Source: Campylobacter curvus (lineage in GTDB: Bacteria > Campylobacterota > Campylobacteria > Campylobacterales > Campylobacteraceae). Taken from it: a stretch of DNA of 64,000 nucleotides. How positions within the stretch are numbered: the stretch's first letter is position 1; every line of letters starts with the position of its first letter. Shown here in pieces: positions 1 through 64,000 of the stretch. The notes beneath the pieces were generated by a model that ran no database searches, had not been told where the DNA came from, and saw only the letters and a program-made list of their open reading frames with translations. The stretch spans positions 1,798,001-1,862,000 of the forward strand of contig NZ_CP053826.1 in assembly GCF_013372125.1 (NCBI RefSeq), written 5' to 3'. Both the position numbers and the translations under genes were made by a program.

Positions 1-608
1 TGACCGACTTTATTAAGATCAGATAGCCCGAAAATATCGATAACGGCCTTGACATCGCTACTAAAGCCTAAATTTTCACCTACGTCAAATTCTTTCAGTC
101 CGTTTGTAACGCCTGTCATCGCAGAGAGATAGCCGCCCGCAGAGTTTCCCATTATGGCGATCTTGTCCGGGTCTATGCCAAATCTCTTGGCGTTTGCACG
201 TAAAAATCTGACCGCAGACTTGACATCGATGAGAGGCTGCGGAAATGTGACTTCGGGAGCGACGCGGTATTCGATACTGGCGACTGCGTATCCGGCTTGC
301 GCGATATCTACGCGAGGCTGAAAAAATTTAGTCTTGTTTGATGAGATGAAGCCGCCCCCGGGCACGAAAAGCACGGTCGGCAAGGGCTGATCGGAGACTG
401 GTTTTATGATATCCATCTCAAGCGCCTTGTTTTTATAGCCATAAATAGGCGGCTGGGCGTAGACGAGATCGGATATCATCTCAAGCTCGACTCTTTTGAC
501 GGCGACATCTATCGTTTTGGTGTGTGCAGTCTCTAAATTTTTAGCCTCAAGCGAGCAAAACGATGCCAATATACCGCACAAAACGGCGGCTTTCATATAA
601 AATTCCAT
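1..608 (-). CDS. alpha/beta hydrolase (esterase/lipase-like), 3' end beyond window
   Basis: This is an incomplete gene: it starts inside the window and runs off the left edge, so about 202 residues are visible. The start ATG at 608 is chosen because AAAGGA lies 6 bases upstream; an in-frame ATG at 596 is an alternative. The N-terminus looks like a short signal peptide (MKAAVLCGILASFCSLEA). The visible fold is that of the carboxylesterase / BD-FAE group: an oxyanion-hole HGGG-like segment reads PGGGF, an EYR(V)APE segment follows, and the nucleophile elbow reads GNSAGG. It probably hydrolyses an ester in the periplasm. The Asp and His of the triad would lie outside the window. Substrate unknown; family assignment fairly sure. 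Confidence 0.8.
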   Translation of the reverse strand, partial: MEFYMKAAVLCGILASFCSLEAKNLETAHTKTIDVAVKRVELEMISDLVYAQPPIYGYKNKALEMDIIKPVSDQPLPTVLFVPGGGFISSNKTKFFQPRVDIAQAGYAVASIEYRVAPEVTFPQPLIDVKSAVRFLRANAKRFGIDPDKIAIMGNSAGGYLSAMTGVTNGLKEFDVGENLGFSSDVKAVIDIFGLSDLNKVG

Positions 609-750
609 CTTCGATCCTTTCATGTGTTGAAATTTGGCTCTTTTTTTGACGAAGTGTTTATAAATTTTACTCATCTTATTTTATGTTTTAGCTGAATTTA
701 AAAAAAGTGTTACCTAGATTTTACATATATAAGCAAAAATGCAGGAGACT

Positions 751-781
751 AAAAACAAACCCCCTTGGGGGAAAGGGGGTT
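751..781 (-). terminator. intrinsic terminator of the nos operon
   Basis: Read on the minus strand, AACCCCC (781-775) pairs with GGGGGTT (764-758) around a 10-base loop and is followed by TGTTTTTAG. It lies about 100 bases past the nosY stop, so it probably ends the nos transcript. The runs of five C and five G are unusual for this AT-rich chromosome. Confidence 0.6.
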
Positions 782-880
782 GCTACAAAAAGGAGGTTTT
801 TCTTGTTGGACAACGAAATGATACAGCTTTGTTCTAAATTTAAAGCCAATTCTTATTTAATGAAATATAAAATCGAAATT

Positions 881-1708
881 TCACACCAAATCTTTTTCTT
901 TAAAGACGAAATACCCGCCCGTAAGGCAAAGAACGCCCAAGATCAGCGGATAAAGTATGCTGTAAGCGATGAACGCTGCGGGGCTGAATTTCGCCAGTAT
1001 GAAATACGATGCCGCACCGATGACAGCGAGGTTTGGATCAAAAAGGCAGATGGCTGCTATCCTAAAAAGCTCGATAGGATTTATCAAAGCGATAAAATAA
1101 ATAACCCTTTCATCGACTGAACTCCTCATCAAAAAGCCAATCAGCGCAAGATCTAAAAATGCAAGCATTATAAGCCACAGTAAAAATGCCACGCCCTGCC
1201 CAGTTTCTTGGTTTTTTATGAGGCTAGAGATCAAAAATCCAAGTGATAAAAACACAATGCTGAGGCTAAAAAGTAGCCCCAGATAAAGACTCAAAACGTC
1301 CCAAGGTATCGCGACTGCTTTAAAAATACCAACCGCCACGCATAAGATAAAAGCGACAAGAAGCGGCACGAACACGACAAATGCCCGTCCGAGAGCCTTG
1401 CCAAAGTAAAATTCCGCTAAGCTGATGGGAAAGCTGAGGACGTATTCGAGCAAATTCGTATCGCGGTCGGAATTTATGCTCCTGACGGTGGAAATGAGTA
1501 TGAAAATAGGCACGATGACGACGCAAATTTGAATGAACAACAAAAGCGCCCTCGTAAGTCCCGAAAAGCCAAGCACTCTAGAATCAGTCACGCCGCTGAA
1601 CAAAAAGCCTAGCATCAGCGCCGAGAATAGCCCCAGATAAAGCATGAACCACTTGGAGCGAAAAGACTCCTTTATATCGAGCTTTGCTATCAAAAGTAGA
1701 TTTTTCAT
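881..1708 (-). CDS. nosY: NosY, membrane permease of the nos ABC transporter
   Basis: NosY is the integral membrane part of the NosFY ABC transporter, which is needed to mature the copper sites of nitrous oxide reductase. About 275 residues with roughly six hydrophobic segments (for example near residues 20-40, 55-80, 105-130, 140-165, 175-195 and 245-270). The ATG at 1708 is preferred over the in-frame GTG at 1711: it shares one base with the nosF stop (TGATG), with AAGG seven bases upstream. It is the last gene of the cluster; in Wolinella nosL usually follows, but here a terminator comes next. The order with nosF and nosD makes the call firm. Confidence 0.85.
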   Translation of the reverse strand: MKNLLLIAKLDIKESFRSKWFMLYLGLFSALMLGFLFSGVTDSRVLGFSGLTRALLLFIQICVVIVPIFILISTVRSINSDRDTNLLEYVLSFPISLAEFYFGKALGRAFVVFVPLLVAFILCVAVGIFKAVAIPWDVLSLYLGLLFSLSIVFLSLGFLISSLIKNQETGQGVAFLLWLIMLAFLDLALIGFLMRSSVDERVIYFIALINPIELFRIAAICLFDPNLAVIGAASYFILAKFSPAAFIAYSILYPLILGVLCLTGGYFVFKEKDLV

Positions 1709-2361
1709 CACGCGCCCTTGCCTTTTAAAATTTCATCTTTTACTATCTTGCCAAGATCCATCAGCACGTATCGCTGCAAGATATCGTCTATCTCGTCTAT
1801 ACGGTGCGAGATGAAGACCATCGTCTTAGCCCCGGCGAGCCTTTTTAGCAAAATTTTAAAAGCGCCCCTAGCCTCCACGTCGAGATTTGCCGTCGGCTCG
1901 TCAAACATCAAAATTTCGGTATTTTTAGCAAACGCCACGGCTATGAGCATCTTTTGCTTCATGCCGCCCGAGAGCTTGTAAAAGGGCTTGCCTAAATTTT
2001 GCTCCAGTGAAAAGTCAAGCTCGCCACAAAATTTCGCTATCTCATCAAAGCTCACGTTCGAGCTTTTACAAACGAATTCGCAAAGCTCGGCGAGGCTAAA
2101 TTTAAGCGGAGGCGGCGTCTGAGGCACGAAAGATATGAGAGAGAGCGCCTCTTTTCGGCTCTTTAGCGGATCAAAGCCGTTTATGCTGACGCTACCGCCG
2201 GTAGGTAAAAACTCACCCAAAACGATACGCATGAGCGAGCTTTTACCGGCACCGTTTTGCCCCAGGATAACCAGCTTCTCGCCGCGTGCTACATCAAGGC
2301 TCACATCGTCTAAAATTTTTTGCGAGCCAAAGCTCTTCGTTATATTTTTTAGATTTATCAA
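1708..2361 (-). CDS. nosF: NosF, ATP-binding subunit of the nos ABC transporter
   Basis: Cytoplasmic ATPase that energises NosY and is thought to act with the periplasmic protein NosD in supplying sulfur or copper components for NosZ maturation. All nucleotide-binding motifs are visible: Walker A GQNGAGKSS near residue 36, the Q-loop (VPQTPPP), signature LSGGMKQ near 130, Walker B ILMFDEP near 150 and the switch histidine in ISHR. At 217 residues it is shorter than the roughly 300 of denitrifier NosF proteins, as in epsilonproteobacteria. It begins nine bases after nosH and shares its stop with the nosY start, so the two are translationally coupled. Confidence 0.9.
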   Translation of the reverse strand: MINLKNITKSFGSQKILDDVSLDVARGEKLVILGQNGAGKSSLMRIVLGEFLPTGGSVSINGFDPLKSRKEALSLISFVPQTPPPLKFSLAELCEFVCKSSNVSFDEIAKFCGELDFSLEQNLGKPFYKLSGGMKQKMLIAVAFAKNTEILMFDEPTANLDVEARGAFKILLKRLAGAKTMVFISHRIDEIDDILQRYVLMDLGKIVKDEILKGKGA

Positions 2362-2370
2362 AATTTTCCC

Positions 2371-3273
2371 TTATATCAGCTTTTTAAACCCGTTGTCAAA
2401 TTTCAGCGCGTCTTGATGACACACGTCTATGCAGCGTCCGCAAAGCGTGCAATCAGCCCCTGCGATACGAAACGTCTCTTTTTGCTCGCCGCTATCTTTT
2501 GCCTTGGTCTTTGTCATCTCGAGCACGTGAGGCACGAGGCAGACGTCTATGCAGACCAGGCAATGATCGCATCTGTTTTTATCCCAGCTCACCTTCATCG
2601 CGTTTGGCTTAGCCAGTAGCGAGTAGGTCGCGCCTATCGGGCAAACGTAGCGACACCATGCGCGGCGTGAAAAGAAAATTTCCACCGATAAGACGGCTAC
2701 GACAAACCAGATCGCATGTGCGTAGCCGTAGATGATGAAACGCGAAAATATACCCACGACATTGAAAATTTCAAACACGAGCTGCGCACTAGCAAGACTT
2801 AGAGCCAGAAAAAACAGCGTAAAGACGTAGCGCCATTTGGTGTCGAAATTTCGCTCTTTTATGAGCTTTTTGGCGCGCAAATTCTCATGCCATTTCTCGC
2901 CTATCTCGCCTATGAGAGAATAGGGGCATATCCAGCTGCAAAACGCTCTACCGCCCACTATCACGTAAAAAGCCAGTATACTAAGCGATCCGATGATGAG
3001 ATTTACGTGCATCTCATGCGTGGATAAAAACACCTGCGCACTCATGAAAACATCCGTCAAGTGAAAGCCAAATATCCGCGAGCCGCTGATATCGCCCTCT
3101 AAAATTTGGATATCGGCTCGATACGACAGCACGAACAAAAGATGCACCAAAACGATGACTCCTATGCGCCAAGCCCTAATGCTGGGGCGTTTTTTGCCGT
3201 TTTTATCGGTGCTGATCAATGTATTGAAAAAGCCGATCTGCCTCACTGTCGCGCGGGTGGTGTATTTGTTCAT
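2371..3273 (-). CDS. nosH: NosH, NapH-like membrane polyferredoxin
   Basis: A 300-residue membrane iron-sulfur protein of the NapH/NosR-C type. About four membrane helices lie in residues 35-230, with the cytoplasmic CxxxCP motifs (CSWICPYSL near 115 and CRYVCPIGA near 210) typical of the family. The C-terminal third carries two [4Fe-4S] ferredoxin motifs, CDHCLVCIDVC and CTLCGRCIDVC. Together with NosG it is proposed to form a quinol dehydrogenase sending electrons to NosZ through the small cytochromes NosC1/NosC2. It lies between nosC2 and nosF, as in Wolinella succinogenes. Paralogous to NapH; the nos context decides the name. Confidence 0.88.
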   Translation of the reverse strand: MNKYTTRATVRQIGFFNTLISTDKNGKKRPSIRAWRIGVIVLVHLLFVLSYRADIQILEGDISGSRIFGFHLTDVFMSAQVFLSTHEMHVNLIIGSLSILAFYVIVGGRAFCSWICPYSLIGEIGEKWHENLRAKKLIKERNFDTKWRYVFTLFFLALSLASAQLVFEIFNVVGIFSRFIIYGYAHAIWFVVAVLSVEIFFSRRAWCRYVCPIGATYSLLAKPNAMKVSWDKNRCDHCLVCIDVCLVPHVLEMTKTKAKDSGEQKETFRIAGADCTLCGRCIDVCHQDALKFDNGFKKLI

Positions 3274-3275
3274 GG

Positions 3276-3749
3276 CTACTTTTTAAATTTTGAAATTTCA
3301 TCCGCAAGCAAGGCTATGTCAGCGTCGCTGGTGTTTGTCAGAAGCCCTTTCATCAGCGAATTATCGACCTTGCCCGCCTTATAGTCTTGCAGCTTTTTGA
3401 TGAGCTGCTCTTTATCCATTCCGGCGATATTTGGTGCCATCACGCCCTTGCCATCAGCCCCGTGACAAGGCGCACACGAGGTCAGATATAGCTTGCTAGT
3501 CCCCTCTGCGGCTTTGTTTTGAACGCTTCCTGCGAGCTCTTTTATCTTTTTTAGCTCCTCGCTTGAGGCGAAATTTTCGATAGTCGTGCTTTGAGCTTGG
3601 TTTGAAACCTGTGTGGCATTGTTTTGAGAAGCGCTTTGCGCTTTTGCTTCGCCGCCTTTTTTACTTGGTGTCTGAAACATCAACATCATCACCATGAGCG
3701 CACAGACGCCTATGGCGATTAGTATCGTTACGATCTTTCCTATATTCAT
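3276..3749 (-). CDS. nosC2: NosC2, monohaem cytochrome c
   Basis: A 157-residue membrane-anchored cytochrome c. Residues 5-27 form an uncleaved N-terminal helix, followed by a Ser/Gln/Asn-rich linker and a class I cytochrome domain with one CXXCH site (CAPCHG near residue 92) and a downstream MAPNIAGM segment that can give the distal methionine. It probably relays electrons between the NosGH quinol dehydrogenase and the haem domain of NosZ in the periplasm. Its ATG overlaps the nosC1 stop by four bases (ATGA), and nosH follows after two bases. Confidence 0.8.
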   Translation of the reverse strand: MNIGKIVTILIAIGVCALMVMMLMFQTPSKKGGEAKAQSASQNNATQVSNQAQSTTIENFASSEELKKIKELAGSVQNKAAEGTSKLYLTSCAPCHGADGKGVMAPNIAGMDKEQLIKKLQDYKAGKVDNSLMKGLLTNTSDADIALLADEISKFKK

Positions 3750-4291
3750 TTTTTACTCCTAAACTGCGCGTTAAAGTCGCTTATATCCTTTGCAAGCGCC
3801 CTGACCTCGCTCTCGTCCATAGAATTTACCAGATCTCGCATGAGCACGTTGGCTTTTTCTTTGTTTTTATAAGCGATTATCATATCGTAAATTTCATCGC
3901 CGCTTTTATTTAGCAGCGACGGACCGATGATGCCGTTTGCGTAATCATCGTGACAAGAGGAGCATTTGACGATGAAGTCCTTACTGAGCCTGCCGCGCAC
4001 GAGCTTTGCGTTTATGCTCTCAAGCGGGCTTTTCACCATCGCTAAAGCGCCGATCTGCCTGCTTACGTTATTGTCCTCAAGGCCAAATTTCACTTTTTTT
4101 TCTCCGTCCATATCGTAATGAACGAAGTCCGATCTGCTTGGCTGGGCACTAGCGCTTGATCTTTCGACCTTTATCACGCCGGCAGTCTGTGCGGACTGCG
4201 AGGCGGTCTGGTTTTTATCGTCTTTGCCTTTATCGTTACAGCCGCTAAAAAGAAGCATAAAGGCAAAAATATAAAAAATATATCTCATCAT
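3746..4291 (-). CDS. nosC1: NosC1, monohaem cytochrome c lipoprotein
   Basis: A 181-residue periplasmic cytochrome c. The signal peptide ends in a lipobox (LLFSGC, Cys near 18), so it is likely a lipoprotein. A charged linker leads to a single CXXCH site, CSSCHDD near residue 111, followed by GPSLL. No clear MxxM-type distal ligand stands out, so the sixth haem ligand is uncertain. By position (nosG-C1-C2-H) it corresponds to NosC1 of Wolinella and is inferred to carry electrons to NosZ. Its stop overlaps the nosC2 start, pointing to coupled translation of the two cytochromes. Confidence 0.78.
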   Translation of the reverse strand: MMRYIFYIFAFMLLFSGCNDKGKDDKNQTASQSAQTAGVIKVERSSASAQPSRSDFVHYDMDGEKKVKFGLEDNNVSRQIGALAMVKSPLESINAKLVRGRLSKDFIVKCSSCHDDYANGIIGPSLLNKSGDEIYDMIIAYKNKEKANVLMRDLVNSMDESEVRALAKDISDFNAQFRSKK

Positions 4292-4297
4292 CTCTCC

Positions 4298-4960
4298 TTA
4301 GTAAATTTCATCATAGGTTTTATTTGGCGCTATTTTTATGACCTGTGGCGGACAGACCTCAGCGCAAACGCCGCATCCAACGCAGCCTTGCTTGATGAGA
4401 GGCAAATTTTCTTGCATGATTATAGCGCTCTCTCCGACCGGGCACAAGCTCGCGCAAAGATCGCAGATAGAGCCTATTTTGGCCTTTATGCTATCCTTTA
4501 CCGCCTGCTCCCTGTCGTTATAAATTTTCCTATCCAGTAAATTTTTAACTCCGCTCTCATCGACGCTCTCACCCTTAAAAGCCAAACAGGCGTTGGCGTC
4601 TACCAAGATCGCCACGCCCATTTTCACATCACCGATGACCTTCGTATCGTGGCTTAATGCACCGCTAGGACAGGCCAATACGCAAGGGAAGAGATCGCAC
4701 AGATAGCAGCCTCTTTTGTTCGCGTCTATGTAAGACGTGCCGTTTGAGTAGCCCTGTGCGATGTCTAGCAGATCGATGCTGTGATAGGGGCACACCTGCA
4801 CGCACTGACCGCATTTTATGCAAAGCGACTCGAAATTTTTAACAGCTCCCGGCGGCCTTAGATAAAGCTCATCGGCTCTCGTCTTTGGCAGGGCGATACC
4901 TACGCCATATCCGCAGGCTATCGCCGCAGCGCCGGCAATTATGAAATTTCGCCTATCCAC
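4298..4960 (-). CDS. nosG: NosG, NapG-like periplasmic ferredoxin
   Basis: A 220-residue protein with an N-terminal RRNFI motif followed by a hydrophobic stretch, resembling a twin-arginine signal. It carries four [4Fe-4S] cluster motifs: CIKCGQCVQVCP near 47, CYLCDLFPCVLACP near 85, CDLCASLCP near 166 and CVGCGVCAEVCP near 192. This is the NapG layout. With membrane-bound NosH it is expected to make a menaquinol-oxidising complex for N2O respiration. It lies one base past the nosD stop and six bases before nosC1. The alternative, NapG of nitrate reductase, is excluded by the surrounding nos genes. Confidence 0.85.
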   Translation of the reverse strand: MDRRNFIIAGAAAIACGYGVGIALPKTRADELYLRPPGAVKNFESLCIKCGQCVQVCPYHSIDLLDIAQGYSNGTSYIDANKRGCYLCDLFPCVLACPSGALSHDTKVIGDVKMGVAILVDANACLAFKGESVDESGVKNLLDRKIYNDREQAVKDSIKAKIGSICDLCASLCPVGESAIIMQENLPLIKQGCVGCGVCAEVCPPQVIKIAPNKTYDEIY

Positions 4961-4961
4961 G

Positions 4962-6194
4962 CTAGCCCCTAGCCAAATTTTGCTCGTTTACAGGCTTCAT
5001 ACGCGGCTTATCGTCTTGCAGTAGCTTGACTGGCTCTGAAAATGGCGCTAGCTTGGCGAGGAAATTTAGCACGCTGAATATACTGGAGCCATAAAAAAAC
5101 TGCAAATTCGGATGATACTGCCACAGCTGATCGGCATATATAAAGTGTAAAAACGGCGTATCGCCAAAGCCGTCTTTGTCGATGTCAAAGCTCTCGTATT
5201 CGTCAAAATAGTTGCCCCGCCACTGGTTTAGATACATCTTTGAGCCGGGCGTATCGTTTGAGGCGATTTGCATATTGCCGATGAAGTCGTTGTCCTTAAA
5301 GACGCTTGGCTCTTGGGTGGCGTGAAACTGTATGCCGATGGTGTTGTGTAAAATTTGGTTGTTTTCAAAGACGTTTGGCATATTTGGCTGAAACGGGGAG
5401 GCGTCTAAAAACAGTCCGCGCGCGTTGTAGATGAGAGTGTTGTTTTTTATAGTAAAGGCCGAGCTGTCCTTTAGCCCGATGCCGATGCCAAAAGCACCGT
5501 CTGAATTTATGACCAGATTATTTTGAACGAGCGAGCCTTGCGAATACATAAAAAACATACCTACCGCATTTCCCTCAAAGGTGTTAAATTCCACCAAATT
5601 TTTGTTTGCATACATGAAGTGTATCGAGTAGCGACCGCGCACGCCGTGGTTTTTCCTAAAGGTGTTTAGGCTCGCATACCACGCGACCATATCGCGGCTA
5701 TCGTGGACATAGTTAGACTCGATCAAGTTTTCATGACTATACCAAAGCCTGATCGCATCACCTCTAAGAGGCATCGCGACGGCCTTTGAGGTGATGTTAT
5801 TCTCTACGATCTTAGAGGCGTTGCACTGCTTGAGCTCAACGCCAAAAAGCACGTCCGTAAGCTCGTTTGCTTTGATAGTCACGTTATTTGCCCCGTCGCA
5901 GCTTATGCCCGCGTCAAGATCGCTCAGACTATCTCCGCTACCTCTTATCTTTAAATTTTCGAGCTTCACGTCAGAGGCGATGACCTTTATCACGCTCGAT
6001 CTGCCCTCGCCCTTTATCACGACGTTTTTATCCTCGCCGATGATATTTAGAGGCTTATTTATGACGATATTCCCCTCGTAAACTCCGCTGCCAAGCTTTA
6101 TCGTGTCGCCAGCTTGGGCGTTGTCGATCACTTCTTGCAAGGCATTTGCCACGGCAAATTTAAGCACGAACGACACAAGGAGTAAAATTTTCAT
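4962..6194 (-). CDS. nosD: NosD, periplasmic copper-site maturation protein
   Basis: NosD is a periplasmic right-handed beta-helix protein required, with NosFY, for assembly of the CuZ centre of NosZ. The 410-residue product has a Sec signal peptide (residues 1-18) and then repeated short beta-helix turns rich in N-N-x-I/L-x-x-N motifs (for example ENNQILHNT, KNNTLIYNA), matching the NosD / CASH carbohydrate-binding repeats. The segment after residue 330 leaves the repeat pattern. It lies four bases after nosB. Length and neighbours agree with other epsilonproteobacterial NosD proteins. Confidence 0.9.
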   Translation of the reverse strand: MKILLLVSFVLKFAVANALQEVIDNAQAGDTIKLGSGVYEGNIVINKPLNIIGEDKNVVIKGEGRSSVIKVIASDVKLENLKIRGSGDSLSDLDAGISCDGANNVTIKANELTDVLFGVELKQCNASKIVENNITSKAVAMPLRGDAIRLWYSHENLIESNYVHDSRDMVAWYASLNTFRKNHGVRGRYSIHFMYANKNLVEFNTFEGNAVGMFFMYSQGSLVQNNLVINSDGAFGIGIGLKDSSAFTIKNNTLIYNARGLFLDASPFQPNMPNVFENNQILHNTIGIQFHATQEPSVFKDNDFIGNMQIASNDTPGSKMYLNQWRGNYFDEYESFDIDKDGFGDTPFLHFIYADQLWQYHPNLQFFYGSSIFSVLNFLAKLAPFSEPVKLLQDDKPRMKPVNEQNLARG

Positions 6195-6198
6195 AAAT

Positions 6199-6954
6199 TC
6201 AGCCTTTCAGCTCTTTTTTCTTTGAAAACATCGCAAGCAGGCAAAGCGCACTCATGATTATCATGACCCAAAAACCGATAGCCGGGTAAGAGTGCGTCGT
6301 AAAATGCGCGACGCTACCGTCGCCAAGGACCGTCGGCATGAAAGGCTTGATCTTAAACGCGCCCCACTCTTGCATGTTGTGTCCGTACCAGTAGAGCCAG
6401 CCCGTAAAAGCGCCCATGAAAAGTATCGGTGCGATGATAGGAGGTATCATCAAAAGGGAGCTGAATTTACCGTCATAATACAAAAACGCAAGCATACAAA
6501 GCGTGCAAATAAGCAGATAATAAGGCGCTATGGCTCGCTCGACATTGCCGCCGTATTCCATCGGATACATACCGATGTAGTGGTTTATCGTATTCATCTC
6601 ATGCACGTCTCCGCTGTATCCGTCTACGTGAAAATAAACAGGGATACCGTCAGGAAAGGCCGCCTTTGGATAGTTTGGCGCTTCAAGCGAGACATACCAG
6701 ATAGGAAAGGACGGCGTGCCAATCTCGGCCTTTTGCTCGATCATCTTTTCAAGGCTTGATGCCACGTCCTTTGGCAGGAGGTGGTTTTTGTACTGAAAGG
6801 ACGTATAAACATCGTAAATTTTATATGTCCATGCGGGCAAAGTGTCGCCATTTTCGATCTTTGCCTTCGCTCCGTAAAATCCAAGCACCGGTATGGTAAA
6901 GCACACGGTCATGATGACAAGCGCTATAAGGGTGTAAATTTTATACTTGTTCAT
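6199..6954 (-). CDS. nosB: NosB-like membrane protein of the nos cluster
   Basis: A 251-residue membrane protein, one N-terminal helix (10-28), a periplasmic domain of about 110 residues and three or four further helices in the C-terminal half (near 145-165, 170-190, 220-243). Two histidines in transmembrane or loop regions (YGHNMQE, HFTTHSYPAIGF) could bind metal or haem; that is speculation. It occupies the place of nosB between nosZ and nosD in Wolinella, where its role is not defined. AAAGGAG lies 7 bases before the ATG. A mobile element ends 50 bases upstream of the start and may have changed how this gene is transcribed. Confidence 0.65.
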   Translation of the reverse strand: MNKYKIYTLIALVIMTVCFTIPVLGFYGAKAKIENGDTLPAWTYKIYDVYTSFQYKNHLLPKDVASSLEKMIEQKAEIGTPSFPIWYVSLEAPNYPKAAFPDGIPVYFHVDGYSGDVHEMNTINHYIGMYPMEYGGNVERAIAPYYLLICTLCMLAFLYYDGKFSSLLMIPPIIAPILFMGAFTGWLYWYGHNMQEWGAFKIKPFMPTVLGDGSVAHFTTHSYPAIGFWVMIIMSALCLLAMFSKKKELKG

Positions 6955-7004
6955 GATTTCTCCTTTAAATTTTAAAATTTTACTTTTTATGCTTAGTATT
7001 TTAT

Positions 7005-7191
7005 GGCTCTGTTATAATAAATCATTGACACTTGCTTCGCAAACCATGTTCGCTCCGCAAGACGCCGAACATATAGCACGATTTACGCGGTCAGCTGCCG
7101 CTTCCCTGCAAATCGGCGACGATAGTGTCGCTTCACAAGGTTTGACTTCGCTCTTGGAAGTTAAAAATCAATGAAATATTGTAACAGAGCC
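7005..7191 (+). mobile_element. MITE-like element copy 1 (between nosZ and nosB)
   Basis: A 187-bp non-coding element. Its ends are inverted repeats: 21 of the outer 24 bases match, starting with GGCTCTGTTA and ending with TAACAGAGCC. It is flanked by an exact 8-bp target duplication, TATTTTAT (6997-7004 and 7192-7199). The interior holds a hairpin (CGATTT ... AAATCG, with GCGG/CCGC inside). It encodes no transposase; the short ORF across its left end (peptide LWLCYNKSLTLAS) is an artefact. The L end, which contains TTATAATAAATC, faces nosB. Confidence 0.9.
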
Positions 7192-7199
7192 TATTTTAT

Positions 7200-7358
7200 T
7201 TGATAAGCATGCCGCGATTTTCGCTGTCGGCCCTGCAGCTTCCTTTGTTTGTAGCGAAGTCTCACTGCAAACGCATAGCGTAAAGCGTCTTGAAAAGCTG
7301 CGAGCGATGTCGCTATTATAAAACGCTCAAAATTTCAAGTCAAATTTCAAAATTTAAA
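7200..7358. other. gene-free spacer between element 1 and the nosZ terminator
   Basis: No coding potential. Bases about 7209-7325 contain a motif, GTAGCGAAGTCTC followed by GCATAGCG, that is also present inside element copy 4 (near 48142-48175). It may be the remnant of a second, older insertion, but its ends cannot be defined. Confidence 0.35.
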
Positions 7359-7375
7359 GGGCGGGAATCCCGCCC
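7359..7375 (-). terminator. intrinsic terminator directly after nosZ
   Basis: GGGCGG and CCGCCC pair perfectly around a short centre, five bases past the nosZ stop; on the minus strand this is followed by TTTAAATTTT. It should end most nosZ transcripts before the accessory nos genes. Confidence 0.8.
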
Positions 7376-7380
7376 AAATT

Positions 7381-9972
7381 TTAAAGACCGGCGTTCTCAT
7401 CGATCCATTTTAGGTATTCGATGATATGCTTTATCTCCTCGTCGCTCATGTGCTGATTTGGCATCCTTAGGTTAAAGTAATTTATCATCGCTTTAACATA
7501 GTCGTCCTCATAAAATTTCGCAGGATCTTTTATGAAATCAGCCACCCATTTCTCGCCGTTCTCGTGTCGCAAAAGCACGCCCGTTAGATCAGGGCCAGAG
7601 CTTACTTGACCGATGACGTGGCAGCCGTTGCATCCGCCTTTTAGATAGGCCTCCTCGCCTTTTGCAGCACCCGCACTCATAGGAGTCGCGATAGCTTTTG
7701 CGAGATTGTTTTTAGCCCTTAGGCCAACGTCGGCGGTTTTTACCATGTATTGCCATACTTGATACTCCCAAAGGATCGCGCCGTTTACGTCGCCTTTTTT
7801 ATAGGCCTCATCGGCTTTTTTCTTGACTTCGGCTATCTTGCTGTATTGATCCAGTGCGTCCTCGACTTGCTCTTTCACCTTCGGATATTTTTCAAAATGT
7901 TTTTCTTTGAGATACGCTACGACCTCTTGTATTACCGCGTCAGTAGCTTTGTTTGTCGCGATGACCTTGTCATACTCGGCTTTTAAAGCCTCAGGGCTTA
8001 GAGCTTTTAGCTTGTTGCCTTTTGCGGATTCGTATTTTTTATTCGGATCTTTAACGAGCAAATATCCCATCATCTCAAGGTGAAGCGCAGAGCAAAATTC
8101 CGTGCAGTAGTAAGGGAAGATGCCTTCCATATCGGCTACGAAATTCACGCTTGCCGTTTTGCCCGGCTCAAGCGATGCGTGGATATTGTATAGATCTATA
8201 CCAAAGCCGTGAGTCTCGTCTTGAGCGCGCTCCAGGTTTGTAAGGTGGATAGTGACGTTATCGCCCTTATTCACTTCGATGTGCTCAGGGTTGATGTGGC
8301 TTCTTATCATCGTTGCAAAGACGGTCACATTTTTGCCGTTTCGCTCGATCCTCTCTTGACCTGCAAGGGTGACATAAGGGCTTGGCTTGCCTGTTCTTGA
8401 GTTTGTTCCCATGTTATAAGTGAGCGCCGGACTTAGCTTGGAAGCTGCGATAGAGACGACATCGTGAGGCTCTCCAAGAGGTATAGGCATATCATATATT
8501 AGATCCATCTTAGCACCGCTTATGTCAATGAGCTGGTGGTTTTGCGGATGAAGAGGTCCTACCGGGTTGAAGCGATCGATAGAAAGCTTATCCAGCGCTA
8601 TAGCGTATTTGCCTACCGGTTTAGAGGACTTGCCCTCCATAGTGTCAAGGTGTCCGATGTTATAATGCACATTTACCTTATCAAGCACCTTTAAATTTTT
8701 ATAGTCCCATTTTATGATCTGAGAGTCGACATAAAGCGAAGTATAGACTATGCCGTCCTTAGAGTCAAAAGAGTTGTGCAGTGGTCCAAGGCCTAGTTCT
8801 ACCTGTCCATGAAGGGCTTTTTTCATATCGAGGATAGGGATGCCATACGGGTCCGTACCGGCAAAATCCTTTTTATCTATGAGCTCTTTTATCTTTCTAA
8901 AGTCATAAACGGAAGCGTGAGTATCGAGTTTTCCGCCGATTATGATGTATCTACCGTCAGGCGTTACGTCTATGCCATGAGGGCTCTTTGACTCAGGTAT
9001 CAAAAATAGTGCTCCCGCATCGACGGCGGCCTTAATAGTGATGACTCTATGGCCGTTTATCTCCATGTAGTTTTTCTTGTCCTTAGCTAGCTTTTCTAAA
9101 ATTTGCCAGTTATAAACGTGCATGAAGTCGGTATCGTTCCTACTAGCACCCGCCTCAAACGGAGGCAAGCCTTTTTCGATGCCGCCTGTATACATCTCGG
9201 TATTTATCGAGTTTGTGAAAGCCCAGCCAAAGCTCTCTCCCTTACCAGCGTCGCTTAGATCTTGCCAGTATGGAGGCAACTCAAGTGAGAAAGAGGCCTT
9301 CTCGTCTATCTTGCCCTTTGGATAGTCGAATTTCCAAAACGTGATCGCACCGCGATAAACCGCCTCGTAGTCGTCTATGGAGTGGTAGTTGTTATCAAGC
9401 GGAGCTGCGTATTGGCTTGCTTCGATGACGTATTCGCTGTTTGGAGTGATGAAGCTACCGCCGTGCTCGCTTTTCATTATCGGATTTACGACGATCTGAG
9501 TGGTCTCGAAATCATGTAAATTTACGACGGCTATACGAGGGTTGGCCTTATCGTTGATGAAAAGATAATCGCCCACATATTCGCCGTTTTTCTCGGTGAA
9601 ATTCGGGTGGTGCGTATCACCCCAGGTTATCTCTTTGCCCCTGATAGCGCCTTGTTTTAGCACCGCCTTCGACTCGTCGTCATAGCCGTATCCTTGCCAA
9701 GGCTCAGGCGTGAAAACGCCGATGTATTTGTAAATTCTCATCGACGGAACGCCGTAAACTAGTATCTGGCCTGATTGACCGCCGGATGAAAATACGATGA
9801 ATTCGTCCTTTCGTCCGCTTGGCTGATAGGTTTTGGCGGCTGCTAGGACGTCTTTCTCGCTGAGTCCGCGCTCTTTCATGACCTGTTCAAGATCACTTGC
9901 GCTACACGCCGCGCTAAAAGACAACCCAAGCAGCGCGATACCCGCGATACAAGAGTTTAAAAACTTTTGCAT
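7381..9972 (-). CDS. nosZ: Nitrous oxide reductase, clade II with C-terminal cytochrome c domain
   Basis: NosZ reduces N2O to N2 in the periplasm as a copper enzyme. The 863-residue protein starts with a Sec-type signal peptide (residues 1-25, no twin arginine), the mark of clade II (atypical) NosZ. Beta-propeller residues 50-560 include the CuZ ligand motif DTHHP at 119-123; the cupredoxin domain holds the CuA motif CTEFCSALHLEM near 623. A haem domain with CNGCH near 781 and a Met-bearing segment (NLRMPNQHM) follows, making this a cNosZ that receives electrons directly through its own haem. AAAAGGAG precedes the ATG. It begins 25 bases after the NapL-like gene, and a terminator separates it from nosB. 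Confidence 0.97.
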   Translation of the reverse strand: MQKFLNSCIAGIALLGLSFSAACSASDLEQVMKERGLSEKDVLAAAKTYQPSGRKDEFIVFSSGGQSGQILVYGVPSMRIYKYIGVFTPEPWQGYGYDDESKAVLKQGAIRGKEITWGDTHHPNFTEKNGEYVGDYLFINDKANPRIAVVNLHDFETTQIVVNPIMKSEHGGSFITPNSEYVIEASQYAAPLDNNYHSIDDYEAVYRGAITFWKFDYPKGKIDEKASFSLELPPYWQDLSDAGKGESFGWAFTNSINTEMYTGGIEKGLPPFEAGASRNDTDFMHVYNWQILEKLAKDKKNYMEINGHRVITIKAAVDAGALFLIPESKSPHGIDVTPDGRYIIIGGKLDTHASVYDFRKIKELIDKKDFAGTDPYGIPILDMKKALHGQVELGLGPLHNSFDSKDGIVYTSLYVDSQIIKWDYKNLKVLDKVNVHYNIGHLDTMEGKSSKPVGKYAIALDKLSIDRFNPVGPLHPQNHQLIDISGAKMDLIYDMPIPLGEPHDVVSIAASKLSPALTYNMGTNSRTGKPSPYVTLAGQERIERNGKNVTVFATMIRSHINPEHIEVNKGDNVTIHLTNLERAQDETHGFGIDLYNIHASLEPGKTASVNFVADMEGIFPYYCTEFCSALHLEMMGYLLVKDPNKKYESAKGNKLKALSPEALKAEYDKVIATNKATDAVIQEVVAYLKEKHFEKYPKVKEQVEDALDQYSKIAEVKKKADEAYKKGDVNGAILWEYQVWQYMVKTADVGLRAKNNLAKAIATPMSAGAAKGEEAYLKGGCNGCHVIGQVSSGPDLTGVLLRHENGEKWVADFIKDPAKFYEDDYVKAMINYFNLRMPNQHMSDEEIKHIIEYLKWIDENAGL

Positions 9973-9997
9973 TTGCTCTCCTTTTATTAAAATGTTT

Positions 9998-10867
9998 TCA
10001 GTCTGCTTTTTTGTATTTCACATCGCCGTCAAAAGCGACACTCAAGATAAAATTTTTATCGGCAAAAATCGCTCTAAGCTCATCTGTATGCACCTTTTGG
10101 GCGCTTAAAATTTTAAAATTCTTATCTAGTTTATAAATTTTACCGTCACCTCCGCCAGCGTAAATTTCACTATCCAAACAGGACAAAGCGCAAATTTTAG
10201 TTTCGGCTATCTTTGCGCGAAGCCCGCTTTTTAGGCTCACCACCTCACCGTCAAAAAGCCCGAATATCACATCTTGTGAGCCCTTTAAGATACAGGCGCT
10301 AGTAGGCACGAAGCCAAGATCTAAGAGCCTGGTAGCCTCTAAATTTTGAGGATCTAGACTATAAACCGCGCCGTCGTAGCCAGCCATCACAAGCTCACTA
10401 TCCAGCGCAAGCAGAGCTGAAATCCTATAAATTTGAGGAAAATCTTTCTTGATGAGCTTTTTGGAGCTCATATCATAAACGATCAGCGTATTTTGCCCGA
10501 TGAGAGCGTAAATTTTATCGTTTAGGATCTTCATGAGTGAAATTTCGCCCCAAGCCTTGGTGTCGGCGAGAGAAAATACCGATCTTTGCCCCAAAACGGG
10601 GTCAAATTTTATCACTTCGCCGCTACTAAGCCCGACATAAAGAGCCGATTTGTCATAAGCTAGGCAGGTGATCTTGTCTTTTGAATGGATATTTTTTATG
10701 ATCTTTTGCGTATCGATGTTTAAAATTTTGACCAAGCCGTCGTCCAAAAGTGCGACTTGAGCGAGCTTAACGTCGTAGTCACAGCCTTGGACGCGAGCAA
10801 AAACAATAGTAAAAAGCAAACTTAAGAAAAGAAAAATCTTCATACACATGTCCGTTTTCATTACCAT
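9998..10867 (-). CDS. Periplasmic WD40/beta-propeller protein, NapL-like
   Basis: A 289-residue exported protein. The annotated start gives MVMKTDMCMKIFLF; the signal peptide really begins at the ATG at 10843 (MKIFLFLSLLFTIVFA), which may be the true start since neither site has a strong ribosome binding site. The mature part has repeated beta-propeller blades with motifs such as LALDSELVMAGYDGAVYSLD, LDSEIYAGGGDGKIYKLD and ILSVAFDGDVKYKK. This resembles NapL, an accessory protein of the Wolinella and Campylobacter nap clusters with no known mechanism. Lying 25 bases before nosZ, it is probably co-transcribed with it. Function in N2O respiration is inferred from context only. Confidence 0.65.
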   Translation of the reverse strand: MVMKTDMCMKIFLFLSLLFTIVFARVQGCDYDVKLAQVALLDDGLVKILNIDTQKIIKNIHSKDKITCLAYDKSALYVGLSSGEVIKFDPVLGQRSVFSLADTKAWGEISLMKILNDKIYALIGQNTLIVYDMSSKKLIKKDFPQIYRISALLALDSELVMAGYDGAVYSLDPQNLEATRLLDLGFVPTSACILKGSQDVIFGLFDGEVVSLKSGLRAKIAETKICALSCLDSEIYAGGGDGKIYKLDKNFKILSAQKVHTDELRAIFADKNFILSVAFDGDVKYKKAD

Positions 10868-11240
10868 TTTTCAAGAACTCTCTGAAAACTATACCTGTTA
10901 TACTCTTAAATAAATATTAATACATAAATACCGAGAAACGGTGCTTTTTAGGCATTTTGCTATATAAATTTAAATCATTAATAAATTTTTTAAGAATTTC
11001 CGTGATAAAAAAATGACAAAATTTAATCGATATTTCAAAGCGAAATTTCGATACCGATCTTTGGAGTAAAAATTTAAACTCTTTGACGCGTGATATCAAA
11101 ATTCACAAAGAGATATTAAGCAAATATAAATTTTTACTATTAATTTTTTATAAAATCGTAAAGCGACCGATGCGTAAAATCATCGTAAAAAAATCATTTT
11201 TCTTAAAATTTTATAAACACACCGCACTAGGTAGGATTTG
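10868..11240. promoter_or_regulatory. AT-rich promoter region upstream of the nosZ transcription unit
   Basis: About 370 gene-free bases. On the minus strand GTATAAC lies near 10898-10904, a possible -10 box for the NapL-like gene and nosZ. An almost perfect inverted repeat, TCGATATTTC (11027-11036) and GAAATTTCGA (11042-11051), could be a regulator site. A 60-codon open frame at 10917-11099 has no ribosome binding site and unlikely composition, so it is not called as a gene. Confidence 0.35.
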
Positions 11241-11272
11241 AAATTTAGCCCCCGCAAAGGGGAGCTAAATTT
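11241..11272 (-). terminator. terminator after the rhodanese-multihaem gene
   Basis: AAATTTAGC (11241-11249) pairs with GCTAAATTT (11264-11272), extended inward by CCCC/GGGG. It abuts the stop codon of the gene ending at 11274 and closes this operon. Confidence 0.75.
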
Positions 11273-11273
11273 A

Positions 11274-13286
11274 TTAAGATAAGCTTGCGATATAAGCGTA
11301 TATCATCATAAAGAGGAAGATCATGCCAGTGATCAGCATCGCAAATCCGGCGATCTTAGCGATAAGCTTATACGAGCCAAAGCTCTCGTTTTTATGGTAA
11401 AGCTTCTCGAGCATGCCGCTTTTTGCGAGGCGTTCATACCATTTGACACGCTCTTGCTTGATTTCTTGCTCTGACAATGTCCCGCTAAAGATGACCATAT
11501 CCATCGGGAAGCGATCGGCTCTGAAGTGAGTGTTGAAAAAGTGGATCGCAAATATAAATCCGGTCGCCAGTAGCGCCTCGTCCGAGTGCACCAGTGTGCT
11601 TAGATTTATCATCCAGCCCGGTAAGAAATTTGCAAACCAGTTAGGAAACCACAACACAAGCCCGCTAAATCCGATGATGAACATACCCCAAAAGACGGCT
11701 AGATAGTCAAATTTCTCCCAGTAGGTCCATCTGTCAAACTGCGGCCTCTCGCCCTTGCCGATAAACCACAAGAAATGCGCCTTCATATCAGCAAAGTCCT
11801 GCCATCTTGGCATTAGCGAGTCAGCGTCGAATAATCGCTTGAAAAATCCTGAGCCCTTTTTACTTTGAACGATGATGATCTCAAAGATATGGCTAAAGAA
11901 CACCGCAAACATTATGATGGCCGAGATATGGTGGATCTTTGTCGCCATTATCGGTCCGCCCATCATATCCATCATGCTTTGCGCCCAAGGTGCGTCGTAA
12001 AATTTCTGTGGCAAGCCCGAGAATGCAAGCCCCAAGAACGACGCGGCCATAAAGAAGTGCTGGATTATGTGGAATGCACTAAATCTCTTTATCGTTACCG
12101 CATCGTTGTGAGCCGCCTCTCGCGCCTTTTTCCACTCTAAAGGTCTCTCCAGTCTCGTTTTTATGAGCTTGATAGACCAAAGCAGAGTGTGAAGACCAAA
12201 GAACACGAACACCGTTATCACAAGCCCTGTCATAAACACATACGCAGAGTGTAGAAGCGGGAAATTCTCGCTGTCGGTATGATCTGCGTGTGCGATGAAG
12301 CCGGTGAAATTTAGATTTGAGTTCGGGTGACACTCGCCGCAGGTTTTTACGCGATTTTTAGGATTTATCGTAGATTTTGGATTATCAAGGCTCATCACGT
12401 TGTGAGTGCCGTGACAGTCAAAACACGCCGCTACCCTTACTGCATCGCCCGGTTTGTTTAGTAAAAGCGCTTTGCCGTGGAAAGTCTGATGATAAAGGCT
12501 TTGCTCTTTTTCGTGACAGCTGCCGCAGTTACTTTCGCTGACTTGCTTCAAATTTTTCGCTACGCCGCTTTTATCGACGATGTGGATACCGTGACAATCG
12601 GTGCAGTTTGGTAGCTTCCTGCCATCTTTTAGCTCCTTTGTCACGAGCGGTGAATGCACGCTCTCCTCAAAATCAGCCTTTACATCTTTGTGGCAGCTTT
12701 TGCAGTTGTCATTTACGAATTCTTTATCCTTAAAAAGCTCCTCGCGTTCGGCCTTGCTCGCATATAAAATTTTAGGCGAGTCGTGGCAGTCGCGACAGCT
12801 TGGCACGCTAGCGAACCTAAGTCTGCCGTGTACTCCGTCGTGAAAGTTAGTTACCTCTTTGTTTGTGAGTTTGTCTGTCTTTTGCGATGAGACGGTTTTC
12901 TTGCCTGCGATCACCCAACCTTCGATGCCGTTTGTCATAAAATATAAATTTTTATAACCCTTTTGTTTTGCGACCAAGGCTACATCGTTTGGCTCTCTTG
13001 AAGAGGAATTTAGCCCGTATATGACGATGTTGGCGTCTTTGTCTTCAGGTAGCATCGAAGCGGTGTTGTTCGCATCTACGTTCATCGCACCGTCGATATG
13101 CCTAAGCTTAAATTCAACCGGCGTATTCGTATCTAAAAAATAGGCGTTTTTAGCTTTTAAATTTTCAGCTTCGTTAAGACTTATAGGCTTGAGCCCGTCA
13201 ATACCTAAATTTACATCAGCAGGCATCGACGCAAAGGCAGGGCAAATCATCAAAGCAATAAATAAAAACTTGGCAAATTTTAACAT
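11274..13286 (-). CDS. Rhodanese - hexahaem cytochrome c - cytochrome b-like fusion (putative quinol dehydrogenase)
   Basis: A 670-residue fusion. After a signal peptide (1-19), residues 25-130 form a rhodanese-like fold (DANNTASMLPED, GIEGWVIAGK) in which the loop that should carry the catalytic cysteine reads YGLNSSSRE, so it cannot be a classical sulfurtransferase. Residues 160-320 hold six CXXCH haem sites (CRDCH, CKSCH, CTDCH, CGSCH, CFDCH, CGECH). From about 345 on, four or five membrane helices with conserved histidines (FHIIQHFF, KIHHISAIIMFAVFFSHIFE, HSDEALLATGFIFAIHFFNTHFR) look like a di-haem cytochrome b. The layout suggests oxidation of menaquinol and electron transfer through periplasmic haems to the octahaem protein encoded just upstream. 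No symbol is known to me. Confidence 0.75.
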   Translation of the reverse strand: MLKFAKFLFIALMICPAFASMPADVNLGIDGLKPISLNEAENLKAKNAYFLDTNTPVEFKLRHIDGAMNVDANNTASMLPEDKDANIVIYGLNSSSREPNDVALVAKQKGYKNLYFMTNGIEGWVIAGKKTVSSQKTDKLTNKEVTNFHDGVHGRLRFASVPSCRDCHDSPKILYASKAEREELFKDKEFVNDNCKSCHKDVKADFEESVHSPLVTKELKDGRKLPNCTDCHGIHIVDKSGVAKNLKQVSESNCGSCHEKEQSLYHQTFHGKALLLNKPGDAVRVAACFDCHGTHNVMSLDNPKSTINPKNRVKTCGECHPNSNLNFTGFIAHADHTDSENFPLLHSAYVFMTGLVITVFVFFGLHTLLWSIKLIKTRLERPLEWKKAREAAHNDAVTIKRFSAFHIIQHFFMAASFLGLAFSGLPQKFYDAPWAQSMMDMMGGPIMATKIHHISAIIMFAVFFSHIFEIIIVQSKKGSGFFKRLFDADSLMPRWQDFADMKAHFLWFIGKGERPQFDRWTYWEKFDYLAVFWGMFIIGFSGLVLWFPNWFANFLPGWMINLSTLVHSDEALLATGFIFAIHFFNTHFRADRFPMDMVIFSGTLSEQEIKQERVKWYERLAKSGMLEKLYHKNESFGSYKLIAKIAGFAMLITGMIFLFMMIYAYIASLS

Positions 13287-13311
13287 AGCCGTTTTCTCCT
13301 TTATTGTTTTT

Positions 13312-13335
13312 AAAAAACGAGGGGACGAACCCCTC
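13312..13335 (-). terminator. terminator or attenuator between the octahaem and rhodanese-multihaem genes
   Basis: GAGGGG (13319-13324) pairs with CCCCTC (13330-13335); on the minus strand a run GTTTTTT follows. It lies 12 bases after the octahaem gene stop and before the ribosome binding site of the next gene, so it should lower downstream expression. Confidence 0.75.
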
Positions 13336-13347
13336 TAAATTTTGTGC

Positions 13348-15342
13348 CTATTTGCTTTTGCCTTCGGCTATCTCTTGGGCATACGTAGTATAAACAAGAG
13401 CCTCATCGACTAGCTTTTTAGCATATTTTGGTCCGTGAACGCCCCATGAGCCGTCTTTTTTCAAGATGTCTAGATTGTCTTGAGCTTGTTTTGCAAGGCT
13501 CAAAATTTTAGACTTTTGCTCGGTCGAAAGCTTGTTGTCATCAGCCATCAAGCGATCGATCTTTCTTAAGGCGATCTCAACTTTGGCGTATCCGTCTTTT
13601 ACAGGCATTTGCCACTGCATCACAGCATCATAGATCGTAGCTTGATCAGTGTAATGAAGCTCTTTTGGCAGTGTGGATTGGATAGCGCTATGGCATCCGC
13701 TCGCGCCCGGTTTTACTAAATTTGGATCCTCAAACGCAGTCCTGCCGCAGCTCCACATCAAATCCACGAAGAAGCGTCCGTCCTCGCGAGCGAGTCTCCA
13801 GCCCTTTGTGGTCTTAGGATCGCGTGGCTGTCCTTCAGGAGGGTTGATCGATTTTTTATCTTTATCGACTAAAATTTTCCAGATATGCGAAGTCCTGGTA
13901 TTGTCGTATCCGGCTTTATCCGGGTCTTGTATGGCGGCGAAATTCTCGCAGCTCATCATAGCCGGCATGTGGCAGCCCGTGCAGTTATCCTTCGCGTGAG
14001 GTCCGCCGTATTTAAACATATCCGTTTGCTCTTGGTGACAGTCTTGGCATGTTTTCTTAAGACCTGTTAGGGTGTAGTTGTCTCTCCAGTCGTTTTTAGT
14101 GATCTCATGCGGATCGTGGCAAGTAGCGCACCTTAGCCCTTTATCATAATGTTTGGAGTTATAAAGCTGAGAGCCCTCGGTTCCGCAAGCAGGGCAGCTT
14201 GATTTAAAGAACGAGTTGAAAGGCTTGCTAGGATTGATCTTTGCATCGTCTTCATGATATGCAAATCTTTGGTGACAGCGCTCGCAGTTACTAGGCATAC
14301 CAGCGCCTCTTGCTCCGTATAGGTGAGCACCCGCTCCGTGGCACTCTTCGCATGAAATTCCTCTTGCGACGGTGTGTTTTCTAAGCTCTTTGGCGTTTCC
14401 CAATGCCGCGAAAAATTCATCTTTGGTTTTAAAGTCGAATTTAAACGAGTGGCAGACCTCGCAGTATGCACTGGCCGGCTGGAAAAGCATCTTGTTTTGA
14501 TATGTCGAGCCGTAAGAGTTCATACCCCACATATGCGAGCCGTTTCCGCCAAAATCTTTCATTTCGGTAGGGAAATTGGGCGAAATTTCTTTTATCTTTT
14601 TAGCGACTTCCGGGGTGATGTTTTTTGTCCAGTTCACGGAGAACTGATTTCCGCCGGCTACGATTTTTGAGTTAGGATCGTCAAGCGTGCCGTCTATAAC
14701 GTGATAAGTGCCGCGAACGAGCCATTTATCGACAAAGCAGTATTTCGTCCTTGGTGTTCCGATGATACCGTAAGTATCGTCAGGCCTGATGCCAGTCGTT
14801 AAGATCGGCGTTTTAGTGCCGTACATACCTTGTTTTGGATCGCCGTTTACTTCGCTGAGCTCCTCAGGCCATCTTATGGTCTTAGCGTGACGTGAGCGCT
14901 CCCACTGAGCGTATTGAGCCGGGTGGCACTCGCCGCATTTTTCAGGGCCTACGAATTTATTAGGAAAGTCCAAAAAAGACTCCATAGATAAGCGGTATGT
15001 GATAGAGGTAGGATGTCCAACTTTCTCGGCATATTTTTTACCGCCACCGAAATTTACAAACTCACTTTGACGATCAGAAAGCGAGTATTTTCCGATCAAA
15101 CGTCCCTCTTTTTCAAATTTAAAAATAGGGTGATTTTTCTTAAGATAGTCCCAAAAGTCTGCGTCCCCATGCACTATGTCTTCAAGTGTCCTTGGCTTTA
15201 CTCCATCGTTTTGAAAAGTTTTTGGAGCATCATCCGATACATTTTCCATGCTCTCGGTAGCCTGAGCAGATACACAAAAAAACGAAGCACTAAGGGCGAA
15301 GATACAGGCGAAAACCCCATCTTTTAGCCAACTGCGTTTCAT
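13348..15342 (-). CDS. MccA-like octahaem cytochrome c (putative sulfite or related oxyanion reductase)
   Basis: A 664-residue periplasmic protein with a signal peptide (about residues 1-28). Seven CXXCH sites are visible: CGECH (near 135), CEVCH, CEECH, CERCH, CATCH, CQDCH and CTGCH. An eighth, unconventional site spans Cys532 to Cys550-His551, i.e. CX17CH. This architecture is that of MccA, the octahaem sulfite reductase of Wolinella, whose special site is CX15CH and needs a dedicated haem lyase. An additional CPAC pair without histidine (just before CATCH) may supply metal ligands, as MccA binds copper through cysteines. The start is set by AAGGAG before the ATG at 15342. The partner gene is not MccB, C or D but a rhodanese-hexahaem-cytochrome b fusion. 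Substrate is inferred. Confidence 0.7.
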   Translation of the reverse strand: MKRSWLKDGVFACIFALSASFFCVSAQATESMENVSDDAPKTFQNDGVKPRTLEDIVHGDADFWDYLKKNHPIFKFEKEGRLIGKYSLSDRQSEFVNFGGGKKYAEKVGHPTSITYRLSMESFLDFPNKFVGPEKCGECHPAQYAQWERSRHAKTIRWPEELSEVNGDPKQGMYGTKTPILTTGIRPDDTYGIIGTPRTKYCFVDKWLVRGTYHVIDGTLDDPNSKIVAGGNQFSVNWTKNITPEVAKKIKEISPNFPTEMKDFGGNGSHMWGMNSYGSTYQNKMLFQPASAYCEVCHSFKFDFKTKDEFFAALGNAKELRKHTVARGISCEECHGAGAHLYGARGAGMPSNCERCHQRFAYHEDDAKINPSKPFNSFFKSSCPACGTEGSQLYNSKHYDKGLRCATCHDPHEITKNDWRDNYTLTGLKKTCQDCHQEQTDMFKYGGPHAKDNCTGCHMPAMMSCENFAAIQDPDKAGYDNTRTSHIWKILVDKDKKSINPPEGQPRDPKTTKGWRLAREDGRFFVDLMWSCGRTAFEDPNLVKPGASGCHSAIQSTLPKELHYTDQATIYDAVMQWQMPVKDGYAKVEIALRKIDRLMADDNKLSTEQKSKILSLAKQAQDNLDILKKDGSWGVHGPKYAKKLVDEALVYTTYAQEIAEGKSK

Positions 15343-15937
15343 AAAAACTCCTTGATTTTGTTTTATCTTATAACTAGAGACAAAGTCTCACTAAATTTCC
15401 CGACGCAAGACCCTTTGGGCCATTTTATCCTTCAAGCACCTGATTTCCTACCTCCATTTATCATTTATTAATGCTTTTCTAATACGATTTTAATACTTTA
15501 AATATAAGCTAATTCTTAATGAGATTTTTTTAGTATTATTTTTTTAGTAAATTTTAAGAATATAGCGATTTTTATGTGATTTGATTTTTACTTTAGCTTT
15601 ACATTGATTTAAAATTTATTTCATAAAACGGCTAAAATAAGGGATATTTACAGATATTTTACATTATTTATAAAAATTTTATTATTTTTAATAACTAAAT
15701 TTAAAATCCTAAAATTTTAAAAAAATATGTGTAAAAATGAAACAAATTTTTTAATAATTATTGCTTATTGATAAAAATTCTTTATATATATTAAAAAATA
15801 AATTTAATTTTTAGCTTTATGATGAGACAAAATTTTTTTAAGCCTTTTTACGACAAAATATAAATTTTTATATTGCAAGCGTAGTCAAATATATACGAAG
15901 CTTTTAAATTCTTTTGATAATCAGCAGTGATAAAAGA
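15343..15937. promoter_or_regulatory. very AT-rich gene-free region upstream of the octahaem cytochrome operon
   Basis: About 595 bases with no supported gene; 15480-15910 is markedly AT-rich compared with the flanks. It should hold the promoter of the octahaem operon. A small hairpin (AGAGAC aaa GTCTC) lies near 15375. I could not find a convincing FNR-type TTGAT-N4-ATCAA site. Confidence 0.5.
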
Positions 15938-16025
15938 TGGCGGGCAGAGAGGGGTTCGAACCCTCGAAAGCTTTCACTTTACACGCGTTCCAGGCGTGCT
16001 CCTTCAACCGCTCGGACATCTACCC
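15938..16025 (-). tRNA. tRNA-Ser(GGA)
   Basis: An 88-base class II tRNA. The acceptor stem GGGTAGA pairs with TCTGCCC (one G-U), and discriminator G plus CCA are encoded. The anticodon stem CACGC/GCGTG encloses loop CTGGAAC with anticodon GGA (codons UCC/UCU). A long variable arm and the T loop GGTTCGAACC are present. Confidence 0.96.
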
Positions 16026-16096
16026 AAAGAAGCGTATTATAACTTAAAGTGCTTAAAATCAAACAAGAATACCGCAAAATCGATGCGAAATTTAAT

Positions 16097-16140
16097 TTTA
16101 GGCTGTAAATTTCGCCTTTTTGCTAAATTCACAGCCTAAA
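16097..16140 (-). terminator. inverted repeat after uppP
   Basis: A perfect 10-bp stem, TTTAGGCTGT (16097-16106) and ACAGCCTAAA (16131-16140), with a 24-base loop lies between the uppP stop and tRNA-Ser. The T tract is weak, so termination is probable rather than certain. Confidence 0.45.
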
Positions 16141-16148
16141 CCATCACT

Positions 16149-16943
16149 CTAAACAAATATAAAGAGCAAAAATACGCCCAAAATAAGACGATACACGACA
16201 AAAGGCGTCATACTCATCCTTGAAATGATGTGCATAAAGAGCTTGACGCAGATATACGCGCTCACAGCGCTGATCAGGGCTGCAAGAGCCAGATCGCTCC
16301 ATACGTAAGAGACGTCGTGCCTTATGAGCTTGACACTCTCTAGCCCGCCCGCTAGTAAAATGATAGGGATACTCATCAAAAATGAGAAATTCGCGCTTCC
16401 TACGCGGGAAAAGCCTAAAAATAGTGCCGCACTCATCGTTACGCCGGAGCGAGAGACGCCAGGTATCAGCGCTAAAGCCTGCGCTAAACCGATGATGAGT
16501 GCCAGCTTTATAGTGACGTCATATTCGCTTTTGGTGCCAACTCTCTTATCGGCTAGATATAAGACTACGCCAAAGATTATCGTAGTGACCGCGATAACGA
16601 TGCCGCTTCTTGTATATTCTTCTATCAGACTATTAAACGCTAGACCAAAGATCCCTGCCGGTATCGTCGCAAAACAAACCGCCCAGACCAGCGTGCTGTC
16701 GCCTACTCTTTCGCGCCTTACGATAGAGGCGAAAAAGTCGCGTAAAAGCCCGAAAATACTATCTTTGAAATAAAAAACGATCGCCGTTAGCGTACCGATA
16801 TGCACCGCCACATCAAAGGCAAGCCCTTGATCGGGCCAGCCAAGTAGCTTCGGTACGAGCACGAGGTGCGCAGAGCTTGATATCGGTAGGAATTCAGTTA
16901 TGCCTTGCACCAATGAAAGAACTATGATATGAACGATATCCAT
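16149..16943 (-). CDS. uppP: Undecaprenyl-diphosphatase UppP/BacA
   Basis: Membrane phosphatase that recycles undecaprenyl diphosphate to the monophosphate carrier used for peptidoglycan and surface glycans. The 264-residue product has about eight membrane helices and both signature motifs: QGITEFLPISSSAHL near residue 14 (catalytic Glu and Ser cluster) and GVSRSGVTM near 159. Its ATG shares one base with the tkt stop (TAATG), so it is the last gene of the tkt transcription unit. Length fits the family. Confidence 0.97.
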   Translation of the reverse strand: MDIVHIIVLSLVQGITEFLPISSSAHLVLVPKLLGWPDQGLAFDVAVHIGTLTAIVFYFKDSIFGLLRDFFASIVRRERVGDSTLVWAVCFATIPAGIFGLAFNSLIEEYTRSGIVIAVTTIIFGVVLYLADKRVGTKSEYDVTIKLALIIGLAQALALIPGVSRSGVTMSAALFLGFSRVGSANFSFLMSIPIILLAGGLESVKLIRHDVSYVWSDLALAALISAVSAYICVKLFMHIISRMSMTPFVVYRLILGVFLLFIFV

Positions 16944-18853
16944 TAAAGCACACCTTTTGCAAATTCGCTTAGCGGAGTCGGCTCGAAGCCAAAATGGCTA
17001 AACAGCTCGGCGGCTTTGCCTGAAGCGCCAAAGCCTTTCATGCCGTAAACATGATCTGCAAATTTAAACCACTCAAGGCCTCTTGAGGCTTCTACGGCGA
17101 TCACGACGCTATTTTTATCTAAAATTTTATCCAGATATTCGCATGACTGCTCGCAAAGCAGATCGAAGCAAGGCGCAGAAACTACGTTCGTAGCTATGCC
17201 ATCGCCGCTTAAAATTTCATGCGCTTTGAGGCAAAGCTCGACCTCGCTGCCGCTTGCGACAAAGGTGATCTTCGCGTTTTCACTCTTTTTTAGCAGATAC
17301 GCTCCATTTTTGACCTCGCCAAAGACTCCGCCCTCAAGCGGTGCAAGCCCTTGACGAGAAAGCACGAATGCGCTTGGAGCGCCTAAATTTAGAGCCGCTT
17401 GCCAGCAAAGGACATTCTCGTTGCCATCAGCCGGACGGAAGGTGTAGAAATTCGGCATCGCACGAAACTGGCTTAGCTGCTCGATAGGCTGATGCGTCGG
17501 ACCGTCTTCGCCTACGCCGATGCTATCGTGCGTAAAGATGAAAAAGTGCTTTAGGCTCATGAGAGCGGCCATCCTGGCACTTGGCTTCAGATAATCGCTG
17601 AAAATAAAAAACGTCGCCGAGAAAGGCAAAAACAACCCGTATCTGGCAAATGCGTTATTTATCGCCGCCATCGCATGCTCGCGGATACCAAAGTGTATGT
17701 TCTTGCCGCACGGGAAGTCGCCCATGCCTTTTAGCTCGGTCTTGTTTGACGGCGCTAGATCCGCGCTACCACCGATGAAGCCGGGTAGTGCGCTTGCGAT
17801 AGCGTTTATTATCTGCCCGTTGCTGTCGCGCGTTGCTAGCTTTTTACCGTCAAATTTAGGATACTCTATCGTGCTAAAATCCGGATTTAAAAGCCCGTTT
17901 AAAATTTTGGCCTTTTCATCATCTAGCGACAAGAGTTGCTTGTTCCACTCGGCCTGTGCGAGATCTCCTCTCTCAAGAGCCCCGCGAAATCTAATAAGCA
18001 CGTCCTCATCGACATGAAATTTAAGCTCCGGATCAAAGCCTGCCGCGCTCTTTGCTGCGCGTATGACCTCTTCGCCAAGCGGCGCACCGTGTGCGTTATG
18101 ACTGCCTTCAAGCTCGCCCGCACCTTTTGCGATGCTGGTATTTGCGATGATGAGATAGGGCTTGTCTTTATTTGCCGCCTCGCTTAGAGCAAATTCTATC
18201 TCGTCGTAATCATGCCCGTTTATGCGTGCGACCTCAAATCCTTGCGCTTCGAATCTGACCTTTACATCCTCGCTCCAAGCTATGGCCGTATCGCCCTCGA
18301 TCGTGATGTGGTTTGAGTCATATATCATCACCAGGTTATCAAGCCCCAAACGCCCGGCTAAGGCACACGCCTCGTAGCTTATGCCCTCCTCCAGGTCTCC
18401 GTCTCCGCAAAGACAGTAAATTTTATGGTTTATTATCTCGTTTTCGGGCGTATTTAGGACATTTGCAGCGTATTTTGCCGCCATGGCAAAGCCTACTGCG
18501 TTCGCCACGCCTTGACCTAAAGGTCCGGTAGCTATCTCGACGCCCGGAGTGTGAATTTCAGGATGTCCCGGGGTGTTTGAGCCAAGCTGACGGAAATTTT
18601 TAAGATCCTCAAGGCTCACGTCATAACCGCTAAGATATAAAAAGCTATAAACGAGACTACTCGCGTGTCCGCCGCTAAAAACGAGCCTATCGCGATTTAG
18701 CCAGGTAGGATCTTTGGGGTTGTGTTTTAGGTGTTTCGAGAGGACGACCATTATATCGGCTAGTCCCATCGGAGCGCCCGGATGACCGGAATTTGCCGCC
18801 TGCACCATATCGGCACACAAAAATCTTATCGTATCGGCTTGTTTTTTCAGCAT
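16943..18853 (-). CDS. tkt: Transketolase
   Basis: Thiamine diphosphate enzyme of the non-oxidative pentose phosphate pathway that moves two-carbon units between sugar phosphates; in Campylobacter, which lacks parts of glycolysis, it supplies pentoses and erythrose 4-phosphate. About 636 residues with the expected motifs: ANSGHPGAPMG near 20, the ThDP-binding GDGDLEEGISYEA near 150, and FGIREHAMAAI near 390. An in-frame TTG at 18859 exists, but AAAGG six bases before the ATG at 18853 favours the latter, two bases after the ispA stop. Order ispA-tkt is as in C. jejuni. Confidence 0.96.
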   Translation of the reverse strand: MLKKQADTIRFLCADMVQAANSGHPGAPMGLADIMVVLSKHLKHNPKDPTWLNRDRLVFSGGHASSLVYSFLYLSGYDVSLEDLKNFRQLGSNTPGHPEIHTPGVEIATGPLGQGVANAVGFAMAAKYAANVLNTPENEIINHKIYCLCGDGDLEEGISYEACALAGRLGLDNLVMIYDSNHITIEGDTAIAWSEDVKVRFEAQGFEVARINGHDYDEIEFALSEAANKDKPYLIIANTSIAKGAGELEGSHNAHGAPLGEEVIRAAKSAAGFDPELKFHVDEDVLIRFRGALERGDLAQAEWNKQLLSLDDEKAKILNGLLNPDFSTIEYPKFDGKKLATRDSNGQIINAIASALPGFIGGSADLAPSNKTELKGMGDFPCGKNIHFGIREHAMAAINNAFARYGLFLPFSATFFIFSDYLKPSARMAALMSLKHFFIFTHDSIGVGEDGPTHQPIEQLSQFRAMPNFYTFRPADGNENVLCWQAALNLGAPSAFVLSRQGLAPLEGGVFGEVKNGAYLLKKSENAKITFVASGSEVELCLKAHEILSGDGIATNVVSAPCFDLLCEQSCEYLDKILDKNSVVIAVEASRGLEWFKFADHVYGMKGFGASGKAAELFSHFGFEPTPLSEFAKGVL

Positions 18854-18855
18854 TT

Positions 18856-19758
18856 TCAACCTTTCAAGTGTTTATCTATCAAATTTTCAACCACGCCGCA
18901 AACGCCCTTTGGCATATCCGAAAGCTCTCGGCGTATCTTTGCGATGAGCTCGTTTTTGCTGTCTCTAGCGCCCTTGATGCCAAGTAAATTCGTGAAAGAA
19001 TTCTTTGTAACATCGTTATGCACCGGTTTTCCGGCCTCGCTCTCGTCGCTAGTAGCGTCTATGAGGTCATCTTCTATCTGAAAGGCTAAGCCCAGATCAA
19101 GTCCGATGCCGTAGATCCGCTCGCACTGCGCCGCGTCAAGAGCTGCGATGACTGCGCCCATTTCAAGGCTTGCTGCGATCAGCTTGGCGGTCTTGTGGAT
19201 ATGCAGGAATTCTAGTTCGTCTAAATTTAGCCTTTTTTGAGCGAGACCGAGCCTATTTTTAGCGTTTTTCACATCTGCTTTATCGCTATTTTCAAAAAAG
19301 CAATCAAGCGCCTGACCAAGCACCATACCGCTAGCTCCTGCGTTGGCGCTTAAAATTTCAACGCATTTTACGACGACCGGCGCCTCCAGGTCGGCACGTG
19401 AAATTTCATAAAAAGCCTGCGTATTTAGCGCATCTCCTGCGAGTATAGCAGTGACCTCATCGTATCTCGTGTGAAGCGTAGGCACTCCGCGACGAAGCGG
19501 CGCATCGTCCATAGCGGGCAGATCGTCGTGGATGAGCGAATAAGTATGCATCATCTCAAGCCCCAGTGCCACTCGCATGGCATTTTGCGTAAGCTGCGGA
19601 CGCAAAGCATCTACGACGCCAAGCAGCAACTGAGCGCGAAAATGCTTGCCGCCCGCCTTTAGCATGACGCCAAGCGCCTCCTCGTAATACGGATGAAAGC
19701 TCGGCGCTTTGGGCAAATTTGCGTTTAGAAATTTTATGAATTCATCGAGCAAGGTCAC
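18856..19758 (-). CDS. ispA: Polyprenyl (geranyl/farnesyl) diphosphate synthase
   Basis: Chain-elongating prenyl transferase that makes farnesyl diphosphate for undecaprenyl phosphate and quinone synthesis. The 300-residue protein has the first aspartate-rich motif DDLPAMDD near 82 with an RRG following, and the second, DDLID, near 223 (FQIEDDLIDATSDE). KH and R residues for diphosphate binding are in place (GGKHFRAQLL). Its ATG overlaps the stop of the PDZ protein gene (ATGA), and tkt follows almost without gap. Chain length cannot be read from sequence with certainty; farnesyl is the usual assignment. Confidence 0.93.
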   Translation of the reverse strand: MTLLDEFIKFLNANLPKAPSFHPYYEEALGVMLKAGGKHFRAQLLLGVVDALRPQLTQNAMRVALGLEMMHTYSLIHDDLPAMDDAPLRRGVPTLHTRYDEVTAILAGDALNTQAFYEISRADLEAPVVVKCVEILSANAGASGMVLGQALDCFFENSDKADVKNAKNRLGLAQKRLNLDELEFLHIHKTAKLIAASLEMGAVIAALDAAQCERIYGIGLDLGLAFQIEDDLIDATSDESEAGKPVHNDVTKNSFTNLLGIKGARDSKNELIAKIRRELSDMPKGVCGVVENLIDKHLKG

Positions 19759-20852
19759 TTAGGAACTCTCGCAAAAAATTGAAAATCATGCCTTGTAAAT
19801 AGCAGCAAAAAGCTTTGCTGGTCGGCTATCTTTGCTAGCAAATCAGCGCGATCTACGACCTCTTCTTGATTTACCTGTAATATCCTATCGCTCACTTTTA
19901 TACCGAATTTATCGGCGTTAGAGCGCGGTTCGACCTTTGTCACGACTAGATTTTTACCTACGCTTATGCCGTAGTCTCTTAAAATTTTATCGTCCATCTG
20001 CGAGGAAATTTCACCGGGCATCATGTTTAAATTTGGCATACTCATGCTATCTGGCATCAACGCATCAAGGCTTTGGGTAAATTTTAGATCCCCAGATACC
20101 GGCACCTGATATAAAAGCTCGGCTCTGTCGCGCTTTACGATGATGTCTAGCTTGCTGCCTTTTGGCGCAAAGAGTATCGCCTCGTTTAGCTCTCTTAGGC
20201 TCTTTGGCGTTTTGGAGTTTATGCTGATAAGCTCGTCATTTACCATCAGCATCTTGCCTCGGCCCAAAGGATCGACCGACGCCACGAAAAATTTGCCGTC
20301 TTTTGGTAAAAATTTCACGCCTATATCGCCGTAATACACATCATCATACGCCGCAAAATGCTTTAAATAGCGGTTCGGGATAAATTTATCGCCGCCCACG
20401 CTTATGCCTATCATCTTGCAGCAAGGGGTATTTATCTCGCCAGTCGCGTTATACTCGAAGCTAAGCGTGTCAAATTCGCCTAAATTTTGCCCGAGCGCTT
20501 TTATGTGGCCCATTTTCGTGTTATTGTTATCGCTTAAGATCCCGACCCAAGTGCTCTTTTTTATGCGCTCCTCGTTCGTCTCGTCAGCCATCGCGGCGGG
20601 GCTTAGATCGCTGTTTGAGCGCACGAGATAAAGCTGCAAATAAGGATCGAATTTCACATAGTCGTTTATCGGGGCTTCGCCGTTTTTAGGCACGGCGATG
20701 AGATCCTTGGTGAGCACGACGCCAAAATGGTTATTCACAGCCACGATAGAATTTTTGTTTTTTTCGTAGCAGGCGTGGAAATCGTCTTGAGTCGGGCGCG
20801 GATCGGCAAAAAGCCAAAGACCAAAGCAGATGAGTAAAAGGAGCTTTTTCAC
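19755..20852 (-). CDS. Periplasmic PDZ-domain protein
   Basis: A 365-residue exported protein of unknown role, homologous by position to the C. jejuni gene between ybaB and ispA. A signal peptide (1-16) is followed by about 130 residues of unrecognised fold with a Cys-Cys pair (NTPCCKMIG). A PDZ-like segment lies near residues 175-250 (GVKFLPKDGKFFVASVDPLG) and a second at the C-terminus (GKNLVVTKVEPRSNADKFG, SDRILQVNQEEV). No protease triad is visible, so it is not an HtrA-type protease; a scaffold or chaperone role is possible. Confidence 0.75.
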   Translation of the reverse strand: MKKLLLLICFGLWLFADPRPTQDDFHACYEKNKNSIVAVNNHFGVVLTKDLIAVPKNGEAPINDYVKFDPYLQLYLVRSNSDLSPAAMADETNEERIKKSTWVGILSDNNNTKMGHIKALGQNLGEFDTLSFEYNATGEINTPCCKMIGISVGGDKFIPNRYLKHFAAYDDVYYGDIGVKFLPKDGKFFVASVDPLGRGKMLMVNDELISINSKTPKSLRELNEAILFAPKGSKLDIIVKRDRAELLYQVPVSGDLKFTQSLDALMPDSMSMPNLNMMPGEISSQMDDKILRDYGISVGKNLVVTKVEPRSNADKFGIKVSDRILQVNQEEVVDRADLLAKIADQQSFLLLFTRHDFQFFARVPK

Positions 20853-20854
20853 GT

Positions 20855-21172
20855 TTATCCTTTAAAGCCAAAGTCGCCAAGACCGCCCAGCATCCTGCCG
20901 GCTATCGCCTTTTTGTCGTCCTCGGCCATTTTTAAAACGTCGTTTATCGCGCTTATGAGTAAAATTTGCAGACTCTCTTTATCTTCGAGCAAGCTATCAT
21001 CGATCGTGATATCCAAAATTTCGCCCTTGCCGTTTGCTTTGACACTGACTAGTCCACCGCCGCTTTTTGCGCCGAATTCTTTATTCAGGCTCTCGGCCTC
21101 CAGCGCCTGAGCTTGCTCTTTGGCTTTTTCAAGCACTTCGCCCATCTTAGAAAAGTCAAATCCCTCAAACAT
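20855..21172 (-). CDS. YbaB/EbfC family nucleoid-associated protein
   Basis: Small DNA-binding protein of the YbaB/EbfC family, about 105 residues when started at the ATG at 21172 (MFEGFDFSKM); AAAGGTG lies five bases upstream. An upstream in-frame start at 21232 would add an unlikely cysteine-rich leader. Family features are the N-terminal Lys/Glu/Ala-rich helix, the central VKANGKGEILDITIDDSLL strand region and the glycine-rich end. It sits two bases before the PDZ gene and after panD, the same order as in C. jejuni. Confidence 0.9.
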   Translation of the reverse strand: MFEGFDFSKMGEVLEKAKEQAQALEAESLNKEFGAKSGGGLVSVKANGKGEILDITIDDSLLEDKESLQILLISAINDVLKMAEDDKKAIAGRMLGGLGDFGFKG

Positions 21173-21262
21173 AAAAACACCTTTGAAATTTTGACAGATT
21201 ATAACACAAGCTTGCTTAGGTTTTAGGCCCAAGCCCTTTTGCGCCCGTTAAAATTTGCGATT

Positions 21263-21610
21263 TTATTTTTTGATCATTTCGTTTTTCGCATTTACGTGCA
21301 CGATGGTCGGGCTGAATTTCTTGGCTTTTTTAAATTTCATGCTAGCATACGCCACGATGATGACGATGTCGCCTATGCAGACCTTGCGTGCAGCTGCGCC
21401 GTTTAGGCAGATCTCGCCCTTTTTGCCCTTGATGACGTAGGTGGCGAAGCGCTCGCCGTTATTCACGTCTAAAATTTCGACCTTTTGATTTTCCAGTAAA
21501 TTTGCCGCACGCATGAGCTCCTCGTCTATCGTGATCGAGCCTACGTAGTTTAAATTTGCGTCCGTGACGGTAGCGCGGTGAATTTTACTGGATAAAATTT
21601 CTACTCTCAT
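21263..21610 (-). CDS. panD: Aspartate 1-decarboxylase
   Basis: Pyruvoyl enzyme that makes beta-alanine from aspartate for pantothenate and CoA. The 115-residue proenzyme has the self-cleavage site Gly24-Ser25 (NYVGSITID), Lys9 and the Tyr/Asn/Gly residues of the family ([20 protein letters not shown]). Length is typical. It lies between murE and ybaB on the same strand; about 90 bases separate it from each, so it may belong to the same transcription unit. Confidence 0.96.
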
Positions 21611-21708
21611 GATTTTCCTTCGGTTCTTGTTTCAATAAAACATTGATGCCCTAAATAGGCGATTTGCGACCTCGTCTAGCAAGTAGCTATTATCACGCCA
21701 GGCGAAAT

Positions 21709-23007
21709 TTAGCCCTCTAAAGACAGGTCCTTTAAAACGACTTCTTTATCGCTGAATGGATATTTTACGCCCTTGATCTCTTGATACTCCTCATCGCCCT
21801 TGCCAAGTATCACGAGCGCCCAGCCAGCACCCAGCTCTTTTAGCCTGCCAAGCCCCAGCTCTATCGCCTTTTTACGATCACTTATGCGCGATACGTTTTC
21901 ATCCATGCGCATGCCGCCGCAAATTTCATCTATTATCGCTTCTGGATCTTCGCTTCTTGGATTGTCGCTGGTGACGATACAGATCTGAGCGTATCTTTGC
22001 GCTATAGCACCCATTTTCGGGCGTTTGGTGTTATCTCTATCGCCGCCCGCGCCAAAGATCACGATGAGATTTAGATGGCGCAGCGCATTTAGCACTTTTT
22101 CTATCCCGTCAGGCGTATGAGCGAAGTCCACGATCACCAAAGGCTCTCTACTCACGACCTCGACGCGTCCGTCCACTCCGCTAAATTTACTGATCGCCTT
22201 TGCAAGCTTGGAGCTTTCAGGCTTTGCTAGCAAGCATACCGCGCCTAGTGCGGCGATAAGGTTGTAAAGATTAAATTCCCCCTGAAGCGGCGAATCTATC
22301 TGCACATCGCCGTTTGGCGTTTTTATGACAGCATCGATGCCGCCCTTTAGACCGTAAGCGACCGGGGCGAAAGAAGCGGGCTTCTTAAGCGAATAAGTAT
22401 AAGCGTTTTTAGGGTTAAATTTTATCCCGCCGTCATCGATATTTATGAGCTTTAGGCTATCGTCGTCAAAAAAGCTCGACTTTACGCGCGCATACTCCTG
22501 CATGCTCTTGTGATAGTCGAGGTGATCCTGGGTCAAATTTGTAAAAATTTTAAGTGCGAATTTCAGGCTCTCGATGCGTTTTTGATCTATCGCATGGGAG
22601 CTTACCTCCATTACGAAGTATTCGCAGCCTCGCTGGCTTGCGGCTTTTAGATACCAAAGCGTCTGCAAGATCGCGCTAGTAGTCAGCGCCTTTTCGTCTA
22701 TGCGCTCGCCCTCTATGAACGCACCGCGTGTGCCGCTAAGAGCGCACTTATGACCAAGCGTTCTTAAGGTCTCGTAAATCGCTGCGGCGGTCGTAGTTTT
22801 GCCGTTAGTGCCGGTGATACCAACGATCTTGATATTTTCATCAATATTTAAAATTTTCTTGCACTCTTCAAGACCGATGAGCTTCGCGCCCCTTTTTACG
22901 GCATCGTGGGAAAATTTAGAATTTGCATGCGTTTGCACGAAAAAGCAGCCGCTCTCGCACTCGTTCGAGTTGTCCGTCAAGAAATTTGCGTCAATGGATA
23001 TTTTCAT
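21709..23007 (-). CDS. murE: UDP-MurNAc-tripeptide synthetase MurE (meso-DAP adding)
   Basis: Cytoplasmic ligase that adds meso-diaminopimelate to UDP-MurNAc-L-Ala-D-Glu. The P-loop reads GITGTNGKTT near residue 64; the EVSSHA(I)D segment carries the carbamylated-lysine neighbourhood, and DNPRSEDP near 350 is the motif specific for meso-DAP. At 432 residues it lacks part of the N-terminal domain found in E. coli MurE (about 495), a feature shared with other Campylobacter. Its start overlaps the preceding TPR-like gene by 17 bases. Confidence 0.96.
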   Translation of the reverse strand: MKISIDANFLTDNSNECESGCFFVQTHANSKFSHDAVKRGAKLIGLEECKKILNIDENIKIVGITGTNGKTTTAAAIYETLRTLGHKCALSGTRGAFIEGERIDEKALTTSAILQTLWYLKAASQRGCEYFVMEVSSHAIDQKRIESLKFALKIFTNLTQDHLDYHKSMQEYARVKSSFFDDDSLKLINIDDGGIKFNPKNAYTYSLKKPASFAPVAYGLKGGIDAVIKTPNGDVQIDSPLQGEFNLYNLIAALGAVCLLAKPESSKLAKAISKFSGVDGRVEVVSREPLVIVDFAHTPDGIEKVLNALRHLNLIVIFGAGGDRDNTKRPKMGAIAQRYAQICIVTSDNPRSEDPEAIIDEICGGMRMDENVSRISDRKKAIELGLGRLKELGAGWALVILGKGDEEYQEIKGVKYPFSDKEVVLKDLSLEG

Positions 23008-23557
23008 CGCCCTGTCTTTTTTGTATCTCTTTTAAAAGTGCACCTATGCGCTCGTCCCCGCTAAACATCACGGCTGCGCTCTCAAGGTAGTTCATACCCA
23101 TTTCGAGGAAATTATTTTTTATGAGATTTTCTAAAAATTCTAAAAAATCATCCTTGTTCGAGATCATGACCTTGGTCGAAAACATGATGTTTTCAAAGAC
23201 TTTTTTGAAATTCCCCTCGCGCCAGACGGCCTCTTTAAAGTCCTCATAGCTGATCGCGTCTTGCTCCTCAAAGTCATCCTCAGAGACGATCCTGGACTCC
23301 AAGACCTCCAAAATTTCGTCGAAATTTCCTTTGGTATCGCCGCGCCTATCCTTATTTATGAAATACTCAAAGAGCATCCTTGCCTCTTCAGGGCTTTCTT
23401 GCGCGAGCGAGCAAAGCTGGATGAAAAATAGCACGTTTTTATCTTTGCTGGTCTCATAAGCGAGCGAGAAATATGTCATCGCCTCGCGAAATTTGGCTTT
23501 TTTGAAATTTTTTATGCCAAGTTTTTTATAATCAATCAAATTTGACCTCTTCTCCAA
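22991..23557 (-). CDS. Conserved hypothetical protein, TPR-like
   Basis: A 188-residue cytoplasmic protein, probably all helical. Residues 8-45 (YKKLGIKNFKKAKFREAMTYF) fit one tetratricopeptide-like helix pair; the rest is rich in Glu, Lys and Phe without known catalytic motifs. It overlaps both the NifU-like gene (26 bases) and murE (17 bases), so the three are translationally linked. The same trio occurs in C. jejuni, where its function is likewise unknown. Confidence 0.8.
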   Translation of the reverse strand: MEKRSNLIDYKKLGIKNFKKAKFREAMTYFSLAYETSKDKNVLFFIQLCSLAQESPEEARMLFEYFINKDRRGDTKGNFDEILEVLESRIVSEDDFEEQDAISYEDFKEAVWREGNFKKVFENIMFSTKVMISNKDDFLEFLENLIKNNFLEMGMNYLESAAVMFSGDERIGALLKEIQKRQGDENIH

Positions 23558-23801
23558 GGGGGATATTCACGACCTCAAGCTCGGGGTGGATATCTATGCG
23601 AAGTTGGCGCTCGATGCCGTATTTTAGGGTCGTCGTGCTCGCCGCGCAGCCGTGGCAATGTCCGGTAAGGCGCAGATAAATTTTGCCGTTTTTTATGCCT
23701 AAAAGCTCCATGCCTCCACCGTCGTTCTCAAGCATCGGTAGCACCTTTTGCAGGCTCGCCGTGACAGGCTTTAAAAGCTCTTCGTCGCTAAATGGTATCA
23801 T
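23532..23801 (-). CDS. NifU C-terminal domain protein (Fe-S scaffold, NfuA-like)
   Basis: An 89-residue protein consisting only of the NifU C-terminal (Nfu) domain, with the cluster-binding motif CHGCAAST near residue 49 (CXXC). It can assemble and hand over iron-sulfur clusters in the cytoplasm, for which this genome has many clients. A -10 box TATAAT on the minus strand at 23828-23833 precedes it, so it probably starts the nifU-TPR-murE unit. Element copy 2 begins about 86 bases upstream of the ATG. Confidence 0.9.
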   Translation of the reverse strand: MIPFSDEELLKPVTASLQKVLPMLENDGGGMELLGIKNGKIYLRLTGHCHGCAASTTTLKYGIERQLRIDIHPELEVVNIPLGEEVKFD

Positions 23802-23827
23802 GTTTTACCTCTTGAAATTTTTGGGTT

Positions 23828-23833
23828 ATTATA
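23828..23833 (-). promoter_or_regulatory. -10 box of the nifU-TPR-murE unit
   Basis: Perfect TATAAT on the minus strand in the context GTGTATAATAACC, about 27 bases before the NifU-like start. No clear -35 box, as is common in Campylobacter. Confidence 0.6.
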
Positions 23834-23887
23834 CACTTTTTGGCAAAAGAAAATTTAAAGTGCTTATTTTGCCGTGATTATTTTTAT

Positions 23888-24072
23888 GGCTCTATTATAA
23901 TAAATCATTGACACTTACTTCGCAAACCATGTTCGCTCCGCAAGACGCCGAACATATAGCACGATTTACGCGGTCAGCTGCCGCTTCCCTGCAAATCGGC
24001 GACGATAGTGTCGCTTCACAAGGTTTGACTTCGCTTTAAGAGCTGAAAATAAATAAATATTTTAACAGAGCC
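23888..24072 (+). mobile_element. MITE-like element copy 2
   Basis: A 185-bp copy with ends GGCTCTATTATAATA and TTTTAACAGAGCC and an exact 8-bp target duplication ATTTTTAT (23880-23887, 24073-24080). It is very close to copy 1 over the first 150 bases. Its L end, reading outward as TTATTATAATAGAGCC, faces the NifU-like gene. Confidence 0.9.
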
Positions 24073-24344
24073 ATTTTTATAAAAATTAAGAAAACGAACG
24101 ATCCGCTTACAGTGGCGTTTAATAAAGCTTTATTGAGCAAAACGACATCTGTAAGGGGCGGCTCCACTGCTTACAAGAGTAGGAAATTCGATCTGTATTC
24201 AAGTAACGTAGGACAAAGCCTGACTTATTGTTTCGTAGCTCTTAAGGACGCTTCATAAGGTGCTCAAATCCGGGCAAAATTTTACATTTAGTTTTAGTAT
24301 ATACGAGTCGGACGAAATTTAGCATGCAACAGATAAAAGCGCAT
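24073..24344. other. gene-free spacer
   Basis: About 270 bases with no plausible gene on either strand. A palindrome TAATAAAGCTTTATT lies near 24120-24134. Nothing else recognised. Confidence 0.4.
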
Positions 24345-24872
24345 CTAAACCGAAGCGATAAAATCGATATACGTAGGCACGCTCGCCTCTATACGCTCTG
24401 GCGTGGCTTTAAATTCCGCGTCGTAAAATGCTACGAAATTTTTATAATTTGCGCCGCAGTAGCCAAAAGTTATCTCAAACGGTACTAAAATTTCCTTTAA
24501 AGAGTAGTGATATTTGCCTGTTCTGGTATAGTTTTTCTCGCCTATACCAGCACTCACAGCCAAGCCCATATTGCGACCTTTGAGTGCTTCGTCGCCCTTA
24601 CCGTAAGCCCAACCGTCCGTGAATACATCATCAAGCCATTTTTTCATTAGCGGCGGGCAATTAAACCAATATATCGGAAACTGCAAAACAATGCTACCAT
24701 GCGCCTCGATCAGCGCCTGTTCTTTTTTTACGTCTATGATCTCTTGTGAATACTCGCCGTATATGTCGTGGATAGTAAATTTATCAGGATACTTTATTGC
24801 TTCTTGTATCCAGCGCTTATTTACTTTCGAATCCTTTAAGGATGGATGCGCCAAGACTATGAGAGTTTTCAT
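24345..24872 (-). CDS. NAD(P)H-dependent oxidoreductase, flavodoxin-like fold
   Basis: A 175-residue FMN-binding quinone reductase of the KefF / YwrO / MdaB-type family. Visible features are the start MKTLIVLAHPSL with the phosphate-binding loop, the QFPIYWFNCPPLMKKWLDDVF signature near residues 70-90, and AVSAGIGEKNY. It likely reduces quinones with two electrons and protects against oxidative or electrophile stress. It stands alone, with a gene-free region before it and the L17 terminator after it. The precise substrate cannot be read. Confidence 0.85.
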   Translation of the reverse strand: MKTLIVLAHPSLKDSKVNKRWIQEAIKYPDKFTIHDIYGEYSQEIIDVKKEQALIEAHGSIVLQFPIYWFNCPPLMKKWLDDVFTDGWAYGKGDEALKGRNMGLAVSAGIGEKNYTRTGKYHYSLKEILVPFEITFGYCGANYKNFVAFYDAEFKATPERIEASVPTYIDFIASV

Positions 24873-24950
24873 TTTATCTCCTAAATTTTAAAATTTGGAG
24901 ACGATTATAAGACGTTATTAATAACAAAAGGTATAAAAATAAGGGGAAGC

Positions 24951-24972
24951 AGAGGGCAAAATTTAGCCCTCT
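24951..24972 (-). terminator. terminator of the ribosomal protein cluster
   Basis: AGAGGGC (24951-24957) pairs with GCCCTCT (24966-24972) around an 8-base loop, 12 bases after the rplQ stop; TTATTTTTATA follows some 10 bases later on the minus strand. Confidence 0.7.
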
Positions 24973-24984
24973 ATTTGAATTTAG

Positions 24985-25341
24985 TTATTCGCTTACCAAT
25001 TCGATATATGCCATCTCTGCAGCATCGCCACGGCGGATGCGGGTTTTGATTATCCTTGTGTAGCCGCCGTTTCGCTCTTTAAATTTAGGAGCGACTTCAG
25101 TAACCAACCTATTTGTACTCTCTTTGTCTTGCAAAGCGGCAAAAACCGCTCTGTGAGCGTTAGAGTCACCTTTTCTGGCTCTTGTGATGAGCTTTTCGAC
25201 ATAGCTTCTAAGCTCTTTAGCTTTTGGCAGTGTCGTCTCTATTTTTTCGTTTTTGATGATCGCGATAGCTAAATTTTTAAGCAACGCGGATCTATGAGAT
25301 GACGTTCTACCAAGTTTTCGATATCCGTGTTTATGTCTCAT
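24985..25341 (-). CDS. rplQ: Ribosomal protein bL17
   Basis: Large-subunit protein near the exit tunnel, 118 residues. The start [17 protein letters not shown] is diagnostic for L17. It is the last gene of the alpha operon, 11 bases after rpoA, and is followed by a terminator hairpin. Confidence 0.98.
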
Positions 25342-25352
25342 TTATTGTCCTT

Positions 25353-26369
25353 TTATTCTTTTGCACTCATTTGTGATTTTAGCTCGGCGATCTTTTTTCG
25401 CAGCTGCTCTTTACTATCTTTTAGCACATCACTACCCACAGGATAGCCGATCTCTTCCATGACGGCTTTTATCTCCTCAAGAGATTTTTTGCCTAAATTT
25501 TTAAGATCTTTAAGCTCGTTTTCATCCATCAATGCAAGCTCGCCTATATATCTGATCTCGGCCTTATCAAGGCAGTTGAAGCTTCTAGCGCTTAAATTTA
25601 GCTCTTCGACGCTTGAAAGTAGCTTTGCATGCTCCCCGCCGACACTACTGCTCATCATCGGAGCGTTCACATCGATATCTAAAACGCCTTTAAATACTGA
25701 CATTTGTTGATACATGGCCTCTAGGCAGTGTTTAAATGCCTCTATCGGGCCTACTTGACCGTCTGTCGTGATAGTAAATACGATCTTTTCATAGTCCGGA
25801 TCGTCTTCTACAAGAACGTTTTCAAGCTCATATACAGCTTTTTTGACAGGAGTGAAGAAAGCATCAAGTGCGATATAATCGTCCTCGATCTCCTCGCGGA
25901 TCTCCTCGCTAGGCACATATCCGATACCCTTTTGAATGATAACGCTGAAATTTAGCTCTGCGTCTTCATTGATCGTAGCAAGATAAGCATCGGGGTTCAC
26001 GATCTCTACGACATCGTTGTTAAGATCGGCTCCCGTTATCTCTTTTGGACCTTTAAAGCTATACTCTACGACCTCACGCTCGCTATCGTTTTTGAGTTTG
26101 AAGCGAATTTTCTTTAAATTTATAATGAAAAACGCAACGTCTTCAAGCATACCGCGCATACTGTCAAATTCGTGGCTGACACCCTTGATCTTTACGCCAA
26201 TAGGCGCAAAACCGACCGTGCTTGTGTAAAGAAGACGACGAAGCGGGTGAGCCAATGTGACTGCATAACCGGTCTCAAAAGGATATGCAGTTATCTTTGC
26301 TACGTTCTCGCTGATGCTTTGAACTTCGATCTCAGTCGGCATATAAGCTGATGTAGTAATCTTTCTCAT
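25353..26369 (-). CDS. rpoA: RNA polymerase alpha subunit
   Basis: Alpha subunit (338 residues) that nucleates RNA polymerase assembly. The N-terminal assembly domain (about 1-230) has [20 protein letters not shown]; the C-terminal domain (about 250-338), which contacts promoter DNA and regulators, includes [23 protein letters not shown] and the helix-hairpin-helix [11 protein letters not shown]. Position between rpsD and rplQ is canonical. Confidence 0.98.
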
Positions 26370-26383
26370 CTTTATACCTTCTA

Positions 26384-27010
26384 TTATTTTGAGTAAAGCT
26401 CGACTATGAATCTTTCCTCTATCGGAATGATAACCTCTTCTCTTTCTGGATTTCTGGTGAAAATTCCAAATTTCTTATCTTTTTCAACATCAACCCAGCC
26501 GACGATACCGGTCTGAGCGGTAAGATCAATCGCACGAACAATTTGCGGATTATTTTTAGATTTTTCGATAACCTCTACTTTAGATCCCGGCTCCACCCTA
26601 TAAGAAGGGATATCCACTCTCTTACCGTTTACAAGGATATGTCCGTGAGTTACGAGCTGACGTGCGAAACGACGAGTCGTCGCAAAGCCCATCCTATAAA
26701 CTACGTTATCTAGTCTTTGTTCTAAAAGCTGGACTAAAAGCGCACCGGTATTTCCCTCGCGACGTGCTGCTTCTTGGAACAATCTTCTAAATTGCTTCTC
26801 TGAAATTCCATACATGAATTTAGCTTTTTGCTTCTCGCGAAGCTGTAAGCCATATTCGCTGATTTTCGCTCTTCTTTGTCCGTGTTGTCCCGGTGCATAC
26901 GGTCTTTTATCAAGCGCACTTTTGCCTGCAAGCCTTCTCTCGCCTTTTAGCGCAAGAGAAACACCAAGACGTCTTTCTAGTTTTTCAACAGGTCCTGTAT
27001 ATCTAGCCAT
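26384..27010 (-). CDS. rpsD: Ribosomal protein uS4
   Basis: A 208-residue small-subunit assembly protein with an S4 RNA-binding domain ([34 protein letters not shown]). The start [17 protein letters not shown] is typical of the type without the zinc-binding cysteines. In many bacteria S4 also represses the alpha operon by binding its leader; no such site could be confirmed here. Confidence 0.98.
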
Positions 27011-27034
27011 AATAATTTCTCCTAATTTCTATTC

Positions 27035-27427
27035 TTAGACGCGGCGGCGTTTTGGTGGTCTGCAACCATTGTGTGCAAGCGGGGTGATATCTTTAAGGAA
27101 AGTCACTTTGATGCCTTCGACCGCTCCTACGCTCTTAACTGCCGTCTCGCGTCCGCTGCCCGGACCTTGTACTTTTATGCCGACTTCTTTTATGCCGTGC
27201 TCTTTTGCTTTATTTAGAGCATCTTCAACGGCTTGTTGAGCTGCGTAAGGAGTCGATTTTTTGCTTCCTTTAAATCCAAGACCACCGGCACTGCTCCATG
27301 CGATAGCATTTCCCATCTCATCGGTAACGGTCACCATCGTATTATTAAATGTCGCACTGATATAAACGATACCTTTGGCTATACTTTTTCTAACAACTTT
27401 TTTCTTAACGATTTTTCTTTTTGCCAT
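27035..27427 (-). CDS. rpsK: Ribosomal protein uS11
   Basis: A 130-residue platform protein of the 30S subunit. The core [18 protein letters not shown] and the basic C-terminus [11 protein letters not shown] identify S11. It lies between rpsM and rpsD, 22 bases after rpsM. Confidence 0.98.
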
Positions 27428-27449
27428 TTACTATCCTTTAACCCTTGCC

Positions 27450-27818
27450 TTACTTAGTAGCCGCGCCGACGGTTTTACGTCTGCCTTTTCTGGTTCTTGC
27501 GTTAGTTTTTGTCTTTTGTCCGCGAACAGGAAGGCCTTTTCTATGGCGAAGACCTCTATAACTTCCAAGATCCATAAGTGCCTTTATATCCATAGCGACT
27601 TGTTTCCTAAGGTCACCCTCGACTATGTGATGCTCCTGGATCTCTTTACGGATAGCCGCAGCCTCGTCTTCGCTCAGCTCAAAAACTCTCTTGTCGTAAG
27701 AGATACCCGCAGCGTCAAGAATTTGACGTGACTTGTAAAGACCTATGCCATAGATATATGTCAAACCATACTCTATTCTCTTTTTGTTTGGTAAATCTAC
27801 ACCTGCAATACGTGCCAT
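27450..27818 (-). CDS. rpsM: Ribosomal protein uS13
   Basis: A 122-residue head protein of the 30S subunit that contacts tRNA and the 50S subunit. The start [21 protein letters not shown] and the basic tail ([14 protein letters not shown]) identify it. It follows rpmJ by three bases. Confidence 0.98.
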
Positions 27819-27821
27819 GCC

Positions 27822-27935
27822 TTATCCTTGTCTTTGTTTATGTTTTGGATTTTCGCAGATAACACGAATGATACCGCTACGTTTGACAATTTTGCATTTG
27901 TCACACATCTTCTTTACAGAAGGACGAACTTTCAT
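27822..27935 (-). CDS. rpmJ: Ribosomal protein bL36
   Basis: A 37-residue protein, [17 protein letters not shown]..., ending KHKQRQG. The zinc ligands Cys11, Cys14, Cys27 and His32 are all present, so this is the zinc-binding (C+) form. It has the usual place between infA and rpsM; a gap of about 200 bases separates it from infA. Confidence 0.97.
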
Positions 27936-28137
27936 CTTAGTCTCCTAAAAATTTATTCCACTTTTTTAGGGGCTGCATCAGGTTTAAAGAAAAATTCTAA
28001 ACCAACTATTTTCAAAATAAGTGGGAACTTTGAAAACAATTCTTCATACAGCTTGTTGCAAAGGTTGGATTTTATCTAAATCCAGCTTTAAATTTACTTA
28101 GTATGTCGCCGATAACGAATCTGGCGATACTGAAATT
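27936..28137 (-). other. 202-base spacer between infA and rpmJ with hairpins
   Basis: Unusually long gap within the ribosomal cluster and without a gene. It can form two small hairpins: GGATTT tatct AAATCC near 28067-28083 and TCGCC ... GGCGA near 28106-28126. They could act as a leader or attenuator for the alpha operon (S4-type control), but this is unproven. Confidence 0.35.
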
Positions 28138-28356
28138 TTACTTATATCTATAAGTTATGCGACCCTTATCAAGGCTATAAGGTGTAAGCTCTACCTTGAC
28201 ACGGTCTCCGGGCATTATCTTTATATAGTGCATTCTCATCTTGCCTGCAATATGACATAAAATCACATGCTTATTATCAAGTTCGACTTTAAATGTTGCG
28301 TTTGGCAATGCCTCGACCACGTTACCGTCAATCTCTATGACGTCATCTTTTGCCAT
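28138..28356 (-). CDS. infA: Translation initiation factor IF-1
   Basis: A 72-residue OB-fold factor that binds the A site during initiation. Sequence [20 protein letters not shown] and the end RGRITYRYK-like (KGRITYRYK) are diagnostic. Position after map and before rpmJ is standard. Confidence 0.98.
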
Positions 28357-28384
28357 CTATCCTCCTTTCTTAAATTTTAAAATT

Positions 28385-29143
28385 TCAAGCTATCGATAAA
28401 ATTTCGGCTTCATTATCTATAATAGCCATACAATGCTCGTAATGGCTCGTTCTTAGGCCGTCTTTTGCAGTGACTTTCCATTTATCCTCACCGACTATCG
28501 GGGTGCCGTCAGTGTGGCAGATCATTGGCTCTATGCAAAAAACCATCCCGTTTTTGATCTTCGGACCGGCCTTTGGGTTGTTTCCTTCCAGATAATTTGG
28601 AATTTCAGGCTCTTCATGAGGGCGTCTGCCTATGCCGTGTCCGCAGTATCCACGAAGCGGCACGAATCCGCGAGCTATTATAAATTTTTCAAGCTCGTAG
28701 CAGACCTCTTTAAAATGCATGCCAGCTCTTATGAAATCCACCGCGAAATAAAGCGCATCCTTGCTGCACGCGATGAGCTCTTCATCTTCTTTTGAAATTT
28801 TACCGACTCCAAACGTCCTGGCGCTATCGCCGAAATATCCGTCTAAATTCGAGCCTATATCGACGCTCACGATATCGCCTTCTTTTAAAACGTATTGGTT
28901 CGGGATACCGTGTATGACGACTTCGTTCACACTTATGCAAGCTGCGTTTGGAAAGCCGTAAAGCCCTTTAAAAGCGGGTTTGGCACCGGCGGCTCTTATC
29001 ATATCTTCGCAAATTTTATCTATCTCAAGGAGTGAAATTCCGGGTTTTATTATGGTAGAAACGTGATCTAGCGTTTGAGCGACGATCTTGTTCGCCGCTC
29101 GCATTTTTTCGATCTCAGCGGGTCTTTTTAGCGAGATCGCCAT
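28385..29143 (-). CDS. map: Methionine aminopeptidase, type I
   Basis: Metalloprotease removing the initiator methionine, 252 residues. The five metal ligands are visible in order: D (SVDIGSN), D (GDSARTF), H (GYCGHGIGR), E (CIEPM) and E near the C-terminus (EHCMAIIDNEAEILS). It begins one base after the secY stop, so it is co-translated with the spc operon. Confidence 0.97.
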   Translation of the reverse strand: MAISLKRPAEIEKMRAANKIVAQTLDHVSTIIKPGISLLEIDKICEDMIRAAGAKPAFKGLYGFPNAACISVNEVVIHGIPNQYVLKEGDIVSVDIGSNLDGYFGDSARTFGVGKISKEDEELIACSKDALYFAVDFIRAGMHFKEVCYELEKFIIARGFVPLRGYCGHGIGRRPHEEPEIPNYLEGNNPKAGPKIKNGMVFCIEPMICHTDGTPIVGEDKWKVTAKDGLRTSHYEHCMAIIDNEAEILSIA

Positions 29144-29144
29144 T

Positions 29145-30407
29145 TTATAGACCTACCGCACTTAGAGTTTGGTATTTGTTCATATAAATTTGAGCCTCTA
29201 TGCGCCTCATTGTATCAAGTGCGACCGAAACGACGATAAGCACCGATGTGCCGCCAAAATAAAATGGCACGCCCATGGTTTTGACCAAAACCCAAGGCAA
29301 GGTCGAGATGAGACCTAAATAAATCGCACCGCTTAGAGTAAGCCTACCTGCGACATCGTTTAGATAGCTCGCGGTATTTTCACCGGGTCTGACTCCGGGG
29401 ATGAACCCGCCTTGTCTCTTTAAATTTTCGCTGATGTCTTTTGTGTTAAAGACGATAGAAGCGTAGAAAAATGCAAAAAAGATGACAAAAAGGAACGTCA
29501 AGAAGTTGAACATATATCCTTGTGGATTCAAAAAGTCGTTTATGGCTTGAGCGTATTTGTTCGTGCTTGCTTGCAAAATGGTACTAGGGAACATAAGTAT
29601 CGCGCTGGCAAAGATAGGCGGGATGACACCGCTTAAATTTACCTTTATCGGGATATAGTTCATTATGCGCTTATTTTGATTTTGCATGACGACTTTGCGT
29701 GAATACGAGATAGGGATGCGTCTCTCACCCATCTCCACAAAGATGATAATGCCGATAGTCACCAAAATAATGATGAAAATTCCGATCGCAACCAAGAAAT
29801 TCATCTCGCTTGTATTTATTAGATTCACCGTTCCACCGATCGCATTTGGAATTCCAGAAACGATACCTGCAAAAATGATAAGGCTTATACCGTTTCCTAT
29901 ACCACGCTGAGTTATCTGCTCGCCTATCCACATAAGTAGCATAGTTCCTGTCAGCATAGATACTGCAGAGATCGCGATGAAAACGTTCATATCTATCATT
30001 ATAGCTTGCTCGCCGCCACGTCCTGTTATGCTTTGAAGGCCGATAGAAACGCCGATAGACTGGATGAGAGTGATGACTATGGTAGCGTAGCGGATGATTT
30101 GCATATATTTTTGCATGCCGTCACGCTCTTTTTTCATCTTTCCTAAATTTGGAAAAGTTGCCGCTAAAAGCTCCATGATGATCGACGAGGTGATGTATGG
30201 CATGATACCAAGAGATATGATACTAAGACGCTCGGCGGCCTTACCGCTGAACATATTAAATAATCCTAAAGCGTTGCTATTATTCGAGTTAAAGAATTCT
30301 TTAATCACATCGACATTAACGCCAGGAACCGGCACATACGCCAGTATCCTGTACGCGAACAAAAATGCCAACGTGATTAATATCTTGTTGGTCAATGTTT
30401 TATTCAT
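29145..30407 (-). CDS. secY: Preprotein translocase subunit SecY
   Basis: Channel-forming subunit of the Sec translocon, 420 residues with ten predicted membrane helices. Family motifs include RILAYVPVPGVNVD in the plug region, LGIMPYITSSIIMELL near 68, and RPGENTASYLNDVAGRLTLSGAIYLG in the C-terminal half. Its ATG overlaps the last base of rplO. The place between rplO and map is conserved in this group. Confidence 0.98.
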   Translation of the reverse strand: MNKTLTNKILITLAFLFAYRILAYVPVPGVNVDVIKEFFNSNNSNALGLFNMFSGKAAERLSIISLGIMPYITSSIIMELLAATFPNLGKMKKERDGMQKYMQIIRYATIVITLIQSIGVSIGLQSITGRGGEQAIMIDMNVFIAISAVSMLTGTMLLMWIGEQITQRGIGNGISLIIFAGIVSGIPNAIGGTVNLINTSEMNFLVAIGIFIIILVTIGIIIFVEMGERRIPISYSRKVVMQNQNKRIMNYIPIKVNLSGVIPPIFASAILMFPSTILQASTNKYAQAINDFLNPQGYMFNFLTFLFVIFFAFFYASIVFNTKDISENLKRQGGFIPGVRPGENTASYLNDVAGRLTLSGAIYLGLISTLPWVLVKTMGVPFYFGGTSVLIVVSVALDTMRRIEAQIYMNKYQTLSAVGL

Positions 30408-30808
30408 TATTTCGATCCGCTAACGCTAACGTTCTCGTCTTTTACTTTTGAAGCGAGCTCTTTTGCGCTTACTCCGATAAGTTTGATTTTTGTTACACTT
30501 TTTGAAATTTTATGCACGCTTGCGATCGTCGCGACAGTGATCTCGCTAAGCTCTTTTATAGCGGTGATTTTCTCTACATTGATGACATAAGGTTTTTCGA
30601 ATTTAGACGTAAAGCCAACTTTCGGAAGGCGTCTTTGAAGCGGTTGTTGTCCACCCTCGAAGCCTCTTTTTTCATTGTAGCCTTTTCTTGCCCTTTGACC
30701 TTTGTTGCCTTTGCCAGCAGTTTTACCATTTCCACTACCTTGACCGCGACCAAGCCTCTTTGTAGCATGAGTCGAGCCAGGAGCCGGAGTTAAATTTTGT
30801 AATGCCAT
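30407..30808 (-). CDS. rplO: Ribosomal protein uL15
   Basis: A 133-residue 50S protein with the basic, glycine-rich extended N-terminus ([25 protein letters not shown]) and the [14 protein letters not shown] segment typical of L15. rpmD (L30), which many bacteria carry just before it, is absent, as in other Campylobacter. Confidence 0.98.
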
Positions 30809-30822
30809 ATTTTTCCTTTCTC

Positions 30823-31266
30823 TTAGCTTTTTAGCAAACTAAGCGCTTTTATAGTAGCGCGGACAACGTTTGCCGAGTTATTTGAGCCAAGTGATTTCGT
30901 AAGGATATCTTTGATACCTGCAAGCTCGATGATAGGACGTGCACCGCCACCAGCGATGACACCGGTACCTTCGCTAGCCGGACGAAGCAGAATTCTACTT
31001 GCATTATATTTGACTTCTACGTCGTGAGGTATAGTAGAGCCTTTGAGCTTGACGTGGATAATGTTTTTAAACGCATCATCGATAGCTTTTCTCATCGCGT
31101 CAGGTACTTCCTTTGCTTTACCGTAGCCAAAGCCGACTAGTCCGTTTCTGTTGCCTACGACGACCAAAGCCGTAAATCTAAATCTACGACCGCCTTTGAC
31201 GACCTTCGTAACCCGACCGATATCGACGATTACTTCTTCAAATTCTTCTCTATTATATTTTTCCAT
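30823..31266 (-). CDS. rpsE: Ribosomal protein uS5
   Basis: A 147-residue 30S protein involved in accuracy. The S5 double-stranded RNA-binding domain is present ([36 protein letters not shown]), as is the C-terminal [24 protein letters not shown] segment. Confidence 0.98.
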
Positions 31267-31281
31267 CGATTTTCCTTTGGG

Positions 31282-31638
31282 TTATAGTTTTATGCCGTTT
31301 TCTCTTAAAGCATCAGCAAATGCCGCGATGACGCCGTGATACAAGTAGCCGTTCCTATCAAAAACAGCCGTATCTATCTTTTTAGCTTTCAACGCACTTG
31401 CAAATTCTTTAGCAAGGATAGCTGCACCCTCTTTGTTTGCCTTTATGCCTAGCTTTCTACCGTCTGCCGCAACGATAGTCGTAGCCGTGACATCGTCGAT
31501 AGCTTGGACATAAATAGTTCTATTTGATTTGAAAATAGAGACTCTAGGGGTCGTGGCAACACCTGAAATTTTACCTCTGATCCTTCTTTTTCTCTTAATC
31601 CTAAGAGCGAGTTTTCTTTTTAATACTTTTGCTGTCAT
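31282..31638 (-). CDS. rplR: Ribosomal protein uL18
   Basis: A 118-residue 5S rRNA-binding protein. The start [20 protein letters not shown], followed by [20 protein letters not shown] and the DRNGYLYHG(V)I end, is characteristic. It lies between rplF and rpsE. Confidence 0.98.
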
Positions 31639-31648
31639 TTACCGCCCC

Positions 31649-32185
31649 TTATTTCTTAGATGTCTTGCCCGCTTTGCGGATTATGCGCTCTTCGACATAT
31701 TTAACACCCTTGCCTTTATACGGCTCTGGCGGTCTAAAGCCTCTTACTTGAGCTGCGACTTGACCGACTACTTGCTTATCATCGCCTTTTATAGTTATGA
31801 TGTTTTTATCTACGCTAGCCTCGACGCCACTTGGAAGCTCATAATTTATAAGATGCGAAAAGCCTAGAGTAAGCTCTAAAATTTTACCTTTTGCGGCCGC
31901 TTTGTAGCCGACGCCATTGATCTCAAGCTGGCGAGTGAAGCCGCTTGTAAGACCTGTGACTATATTGTTCGCTAGTGCCCTATATGTTCCCCAGTAGGCC
32001 CTGCTTTGGCGGTCATCACCCTTTGGTGAAAATACTATATGACCGTTTTCTACCTTGACATCGACATGCCCTTTTGTGTCGAGCTCTTTTGTATTGTTGC
32101 CCTTTTTAAATTTTAGGACGCTATTTGCAACGCTAACATCCACCCCGCTTGGGATAGCGATAGGTTGTTTTCCTATACGTGACAT
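31649..32185 (-). CDS. rplF: Ribosomal protein uL6
   Basis: A 178-residue 50S protein with two L6 repeats; the C-terminal [18 protein letters not shown] signature is intact. It begins after an unusual 104-base spacer containing two stem-loops. Confidence 0.98.
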
Positions 32186-32207
32186 TTTTTTCCTTTTACT
32201 TGTCTAG

Positions 32208-32281
32208 GGTATTGCTACATTTTCGAATCAATACCACAATGCCGTAAAATATTTGCTTTGCTTAGAATTTAGCAAAGCAAA
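32208..32281 (-). other. two stem-loops between rpsH and rplF
   Basis: Within the spacer a perfect 10-bp stem TTTGCTTTGC (32252-32261) / GCAAAGCAAA (32272-32281) encloses a 10-base loop, and a 7-bp stem GGTATTG (32208-32214) / CAATACC (32229-32235) follows downstream. TATTTTA comes directly after the first on the minus strand. A partial terminator, RNA processing site or protein-binding site is possible. Confidence 0.5.
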
Positions 32282-32289
32282 AACCATTT

Positions 32290-32685
32290 TTACCAAACTG
32301 TGCAAAGAACCTCGCCGCCAACACCTACTTTACTCGCTTCTATACCGCTCATAACGCCTTTACTGGTGCTGACTATGACCGTTCCATAGCCATTTTTAAA
32401 GCGTTTGATATCATCTTTTCCTTGATATACTCTACGTCCTGGCTTTGAAACTCTTTTTAGTTCGTTTATGATGCTTCTGCCATGATCGTCGTATTTTAAA
32501 ACTACATTTATGAATTTCTTGTTGTTCTCTTCTACGACATTATAGCTTTCTACGTAGCCCTTTGCTGCAAGGATGGAAAGTGTAGCCTCGACGACTTTAG
32601 AGTGAAGTAGTTTAGCTGTTTCAAGCTTTCTCATGCTTGCATTTCTAATACGGGTTAGTCCGTCTGATATTAAATCATTTAACAT
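32290..32685 (-). CDS. rpsH: Ribosomal protein uS8
   Basis: A 131-residue 30S central-domain protein. [16 protein letters not shown] at the start and the C-terminal [16 protein letters not shown](I)EA and GEVLCTVW are diagnostic. S8 is the spc operon repressor in E. coli; the hairpins just downstream are of interest in that light. Confidence 0.98.
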
Positions 32686-32694
32686 ATCTTTTCC

Positions 32695-32880
32695 TTACCA
32701 GCTTGCTTTTTTAAGACCGGGGATTAGCCCCTCGTTAGCCATTTTTCTTAGGCAAACACGGCAAATTCCAAAATCTTTATAAACAGAGTGCGGACGTCCG
32801 CAAATTTGGCATCTTGTATAGCCGCGCACTTTAAATTTAGGAGCACGAGCGGCTTTTGCTATCATTGATTTTTTTGCCAT
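32695..32880 (-). CDS. rpsN: Ribosomal protein uS14, zinc-binding type
   Basis: A 61-residue S14 of the short, zinc-ribbon form with CQIC and CRVC pairs. The start at 32880 ([16 protein letters not shown]) is preferred over an upstream in-frame start at 32910, which would run back into rplE. Confidence 0.97.
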
Positions 32881-32881
32881 T

Positions 32882-33427
32882 TTACTTTCCTTTTGCAAAC
32901 GGCAAACCAAATAGCTCTAGCAATTTGAATGCCTCTTTATCATTTTTAGCTGTCGTAGCGATAGTGATATTCATACCGTGAGTACGTAAAATTTTATCAT
33001 ACTCGACCTCTGGGAACATAAGCTGTTCGCTAAGACCGAAGTTATAGTTGCCTCGTCCGTCAAAGCCATTTTTAGGCAAGCCACGGAAGTCTTTGACCCT
33101 TGGAAGAGCGATAGAGATGAGCTTATCTAAAAACGCATACATCTGCTCTTTTCTAAGAGTCACTTTGATGCCCACAGGAAAGCCCTCGCGCACTTTAAAG
33201 CCAGCGACTGACTTTTTAGCGTTCGTGATGACGGCTTTTTGCCCTGCGATAAGCGAGATGGTATCAGCCATATTTTGAAGCACCTTTTGATCCTTTGCAG
33301 AATCGCCTGCTCCAACGCTGATGACTATCTTTTCTAGCGCAGGAACGAGCATCGGGTTTTTGATATCGAATTCTTTTACAAGAGCTGGTTTTATGCTCTC
33401 GTTAAATTTATCTTTTAATCTACCCAT
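32882..33427 (-). CDS. rplE: Ribosomal protein uL5
   Basis: A 181-residue 5S rRNA-binding protein that contacts P-site t[39 protein letters not shown] and FPEVEYDKI identify L5. It precedes rpsN by one base. Confidence 0.98.
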
Positions 33428-33432
33428 GACTC

Positions 33433-33669
33433 TTATCCCTCGACTTTCGCTACATTTGAAATGTGTATCGGCATCTCTTTGTTTATATGACCGCCATTTG
33501 GTGTCTTTTCGCTTGGCTTGATAGCTTTTTTAGCCACTTTGCAGCCCTCAACGATGACCTGACTTTTTTTAGCAAGGACCGATAAAATTTTACCCGTTTT
33601 GCCTTTATCGTCACCGGCGATGATCTTTACAAGATCGCCTTTTTTGACTTGAAATTTTACATTCGCCAT
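33433..33669 (-). CDS. rplX: Ribosomal protein uL24
   Basis: A 78-residue assembly-initiator protein with a KOW motif ([20 protein letters not shown]). Shorter than the roughly 100 residues of E. coli L24, as usual for Campylobacter. Its start overlaps the rplN stop by one base. Confidence 0.98.
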
Positions 33670-34037
33670 TATAAAACCTCCGGTGCAAGCGAAACGATCT
33701 TCATAAAGTTAGCATATCTAACCTCACGACCCACAGGCCCGAAGATACGAGTTCCGATTGGCTCTCTTTTGTTATCTAGGATGACGGCTGCGTTCTCGTC
33801 GAATCTTATGAGCGAACCGTTACCTCTTTGAACCTCTTTTTTAGTTCTGACGACGACGGCTTTTACCACTTGGCCTTTTTTGATCTTGCCGTTTGGAAGA
33901 GCTTTTTTGACAGAACAAATGATAACATCGCCCAAAGTAGCGTAACGTCTTTTACTGCCACCAAGAACTTTTATACACATCAACTCTTTTGCGCCGCTAT
34001 TATCAGCAACTGCAAGTCTTGTAAAACTTTGGATCAT
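33669..34037 (-). CDS. rplN: Ribosomal protein uL14
   Basis: A 122-residue interface protein. [28 protein letters not shown] and the C-terminal [13 protein letters not shown] are typical. Overlaps rpsQ and rplX by one base each. Confidence 0.98.
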
Positions 34038-34288
34038 TACTCAACTCCCTTTGCAACAATAGCTTTCAAGCGGAAAGATTTGCGAGCCGAAAGCGGTCTG
34101 CACTCAACGGCTACGACAGTATCTCCTGCATTTGTCTCATTTTTTTCATCATGAACCAAATACTTTTTAAAACGTTTTACAAATTTATGATATCTTGGGT
34201 GCATAACGCGTCTTTCTACTAAAATAGTAGCCGTCTTATCACCCGCTTTTTGTAAAACTACGCCTTGAATTTCTCTTTTTAATGCCAT
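34037..34288 (-). CDS. rpsQ: Ribosomal protein uS17
   Basis: An 83-residue OB-fold 30S protein. [26 protein letters not shown] with [12 protein letters not shown] is the S17 pattern. It lies 10 bases after rpmC. Confidence 0.98.
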
Positions 34289-34298
34289 TTCTCACCCC

Positions 34299-34484
34299 TT
34301 ACTTTGAAGCGCTGATTGCAGTATTGATTTGAGCGATCTCTTTTTTGAGAGCTCTAATCTCATTAGGGTTGCTTAACTGCATAGTTTTTAACTTTTGTTT
34401 TAGTGTAAATAAAAGCACCTTTTTCTCTTTTAACAACGCGTTTAATTCTGCAACGCTTTTTTCTTTGATCTCAGTATATTTCAT
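34299..34484 (-). CDS. rpmC: Ribosomal protein uL29
   Basis: A 61-residue helical hairpin protein at the exit tunnel. The start at 34484 ([14 protein letters not shown]) matches other Campylobacter L29; a start two codons upstream (34490) is possible. It overlaps the end of rplP. Confidence 0.95.
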
Positions 34485-34896
34485 TTTCACTCTCTCGCGT
34501 TACGAATTTTGACTTGAAAGACAGTTTGTGCATAGCTAGAGTAAGAGCTTCGCGTGCAAGCTCCTCGCTGACACCAGCCATTTCAAATAATATACGACCG
34601 GGCTTGATATTCATTACCCACTCTTCAACTCCGGCCTTACCTTTACCCATACGAGTTTGTAGAGGCTTTTTGGTAAGCGGCTTATCAGGGAAAACTCTGA
34701 TCCAAATTTTAGCCTGTCTTTTTACGTGGCGAGTAAGAGCCTGACGAGCTGCCTCGATCTGACGTGAATTTACACGCCCGGCTTCAACGGCTTTTAGTGC
34801 GAATTCGCCTGTCGATAAAGATGCACCGCGAGTTGCATAGCCGCGATTGCGACCTTTCATTTGCTTACGAAATTTCGTTCTTTTAGGCATCAACAT
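34471..34896 (-). CDS. rplP: Ribosomal protein uL16
   Basis: A 141-residue protein at the A site and peptidyl transferase centre. [24 protein letters not shown] is diagnostic. The start at 34896 has GAGG nine bases upstream, better placed than the ATG at 34890. Confidence 0.97.
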
Positions 34897-34898
34897 GA

Positions 34899-35597
34899 TT
34901 ATTTACCTCTTCTTGGTCTGCGTGTTTTCTTTGGTGCATCGTCCTCGGTTTTTTCAGGTTGGACACCTTTTTGAAGGACTTCACCTTTAAAGATCCACAC
35001 TTTTATACCTATGTTTCCATAAGTCGTATGTGCTTCCGCAACGCCGTAATCGATCTTCGCTCTTAACGTATGAAGCGGCACGCGGCCTTCTAGATACCAC
35101 TCTGTCCTGGCCATTTCGGCACCACCTAGACGTCCTGCAACTGAAATTTTGATACCCTTGGCACCTGATTTTTGAGCGCCTTGGATGACCTTTTTCATTG
35201 CGCGGCGGAAAGCCACACGTTTTTCAAGCTGCATAGCGACGTTTTCGGCCGCTAGTTGAGCGGAGGCTTGAGCTTTTCTTTCTTCTTTTATATTTACATT
35301 GACCTCTTTGCCGATCAGCTTGCTGACGTCATTTTTTAGGTTTTCGACATCTTGGCCTTTTTTGCCGATGATGATACCGGGACGAGCCGCTACGACGGTC
35401 ACACGAAGCTTTTTGGCCGTTCTTTCGATCAAGATTTGACTGATCCCCGCATAGTAAAGTTTTTTCTTTAAAAATGCGCGAATTTTATAGTCTTCGCCGA
35501 TATTTTCAGGAAGGCTAGCTTTAGTAGGGAACCAGCGTGACTCCCAGTTACGGTTGATGCCTAGTCTAAGACCTATTGGATTTACTTTTTGTCCCAT
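34899..35597 (-). CDS. rpsC: Ribosomal protein uS3
   Basis: A 232-residue 30S protein forming part of the mRNA entry channel. [21 protein letters not shown] starts it; the KH domain ([21 protein letters not shown]) and the basic tail [10 protein letters not shown] are present. Confidence 0.98.
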
Positions 35598-35598
35598 A

Positions 35599-35931
35599 TT
35601 ACGCTTCCTTCTTTTGAGCTTTAGATACTTCGACCATTACGTGAGAAGTCGGTTTGCGAATTTTACTCGCAGTTCCTCTTGCTCTTGGCCTAAATCTTTT
35701 TAATACAGGACCGGCATCTACACGGCAACTGCTCACCACAACCTCTTCAGGCTCAAACCCGCCGTTTGCAACAGCCGAGCTGATAGCGTTGGCTATAAAT
35801 TTAGCTCCGCGGTTTGGCATGAACTGCAAACTTGCAAGGGCAAGCTCAGCGTTCATTCCTTGAACCTCTCTTGCTATTAGTCTAGCTTTCGTAGGAGAAA
35901 GTCTTACAAATTTTATAATTGCTTTACTCAT
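35599..35931 (-). CDS. rplV: Ribosomal protein uL22
   Basis: A 110-residue protein lining the exit tunnel. [17 protein letters not shown] and the beta-hairpin [17 protein letters not shown] are present, with the usual length. One base before rpsC. Confidence 0.98.
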
Positions 35932-35941
35932 CGTCTAACCC

Positions 35942-36223
35942 CTACTTACCGATTTTCTTTTGCACGGAGCCTTTGTGGCCCTTAAATGTGCGTGTCGGAG
36001 CAAATTCGCCAAGCTTGTAGCCGATGTGGTTTTCTGTTACATACACAGGAATAAAGCTCTTACCGTTATGAACGTTAAAAGTTAGTCCAATCATTTCAGG
36101 CACAATCGTACTGCGTCTTGACCAAGTTTTGATCGGTTTATTGTCATTGCTAGCCTTAGCAGCGACAACTTTTTTCATTACGTGATCATCTACGAAAGGA
36201 CCTTTTTTGAGTGATCTTGCCAT
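35942..36223 (-). CDS. rpsS: Ribosomal protein uS19
   Basis: A 93-residue 30S head protein. [18 protein letters not shown], followed by [16 protein letters not shown] and [13 protein letters not shown]-like ([16 protein letters not shown]), is characteristic. Confidence 0.98.
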
Positions 36224-36225
36224 CT

Positions 36226-37059
36226 CTATTTTCCTTTCCTTCTTGAAATTATAAGCTTATCGCTTGCTTTTTTACGGCGAGTCTTAGCACCTTTTGTCGG
36301 TTTGCCCCACGGAGTTACCGGATGGCGACCTGAATTTTTCTTACCTTCACCACCGCCGTGTGGGTGATCTACCGGGTTCATCGCCGAGCCGCGAGTTTGT
36401 GGGCGGATGCCTCTATAGCGGTTACGCCCTGCTTTACCGATCGTGATGTTAGCCCAGTCTTCGTTGCCGACGACACCGATACTTGCCATACACTCGGCTA
36501 GAATTTGCCTCATCTCGCCGCTTGGCATCCTGACGATGACATATTTTTCCTCTTTGCCCATGAGCTGTGCGTATCCACCGGCCGAGCGAGCTATCTGAGC
36601 ACCTTTACCCGGTTTTAGCTCGATGTTATGAACGATCGTTCCGACAGGGATGAATTTAAGCTTCATGGCATTGCCCGGTTTTATATCGAGCGCGCCCTCG
36701 TCGATAGAAGCTATGACATCACCTACGTTTAGGCCGTTTGGTCTAATGATATAGCGTTTTTCACCGTCTTTATATGAGATCAAGGCTATACGGCAGTTTC
36801 TATTTGGATCGTATTCGATCGCTTCTACTCTGCCCTCGATACCAAATTTCTTACGCTTAAAGTCGATGATACGATAAAGCTTCTTCGCACCTGCTTCTTT
36901 ATGCCTTGAAGTTATGCGTCCGTTGTTGTTTCTGCCGCCACTTGCCGGAATTTTTACAAGCAAGCTTCTGACACTTGGCTTAGCGGTGATGTCTTCACTA
37001 CTTAGCCCCGTCATATATCTACGGCTTGGAGTATATGGTTTATATGATTTTATCGCCAT
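36226..37059 (-). CDS. rplB: Ribosomal protein uL2
   Basis: A 277-residue core 50S protein needed for subunit joining. [20 protein letters not shown] in the N-terminal half and the conserved [16 protein letters not shown]-type segment ([19 protein letters not shown]) near 220 are intact. Confidence 0.98.
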
Positions 37060-37060
37060 T

Positions 37061-37342
37061 TTATGCCTCCGTATTTTCTAGGCTGACGCCCTCTGGTAGC
37101 TTGACATAAAATTTCTTTATCTCATCGCGCTGACCTACTTTTCCTCTGAAACGCTTGACTTTGCCTGTGATCCTGAGAGAATTTATGCGAAGCGGCGTTA
37201 CACCAAAATACTCTTTCAAAACTTCTTTTAGCCCGTTTTTCGTGACTTTTGGTGAAGTTTGTATGACTACGACACCTTGTTCTTGAAGGCCAAGAGTTTT
37301 TTCTGTATAAATAATCGTTTTGATATCAGTTATATCTGCCAT
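37061..37342 (-). CDS. rplW: Ribosomal protein uL23
   Basis: A 93-residue protein at the tunnel exit where trigger factor and SRP bind. [21 protein letters not shown] and [20 protein letters not shown]-like segments ([15 protein letters not shown]) fit L23. Confidence 0.97.
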
Positions 37343-37343
37343 T

Positions 37344-37958
37344 TTAGCCCTCTTTTGTTATGGTTTGTAGTGCTGCTTTTTCGACGATCACTGAGCTAAA
37401 GACTGAAACAAGGTAAGCATTGACTTCGCTTGCATCAACTACGTAGCAGTTTGCCATATTTCTAAAAGCAAGAAGCGTTTTATCATCAAGTAAATCTTTA
37501 ACGATAAGCGCATCTCTTAAATTTAGCGCTTCGATGATCTTGGCCGCATCTTTGGTCTTACCTGACTCTACCGCCAAACTATCTACCGCAAAAAGCTTTC
37601 TGGCCTCGGCTTTTTGGGCTAAAGCGCACTCAAGAGCAAGTCTTTTTTGTTTTTTATTCACTTTTTGGAAGTAGTTTTTCTCGTTTGTCGGGCCAAATGC
37701 TACCGCACCGCCAACCCATACGTTAGTTCTAGTAGAGCCCGCACGCGCTCCGCCACGTCCCTTTTGTCTCCAAGGCTTCTTACCGCCGCCGCTTACATAA
37801 GCACGACTTTTAGTGTGAGCCGTATTTGCTCTCATGCCTGCTAGGTAAGATTTGACATAAAGATAAAGGTTGTGCGGATTTACCTCCGCGTAGCTCGCAG
37901 GAAGCTCAAGCTCACCAGAATTTTCAAATTTATCGTTCAATACTAAAATTTTACTCAT
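37344..37958 (-). CDS. rplD: Ribosomal protein uL4
   Basis: A 204-residue 50S protein. The start at 37958 ([20 protein letters not shown]) overlaps the rplC stop (ATGA); an upstream start at 38006 lies inside rplC and is rejected. The tunnel loop [21 protein letters not shown] is present. In E. coli L4 autoregulates this operon. Confidence 0.97.
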
Positions 37959-38533
37959 TTTACGATCCTTATTCTGCCCATTGCGCCATTGTGTCCCGGA
38001 ACACAACCCTTGACAACGACGATGCCGTTTTCAGCGTCGAAGCTGACTAGCTCGTTTTTAACGGTAACTTTTTCATTACCCATGTGTCCGGCCATCTTCA
38101 TACCAGGCTGAACGCGACCCGGCCATTCGCAGTTACCTATAGAGCCGTGGCGTCTGTGAAAACGTGAGCCGTGGCTTTTTGGTCCGCCGCTAAATCCGTG
38201 CCTTTTTACGACACCTTGATAACCTCTACCCTTTGAGTTGAAGCTAACTTTTAAAATTTTAGCCTCGCTAAGCGGTGTGAAATCAAGATTTCCGACTTCG
38301 CTATTTGCCACTTCAAGAGTTGCAAATTTATTGAATTCGGCAGTTAGATTGTATTTTTTTTGCTGACCTGCAATAGTTTTGTTATTTGCTTTCGTATGAG
38401 CGTAAGCCACGATAGCGCGTTTGTTTTCGTCTATCTCACAAACTTTAGCCTCTACGAGCTTTAGCAACGTAACCGGGGTGCTTTGTGTAGAAATCGTTCT
38501 ACTCATGCCTATTTTTTCTACGATATATTCCAT
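37955..38533 (-). CDS. rplC: Ribosomal protein uL3
   Basis: A 192-residue early-assembly 50S protein. The signature [27 protein letters not shown]-type loop ([18 protein letters not shown]) is intact, as is [17 protein letters not shown]. Confidence 0.98.
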
Positions 38534-38551
38534 ACTCTATCCTTTGCTCGC

Positions 38552-38860
38552 TTATTTCATCGCACGAACTTCGACATTCACTTCTGGAGCAAGGTCGAGT
38601 TTGGTCAGACTATCTACGGTCTCCGGAGTAGCCGCCACGATGTCAAGCATACGAGCGTGTATCCTCATCTCAAACTGCTCGCGTGAGTCTTTGTTGATGT
38701 GTGGAGATTTCAAGACGGTGTAGCGTTTGATTTTTGTAGGCATTGGCACTGGACCACGAACGTCAGCACCAGTTCTTTTGACAGCTTCTACGATTGCTGC
38801 AACTGTGCGGTCTAGAACTCTATGGTCATAAGCTTTGAGCTTTAACCTGATTCTTTCCAT
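38552..38860 (-). CDS. rpsJ: Ribosomal protein uS10
   Basis: First gene of the S10 operon, 102 residues. The start at 38860 ([18 protein letters not shown]) follows AAAGGA; the longer open frame beginning at 38932 is only the leader. [31 protein letters not shown]-type segments ([19 protein letters not shown]) confirm S10. Confidence 0.98.
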
Positions 38861-38883
38861 TGTTTTTCCTTTAAAAAGAACTT

Positions 38884-38899
38884 GTCGCAAACTCGCGAC
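38884..38899 (-). other. hairpin in the S10 operon leader
   Basis: GTCGC aaactc GCGAC forms a 5-bp stem in the roughly 110-base leader before rpsJ. It may take part in leader control but is too small for a firm claim. Confidence 0.3.
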
Positions 38900-38975
38900 C
38901 TCTTCACATAAACAAGCCTCGCATAGGATCAAGCGATCATACGAGCAGACATACGTCTTGCGTAAAGAGGTTGTG

Positions 38976-39004
38976 ATTTTACAAAAAAGGCATTATATTG
39001 TCAA
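38976..39004 (-). promoter_or_regulatory. sigma-70 promoter of the S10 operon
   Basis: On the minus strand TTGACA (39004-38999) and TAAAAT (38981-38976) are separated by exactly 17 bases containing a T6 run. This is the strongest promoter match in the window and gives a leader of about 110 bases before rpsJ. Confidence 0.8.
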
Positions 39005-39064
39005 GGAATTTAGCGATTTTGAGATTAAATTTAGCGATTTTATTTCCTTTTAAAAAGGAAATGT

Positions 39065-39070
39065 TAGAAT
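39065..39070 (+). promoter_or_regulatory. -10 box of the ATPase gene
   Basis: TAGAAT, 18 bases before the TTG start, implies a leader of only about 10 bases; AAAGGAG lies between. It is divergent from the S10 promoter, about 60 bases away. Confidence 0.5.
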
Positions 39071-39087
39071 AGCGCAAAGGAGAAATT

Positions 39088-40185
39088 TTGCAAAATTTAG
39101 ATTTTTTTTATGAGACACCTTTAAAAACTATAAAATTCATAAACCGAAAGCAGTTCATCTCAAACCAAAAAACGCTCATAATAGGCTCTCCTCAAAGCGG
39201 CAAAACAAGCCTGATGTGTGAATATCTGGCGCAATACAAAGCCGAAGAGAGGCTATATATAAATTTAAAAGATCTGCGGGCGGATCCTTTAAATTTACTT
39301 ACCGATTTGAGCGAATTTTTAGCCGCGCATCCTAGCCTAAAAGCACTTGGTGTGGACAATCTAAGTAGCCAAGACGAAGCTGAAATTTTAAAAAAGATAG
39401 ATACTAGCGCACTTGAGACGATCATCATCGCGACCGATCAAAGGTCATTTAGATTTGAAAATTTCAGCGTTCTCGAGCTTGGCTACCTTGACTACGAGGA
39501 GTTTATCCTATTTTTTAAGAAAAATTTGGACGCGAATTTTTTATTCAGCCATTTTTTAGCTCACGGAGGGGCGATAAAATGTGCGTTTTTAGACGCTAGC
39601 GAGGTTAGCGAGAGTCTACAAAACGACCTAAAAAAGGAGCTAACCCCCGTAAATTTAAACATCATAAAAGAGTGTGCATCAAAATGTCACGACACCGTCA
39701 GCGCCTTTGAAATTTATAAAATTTTAAAGCAAAGTGTCAAAATTTCAAAAGATAGCGTTTATGCCGGGCTTAATGAACTGGAAAACAGCGGTTTTATCAT
39801 TACTTTGCCAAAATTTAACGAGCCAAACGCGACGAAAAAATTATATTTTAGAAATTTCGCTCTACGAAACGCTTTGAGCGCGAAAAAGGACTTCACCGCG
39901 ACTTTTGCCAATGTAATCCTTTGCGAGCTACTTAAATTTAAGGATGAAATTTTTTATACCAAAGAGCTTGATTTTTTCCTTATAAAAAGGAAACTTGCGG
40001 TGCTTTGCATACCTTTTAGCGCAAGCGAGATCATATTTTTAAAATTTAAAAAACTTCATCCGCTACTTAAAAATTTAAACGTCTCACGACTGCAAGTCAT
40101 CAGCGTGGCAAACTCGGGCGAGCTAAGCATCGAGGGCATAAAATGCGAAATTTTACCATTTTCTAGATGGGCTTTAGGGATTTAA
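39088..40185 (+). CDS. ATP-binding protein, AAA/archaeal ATPase-like
   Basis: A 365-residue cytoplasmic ATPase of unknown role. It starts with TTG five bases after a perfect AAAGGAG. Walker A is GSPQSGKTS near residue 32, and a Walker B-like strand (ETIIIATD) lies near 110. The C-terminal half holds a winged-helix-like region (SAFEIYKILKQSVKISKDSVYAGLNELENSGFI) and a part that resembles the restriction-fold end of archaeal ATPases (VLCIPFSASEIIFLKFKKLHP). Many such proteins are linked to defence or mobile DNA, but nothing of that kind is next to it. It stands divergent to the S10 operon and may be co-transcribed with the secreted protein gene downstream. Confidence 0.7.
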   Translation: MQNLDFFYETPLKTIKFINRKQFISNQKTLIIGSPQSGKTSLMCEYLAQYKAEERLYINLKDLRADPLNLLTDLSEFLAAHPSLKALGVDNLSSQDEAEILKKIDTSALETIIIATDQRSFRFENFSVLELGYLDYEEFILFFKKNLDANFLFSHFLAHGGAIKCAFLDASEVSESLQNDLKKELTPVNLNIIKECASKCHDTVSAFEIYKILKQSVKISKDSVYAGLNELENSGFIITLPKFNEPNATKKLYFRNFALRNALSAKKDFTATFANVILCELLKFKDEIFYTKELDFFLIKRKLAVLCIPFSASEIIFLKFKKLHPLLKNLNVSRLQVISVANSGELSIEGIKCEILPFSRWALGI

Positions 40186-40222
40186 ATTTAATTTTTGCGT
40201 TATAATTTCAAAAATTTAAAGG

Positions 40223-41098
40223 ATGAAAATGCGAGCGATTTTTATGATTTTATTTTTAGCATTCGGGCTTTTTGGATATGAGATAGACCACGAAAACTGG
40301 GGCAAATTTTATAAATTTGACGGTGTTGCGGACGGAGCGAAATTTGAGATTTATCTAAGCTATTTTGAAAACGAATTTGAAAATTTTAAGCCCAGTGAAA
40401 ATTTTCAAATCCTACCAAAGATCAGCGGACATGCCTTTTTTAACGGGGCTAAATTTGACTTTGATAAAGGAAAAATGGAGCAAAACGGCACGAAAATCTC
40501 AGCCCTCTCCGTGCAGTCTGAGTGGCTAAATTTAGACGTCAAAGCCCAGGGCGAGGAGCTAGCAGGCAAGATCATCATCAAAAACAAAGCCTACAAAGCT
40601 ACGCTAAAACAGGCCGCAAACTACGAGATTTTGGCTCTTGGAGTGCAGCTCGTGCAAAACGGCAAAAGATTTGACGCCATAGTGAGTGACTTTTTCTCGC
40701 CGAAATTTAGCAAAAAATATAAAAATGAGCTTAAATCCGAGCTTGACGCGCTCAAACAAACGTGGCTTGCAAAGGACGCAGACTCCGCCAGCGTGAGTCA
40801 AAATTTAGAGCTTTTTTATCAAAATGACAAGATCAAAAATCTATGCCTAACGAAAAATAAAACCTTGAAAATTTGCGATCTCATCTCACAAAAAACGCAA
40901 AAAAAGATAAAGCTAAATCAAATTTTTAAAGACCCAAACGACGAAAATTTGAAGCAAATTTTTGCTAAATTTGACGTAAAAACGGACATAATTTTCACCC
41001 TTTCGCCGATTGGTCTCACATTTTACGACGAGGGCGAAAAGAGCGTGCCGCTTGACGCAATTAAGCCGTTTTTGAGCGAAAATTTCGGGCTTTTCTAG
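40223..41098 (+). CDS. Exported protein, DUF3298/RsiV-like
   Basis: A 291-residue protein with a signal peptide (MRAIFMILFLAFGLFG). The lysine- and phenylalanine-rich mature part shows the pattern of the DUF4163/DUF3298 family: an N-terminal strand region with INGHAFFNGAKFD-like sequence and a C-terminal segment LSPIGLTFYDEGEKSVPLDAIKPFLSENF, the usual DUF3298 ending. Function unknown; related domains bind peptidoglycan fragments or lysozyme in RsiV. It follows the ATPase gene by 37 bases and ends in a 4-base overlap with the convergent amidohydrolase gene. Confidence 0.6.
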   Translation: MKMRAIFMILFLAFGLFGYEIDHENWGKFYKFDGVADGAKFEIYLSYFENEFENFKPSENFQILPKISGHAFFNGAKFDFDKGKMEQNGTKISALSVQSEWLNLDVKAQGEELAGKIIIKNKAYKATLKQAANYEILALGVQLVQNGKRFDAIVSDFFSPKFSKKYKNELKSELDALKQTWLAKDADSASVSQNLELFYQNDKIKNLCLTKNKTLKICDLISQKTQKKIKLNQIFKDPNDENLKQIFAKFDVKTDIIFTLSPIGLTFYDEGEKSVPLDAIKPFLSENFGLF

Positions 41099-41886
41099 CC
41101 GCCGATAAGCCGTAAAATATTGCCTCCAAGCACCATTTCACGCACCTGCTCGTTACCGCTTACAAAGCTCGCGGCGTCCTTGCAAAGTAGTGGCTCGGAG
41201 TATGGCGCATCGGAGCTAAAAATGCACTTTTCGGGCAGCTGCGAGATCGCCATTTTAAGCGCGAGCGTCGAAAAGGCGGCAGATAGATCGATGTAGGCGT
41301 TTTTGGTGACGCTGGCAAAGTCAATCATATCCATCCAATGATACCCGCCCATATGTCCGAAAATAATGGGGATATTGGGGTATTTTTTAGTCAAATTCAT
41401 CAAAATTTCAAGTCCGTTTTTGCCAAGCGGGAAGAACGTATGCACCCAGACGCAAAGCCCGCTAAAATCGCAAAGTGCCTGGAAAATCGGCTCAAGCTCG
41501 CAAATTTGCTCGTCGCTTAAAGTAAATTCTCCCACGCCTTTAAAACCGCTTTGAGCGAGCTTTTCTATCCAAATCCCGTTTTCACCTTGCGTCAAGCCAG
41601 TCGGTACGCTACCAAATGCGTAAAATTTATCAGGGTGACCCTTCACAAGCGCGGCTAATTCGAGGTTATTTCGCTCGTATCTAGCCATATTTGCCTCCTT
41701 TGAAACGCTGCCGGAGAGGATCTTAAACAAAACTTTCATCTCCTCTTTTAACTCGCTAAAATTTCGCGCTCGCTCGGGATGAGGCGTCGTGCCAAACAAT
41801 ATCGCCCTATCGATGCCAGCGGTTTGGAGCTTTTGTAGCTGCAAGGAAACGGGCGTCATAACGTGCTCGTGAGCGTCTATTATCAT
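41095..41886 (-). CDS. Amidohydrolase-family metal-dependent hydrolase
   Basis: A 263-residue TIM-barrel hydrolase of the amidohydrolase 2 / TatD-like group. Metal-site motifs are DAHEHV at the N-terminus, FGHMGGYHW near residue 173 and the catalytic Asp in FSSDAPY near 225. A decarboxylase of the ACMSD type is the closest described function, but the substrate is unknown. It is divergently arranged with an HxlR regulator, with a 109-base spacer holding a palindrome, so it may be that regulator's target. Confidence 0.8.
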   Translation of the reverse strand: MIIDAHEHVMTPVSLQLQKLQTAGIDRAILFGTTPHPERARNFSELKEEMKVLFKILSGSVSKEANMARYERNNLELAALVKGHPDKFYAFGSVPTGLTQGENGIWIEKLAQSGFKGVGEFTLSDEQICELEPIFQALCDFSGLCVWVHTFFPLGKNGLEILMNLTKKYPNIPIIFGHMGGYHWMDMIDFASVTKNAYIDLSAAFSTLALKMAISQLPEKCIFSSDAPYSEPLLCKDAASFVSGNEQVREMVLGGNILRLIGG

Positions 41887-41967
41887 AAATTTCTCCTTTT
41901 AAATTTGATATAATGCAATCCTAGCGTATTTTTAAAAGCCCTTCAATACGTTAAATTTTAATATTTT

Positions 41968-41983
41968 GTATCCTTTTTGATAC
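41968..41983. promoter_or_regulatory. candidate HxlR operator
   Basis: Inverted repeat GTATC ctttttG ATAC (arms 41968-41972 and 41979-41983) in the divergent spacer between the amidohydrolase and HxlR genes, 13 bases before the regulator ATG. Position and symmetry fit an autoregulatory operator; binding is not demonstrated. Confidence 0.4.
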
Positions 41984-41995
41984 CAAAGAGAGAAA

Positions 41996-42334
41996 ATGGC
42001 AAAAGCCCAAAAATCTAGCGATACCTGCCCTATGAGCCTCGGCATAAACGTGCTTAGCGGCAAATGGAAGCTGCAAATTTTATCACTCATCCACGCTAAA
42101 AAAGTCGTGCGATTTAACGAGTTAAAGCGAAATTTAGGGCGCATCACCACAAAAACTCTTACCGATCAGCTAAGAGAGCTCGAGGCGCAGGGCGTCGTGC
42201 AAAGAGCGGTGTATGCGCAAGTGCCGCCAAAGGTCGAATACTCGCTAAGCCCCATCGGAGCGCAACTGGAAAAGGTGTTAAAAGAGCTCTGCGAGTGGGG
42301 TAAGGAGTATCAAAAGACGCTTGAGGGCGGGTAA
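41996..42334 (+). CDS. HxlR/RrpB-type transcriptional regulator
   Basis: A 112-residue winged-helix regulator of the HxlR (MarR-like) family. CPMSLGINVLSGKWKLQIL near residues 11-30, followed by the recognition region RFNELKRNLGRITTKTLTDQLRELEAQGVV, defines it. Cys11 is the residue that senses oxidants or electrophiles in YodB/HypR-like members. C. jejuni has two related regulators, RrpA and RrpB. It is likely to control itself and the divergent amidohydrolase gene. Confidence 0.88.
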   Translation: MAKAQKSSDTCPMSLGINVLSGKWKLQILSLIHAKKVVRFNELKRNLGRITTKTLTDQLRELEAQGVVQRAVYAQVPPKVEYSLSPIGAQLEKVLKELCEWGKEYQKTLEGG

Positions 42335-42623
42335 ATTCAGCTCTTTTTAAAACATCGGCTAAAATATTTTGTGATAAATTTTGAGCCAAAATTTCAAGTT
42401 TGAAGCGTGTCGGCGGCGTTTGATGGCTCGCGCACTGTGCAAAAACGAGAGATATGCAGCCAAACTAGCGCTCCACCCACTTTTTTGGCTATGTGGTGTA
42501 ACGAAAAAATCAACTCACGCCTAAACCCAGAAAAAAGCTAAATTTAGCCCTTGTTAACACGATTTTAAGCCCTAAATTTGCAAAAAATGCTACCATAATA
42601 AAATTTTAGATCAAGGAAAAACG
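42335..42623. other. gene-free spacer upstream of the racemase gene
   Basis: About 290 bases with no supported gene. AAGGAA before the racemase ATG is the only signal recognised. Confidence 0.4.
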
Positions 42624-43316
42624 ATGAAAAAACTAGGTCTCATCGGCGGCACAGGACCCGCATCCACACTGCTTTATTACGAGGGTATCGCGTATGGCGT
42701 GCAGCGAAAAACAGGCAAAAATTTCTTTCCAAATTTCACGGTCGAGAGCCTGAATGTGTTTGAAGTGCTAAAAATGTGTAGCGAGCGTAAATTTGACGAG
42801 CTTGTTAAATATCTTTTAAACGGCATCGGTAGCCTTCACGCTGCAGGAGCGCAGTTTGGGGCTATCAGCGCGAACACTCCGCACATCGTTTTTGACGAGC
42901 TCGCCGCGCGCTCACCTATCCCGCTCATCAGTATCGTGGAGGCGACGCTAAAACAATCCCAGCGCGAAAAACTATCTAAAATAGGACTTCTGGGTACTTA
43001 CACGACGATGAAAGAGAGCTTTTTTAAAATGCCATTTTTGAAAAACGGTATCGAAATTTTCACCCCAAATGAGGATGAGATGAAATTTATCGGCGAAAAG
43101 ATCGCGACCGAACTCGAACTTAATATAGTAAATAAACAAACTCAAAACAAATTTTTAACCATAGTCGAAAATATGCGCGAAATTTATGGCATCGAGTCCG
43201 TCGTGCTTGGCTGCACCGAGCTTCCGCTCATCTTTAACGGCGTAAATTTGGGTGTCGGGACGCTCGATACCGCACAGATACACATCGACGCCTTGGTAGA
43301 TGAGATATTAAGCTAA
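42624..43316 (+). CDS. Aspartate/glutamate racemase family protein
   Basis: A 230-residue PLP-independent racemase of the Asp/Glu/hydantoin family. The N-terminus MKKLGLIGGTGPASTLLYY and the second cysteine motif VLGCTELPLIF near residue 195 are normal. At the first catalytic position, where family members usually have CNT, it reads SANTPH, so the first cysteine is missing. E. coli YgeA, which also departs from two cysteines, shows that such proteins can keep activity on some substrates, but this one could be inactive. It is followed directly by rnhB (TAA-ATG touching). Confidence 0.85.
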   Translation: MKKLGLIGGTGPASTLLYYEGIAYGVQRKTGKNFFPNFTVESLNVFEVLKMCSERKFDELVKYLLNGIGSLHAAGAQFGAISANTPHIVFDELAARSPIPLISIVEATLKQSQREKLSKIGLLGTYTTMKESFFKMPFLKNGIEIFTPNEDEMKFIGEKIATELELNIVNKQTQNKFLTIVENMREIYGIESVVLGCTELPLIFNGVNLGVGTLDTAQIHIDALVDEILS

Positions 43317-43868
43317 ATGCAAGTTTGCGGTATCGATGAGGCGGGACGCGGCGCGCTGGCTGGTCCTATGGCGGTGGCGGCATGCGTGCTAAATGCCGGA
43401 ATTTCAGGGCTAAACGACTCTAAAAAGCTCACTCCAAAACGTCGCAAGGAGCTATTTCACCTCATCACGCAAAACTCACGCTATCTCATCGTTTATTTTT
43501 CAAACGAGCAGATCGACGAGCTGGGGCTTAGTGAGTGCCTGAGACGGGCGCTAAATTTATTCAAGCTGCATTTTTCGGGCTGCGAGCTACTATATGACGG
43601 CAACCAAAACTACGGTACGGGCGTGCAAACGATGGTAAAAGCCGACGCAAAAGTCGAAGAAGTCGGGGCTGCGAGCATCCTGGCAAAGGTCAGCCGCGAC
43701 GAGCTCATGTGCGCGTGGGATAAAATTTACCCGAATTTTGGCTACAAATCGCACAAAGGCTACGGCACGAAAGCACATTTAGAGGCGATCGCGAAATATG
43801 GACAAAATGAAATTTCGCGAAAAAGCTTCGTGATCAAAAATTTTCAACCAAGTTTGGAGCTATTTTAA
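43317..43868 (+). CDS. rnhB: Ribonuclease HII
   Basis: Removes ribonucleotides and RNA primers from DNA. The 183-residue protein has the catalytic acidic residues in GIDEAGRG near residue 5, YDGN near 94 and the [13 protein letters not shown] segment with the third aspartate near 119, plus the [17 protein letters not shown] substrate-contact motif. It starts immediately after the racemase stop. Length is typical for Campylobacter. Confidence 0.96.
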
Positions 43869-44019
43869 ATATATAGTGAATGAAATTTAGTATGAAAAGC
43901 TACGGTTTGTATCGTTTAGAAGCATTTTTGCTATATTTTGTAAATATTGCGTAAATTAAACATACTTTTTAATCAAACTCTAAACAAAATTTTAATAACA
44001 TCTGCTAAATAAAACGAAA

Positions 44020-44200
44020 GGCTCTGTTATAAAGAAGTATTGATTTTTGACTTTCAAAACAAAGTCAAACCTTGATAGTAAGCTTATCGCCGCTATTCTG
44101 CCCCAGTTACGAGTGCAACGAAGTAAAATCAATGAAGACATAAAGCCAAACGCGATTTTTAGAAGCGAAGCGAGCGTCAATGATTTGTTATAACAAAGCC
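44020..44200 (-). mobile_element. MITE-like element copy 3, diverged
   Basis: A 181-bp copy in the opposite orientation: GGCTCTGTTATAA at the left and TTATAACAAAGCC at the right. The shared core TTTGACTTCG-like and the L end with AATCATTGAC are recognisable, but the middle differs. Flanks AAACGAAA and AAATAAAA match in six of eight positions, suggesting an old insertion. Its L end (right side here) lies 12 bases before the first possible start codon of the GGDEF-EAL gene. Confidence 0.75.
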
Positions 44201-44211
44201 AAATAAAAAGG

Positions 44212-47007
44212 TTGATTTTGCCAAGCAAAAAAGAGAAACGAACGACCTCATCGATGGGGAAATTCGTATTTTTATCGGTAACGATCCTCTCTTTGATAGC
44301 CGTTACTATGCTTGAAATTTTGGGTGTAGGATACGATTATTCAAGCTATCAAAACGAGCTTCAGGATATCAAAAAAAACCTCATAATCAAAGAACAAGAG
44401 AACTTAAGAGGCGAAATTTACAGCGTCGCCTATCAGATCAAGCAAAACTACCTATCCCAGTATAAAAATTTCACCGACGGCATAAGACAAAAAGCACTTG
44501 ATGGAACGAAGCTAGCACGCGACATGCAAGGGGGTCAAAACAGGGAGCAGACCCTAAAAAAGCTAAAAACAGAATTTGAAAATTTAGGCGATGAGAACTA
44601 TCTGGTCTACGACTACAAATCGCGAAATTTGCTCTTTGGCAAAGATAGCGGCGCTCACGTCCTAGCCCTAGCGAACAACGCTTTAGACAAGCAAGCCGCG
44701 ATCATGCAAAGCAGCGTGGGCAGCCAAAATATCCTTAGCTTTGCCACGGCTTACGAGCCGCTAAACATCGCCGTCATATACTCAAAAGACATCGATAAAT
44801 TTAACGCTAAATTCATAGACGAGACTAAAATTTTCATAAAAAATCTCGCGCTGGATCAAAACAAATATCTATTTTTACTCGATAAAAACTCCGACAAGAT
44901 CCTACTTTCAAATTCCGCCGAGCTCGAGAACAACCGATACGCGATATTCAATCAAAAACGAAACGAAATTTTAAATCAGCTAACCAGCCTCGCGAGATTT
45001 GATACCAAAGAGGGCTTTTTGACATACGAGTGGAGCAAAAACGACGGGACCAGGGCCGAGAAACTAAGCTTCGTAAAAGACATAGGCGTGCTGGGGCTCG
45101 TGCTTGGCACGGGGACTTTCCTGGACGAGACCGACAAGCTCGCGACCGCGCAAAGACAAGAGCTGTTTAATGACTTTGTCTATAAGATCGTCATTTATCT
45201 GTTTTATTTTTGTATCGTCGTTTTGCTGATACTAATGAGTGCAAAATATATAAAAAATATGTTCGATCGATCGATAGCCAAATTTAGTGAATATTTTGGC
45301 GAGCGCGAAAATACGGGCGGATATATCGCAAGCGACGAGATAGAATTTACAGAGCTTCAGACGATCGCGCAAAACATAAACGAGATCATCCGTGAAAAAG
45401 AGCGGCTAAATTTCGAGAAAAAGCAAAGTACCATGCTCCTAGCTCAATACAAAAACTCGATTGATAGCTCCGCTGTTGTGCTAAGGTTTGACACCAGAGA
45501 TATGATAACCTTTGTAAACGGCGCATTTTGCGAGCTGCTAGGCGTCAGCAAAAAGCAACTGATCGGCAAGCCAAATGAAATTTTGCTGAACAAAGGGCTA
45601 AACTACGAAATTTTAAAGCAAATTTCGCAAAAAATCTGGGCTAAGCACGAGTGGCAAGGCATCATAAAAACCTACAAAAAAGAGGGTAGCGTATGTTCGC
45701 TGAAAACGAGCATCACACCGATACTAAGCGACGATGATGAAATTTTGGAGTTCGTCTGCATCTGCCAGGACATCACGCTACTAATAGCACAGCAAGAAAA
45801 GCTGCAAAATCACCTGCAAGATCCGCTCACCAAGCTGCCAAACCGCCAAGCCCTGATAGATAAGCTAAGCGAGGGCGAGGGCGGTGTATTCGTCGCAAAT
45901 TTTGATATCTTGAAATTTAAACAGATCAACGAATACTACGGCTTTGAGACGGGCGATCTCATCCTCATAAAGCTAAGCAACGCCGTGCGAAGGCTGATGG
46001 AAAATAAAAATTTAGAGCTTTATAGGCTGACAAACGATAACTTCGCACTCCTGGGACGAGAGTCGGATTTTAATAAAGAGAGTTTTTTTAAATTTTGCGA
46101 GCAGGTCATCGAATACTTCAAGAACGAGGCTTTAGGCATCAAAAATAATAAATTTTACATCGACCTGGCGTTTGGCATATCCTCCGACATGCACCTCATC
46201 ACCGCTGAAATGGCAAAAGACTATGCCAAAGAGACCAAAACGCCGATCGTAGTTTTCGAGGAGAAAAAAGACAAACTCATAAGCAACGTGAATTTGACTC
46301 AAAATTTAAAAAGAGCCATAGAAGAAGATCGTATCGTGCTTTATAAACAAGCCATCGTCGATAATACGAGCAACCAGGTCATAAAATACGAGTGCCTCAT
46401 ACGCATGATAGACGAGGACAGGAACGTGATCTTGCCGATAGATTTTTTAGGCATCGCCAAAAATTCCAACCTATATCAAAAGCTGACTGACATCGTGATA
46501 GAAAAGTCCTTCAAGCATTTTTCACAAAACAGCGACGAATTTAGTATAAATTTAGCCATCGAGGACATCCTGTCACCTAAATTTTTGGAATTTTTCAAAG
46601 CAAAGCTGCAAAAATACGAAAATATCGGGCGACGTCTCACTATTGAGGTAGTCGAAGACGAGGGCATCGAAAATTTCGACAAGGTCAATCACTTCATAAA
46701 CGAAGTGCGTAAATTTGGCTGCAAGATCGCGATAGACGACTTTGGAACGGGGTATTCGAATTTTGAATACCTAATGAAGATCAAAGCCGACTACATCAAG
46801 ATAGATGGCTCCATGATACAAAATATCGATGAAAACGAGGAATCACGCAAAGTGGTCGAGCTGATGGTGGAATTTACAAAGAGGTTTGGTATAAAAACGA
46901 TCGCCGAATTCGTGCACTCAAACACCGTTTTAAACGCGGTGAACGCTATTGGCATAGACGCGTCTCAGGGGTTTTATTTCGACAAGCCAAAGCCGCTTGA
47001 AGCTTAA
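44212..47007 (+). CDS. Cache-PAS-GGDEF-EAL protein, probable c-di-GMP phosphodiesterase
   Basis: A 931-residue membrane sensor. A helix near 16-36, a periplasmic double-Cache-like domain (about 45-315) and a second helix (325-347) lead to a PAS domain (about 410-530), GGDEF (540-690) and EAL (700-925). The GGDEF site reads TNDNF, so cyclase activity is unlikely. The EAL motif reads ECLIR, keeping the metal-binding Glu, and the other key residues are present: ENDIxN-like NLAIED, IEVVEDE, IDDFGTGYSNF, IKID and SQGFYF. It probably cleaves c-di-GMP in response to an external ligand. Start choice is open: TTG at 44212, or TTG at 44218 with AAAAGG six bases upstream (preferred by spacing), or ATG at 44254. 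Confidence 0.88.
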   Translation: MILPSKKEKRTTSSMGKFVFLSVTILSLIAVTMLEILGVGYDYSSYQNELQDIKKNLIIKEQENLRGEIYSVAYQIKQNYLSQYKNFTDGIRQKALDGTKLARDMQGGQNREQTLKKLKTEFENLGDENYLVYDYKSRNLLFGKDSGAHVLALANNALDKQAAIMQSSVGSQNILSFATAYEPLNIAVIYSKDIDKFNAKFIDETKIFIKNLALDQNKYLFLLDKNSDKILLSNSAELENNRYAIFNQKRNEILNQLTSLARFDTKEGFLTYEWSKNDGTRAEKLSFVKDIGVLGLVLGTGTFLDETDKLATAQRQELFNDFVYKIVIYLFYFCIVVLLILMSAKYIKNMFDRSIAKFSEYFGERENTGGYIASDEIEFTELQTIAQNINEIIREKERLNFEKKQSTMLLAQYKNSIDSSAVVLRFDTRDMITFVNGAFCELLGVSKKQLIGKPNEILLNKGLNYEILKQISQKIWAKHEWQGIIKTYKKEGSVCSLKTSITPILSDDDEILEFVCICQDITLLIAQQEKLQNHLQDPLTKLPNRQALIDKLSEGEGGVFVANFDILKFKQINEYYGFETGDLILIKLSNAVRRLMENKNLELYRLTNDNFALLGRESDFNKESFFKFCEQVIEYFKNEALGIKNNKFYIDLAFGISSDMHLITAEMAKDYAKETKTPIVVFEEKKDKLISNVNLTQNLKRAIEEDRIVLYKQAIVDNTSNQVIKYECLIRMIDEDRNVILPIDFLGIAKNSNLYQKLTDIVIEKSFKHFSQNSDEFSINLAIEDILSPKFLEFFKAKLQKYENIGRRLTIEVVEDEGIENFDKVNHFINEVRKFGCKIAIDDFGTGYSNFEYLMKIKADYIKIDGSMIQNIDENEESRKVVELMVEFTKRFGIKTIAEFVHSNTVLNAVNAIGIDASQGFYFDKPKPLEA

Positions 47008-47025
47008 TATGCTATAATCGCCGCC

Positions 47026-47931
47026 ATGAAAACTTTAATATTTCCATTTTTAGCGTTTATTTTCACCGTAGTTGCCTATTTTTGGCCCGATATGTTTGTA
47101 GGCTTAAAGCCCGCCATCACGCCGCTTTTGATGCTCATCATGCTCAGCATGGGCATCACGCTTAGCCTCGAGGACTTTCGTCAAGTCGCGAGGCAGAAAT
47201 TCGCGCTAGTTTTAGGCGTCGTGTTGCAGTTTCTAATTATGCCGGCAGCTGCATTTTTGATCTGTTTGGCCTTAGGACTGGAGGGCGACTTGCTAATAGG
47301 CATGATGCTGGTAGGCACTAGCGCGGGTGGCACGGCGTCAAACGTGATGAGCTACCTAGCTAAGGGCGATCTGGCGCTATCTGTTAGCATGACGCTCACT
47401 TCGACGCTACTTTCAGTGGTACTGATGCCGTTTCTCACGTGGCTATACATCGGACAAAAGATCGATGTGCCTGTAACAAATATGCTCATAGATCTCGTGC
47501 AGATCACGCTTTTACCGCTCATACTCGGTGTGATCTTAAATAAATTTTTAGGCAAAGGCGTCAAGCGTATAGAGCCGTTTTTACCGGCCGTTTCGATCGC
47601 TGTCATCGTGCTCATCATCGCTATCGTAGTCGCGCTGAATAATAAACGTTTACACGAAGTCGGTTTTATCGTCGTGATCGCCGTGATACTTCATAATGGC
47701 GCGGGATTATTTTTTGGCTACGTTGGGGCTAAAATTTTTGGCTTTAGCGAGAAGATCGCCAGAACGATCGCTATCGAGGTCGGCATGCAAAATTCCGGCC
47801 TAAGCGTAGCTCTAGCGCTCAAATATTTCTCAGGACTCAGCGCCCTACCCGGAGCGATATTTAGCATCTGGCACAATATCTCGGGCTCGCTTCTAGCCGG
47901 ATACTGGGGCAGCAAGACAAAAAATAAGTAG
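47026..47931 (+). CDS. Bile acid:sodium symporter family transporter
   Basis: A 301-residue inner membrane protein with about nine helices, of the SBF / YocS-like group. Recognised segments are ITPLLMLIMLSMGITLSLEDF, GTSAGGTASNVMSYLAKGDLALSVSMT (the conserved cross-over motif) and VGMQNSGLSVALALKYF. It probably co-transports an organic anion with Na+; bile acids or pantoate-like acids are possible substrates. The third base of its stop codon is the first base of element copy 4, so the insertion lies exactly at the end of the gene. Confidence 0.88.
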   Translation: MKTLIFPFLAFIFTVVAYFWPDMFVGLKPAITPLLMLIMLSMGITLSLEDFRQVARQKFALVLGVVLQFLIMPAAAFLICLALGLEGDLLIGMMLVGTSAGGTASNVMSYLAKGDLALSVSMTLTSTLLSVVLMPFLTWLYIGQKIDVPVTNMLIDLVQITLLPLILGVILNKFLGKGVKRIEPFLPAVSIAVIVLIIAIVVALNNKRLHEVGFIVVIAVILHNGAGLFFGYVGAKIFGFSEKIARTIAIEVGMQNSGLSVALALKYFSGLSALPGAIFSIWHNISGSLLAGYWGSKTKNK

Positions 47932-48231
47932 GCTCTGTTATAATAAATCTTAACACCTACTTCGCTTCTGCTTTGCAGTTGCGAACGAAGTGAAGCAAAA
48001 ACCTTGCTCACTCCAGGAGCGACCTGGCACGGACGCGAACAGCGTTTGTGCGGGAGCGAGTAGCCGAACATATAGCACGATTTTTTGCTTCGCCATGCTC
48101 GCAACTGCAAGCAGGCCGCGGTCAGCTCTGCTTCCCTGTCCTCGTAGCGAAGTCTCGTTACGAGTGCATAGCATGAAGTAAAAATCGGCGGCGATAGCGT
48201 CGCTTCACAAGGTTTGACTTCGCTTTGTAAG
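47931..48231 (+). mobile_element. MITE-like element copy 4, expanded and lacking its right end
   Basis: About 300 bases starting with GGCTCTGTTATAATAAATC. The interior is longer than in other copies and includes an imperfect inverted repeat (about 47968-48001 with 48081-48114) that could fold into a long hairpin. It ends in GCGTCGCTTCACAAGGTTTGACTTCG-type sequence as in other copies, but the terminal TAACAGAGCC is missing. No target duplication can be shown. Confidence 0.75.
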
Positions 48232-48280
48232 TAAAATACCGCGTAAAGGTAGTAAATTTACGCTTTACACGATAAGTAGA

Positions 48281-48304
48281 TTGCTACCTAAATTTAGGTA
48301 GCAA
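48281..48304. terminator. perfect palindrome between symporter/element 4 and metB
   Basis: A 24-bp perfect palindrome (TTGCTACCTAAA and its complement) lies four bases past the metB-like stop. The T tract is on neither side strong. It could act as a bidirectional terminator for these convergent genes. Confidence 0.55.
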
Positions 48305-48308
48305 TTAT

Positions 48309-49451
48309 CTATTTTTTGGCCTTTATCAAAGCCTGTTTTAGATCATCTATCAGATCGTCCGCATTTTCGATACCGATAGCCAGACGAAGCAAATTTTGTG
48401 AGATACCGATCTTTTCTTGAAGCTCTTTTGGATATGACTCGTGCGTCATCGAGGCAGGATGGCAGATGAGGCTCTCGACTCCTCCGAGACTGACGGCCAG
48501 GTCAAACAGATGCAGACTTTTTGCAAATTTCTCATAGTCGTAGCCCTCGGCTAGCTCAAGCGAGATGACCGCACCGATGTCGCTAGCCTGCGCTTCTTGC
48601 GCTCTTTTTTCAAATTCCGAATGCGACCCGGCGTAATAAACTGCCCTGACCGCCGGATTTGATTTTAGAAATTCTACTATCTTGTGCGTATTTTGCGTCT
48701 GCCTGTCAAATCGCACGCTAAGCGTCTTCAGTCCGCGGATAAGATAATAAGCGTCCGTAGGCGAAAGCGTCGCTCCCAAGGTATTTTTCATAAACGCTAT
48801 CCTATCGGCCAAAGCATCGTCGTTTGTACTAACGATGCCTGCGATGACGTCGGCATGCCCGCCGATGTATTTGGTCGCGCTGTAAACCACGATATCTACG
48901 CCAAGAGGTAGCAGCCTTTGATAATATGGCGTCAAAAATGTGTTATCCACGACGACTAGCGCGCCCTTTTTGTGGGCCAAATTCACGATGCGTTTGATAT
49001 CCGTCACGCGAAGTAGCGGGTTTGACGGCGTCTCGATGAATACCATCTTCACGTCGTCCGTGATGTCGTTCTCTTCTATTAAATTCAGATCGTCCACGAG
49101 CTCGTAGGAGATTCCTTGATTTTTAAAAATTCCGCTTGCGTAGCGATAGGTGCCGCCATAGACGTTGTTGTTTAAAAGCACCTTGTCGCCGCTTTTTAAT
49201 AGGTTAAATACCGCTGTCGTAGCGGCCATCCCCGAAGCTAGCGCGAAGCTGTATTTAGAGCCTTCAAATTTTGCAAAAAGCTCCTCGAACGCCTTTTTTG
49301 TAGGATTTGCGCTACGAGAGTAGGCAAACTCGCCAAACTCGCCCAGCCCCTCCTGCGCGAAGGTGCTTGAGAGCACGATAGGCGGCACGACGGCGTTATA
49401 CGGATTGTCTTTGGCTTCTATGCCTTTTACGATCAAAGTGTCGATTTTCAT
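48309..49451 (-). CDS. metB: Cystathionine gamma-synthase/lyase-type PLP enzyme
   Basis: A 380-residue enzyme of the Cys/Met metabolism PLP family (trans-sulfuration). The PLP-binding lysine is in VYSATKYIGGHADVIAG near 196; other motifs are YSRSANPT near 45, LASGMAA and SLGGVESLICHPASMTH. It could be cystathionine gamma-synthase, beta-lyase or gamma-lyase; residues that separate them are not decisive to the eye. It lies just after an amino acid ABC transporter, probably in the same operon, suggesting uptake and use of sulfur amino acids. Confidence 0.85.
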   Translation of the reverse strand: MKIDTLIVKGIEAKDNPYNAVVPPIVLSSTFAQEGLGEFGEFAYSRSANPTKKAFEELFAKFEGSKYSFALASGMAATTAVFNLLKSGDKVLLNNNVYGGTYRYASGIFKNQGISYELVDDLNLIEENDITDDVKMVFIETPSNPLLRVTDIKRIVNLAHKKGALVVVDNTFLTPYYQRLLPLGVDIVVYSATKYIGGHADVIAGIVSTNDDALADRIAFMKNTLGATLSPTDAYYLIRGLKTLSVRFDRQTQNTHKIVEFLKSNPAVRAVYYAGSHSEFEKRAQEAQASDIGAVISLELAEGYDYEKFAKSLHLFDLAVSLGGVESLICHPASMTHESYPKELQEKIGISQNLLRLAIGIENADDLIDDLKQALIKAKK

Positions 49452-49488
49452 GTTTTTCCTTTCTAAATTTGTAAATTTTAGACGAAAT

Positions 49489-50226
49489 TCAAATATCCAT
49501 CGCCGAGATAAAATTTACGATACGTTCGTTTTGGCTCGTGAAAAACTGCTCCGGCGTACCGTCAAAGGCGATCTTGCCCTTGTCTAAAAATAAAATTCTA
49601 TCCGCGACTTTACGAGCGAAATTCATATTGTGCGTAACGATGATGAGCGATTTTTTCTCACGCGAGAGGCTGATGATGACCTTTAAAACCTCCGCTTCAA
49701 GCTCAGGATCAAGCGCGCTCGTGGGCTCATCGAGCAGCAAGAAATATGGATCCATCGCAAGCGCACGAGCGATCGCCACGCGCTGAGACTGCCCGCTAGA
49801 AAGGCGGTTTGGATAAGCGTCTTTTTTATCGCCCAGCCCCACTTTGCCAAGCAGTTCCTCCGCCTTTTTTATCGTGGCTTGTTTTGAGACGCCCAGCACG
49901 TGCACGGGACCTTCGATGACGTTTTCTAGCACATTTAGGTGCGGGAAGAGATTAAAGCCCTGAAAGACCATGCCCGTGTGCCTGCGAAACGGCAACAGCT
50001 CGTTTTGGCTAAATTTAGCTCCAAAATTTATCCTCTCTCGCCCAAGCTCCAGCTCTCCGCTTTGCGGAATTTCCAGCAGATTTATGCAGCGCAGCAGGGT
50101 TGATTTGCCAGAGCCTGATGAGCCCACGATGACCGTCGTTTGCCCGTCAAAGATCTCGACGCTGATGTCATCAAGGACGAGATGGTCGCCAAAAGATTTG
50201 TTTAAATTCGTAAATTTAACGGACAT
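49489..50226 (-). CDS. Amino acid ABC transporter, ATP-binding protein
   Basis: ATPase of a polar amino acid importer, 245 residues from the ATG at 50226 (MSVKFTNLNKSF), which overlaps the permease stop (ATGA) with AAGG upstream. A longer open frame to 50529 is antisense-like sequence inside the permease gene and rejected. Motifs: Walker A GSSGSGKST near 35, signature LSSGQSQR near 135, Walker B LLLDEPTSALD. The family is HisP/GlnQ/TcyN. With metB next to it, cystine or methionine-related substrates are a reasonable guess. Confidence 0.92.
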   Translation of the reverse strand: MSVKFTNLNKSFGDHLVLDDISVEIFDGQTTVIVGSSGSGKSTLLRCINLLEIPQSGELELGRERINFGAKFSQNELLPFRRHTGMVFQGFNLFPHLNVLENVIEGPVHVLGVSKQATIKKAEELLGKVGLGDKKDAYPNRLSSGQSQRVAIARALAMDPYFLLLDEPTSALDPELEAEVLKVIISLSREKKSLIIVTHNMNFARKVADRILFLDKGKIAFDGTPEQFFTSQNERIVNFISAMDI

Positions 50227-50900
50227 CAGACATACCTTGAAGTGTATTTTTCGAGTTTGGCTTGTAGGAACGTAAGCAGCGTGCAAACGACCAGGTAGAT
50301 GAGCGCGGCGAGCACGTAGAGCACGAGTGGCTCGAAGGTGCGCGCGGCGATACGCTGAGCGACCATAAACATATCGACCATTGTGATAGACGCGGCGAGC
50401 GAGGTGTCTTTGACGAGCCCGATGAAGGTATTTGATAGCGGCGGTAGCGAGATCCTGACTGCTTGCGGGGCGATGATGCGGCGTAAAATTTGCGCGTGGC
50501 TCATGCCAAGCGAGGTCGCCGCCTCCCACTGTCCCTTTGGCACGGATAGGATCGAGGCTCGCACCGACTCCGAGGCGTATGCGCCCACGTTTAGGCTAAA
50601 TGCGATGATCGCCGCGCTCCAAGTATCTAGCGTCACGCCCACAGCCGGCAAGCCGAAAAATATGATGAAAAGCTGCACGAGCATTGGCGTGCCGCGAAAT
50701 ATCCAAACGTAAGCGCCAAAGATGAATTTTAAAATTTTAAAATTCGACAGGCGCGCTATGGCGGTGATGATCGCGATCACCAGCCCGCAGGCAAAGGAAA
50801 TGAGCGTGAGCGGGATCGTGACCTTTACCAGCGCGTCTAACATCGGCAACGTCGAGGTCGAGACGAGCTCGATTATGCGGTTTATTCTATCTGCGTCCAA
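50226..50900 (-). CDS. Amino acid ABC transporter, permease
   Basis: A 224-residue HisM/TcyL-type permease with about five helices. The coupling motif EAATSLGMSHAQILRRIIAPQAVRISLPP near residues 125-155 matches the EAA loop consensus. It lies 12 bases after a binding-protein gene and overlaps the ATPase start. The transporter would be a homodimer of this subunit, because no second permease is present. Confidence 0.92.
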   Translation of the reverse strand: MDADRINRIIELVSTSTLPMLDALVKVTIPLTLISFACGLVIAIITAIARLSNFKILKFIFGAYVWIFRGTPMLVQLFIIFFGLPAVGVTLDTWSAAIIAFSLNVGAYASESVRASILSVPKGQWEAATSLGMSHAQILRRIIAPQAVRISLPPLSNTFIGLVKDTSLAASITMVDMFMVAQRIAARTFEPLVLYVLAALIYLVVCTLLTFLQAKLEKYTSRYV

Positions 50901-50912
50901 AATTTACCCCGA

Positions 50913-51665
50913 CTACTCTGTCACGTCTTTGCCAAAATATTTTACAGAAATTTCTTTTAGCTTGCCCTCGGCGCGAAGCTCGTCAAGGGCTTTGTTTATC
51001 TGCTCCAAAAGCTTTGTGTTGCCCTTTTGCACGGCGGCTGCGGTGTAGTCCTTCTCCTCGCTTGTGGCGGCTATTTTCACTGGTGCGTCGGGGCGGGCTT
51101 TGATAAAGTCGTAAAATACGATGTTGTCTCTAATGACGCAATCAACTCTGCCCGCAAAAAGCAGCTCCATGCTCTTTGCAAAGCTATCGACTACGACGTG
51201 CTCGGCGCCGTATTTTTTGGCTACTTGCGCCCAGTTGCTAGTCGCGGAGTCGGCGTCCTTTTTGCCTTTTAGATCGGCAAAGCTTTTGATGCTATCGTTG
51301 TCCTTGCGAACGATGATCGCGCCATAGACGACGGTATAGGGCTTTGAGAAGTCGTATTTTTTCTTGCGCTCTTCTGTCGGGCTCATTTGGTTAAACACTG
51401 CGTCCGCCTTGCCCGCGTCAAATCCAGCCAGCATGCTATCCCACGGCGCGGCGAAAAACTCTATCTTTAAATTTAGCTTCCCAGCGACCGCGCGAGCGAT
51501 ATCCACGTCAAAGCCTGTGAGCTCGTTTTTCTCGTCATAAAACGAAAACGGCGCGTATGTGCCCTCGGTCGCGACGGTGAGAACGCCATCTTTTATCGTT
51601 TTGGCCTGTAAATTTAGCCCCAAAGCCAAAATGGCGGCAAATTTAAGCAAATTTGCAAATTTCAT
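50913..51665 (-). CDS. Amino acid ABC transporter, periplasmic binding protein 1
   Basis: A 250-residue SBP family 3 protein with a signal peptide (1-21). The mature start GVLTVATEGTYAPFSFYDEKNELTGFDVDIARAVA is typical of polar amino acid binding proteins; FNQMSPTEERKKKYDFSKPY and the NDSIKSFADLKGK region follow. It directly precedes the permease and shares about two thirds of its sequence with the paralogue upstream. Resembles cystine-binding TcyJ/TcyA proteins; substrate not established. Confidence 0.92.
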   Translation of the reverse strand: MKFANLLKFAAILALGLNLQAKTIKDGVLTVATEGTYAPFSFYDEKNELTGFDVDIARAVAGKLNLKIEFFAAPWDSMLAGFDAGKADAVFNQMSPTEERKKKYDFSKPYTVVYGAIIVRKDNDSIKSFADLKGKKDADSATSNWAQVAKKYGAEHVVVDSFAKSMELLFAGRVDCVIRDNIVFYDFIKARPDAPVKIAATSEEKDYTAAAVQKGNTKLLEQINKALDELRAEGKLKEISVKYFGKDVTE

Positions 51666-51742
51666 GATTTGTCCTTTAAGAAAGATATGATTTTACTTGT
51701 ATCTTTATGTTGATGTATATGCCAACGGCAATCTAAAGCGAA

Positions 51743-51748
51743 AATATA
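51743..51748 (-). promoter_or_regulatory. possible -10 box of the ABC transporter operon
   Basis: On the minus strand TTTTTTGTGATATATTTTC contains TATATT in a T-rich Campylobacter-type context, about 78 bases before the binding protein 1 start. Confidence 0.4.
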
Positions 51749-51789
51749 TCACAAAAAATATAAATTTTGCAAAATTTAGCAAGCCGGGC

Positions 51790-51819
51790 GGGCGTCAAAT
51801 TTAACCAAATCTAACGCCC
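51790..51819 (-). terminator. weak stem-loop after binding protein 2
   Basis: GGGCGT (51790-51795) pairs with ACGCCC (51814-51819) with an 18-base loop, seven bases past the stop of binding protein 2. There is no T tract, so termination would be partial. Confidence 0.35.
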
Positions 51820-51825
51820 GTATCA

Positions 51826-52599
51826 TCACTCTGAGACATCCTTGTCAAAATATTTCATCGAAATTTCCTTTAGCTTGCCCTCGGCTTTTAGCTCTTGTAA
51901 GGCTTTATTTACGGCCTTTACGAGTGTGTCGCTTCCTTTATGAAAAAGAGCGGCGGAATATATCGGCTCACTCGCTGTGGCGGCTATTTTTATAGGGGCG
52001 TCCGGTTTTTGCTTTACAAAGTCAAAAAATGTTATCGTGTCGTTTATCGTGGCGTCCGCTCGTCTTGCGATGATGAGCTCCACGCCCTTGCTAAAGCCAT
52101 CTACTGTAACGACGTTTGCACCGTATTTCTCGGCTACTTGTGCCCAGTTGCTAGTGGCCGAGTGAGCGGAATTTTTACCTTTTAGATCCTCAAATTTTTT
52201 TATGCTATCGTTATCCTTGCGAACTACGAGCGCGCCGTAAGCCGTAGTGTAAGGCTCGCTGTAATCGTATTTTACCTTACGCTCAGGCGTGATGCTCACT
52301 TGATTAAACACTACATCGGCCTTGCCTGCGTTAAATGCCGCTAGCATCGCGTCCCACGGCGCTTCGATAAATTTTACTTTCACGCCAAGCTTGGCTGCGA
52401 CCGCTTTTGCGACCTCGACGTCGTAGCCGACAAGCTCGTTTTTCTCATCATGAAACGAATAAGGCGAATACGTCCCCTCGGTCGCGATTCTGATGACGCC
52501 GTCTTTTTTGATCTGCTCGAGCGAACTTTCGCCAAATGCGCCCACGCATACGGCGAGACTTGCCAAAGTCAGGAATTTTGCAAATTTTTGTAAAAATAT
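51826..52599 (-). CDS. Periplasmic amino acid-binding protein 2, with probable ATA start
   Basis: A second SBP family 3 protein. From TTG at 52566 it has 246 residues but only half a signal peptide. In-frame sequence upstream (FLQKFAKFLTL) completes a normal signal peptide, and the codon at 52599-52597, five bases after a perfect AAAGGAG, is ATA. No ATG or GTG occurs before the upstream stop at 52620. ATA may be a rare start or the result of a mutated ATG. The mature part (GVIRIATEGTYSPYSFHDEKNELVGYDVEVAKAVAAKLG) matches binding protein 1 closely. Expression may be low if ATA is used. Confidence 0.8.
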   Translation of the reverse strand: MFLQKFAKFLTLASLAVCVGAFGESSLEQIKKDGVIRIATEGTYSPYSFHDEKNELVGYDVEVAKAVAAKLGVKVKFIEAPWDAMLAAFNAGKADVVFNQVSITPERKVKYDYSEPYTTAYGALVVRKDNDSIKKFEDLKGKNSAHSATSNWAQVAEKYGANVVTVDGFSKGVELIIARRADATINDTITFFDFVKQKPDAPIKIAATASEPIYSAALFHKGSDTLVKAVNKALQELKAEGKLKEISMKYFDKDVSE

Positions 52600-52638
52600 A
52601 TCTTCTCCTTTTTTACTTTATTTTTACAATAAGCGTGG

Positions 52639-52644
52639 ATTATA
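52639..52644 (-). promoter_or_regulatory. -10 box of the binding protein 2 gene
   Basis: Perfect TATAAT on the minus strand in TATGATATAATCC, about 40 bases before the ATA codon. It shows that the gene has its own promoter despite the defective start. Confidence 0.6.
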
Positions 52645-52733
52645 TCATAAAAATTTTAAAAATTTTACAGGAGCGTTGTAGTAAGTATTGCACTAAAACT
52701 GCTATACTTTCGAAAAAATAAAAAGGAATATCG

Positions 52734-53570
52734 ATGCAAGAGATAAACGAGCAAAATTTTAGCGGCGAAAGGGCGATGTTTTGGTGCAAGGACACGAGAT
52801 TTTCGTATTGCGTCTTTAATGAGGGTGAGTCCCCGCTAAAGCACAGTCAAAATTTAGAGCTAAATTTCACGCTTTTTAAGTGGAAATATCCGCTTTGGTA
52901 TAGCAAAAACGCCAGGCTGGAAAGCTGTACTTTCTACGAGATGGCAAGGGCCGGCGTCTGGTATAGCTCGGACATTTTTTTCAACCAATGCACCATCGAA
53001 GCGCCCAAAAATTTCAGACGCTCAAAAAACATCACTCTACAAAACGTGACGCTGCCAAACGCCGCCGAGACACTTTGGAGCTGTGAAAACGTGACGCTTA
53101 AAAACGTGAGCGCCAGGGGCGATTATTTTGCGATGAACAGCACGAACGTCAGCATTGAAAATTTAAATTTAGCAGGCAACTACAGCTTTGATGGCGTCAA
53201 AAATTTAGAGATCAAAAACTCTAAGATCATCTCAAAAGACGCCTTTTGGAACAGTCAAAACGTGACCGTGACGGGTAGCTTCATCTCGGGCGAATACCTT
53301 GGCTGGAACTCGAAAAACATCACATTCATCGACTGTGTCATCCAAAGCGAGCAAGGCATGTGCTACATCGACAATGTCGTGCTAAAAAACTGCAAGACGG
53401 TAAACACGAACCTGGCGTTTGAGTATTCAAGCGTGCAGGCTGAAATTTCAAGCGGTATCGACAGCGTGAAAAACCCGATCGGCGGGCGCATCAGAGCGCA
53501 AAATTTCGGCGAAGTGATACTTGAAAAAGATAGGATCGACCCCGCCAAAACGCAAATAGAGCAAATTTGA
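52734..53570 (+). CDS. DUF3737 family protein, right-handed beta-helix
   Basis: A 278-residue protein made of repeated short strands with pattern N-V-T-L-x-N-V / N-I-T-F-x-D-C (for example ENVTLKNVSARGDYF, QNVTVTGSFISGEY, KNITFIDCVIQSEQ). This is the DUF3737 family, a parallel beta-helix of unknown function found in many gut and oral bacteria. No signal peptide is present, so it is cytoplasmic. AAAAGGAA precedes the ATG by 6 bases. It is followed after 38 bases by the PatB-like gene. Confidence 0.8.
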   Translation: MQEINEQNFSGERAMFWCKDTRFSYCVFNEGESPLKHSQNLELNFTLFKWKYPLWYSKNARLESCTFYEMARAGVWYSSDIFFNQCTIEAPKNFRRSKNITLQNVTLPNAAETLWSCENVTLKNVSARGDYFAMNSTNVSIENLNLAGNYSFDGVKNLEIKNSKIISKDAFWNSQNVTVTGSFISGEYLGWNSKNITFIDCVIQSEQGMCYIDNVVLKNCKTVNTNLAFEYSSVQAEISSGIDSVKNPIGGRIRAQNFGEVILEKDRIDPAKTQIEQI

Positions 53571-53608
53571 TATAATGGCTGAAAATTTTAATACTGCGAG
53601 GTAAAACG

Positions 53609-54772
53609 ATGAAATACGACTTTGACACGCCCGTCGATAGAAGCGGCACAAACTCCTCAAAATGGCGCACCGTAGGCAACGAGCTACCGATGTGGGTGGC
53701 AGATATGGACTTTCGCGCTGCGCCTGAAATTTTGAAAGTCTTACAAGATCGCCTAGATAACGGCGTCTTTGGCTATTCGTTCATCCCAAAGGAGTGGAAC
53801 AACGCTATTTGCTCGTGGTGGCAACGCAGACATGGCGTGAGATTCGAGCCAAACTGGGCGATATTTTGCACCGGCGTGATCCCCGCTCTCTCGACCGCGA
53901 TCCGCCGTTTTACTAGCCCGGGAGATAAAATTTTAGTCCAAAGCCCCGTTTATCACGTATTTTTTAACTGTATCGCAAACAACGGCAGGGAAATTTCGGC
54001 AAACGAGCTCGTGTATAAAAACGGCAAATACGAGATAGACTTTGACGATCTTGAAAAAAAGCTCGCAAACCCGCTCACGACGATGATGCTACTTTGCAAC
54101 CCGCACAATCCTATCGGCAAAATTTGGGACAAGGCCACACTTGGCAAGATCGGCGAACTATGCCATAAACACGGCGTACTAGTCATCAGCGACGAGATCC
54201 ACTGCGACATCACCGATCCGGGAAAGAGCTATACGCCTTTTATAAGCGTTTCCGAGCTTTGCGCGCAAAACACCATCGCTTGCATCTCGCCTACAAAAGC
54301 CTTTAATATCGCCGGCCTTCAAAGCTCGGCAGTCGTCGTGCCAAACGAAAATTTAAGAGTAAAAATGGCCGCAGCGATAAACTACGACGAAGTCGGCGAG
54401 GCCAATGCCTTTGCGATAATCGCTGCTATCGCAGCATTTGAGCGTGGTGAAACGTGGCTAGACGAGATGAGAGCCTACATCTACGAGAACAAAAAAATCG
54501 TGCAAGAATTTATAAAAAATGAAAATTTACCCGTGCATCTAGTCGCGTCCGAGGCGACCTATCTTTTGTGGTTGGACTGCTCCAAGGTCTGCGAGGATTC
54601 CAGCGATTTTATGAAATTCCTACGCGAGAAAGCGGGACTTTGGCTAAATGACGGCAACGCTTACAGAGGGGATAATTTTTTCCTTCGTATGAATATCGCG
54701 ACACAAAAAAGCCGCGTCATCGAAGGGCTAAATCGCCTAAAAAACGGGATAAATTTATATTTGAAAAGATGA
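53609..54772 (+). CDS. patB: PatB/MalY-type C-S lyase (cystathionine beta-lyase-like aminotransferase)
   Basis: A 387-residue PLP enzyme of the fold-type I MalY/PatB family that cleaves C-S bonds of cystathionine or cysteine conjugates. The start MKYDFDTPVDRSGTNSSKW and ELPMWVADMDF are typical; the PLP lysine is in SPTKAFNIAGLQSSA near 232, and LLCNPHNPIG and SDEIHCDI carry the cofactor contacts. C-terminal Arg for the substrate carboxylate is in FFLRMNIAT. It ends before a bidirectional terminator. Together with metB it forms a sulfur amino acid theme in this region. Confidence 0.9.
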   Translation: MKYDFDTPVDRSGTNSSKWRTVGNELPMWVADMDFRAAPEILKVLQDRLDNGVFGYSFIPKEWNNAICSWWQRRHGVRFEPNWAIFCTGVIPALSTAIRRFTSPGDKILVQSPVYHVFFNCIANNGREISANELVYKNGKYEIDFDDLEKKLANPLTTMMLLCNPHNPIGKIWDKATLGKIGELCHKHGVLVISDEIHCDITDPGKSYTPFISVSELCAQNTIACISPTKAFNIAGLQSSAVVVPNENLRVKMAAAINYDEVGEANAFAIIAAIAAFERGETWLDEMRAYIYENKKIVQEFIKNENLPVHLVASEATYLLWLDCSKVCEDSSDFMKFLREKAGLWLNDGNAYRGDNFFLRMNIATQKSRVIEGLNRLKNGINLYLKR

Positions 54773-54863
54773 TTGAAGCAAGAAGGCACTCACTTGCGAG
54801 ACAGTGTCGTTTTACCACGTCAAAAATAGGAACGAGGCTCGCACAGCGATCAATCAAAATTTG

Positions 54864-54892
54864 GGATTTAAAGCGCATTTGGCTTTAAATCC
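54864..54892. terminator. bidirectional terminator between patB and the lipoprotein gene
   Basis: Perfect 11-bp stem GGATTTAAAGC (54864-54874) / GCTTTAAATCC (54882-54892) with a 7-base loop, between convergent genes. Confidence 0.7.
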
Positions 54893-54901
54893 ACTAGAAA
54901 A

Positions 54902-55249
54902 TCATTTATCCTCATATACCAAAGACATCTGACCATGACCGAAATTTAATATCCCTTCACACTTTTTGAAATGTATCTCGATGCCCTTGTCGCTAACCAT
55001 CCTTATGCCGCTAGCCGCAGGAGCGTGCTTCATGTCGAATTTATAGCCCATAGAGTCCGTAAAGACGGCTGTTTCAAAAAGATCGCTCGATACTAGCGTG
55101 GCTTTATAGTCTTTGTAGTCTCCTGTTCCGTGAAATTCGATCGTTTTTGTCTCTTTAGCCATAGATGGCGCCTGAGTAGCGGTATTTGAAGTCGCGCAGC
55201 CGCTTAAAAATGCGAGTACGATCAAAGATGAAGCTAGAATTTTTTTCAT
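54902..55249 (-). CDS. Lipoprotein, MliC/lysozyme-inhibitor-like
   Basis: A 115-residue lipoprotein: signal peptide with lipobox LSGC (Cys18). The mature domain has VSSDLFETAVFTDSMGYKFDMKHAPAASGIRMVSDKGIEIHFKKCEG, which follows the MliC pattern (S-x-S-G-x-x-Y, G-x-x-x-x-F) of membrane-bound inhibitors of c-type lysozyme. It probably faces the periplasm or outer membrane and protects peptidoglycan. A single remaining cysteine (KKCEG) is odd, as MliC usually has none or a pair. Element copy 5 lies 62 bases upstream. AAAGGAT precedes the ATG. Confidence 0.7.
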   Translation of the reverse strand: MKKILASSLIVLAFLSGCATSNTATQAPSMAKETKTIEFHGTGDYKDYKATLVSSDLFETAVFTDSMGYKFDMKHAPAASGIRMVSDKGIEIHFKKCEGILNFGHGQMSLVYEDK

Positions 55250-55310
55250 GTTTATCCTTTGGGAAATTATGACAGATTTTACTTTTTAAAGATAAATTTA
55301 AAATAAAATT

Positions 55311-55497
55311 GGCCCTGTTATAATAAATCATTGACACTTGCTTCGCAAACCCTGTTTGCTCCGCAAAGCGCCGAACATATAGCACGATTTACGCGGTCAG
55401 CTACCGCTTCCCTGTAAATCGGCGGCGATAGCGTCGCTTCACAAGGTTTGACTTCGCTCTTGAAAGATGAAAATCAATGAAATATTTTAGTAGAGCC
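55311..55497 (+). mobile_element. MITE-like element copy 5
   Basis: A 187-bp copy with ends GGCCCTGTTATAATA and TATTTTAGTAGAGCC and an exact 8-bp target duplication ATAAAATT (55303-55310, 55498-55505). The interior is nearly the same as copy 1. The L end reads outward (TTATTATAACAGGGCC) toward the lipoprotein gene. Confidence 0.9.
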
Positions 55498-55512
55498 ATA
55501 AAATTTCACACG

Positions 55513-56091
55513 CTAGCGCGTAAATTTAAACTCATTGAGCTCCAAAAAGTCCATCATCGCGTTCATCACGCCAAATCTTTTAGCCTCAAGCAGCCTTTGC
55601 ACGCTTATGTCTTCTTGTCTCAAAAAGTCCTCCTCAAGCAGCCTAGCCCTCGTAGTGCCCCTTAAAAGCGGGCTTTTAGGTGTTATCCAGCCGTTATCAA
55701 AGATCGCTAAATTCGCGATACTAGTATCGGTCACAAGCCCGTTTTTTATCATCACTATCTCGCTGAATGCACCCTTTGCAGCGTCTATATCGCTTCTATC
55801 TAAAAATTTCTTCTCATAGCTAAAGTCCACATCCACAAGCCTAAATTCATAAAATTTCCTCATCTCATAGGCAAAATACTCTACGCTTTTTAAATTCCCG
55901 CCTCTATCATATATGACCTTGGCTCTGACTAGGCCGGCGAGCGGCGAATCGAGGCAGCTTTCAAGGTCAAATTTAAGCGCTTCATCGGCCGAGGCTTCCG
56001 CTCTTTTTATATGAAATTTTAAATTTTGCGGCCTGAAGTCTAGAATTTTTATCGTTTCAAAAAGTAAATCCGACTTTTTGCAGTAGCTCAT
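55513..56091 (-). CDS. pabC: Aminotransferase class IV, probable aminodeoxychorismate lyase
   Basis: A 192-residue fold-type IV PLP enzyme. The conserved GLVTDTSIANLAIFDNGWITPKSPLLRGTTRARLL near 130-165 corresponds to the class IV signature (E-x-x-x-x-N-x-F...W-x-T-P...L-x-G-x-x-R); the lysine is in the KVIYDRGG region or close by. Because it overlaps pabB by 35 bases, it is probably PabC, which forms 4-aminobenzoate for folate. Shorter than E. coli PabC (269), as in other Campylobacter. Confidence 0.85.
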   Translation of the reverse strand: MSYCKKSDLLFETIKILDFRPQNLKFHIKRAEASADEALKFDLESCLDSPLAGLVRAKVIYDRGGNLKSVEYFAYEMRKFYEFRLVDVDFSYEKKFLDRSDIDAAKGAFSEIVMIKNGLVTDTSIANLAIFDNGWITPKSPLLRGTTRARLLEEDFLRQEDISVQRLLEAKRFGVMNAMMDFLELNEFKFTR

Positions 56092-56983
56092 CGTATTCCT
56101 TTCTGGCGTCGCTACGCGCGGTTATGCCTCCGCCGCTAAAAAATTTAAGCGTTTGACCGAGCTTTTTTACAAATCTTATCATCACGAAGCTTTGCAAAAT
56201 TTCCCCGTCAAAATAGACGAACACACCCGTGTAAAAGCCGCGTGGCTCGCGTTCACACTCGTTTATGATCCTGCAGGTCTCATGCTTTGGCGTGCCGCTT
56301 ATCGATCCGACAGGTAAAATTTTATCAAAAATATCGCCAAAGCCTAAATCCTCGTGTAGTTTGCCACTGATGTGAGAGCTGGTCTGTAGCAGCCCTGCGG
56401 CTCGCTCGATAAAGCGAAATCTATGCACTCTAACCTCGCTAGCCACCATGGACAGGTCGTTTCGCATCAGATCTACGACCATCGCCTGCTCACTGAATTC
56501 CTTCTCGTCGTTTAGCAAAATTTCATCGGCATTTGGCAAACTAGCGTCTATCGTGCCCTTCATCGGAAAGGTGTGGATGTAGCCGTTTTCGATGCGCACA
56601 AAGGGCTCGGGCGAGAAGCAGACGAAGTCACCTTCTTTTAGCACCGCTGCTTTCGCATTTGAGTGCTCAAATATTTCTTGCAAGCTAAGATCCGTCTTTA
56701 TAACGGTCGAGAAGCAGAGGTTTAAAAGATAGCTATCACCGTTTTTTTGGTGCTCCTGCACGATGTCAAAGCTCTTTTTATACTCCTCAAAGCCGATCGG
56801 GAATTTTTGCAGGTCGTATTTTAATGGGACGCTGTTTTTGGCGTCGAGCTTAAATTTTAGGCCAAATTTCGTAGCCTCATCAGGACTACAAACGATATCA
56901 AAGTCCGGTGTATCGTAGCTTAGCAAAGCGATGAATGGCGTTGTTTTGAACGAATTTAGTTTATTTTTCGTAGTTTTTAGCAA
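56057..56983 (-). CDS. pabB: Aminodeoxychorismate synthase component I
   Basis: A 308-residue chorismate-binding enzyme that, with a glutamine amidotransferase, makes 4-amino-4-deoxychorismate. Visible motifs are FPMKGTIDASLP (KGT loop), NEKEFSEQAMVVDLMRNDLSMV, ILPVGSISGTPKHETCRIINE and FYTGVFVYFDG. It lacks the N-terminal half of the longer TrpE/PabB proteins. The amidotransferase PabA is not in the window. It is followed by pabC with an overlap. Confidence 0.9.
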   Translation of the reverse strand: MLKTTKNKLNSFKTTPFIALLSYDTPDFDIVCSPDEATKFGLKFKLDAKNSVPLKYDLQKFPIGFEEYKKSFDIVQEHQKNGDSYLLNLCFSTVIKTDLSLQEIFEHSNAKAAVLKEGDFVCFSPEPFVRIENGYIHTFPMKGTIDASLPNADEILLNDEKEFSEQAMVVDLMRNDLSMVASEVRVHRFRFIERAAGLLQTSSHISGKLHEDLGFGDIFDKILPVGSISGTPKHETCRIINECEREPRGFYTGVFVYFDGEILQSFVMIRFVKKLGQTLKFFSGGGITARSDARKEYDELLQKVGFTF

Positions 56984-57127
56984 AATTTGACCTAAATTTA
57001 AGAGGCTTTGTCATAGTTGCGTCGTTTAAACAAAGCCGTTTGAAAATAGTAGTGAAATTTCGCTTAAATTTTGATCTCAGTGATGCTTAGGCAAGGTATC
57101 TCGCACGCATGGAGCAAAATTTTAAAA

Positions 57128-57150
57128 GCCCGCCAGGCTCATTGGCGGGC
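57128..57150 (-). terminator. terminator of sodB
   Basis: GCCCGCCA (57128-57135) pairs with TGGCGGGC (57143-57150) around a 7-base loop, followed on the minus strand by TTTTAAAATTTT. Confidence 0.85.
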
Positions 57151-57172
57151 AAATTTTAGATGAATTCAGCCC

Positions 57173-57805
57173 TTAATGACAGCCGCATTTGCCGTGAAGC
57201 TCGTCGATATAGAATTTAACAGAATTTAAGCCCTCTTTGAGCGCCCACTCGTAAGCCTCGCTCACAAATTCCCAGTTGATATTTTCGTAAAATTTCTCGA
57301 GATATTTCGGGCGAGCGTTGAAACTATCGATATAATAAGCATGCTCCCAAACATCTACGACAAGAAGCGGGATCTTACCGTCAGTCACAGGCGTGACGGC
57401 GTTTGAAGTCTGAACGATCTGTAGTTTTTTGCTTTTAGGATCCAAAACCAGCCAGCACCATCCCGAGCCAAAAAGCGTGGTCGCAGCCTTGATAAATTCC
57501 TCTTTAAAATCCGTGAAATTCGCGCTTAATGCAGCTTTTAGCTCGGCGCTTGGCTCACTTTTTTTAGCTATACAGTCCCAGTAAAAGTCGTGATTATAGA
57601 CCTGTGCGGCGTTATTGTAAAGCCCACCCTCACTGCCTACCAAAAGCTCGTAAAGTCCTGCGTTTTCAAATTTCGTATCCTTTACGAGATTGTTTAGATT
57701 ATTCACATAAGTCGCGTGGTGTTTGCCATAATGATAATTACAGGTCTCCTCGCTGACGACGGCGTTTGACTTCGCATCAAACGGAAGTTCTCTTAGTTTA
57801 AACAT
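57173..57805 (-). CDS. sodB: Superoxide dismutase, iron type
   Basis: A 210-residue cytosolic superoxide dismutase. Metal ligands are visible: His near 27 (YHYGKHHATYVNNLN), His near 75 (YNHDFYW), and Asp/His in LLVVDVWEHAYYIDSF near 155. QVYNHDFYW rather than the Mn-type pattern supports iron. The C-terminus is extended by HGKCGCH, a possible metal-binding tail. A perfect -10 box (TATAAT, minus strand, 57839-57844) and AAAGGAG precede it; a palindrome upstream may be the site of an iron or peroxide regulator. Confidence 0.95.
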   Translation of the reverse strand: MFKLRELPFDAKSNAVVSEETCNYHYGKHHATYVNNLNNLVKDTKFENAGLYELLVGSEGGLYNNAAQVYNHDFYWDCIAKKSEPSAELKAALSANFTDFKEEFIKAATTLFGSGWCWLVLDPKSKKLQIVQTSNAVTPVTDGKIPLLVVDVWEHAYYIDSFNARPKYLEKFYENINWEFVSEAYEWALKEGLNSVKFYIDELHGKCGCH

Positions 57806-57838
57806 TGCTTTCTCCTTTGATTTTGTTTGTGAGTCGCT

Positions 57839-57844
57839 ATTATA
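57839..57844 (-). promoter_or_regulatory. -10 box of sodB
   Basis: TATAAT on the minus strand in CATTATAATAGCG, 34 bases before the sodB ATG. Confidence 0.65.
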
Positions 57845-57878
57845 ATGAAATAACCTGATTAAATTATTAATTGAGTAT

Positions 57879-57900
57879 TTTTATCCTTTAGGGGATAAAA
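57879..57900. promoter_or_regulatory. palindrome in the sodB-dctP divergent spacer
   Basis: TTTTATCC (57879-57886) and GGATAAAA (57893-57900) form a perfect inverted repeat with a 6-base centre, about 35 bases upstream of the sodB -10 box. It may be an operator, or the end of a short transcript. Confidence 0.4.
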
Positions 57901-57988
57901 TTTTGGATTATGTTTCGTTTTTACACATTATATTATAAAATAATGTAACTAAAAGTAACATATTATATACGTCGCTGATCGTTTCATT

Positions 57989-57994
57989 TATAAT
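57989..57994 (+). promoter_or_regulatory. -10 box of the TRAP transporter operon
   Basis: TATAAT in CATTTATAATAAGCC, 32 bases before the dctP ATG; AAAGGAG lies next to the start. Confidence 0.6.
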
Positions 57995-58025
57995 AAGCCT
58001 TAAACCAAAACACAAAGGAGACATA

Positions 58026-59018
58026 ATGAAAATTCTAATCTCTACCCTACTTAGCTGCGCTGTAGCAGTATCCGCTTTTGCCGCAGGCAAGACCTACACG
58101 GTAAAATTTGCCCACGTAGTCGCGGCTTCCACACCAAAAGGCAAGGCGGCGGACTTTTTTGCTAAGCGCGTTGATGAGCTTAGCAATGGAGCGATCAAGG
58201 TGCAGGTTTTCCCGTCTGCACAGCTGATTGACGATGACCGCGTGTTTGGCGCATTAAAGCTTGGCAACGTGCAGATGGCGGCTCCCAGCTTTTCTAAATT
58301 TACGCCGATAGTGCCGCAGTTTCAGCTATTTGACCTGCCATTTATATTCGCTGACAGCGAGCATTTGCATAAAGTCCAAGACGGTGCGGTAGGTGCGGCG
58401 CTAAAAGAGCTCGTGACTAAAAAAGGCTTCGTCGCGCTTGATTACTGGGACGCCGGATTCAAGCATTTTAGTTCGAGTAAAAAGCCAATAGTGTTACCAA
58501 ACGACGCACAAGGGCAAAAATTTAGGATCCAAAGCTCAAAAGTGCTCGAAGAGCAGATCAAAGCAGTCGGGGGCAATCCGCAAGTCTTGCCGTTTTCCGA
58601 GGTATATTCGGCGTTGCAACAAGGCGTAGTCGATGCTACTGAAAACCCGCTCTCAAATTTTTACAACTCCAAATTCCACGAAGTACAAACCTCGCTCACG
58701 CTCTCATCGCACGGGTATTTGGGCTATCTAGTCGTCGTGAGTGATAAATTTTGGAGCAAACTGCCTGACGATCTAAAAAAGGTCTTCGTACAAGCGCTTA
58801 GCGAGGCGACCGCGTTTGAGCGCGAAGAGACCGCAAAAGAGGACGCTCACGTCATCGCCGAGCTTGAAAAATACATCGCAGGCGGCAAAAAGCTTGAAAT
58901 TTTAAAGCTTGACGAGGCGCAAAGGAAGCAGTGGTCGGACGCGATGAGCGGTATCTATCCTAAATTTTACGACATCATCGGCAAAGAGCTCATAGAGCAG
59001 ACGATGAACGCGAAATAA
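58026..59018 (+). CDS. dctP: TRAP dicarboxylate transporter, binding protein DctP
   Basis: Periplasmic solute receptor of a tripartite (TRAP) transporter, 330 residues with a signal peptide ending near residue 20 (VSAFAAG). Typical motifs: KFAHVVAASTPKGKAADFFAKRVDELSNGAIKVQVFPSAQL, the carboxylate-binding Arg in QGQKFRIQSSKV near 160 and NPLSNFYNSKFHEVQ near 215. C4-dicarboxylates such as succinate, fumarate or malate are the usual ligands of DctP. First gene of dctPQM; 9 bases separate it from dctQ. Confidence 0.95.
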   Translation: MKILISTLLSCAVAVSAFAAGKTYTVKFAHVVAASTPKGKAADFFAKRVDELSNGAIKVQVFPSAQLIDDDRVFGALKLGNVQMAAPSFSKFTPIVPQFQLFDLPFIFADSEHLHKVQDGAVGAALKELVTKKGFVALDYWDAGFKHFSSSKKPIVLPNDAQGQKFRIQSSKVLEEQIKAVGGNPQVLPFSEVYSALQQGVVDATENPLSNFYNSKFHEVQTSLTLSSHGYLGYLVVVSDKFWSKLPDDLKKVFVQALSEATAFEREETAKEDAHVIAELEKYIAGGKKLEILKLDEAQRKQWSDAMSGIYPKFYDIIGKELIEQTMNAK

Positions 59019-59027
59019 AGGGCGAAA

Positions 59028-59570
59028 ATGCAAAATTTTTTTAAAATTTTAGACGTTGGCATCGCCTCTATCAATAAAACGATCGCCGTCATCGGGCTAG
59101 CCACCGGCACGTTGCTAGCCTTTGCCAACGTCGTTATGCGCTACTGCTTTAACAGCGGATGGTCGTGGGCAGGAGAGGTGACAAACTACCTTTTCATCTG
59201 GTCGGCGTTTTTCGCTGCGGCGTATGGCTTTAACAAGGGCATTCACATCAGTGTCACGATCCTAATCGAAAAATTCCCACCCGCTTTGGCAAAGGCGTGC
59301 CTTGTCTTTTCGCACGTGCTAACGAGCGTATTTTTGCTTTTCATCGTGGTTTATGGCGTGGAGTACTTGCAAATTTTACACGAGATGGATCAGATGATGA
59401 TCGATCTAAATATCCCGCAATGGGTGCCGATGCTGGTGCTACCGATCGCGTTTTTAGGTGCGAGCTACCGCGCGGGAGAAAAGATCGTGCAGGTAGCTAA
59501 AACGCCCGCCGATCGCGTCGTGCTAAACGCCGAGGCCGAGCTCGTGCATGATAGCGTAGTGAAAAACTAA
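59028..59570 (+). CDS. dctQ: TRAP transporter, small membrane subunit DctQ
   Basis: A 180-residue protein with four membrane helices. The family motif MRYCFNSGWSWAGEVTNYLFIWSAFFAAAYGF near 40-75 and the RAGEKIV end are clear. It joins DctP and DctM in a Na+-driven importer. dctM starts nine bases after its stop. Confidence 0.94.
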   Translation: MQNFFKILDVGIASINKTIAVIGLATGTLLAFANVVMRYCFNSGWSWAGEVTNYLFIWSAFFAAAYGFNKGIHISVTILIEKFPPALAKACLVFSHVLTSVFLLFIVVYGVEYLQILHEMDQMMIDLNIPQWVPMLVLPIAFLGASYRAGEKIVQVAKTPADRVVLNAEAELVHDSVVKN

Positions 59571-59579
59571 GGAGCGGCG

Positions 59580-60863
59580 ATGACGATAGCATTTTTATTT
59601 ATTTTGCTCTTTGGACTCATGCTAATTGGCGTGCCGGTCGCCGTATCGCTGGGAACGAGCACGGTTTTGACGATGATATTTTTCACCGATCTGGACGTCG
59701 CTGGCATACCTCAGCTCATCTTTGACGGGATCAATAAATTTAGCCTGATGGCGATCCCGATGTTTATCCTCGCAGGGAATTTACTAAGCAAAGGCGGCTC
59801 CGCCAGACGTATCATCGACTTTGCAAAGTCCATGGTCGGGCACTTGCCGGGCGGTTTGCCGATGAGCGCGATATTTGCCTGCATCATCTTTGCCGCGGTA
59901 TCTGGCAGCTCGCCTGCGACGGTCGTAGCGATAGGCTCGATAATGTTCGCCGCGATAAAGGAAGCCGGCTACCCCAAAGAATACGCCGTGGGCGGCATCA
60001 CGACCGCCGGCTCGCTTGGCATTTTGATCCCGCCCTCGGTGGTGATGATCGTTTATGGCGTCACGGCAGAGGTCAGTATCGGCAAGCTCTTCATGGCGGG
60101 CGTCGTGCCCGGGCTCATGCTAGGGACGATGATGCTGGCGCAGACTTACATCGGGGCTAGGCGGCTTGGGTTTAGAGCCACTGCCGCAGAGCCAGCGAGC
60201 GAACGGATGAGGAAATTTGGCAAGGCATTTTGGGCGCTACTCATCGTCGTGGTCGTCATCGGCGGAATTTACGGCGGCATATTCACGCCAACGGAAGCGG
60301 CTGCGGCGAGTGCGGTGTATGCGCTATTCATCTCGCTTTTTGTCTATAAAGACATCAAATTTAAAGACCTGTGGGACATCTGTCTGGACTCCGCGCTCAC
60401 GACGGCGATGATATTTTTCATCATCGCAAACGCCGTAGTCTTTGCCTATTTGCTAACGAGCGAGCAGATCCCGCAGGTGATCGCCGACGCACTACTGGAC
60501 GCAAACATCGGCAAGATCGGCTTTCTCATCTTTGTAAATATCTTGCTTTTCATCATGGGGCAGTTCATGGAGCCTTCAAGCGTAATAATGATCATGGTGC
60601 CGCTACTGCTGCCGATCTCGACGCAGCTTGGCATCGATCCGATCCATTTTGGCATCATTTTAGTCGTCAATATGGAGATCGGCATGGTCACGCCGCCTGT
60701 TGGGCTAAATTTATTTGTAGCTAGCGGCCTAACGGGGATGAATCTAAAAGACGTCATCATGGCTTGTTTGCCTTGGACGCTCACGCTTTTTTTGGGACTC
60801 GTGCTAGTCACTTACATCCCCGAAATTTCGCTTTGGTTGCCAAATTTGATGTATGGTAAGTGA
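59580..60863 (+). CDS. dctM: TRAP transporter, large membrane subunit DctM
   Basis: A 427-residue channel-forming subunit with about 12 helices. Recognised: LMLIGVPVAVSLGTST at the start, FAAVSGSSPATVVAIGSIM near 105, GITTAGSLGILIPPSVVMIVYG near 140 and MEIGMVTPPVGLNLFVASGL near 370. It moves the dicarboxylate using the Na+ gradient. GGAGCG precedes the ATG. Last gene of the operon. Confidence 0.95.
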   Translation: MTIAFLFILLFGLMLIGVPVAVSLGTSTVLTMIFFTDLDVAGIPQLIFDGINKFSLMAIPMFILAGNLLSKGGSARRIIDFAKSMVGHLPGGLPMSAIFACIIFAAVSGSSPATVVAIGSIMFAAIKEAGYPKEYAVGGITTAGSLGILIPPSVVMIVYGVTAEVSIGKLFMAGVVPGLMLGTMMLAQTYIGARRLGFRATAAEPASERMRKFGKAFWALLIVVVVIGGIYGGIFTPTEAAAASAVYALFISLFVYKDIKFKDLWDICLDSALTTAMIFFIIANAVVFAYLLTSEQIPQVIADALLDANIGKIGFLIFVNILLFIMGQFMEPSSVIMIMVPLLLPISTQLGIDPIHFGIILVVNMEIGMVTPPVGLNLFVASGLTGMNLKDVIMACLPWTLTLFLGLVLVTYIPEISLWLPNLMYGK

Positions 60864-60894
60864 AATTTTGCAGATTTTGTGCCTGCTTGCTTAA

Positions 60895-60920
60895 ATTTTA
60901 GGGGCGAGAGCTCCTAAAAT
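60895..60920. terminator. terminator between dctM and the diguanylate cyclase gene
   Basis: ATTTTAGG (60895-60902) and CCTAAAAT (60913-60920) form an 8-bp stem with a 10-base loop between convergent genes; probably bidirectional. Confidence 0.55.
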
Positions 60921-60992
60921 CACTTCAGACACTGTATCTGTGAAGCGACGAAATTTATCGGTGACGCCGCGGTTTGCGAGAGGACGCCCGAT

Positions 60993-62069
60993 TTAATAAG
61001 CGGAGCTAAATTCCGTGCTCATGACGATATTTTTGCCGCTTCGTTTCCCGTCATACAGCAGCTCATCGGCCTTTTTGATCATCTTTTCGATGTCGAATTT
61101 CGAGGCGCCGTCATGAGTCACGACACCAAAGGTCATCGTCGCGTTTATCCTTGTGCCTTCAAATTCCACGATATTTTCGTTTAACAGCTCTTTTGCACGG
61201 TTTACAACGCTTATAGCGCCAAATTTCTTAGCGTTTCTGATAACGACCAAAAACTCCTCCCCACCCCAGCGCGCTACGTAGTCGTCGTTTCTAAAGGTAT
61301 TTTTAAAAATTTCAGACAGGCTTTTTAAGACCGCGTCTCCAGCACTATGTCCGTAGGTATCATTTATCTTTTTAAAATCATCGATATCGCACATCACCAC
61401 GGCAAAGTCTTTGCCCTCAAAGAGCGCTCCTTGTTGCAAGATATTTTGCATGGAGGCTCTGTTTAAAAGCCCGGTCAAAGGATCGTGATTGACCATCGTT
61501 TTGACGCGCTCTTTTTGCTCCAAGATATTTAAAAATATAAAGGAATTTGAAATTTCCAAAAGATAAGAGGTCATCACCGCAAACACCGACACCATCGAAA
61601 GATTGAATATAAAAAGGATATCTTTATACTCGCTGTAAACTTTTATATTTTTGCCGTCAAGCAGCACATAGCACGCTACCGAGATCAATATCTGGATCGT
61701 GATTATCGCGTAGTTTATGCGTTTGTAGCTAAACGACGCGAAAAACAAAGTGACGGTGGAGACCAAGAACAAAAGCTCAAAGCCGTATCCCCAGCCTAAA
61801 ATCAGCATGCAAATAAGCGCATGCAAAAATACTTCGATCTGAAACATGACGAATACGAGTTTGCCATTCTCATCGCTGTCTAAAAGAAGCTTTAGCGCGA
61901 AAAGATATATCACTATGGAAAATATATTCGTAGTGGCTAAAATTTCCTCGTGCATGACGTAAAATATCACGAGGTAAAACGCATGCACGAGTAGGACCAT
62001 CGCCATTATGATCTTAAGCGCCAAGGATATAGAAATTTTAGTCATCATCGTTTTTTGCGTTCGTTGCAT
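60993..62069 (-). CDS. Membrane diguanylate cyclase A
   Basis: A 358-residue protein with six or seven N-terminal membrane helices (about 10-180) and a C-terminal GGDEF domain (about 190-355) containing DPLTGLLNR, CDIDDFKKINDTYGHSAGD and the active-site WGGEEFLVV. It should make c-di-GMP. The N-terminus may extend less far than shown: the ATG at 62045 (MTKISISLALK) would avoid most of the 32-base overlap with the neighbouring cyclase. No allosteric RxxD site is clear. The helices resemble those of the upstream paralogue. Confidence 0.9.
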   Translation of the reverse strand: MQRTQKTMMTKISISLALKIIMAMVLLVHAFYLVIFYVMHEEILATTNIFSIVIYLFALKLLLDSDENGKLVFVMFQIEVFLHALICMLILGWGYGFELLFLVSTVTLFFASFSYKRINYAIITIQILISVACYVLLDGKNIKVYSEYKDILFIFNLSMVSVFAVMTSYLLEISNSFIFLNILEQKERVKTMVNHDPLTGLLNRASMQNILQQGALFEGKDFAVVMCDIDDFKKINDTYGHSAGDAVLKSLSEIFKNTFRNDDYVARWGGEEFLVVIRNAKKFGAISVVNRAKELLNENIVEFEGTRINATMTFGVVTHDGASKFDIEKMIKKADELLYDGKRSGKNIVMSTEFSSAY

Positions 62070-63153
62070 CGTTTAAAATTTCCATTTCTATCCTGTCTTT
62101 GCCGTTTTGCTTGCCTCTGTAAAGCAGCTTATCGACCCTGTTGATGATGTATTCGAAATTTACGCTTGCGGCATTTATGCAAACTAGCATGCCAAAGGTC
62201 ATACTAACAGCCGTTTTATCGGGTAGCTTCACGTGGTTTATGTTTTTAGTCAGGCGGTTTGTTATCTTGTGGATGAAGTCTATCTTCGTATCTGGCAGGA
62301 TGATCAAAAACTCCTCCCCGCCCCAGCGGCAAACATAGTCGTTTTTTCTAAATGTCGCTAAAAGCGTCTTTGCTATCTCTTTTAAAATTTTATCGCCCCA
62401 GTCGTGCCCGTAGGTGTCGTTTATAATCTTAAAGTTATCGATATCGCCCAGCATCACGACCAAATTCGTATTAGTATTTTTATCGCGCAGCATACTAAGC
62501 TCGTATTTTAGCGCCTTTTCGATAGTGCGCCTGTTTAAAAGCCCGGTGAGGAAGTCATGCTTTGACATCTTTTCAAGCTGCTCTTTCTCCTCATGCACCT
62601 GCTGATAGCCGCTAGAAGTGATCACGTCAGCATAGATGGACATCTTTAAAATGGTATAAAACACAAGGGCGATGTTGGTTATAGTTAGCGTCATCTCCGC
62701 CCAGTGCGGGATGACCGCAGGCATATCTTTATACGCCAGATAAAGCCATATCAGTATGCCAAGCTCACACATCGAGACACTATATGTGATAGGCTTTGAG
62801 TTAAACGCTAAAAAATAGCTCGCAAATATCGCGCCTACCATGACTATCCAGATTCCGCTGTTCCAGCCCATAGCCATCGTACCTATCACGGTCACAAGGA
62901 TCAAATTTAGATGAAACATCGACGAGATCAAAATTCTATATTTTATTTTAAATTTCAACCTCATCATCACGGCAAGTATAAAAAACAAAAAGCAGATAAG
63001 CACGATAGAGGTATTTAAAAACACCAAAAAACATAGTCCGAACAAATTTCCGACCATCATGACGTTTAAGATCATCTTATAGATGTCTTCTATCGCCTTA
63101 TAGCTGCTTTGATCTACAAAATCCTGCGTCAAGATATCCCCGTTAAATTTCAA
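62038..63153 (-). CDS. Membrane diguanylate cyclase B
   Basis: A 371-residue paralogue with about six N-terminal helices (28-180), a short coiled region (VHEEKEQLEKMSKHD) and a GGDEF domain with LTGLLNRRTIE, GDIDNFKIINDTYGHDWGD and WGGEEFLIILPD. It starts with TTG at 63153, overlapping the stop of the small acidic gene (TTGA), so translation is probably coupled to that gene. Together with cyclase A it suggests a membrane-state or osmotic input into c-di-GMP, given mscS in the same operon. Confidence 0.88.
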   Translation of the reverse strand: MKFNGDILTQDFVDQSSYKAIEDIYKMILNVMMVGNLFGLCFLVFLNTSIVLICFLFFILAVMMRLKFKIKYRILISSMFHLNLILVTVIGTMAMGWNSGIWIVMVGAIFASYFLAFNSKPITYSVSMCELGILIWLYLAYKDMPAVIPHWAEMTLTITNIALVFYTILKMSIYADVITSSGYQQVHEEKEQLEKMSKHDFLTGLLNRRTIEKALKYELSMLRDKNTNTNLVVMLGDIDNFKIINDTYGHDWGDKILKEIAKTLLATFRKNDYVCRWGGEEFLIILPDTKIDFIHKITNRLTKNINHVKLPDKTAVSMTFGMLVCINAASVNFEYIINRVDKLLYRGKQNGKDRIEMEILNDATNAKNDDD

Positions 63154-63299
63154 TACGAATCGTAGCTGTCTTCGTCTTCGTCGCTATCGTCGTATTCGTA
63201 GTCGTTTTCATCGTAGTTGTAATTATACGAATCCTCTTTTTGATCCTCCTCGAAGTCATCGTCGTCGTATTCGAAATCTTCGTCGTCAAAATCGCTCAT
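63150..63299 (-). CDS. Small acidic protein, 49 residues
   Basis: A short gene between mscS and diguanylate cyclase B. Its ATG overlaps the mscS stop (ATGA) and its stop overlaps the TTG start of the cyclase (TTGA), so the three are tightly coupled. The product begins MSDFDDEDFEYDDDDFEED and is more than half Asp and Glu with regular Tyr and Asn, with only one Lys and no Arg. Such composition points to a disordered acidic peptide, perhaps the tail of MscS expressed as a separate chain, or a cation- or protein-binding partner. No homologue is known to me. GAAAT-type ribosome binding is weak but AAGGAGACGGT precedes the ATG. Confidence 0.7.
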   Translation of the reverse strand: MSDFDDEDFEYDDDDFEEDQKEDSYNYNYDENDYEYDDSDEDEDSYDSY

Positions 63300-64000
63300 A
63301 CCGTCTCCTTTGAAATTTTATCGTTGTTTAAGATAGGTTGCAACTCGTTTGAGCCTGCATTTTCCACATATAGGCTTTGGCTCGGGAAGGCAAAGCTTAG
63401 TCCGTTGCTCTCTACGATATCCATTATCTTAAATATTATATCTTGCTTAACTAGGACGTATTCATCGCCCACTATCGTCTTTGTAAAGCAGTTTATGTTG
63501 ATGTCTATCGAGCTGTCGTTTAGTTTGTCTAGCCACACCCAAAGCCTGCTTTTATAGCCCGCGAGATCATCGATACTAACGATATTTTGCTTAAACCTAC
63601 TCCTGCTATCCTTAGCTCTGAACGCCCCGCCGTTGTCAGACTTTGAAATTTTAGGGTGTTCAAGTAGCATCTGCCTTATCTCGTCTATACATTTTAATAT
63701 CACAGGCGGCTTGGAGTCGTAGGTGAGGCCGATCGTCATTTTTATGTTTCGTCCGACCTTGCGGCGCGACCAGTTTTTTATCGGATCGCTAGTGAGCTTG
63801 GAATTTGGCACGAAAATGAGTGCGTTATCGAGGCTCCTGACCGTCGTTTTCCTAAGGCCTATCTCCACGACCGTGCCCTCTATATCGCCGCAAACTATCC
63901 AGTCTCCCTGCGAGAAAGCGTTGTCAAAGAGCAGCATCACGGAGGCGAAGAAATTTGCGATTATGTCTTTTGCCGCAAACGCTACGGCCAAACCGCCGAT
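63296..64000 (-). CDS. Mechanosensitive ion channel MscS family, N-terminus beyond window
   Basis: The last 234 residues or so of an MscS channel, truncated by the right edge; the codon at 63991 is an internal Leu, not a start. The pore-lining helix TM3 reads IGGLAVAFAAKDIIANFFAS, followed by the beta-domain (GDWIVCGDIEGTVVEIGLRKTTVRSLDNALIFVPNSKL) and the C-terminal alpha-beta domain. The channel releases solutes on hypo-osmotic shock. Its C-terminus is rather long, and the acidic peptide gene follows with a 4-base overlap. Confidence 0.92.
   Translation of the reverse strand: MGGLAVAFAAKDIIANFFASVMLLFDNAFSQGDWIVCGDIEGTVVEIGLRKTTVRSLDNALIFVPNSKLTSDPIKNWSRRKVGRNIKMTIGLTYDSKPPVILKCIDEIRQMLLEHPKISKSDNGGAFRAKDSRSRFKQNIVSIDDLAGYKSRLWVWLDKLNDSSIDININCFTKTIVGDEYVLVKQDIIFKIMDIVESNGLSFAFPSQSLYVENAGSNELQPILNNDKISKETV

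Follow-up and report, generated by a model that had tools for sequence, protein, structure and literature searches.

A new family of transposed MITEs in Campylobacter curvus, with a modular interior and a probable IS1595-type mode of movement

Results

Five copies of a repeat in the window

The window, a 64,000-bp stretch of the Campylobacter curvus genome, holds five copies of a repeat. The copies and their parts are:

6997..7004, no strand, left 8-bp target duplication of copy 1, TATTTTAT
7005..7191, plus strand, copy 1, short MITE of 187 bp; terminal inverted repeats (TIRs) matching at 21/24, exact target duplication TATTTTAT, all five optional segments absent
7192..7199, no strand, right 8-bp target duplication of copy 1, TATTTTAT
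7200..7336, no strand, ~137 bp adjoining copy 1, missing from at least 16 of 19 congeners
23888..24072, plus strand, copy 2, short MITE of 185 bp, exact target duplication ATTTTTAT
44020..44200, minus strand, copy 3, rearranged, both ends present; AAATAAAA repeat offset on the left by five bases
47931..48231, plus strand, copy 4, long; segments A, B, C and D present, E absent, right end not recognisable
47966..47996, plus strand, segment A in copy 4, score 62/62
48015..48047, plus strand, segment B in copy 4, score 62/66
48087..48120, plus strand, segment C in copy 4, score 44/68
48140..48172, plus strand, segment D in copy 4, score 62/66
55311..55497, plus strand, copy 5, short MITE of 187 bp, exact target duplication ATAAAATT

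The initial annotation had described these copies as one family of five MITE-like elements. For copies 1, 2 and 5 this holds: their ends and exact A/T-only 8-bp duplications (TATTTTAT, ATTTTTAT and ATAAAATT) are as described, direct reading of the sequence gives the same match between the inverted ends of copy 1, and ungapped comparison with copy 1 gives 87% identity for copy 2 and 92% for copy 5 (94% and 92% when gaps are allowed). The other two copies depart from the description. The interior of copy 3 is different and rearranged, and the five bases CGAAA separate its AAATAAAA repeat from its left end; copy 4 carries four extra segments and lacks a recognisable right end, and the gene upstream of it (47026-47931) has a TAG stop codon whose final base is the first base of the copy. 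The DNA adjoining copy 1 is possibly an older family remnant; within it, positions 7251-7279 bear a weak likeness to segment D (score 30/66). A short ORF crossing the left end, reported to encode the peptide WLCYNKSLTLAS, is present as a frame on direct reading. The end motif GGCTCTGTTA, with at most one mismatch, occurs 10 times in the window, compared with a mean of 3.3 and a maximum of 7 in 100 shuffles.

Genome-wide distribution and target duplications

A search of the 1.97-Mb genome with the 187-bp copy, as first suggested, returned 48 matches, a scale the initial annotation had missed. In the examined part of the genome the family forms 88 intervals, some of them fragments of one element, and both ends are present in 50. 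These 50 end pairs were picked blind to flanking sequence. An 8-bp target duplication with at most one mismatch flanks 32 of them (24 exactly), compared with 0-4 end pairs at each of eight other offsets; re-dealing the flanks gave a mean of 2.9 duplications and a maximum of 9 in 1000. The duplications are A/T-only in 27 of 32 cases, compared with 2.6% of background 8-mers; five are not A/T-only, and 18 of the 50 end pairs have no recognisable duplication. Duplication-bearing copies are 170-542 bp long. The density is one copy in every 22 kb if all 88 intervals are counted, and one in every 39 kb if only the 50 bounded elements are. Simple ORF calls place 44 of 50 elements between ORFs, and by naive ORF calls one orientation outnumbers the other 31 to 12 (two-sided binomial, 0.005). 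Short copies diverge by 14% on average, so that the main burst is not necessarily recent. Among 298 genomes sampled across the order, the end motif is enriched solely in this one (35 occurrences versus 0-5 in the others). The TIR pattern had no match in the genome contig collection, and the interior pattern had four, in genomes whose titles place them in unrelated phyla.

Positions occupied in every relative, with no empty sites, would speak against transposition, and this is not what we found. Congener G007 has a single family copy, and six congeners have the pre-insertion, single-target site for it, one of the six having a changed base in its target; in G012 and G192 the match to the left flank and that to the right flank share exactly 8 bp at this site. 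At the copy 1 site, 19 of the 19 congeners that match both sides have no element. No clean empty site for the window copies was found among the congeners; identity around these copies is ~68-84%, and the intergenic DNA is not alignable base by base. The target duplications and the pre-insertion sites in congeners therefore demonstrate that the repeats are transposed MITEs, and the family is new. The earlier label of MITE-like is borne out by the 8-bp duplications and the empty sites for the G007 copy.

Optional segments and a fold-back core

The interior has five optional segments, A-E, and all ten pairs of segments show all four combinations across 56 scored loci. The initial annotation had not noticed this modularity. 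The elements fold back strongly (z of -5.3 as DNA and -5.7 as RNA), and the core retains its pairing through two-sided changes, which occur at 14 of 48 pairs compared with a shuffled mean of 6.7. A manual count of the core helices gave four pairs departing to or from G-U and six to A-C; these departures favour neither strand, and we do not propose RNA-level selection from the direction of wobble.

Several other candidates were tried and set aside. A known RNA was rejected, the window containing no Rfam match at gathering thresholds. For an rRNA intervening sequence, seven conserved rRNA words were sought in the examined DNA; one isolated 14-base word was found in the window and taken as chance. 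A 16S intervening sequence of ~200 bp has been reported for C. curvus 525.92 (PMC3734277, available text). Left ends contain TGNTATAAT in 14 of 50 cases and TATAAT in 23 of 50; a promoter there is only a lead, and scanning the region around copy 1 for sigma-70 promoters did not list the site.

Search for the mobilising enzyme

The statement that the copies encode no transposase agrees with our search, in which the sole tblastn match at E < 1 (one IS1595 query against the examined own-genome DNA) was a separate IS, at 32.7 kb; transposase classes other than IS1595 inside the copies were judged by small copy size alone. The only profiles sought in genomes were PF12762, PF13610 and PF01610. IS1595 transposases are present in the C. 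curvus genome, where family membership was confirmed, and in 6 of 18 congeners; in one of these six the match falls short of the curated cut-off. IS6 transposase (PF13610) was found in none of these 19 genomes. ISL3 was absent from the C. curvus genome and present in one of 18 congeners, where GGCTC ends were absent from the best three candidates. Of the two movers first proposed, IS6- or IS1595-like, the latter is thus favoured and the former disfavoured.

The initial suggestion to look for an IS sharing the MITE ends yielded none. No autonomous IS with GGCTCTGTTATAA ends occurs among 18 IS1595 loci of the C. curvus genome and its relatives, among 29 loci from end-pattern matches in other genomes of the order, or among five plasmid IS1595 copies. 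Nine of those 18 loci have GGCTC ends and an exact 8-bp duplication, which is A/T-only in six of the nine. The resident IS1595, the genome's one copy, has only GGCTC in common with the MITE ends. A plasmid IS annotated as ISAcra1-like (IS1595; copy L240) starts with GGCTCT and has no duplication at that site, two further IS1595 copies bear AAAAATTA duplications, and in a Campylobacter concisus plasmid IS1595 remnant GGCTC ends were absent from the best three candidates. At none of these IS1595 copies did the ends agree with those of the MITEs over the length of a TIR. Because the stretch they share is GGCTC/GGCTCT only, we class the MITEs as working like IS1595-mobilised elements, not as proven derivatives.

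GGCTCTGTTATAA-type ends are found inside GGCTCTGTTTTAA-type ends, and an IS1595 copy abuts a family remnant, inside which it probably sits. These apparent nested insertions suggest more than one wave of insertion.

Discussion

We read these repeats as MITEs in high copy number, mobilised in trans by an IS1595 (IS1016-like) DDE transposase, with a probability of about 0.75; that the enzyme belongs to the IS1595 class is, taken by itself, likely. The transposase would recognise GGCTCTGTTATAA-type terminal inverted repeats and, cutting with an 8-bp stagger, insert the element into DNA that is A/T-rich, for the most part A/T-only, and chiefly intergenic. The autonomous partner of the MITEs may have been lost from the strain or may be located elsewhere. 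A partner that one strain and a partial search did not yield may still exist, and MITEs are also called without one. GGCTCT ends, 8-bp A/T targets and the transposases present in the genus favour IS1595 (IS1016-like) over IS6.

An IS6-family transposase is an unlikely mover. IS6-type ends, such as GGCTCTGTTGCAAA, start similarly to the MITE ends. The IS6 family also generates 8-bp target repeats, and the available text of PMC7986276 mentions two MITEs of that family, 227 and 336 bp long; such MITEs have these duplications and small size in common with the elements here. Against this, IS6 transposase is absent from this genome and 18 congeners, and the A/T-only character of 27 of 32 duplications is the preference reported for ISApl4, of the IS1016 subfamily, whose 8-bp duplications are preferentially A/T-rich (PMC12561309, available text). 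That no partner IS sharing the MITE ends was found, in a search limited to three transposase profiles, would also fit a transposase class outside PF12762, PF13610 and PF01610; we consider this improbable, since GGCTC(T) ends and 8-bp A/T-rich duplications are common to IS1595 elements of the same genus. Strong fold-back, two-sided changes in the core stems, intergenic location and the orientation bias might instead point to a structured, RNA- or protein-binding repeat of BIME or BOX type, maintained by selection and mimicking transposition in its ends and flanks. This is very unlikely: the duplications are nearly confined to the correct offset, the empty sites are precise, and the structure may instead stem from one arm correcting the other. 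The empty sites and duplications already largely refute this selected-repeat reading. Later host use of some copies is compatible with the data; a non-transposed origin is not.

The family put forward here, as a MITE by structure and not by function, appears to have an unusual, reassorting interior. Segments A-E may have been lost, gained or swapped between copies; the simplest route would be recombination or gene conversion among the copies, together with hairpin slippage. We tentatively suggest a combinatorial MITE, in which at least five hairpin-prone segments would be interchangeable cassettes at fixed joints of one transposable frame, exchanged among copies, so that the family would evolve by reassortment as well as transposition while its fold-back arms are kept complementary. 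Correia elements and other bacterial MITEs differ from this family in their ends and target duplications, and we know of no segment reassortment of this kind among them. They resemble it in inverted ends, small size and strong secondary structure, as introduced in the available text of PMC3049150. The same text describes the BOX repeats of Streptococcus pneumoniae, which are likewise modular, folded and high in copy number (BOX 125), with TIRs and target duplications, and variable in length (67-637 bp, compared with 170-542 bp for duplication-bearing MITEs). Compared by description, not by sequence, BOX elements carry boxB as a tandem array flanked by boxA and boxC, whereas the MITEs have different segments that vary independently at fixed internal joints. 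The IS1595/IS1016-like elements (ISApl4, PMC12561309, available text; the ISAcra1-like L240; Campylobacter loci L031, L066, L075-L080 and L082) resemble the MITEs in their ends, which read GGCTC(T) or GGGGCT, and in their duplications, which are 8 bp long and A/T-rich in the cases where they were found. In contrast to these elements the MITEs have no transposase, and the first 5-6 bases alone are common to their ends and those of congener ISs.

An intergenic repeat as dense as this is likely to give rise to false short ORFs, to alter gene ends and to provide sites for recombination. With the end motif enriched in this genome alone and one congener carrying a single copy, the elements are possible strain markers. 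They also offer a test case of a MITE family without a known partner transposase, and their independently assorting segments make the evolution of bacterial MITE interiors directly testable.

Family members in the window and the genome

The initial annotation described five MITE-like elements of one family in the window, and all five are present:

7005-7191: copy 1, 187 bp
23888-24072: copy 2, 185 bp
44020-44200: copy 3, interior rearranged
47931-48231: copy 4, longer form
55311-55497: copy 5, 187 bp

Copies 1, 2 and 5 have ends of the GGCTCTGTTA type and, as described, exact, A/T-only 8-bp duplications. Copy 3 retains the family ends, but its AAATAAAA repeat is displaced by five bases, and copy 4 belongs to the family, but its right end is not recognisable. 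The end motif was more frequent in the window than in every one of 100 shuffles. At 47922-47940, the TAG stop codon of an upstream transporter-like gene ends on the first base of copy 4. Direct repeat blocks at 50915-52312, spaced 913 bp apart and 69–83% alike, are perhaps tandem duplicated genes.

The genome is a single contig of 1,974,918 bp. The proposed whole-genome search with the 187-bp copy returned 48 matching places and a 542-bp long form returned 99, counts which overlap each other and take in pieces. Merging the matches of eight family members gave 88 intervals in 293 kb of this genome’s DNA, some of them pieces of one element. This genome has 35 occurrences of the end motif GGCTCTGTTANAA, versus 0–5 per genome in 297 others sampled from the order, and a whole-element search of 30 relatives (18 congeners) found a copy in one genome only, G007. 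No family copy was found on plasmids or phages (blastn) or in viral contigs (two exact patterns), and the exact 24-base end had no match in species genomes, collections that may lack near relatives. No description of a Campylobacter MITE was found among the titles and abstract openings listed; because this coverage omitted most subscription journals and ISfinder, it is weak evidence that the family is new to the literature.

Ends and target duplications

For each interval, the best end pair was picked blind to its flanks, allowing at most two mismatches of nine per end. Both ends were present in 50 of the 88 intervals. Of these bounded elements, 32 carried 8-bp flanking duplications differing at one position at most (24 exact), and the other 18 had none. 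Eight other offsets, used as a control, gave 0 or 1 exact and 0–4 one-mismatch duplications, and over 1000 trials with re-dealt right flanks the count averaged 2.9 and never exceeded 9, compared with the 32 observed. Of the 32 duplications, 27 consist of A/T only, a composition found in 2.6% of the 8-mers of this DNA.

Empty sites in relatives

The G007 element, flanked by AATTTTTA on each side, lies at the 3' end of what reads as a miaA gene; the insertion alters the final codons of this miaA-like gene (L062:1501-1512). The flanks of the element were compared with ten congeners and with the window’s source genome. Both flanks matched in all ten congeners, none with an element match there. The matches to the two flanks have an overlap of precisely 8 bases in G012 and in G192. 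The check for empty sites urged by the initial annotation succeeded for this copy: in six congeners (G012, G013, G017, G149, G192 and G312) the alignment spans the predicted empty site, with one target base changed in G149, while the alignment was partial in G001 and below the score limit in G009, G018 and G260. The G007 element is 89% identical over its full length to the source-genome copy at 1373404-1373589, whereas its flank matches in that genome are only 68–82% identical; because of this difference, lateral transfer of the element appears likely from the sequence comparison.

When 4 kb around copy 1 was compared with 26 congeners, 19 matched on both sides, none of them with an element match between or any element in the 60 bases preceding the nosZ-side match. 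In 16 of these 19 the two flank matches almost touch, and therefore about 137 further bp beside copy 1 are also absent there, an absence not readable in G003, G005 and G014; this adjoining stretch is perhaps an older remnant. In the region fetched from five congeners, no blastn match covered copies 2–5. Copy 2 had flank matches on both sides in four congeners and on a single side in the remaining one, and flank matches were one-sided in four congeners each for copies 3, 4 and 5; divergence precludes base-level comparison.

Candidate transposases

An IS6- or IS1595-like enzyme encoded elsewhere had been suggested for mobilisation, and only the second part of this suggestion gained support: IS1595 matches were found in the source genome and, among 18 congeners, in six (G006 under the cut-off), but IS6 was found in neither the source genome nor any of the 18. 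ISL3, which was additionally sought, was absent from the source genome and present in one of 18 congeners, where its best candidates lacked GGCTC ends. The single IS1595 transposase of the source genome lies within an intact 746-bp IS (L031:1423-2168) with matching GGCTCAAGATAAGTTAA ends and a AAATCTTA duplication. This IS abuts a family remnant (32565-32709), inside which it probably inserted. The transposase has a DDE domain alone (Pfam), which fits the IS1016 group, in which, according to PMC8101967, the zinc-finger domain is absent.

The 2.6-Mb congener G005 has 26 IS1595 matches. Across 18 IS1595 loci examined, GGCTC ends with an exact 8-bp duplication were found in the source-genome copy and 8 of 10 G005 copies, and were absent from the remaining congener and outgroup loci. 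Elements of G005 (L066, L071 and L075-L082) mix three end types, GGCTCAAG, GGCTCAATT and GGCTCTCTT, in various pairings, which suggests hybrid IS. On plasmids, an ISAcra1-like copy starts GGCTCT without a duplication, and among five IS1595 copies examined, two combine GGGGCTGTCC ends with AAAAATTA duplications. No IS examined carries the ends of the MITE itself. On these results together, we put the probability that an IS1595-class enzyme mobilises the family at about 0.7.

Modular interior and folding

Alignment of 16 elements revealed segments present or absent at shared joints. We scored segments A–E by approximate matching in the 88 intervals, of which 56 gave conflict-free scores at four or five positions and 32 were dropped. 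The short form, lacking all five segments, accounts for 27 of the 56 loci, and each of the ten segment pairs shows all four combinations, with a smallest cell of 3. Because some absent states in the 16-element alignment are replacements and not clean deletions, we infer that exchange between copies is more likely, and repeated identical loss less likely. Segment A has a further match in the opposite orientation at a different position of the long form. Sixteen copies of 180–192 bp share a mean identity of 86% (range 61–97%).

Copy 1 folds with z scores of -5.3 (DNA) and -5.7 (RNA), and copy 4 with -3.9 (DNA). Across 21 aligned short copies, that of G007 among them, 93.2% of cells pair (98–99% in core helices 3 and 4, 88% in the terminal helix), and two-sided changes occur at 14 of 48 pairs versus 6.7 in shuffles and 3–7 in slid versions. 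These counts are inflated by related rows, and the structure itself derives in part from the sequences aligned. If one arm were corrected by the other, an identical pattern would result. For these reasons, the pairing pattern is no proof of selection.

Gene context

By simple ORF calls, 44 of the 50 bounded elements lie between ORFs, 6 overlap one and none lies inside. An orientation was called for 43 intergenic elements, of which 31 point at an opposite-strand gene. At two places, 1382974 and near 1969901, a GGCTCTGTTTTAA-type end is followed within 25 bases by one of the GGCTCTGTTATAA or GGCTCTGTTGCAA type, stacking that may be read as nested insertion. Reading inward, left ends contain TATAAT in 23 of 50 elements and TGNTATAAT in 14 of 50 (for example, window 7005-7020); it is possible that these ends constitute a candidate mobile promoter.
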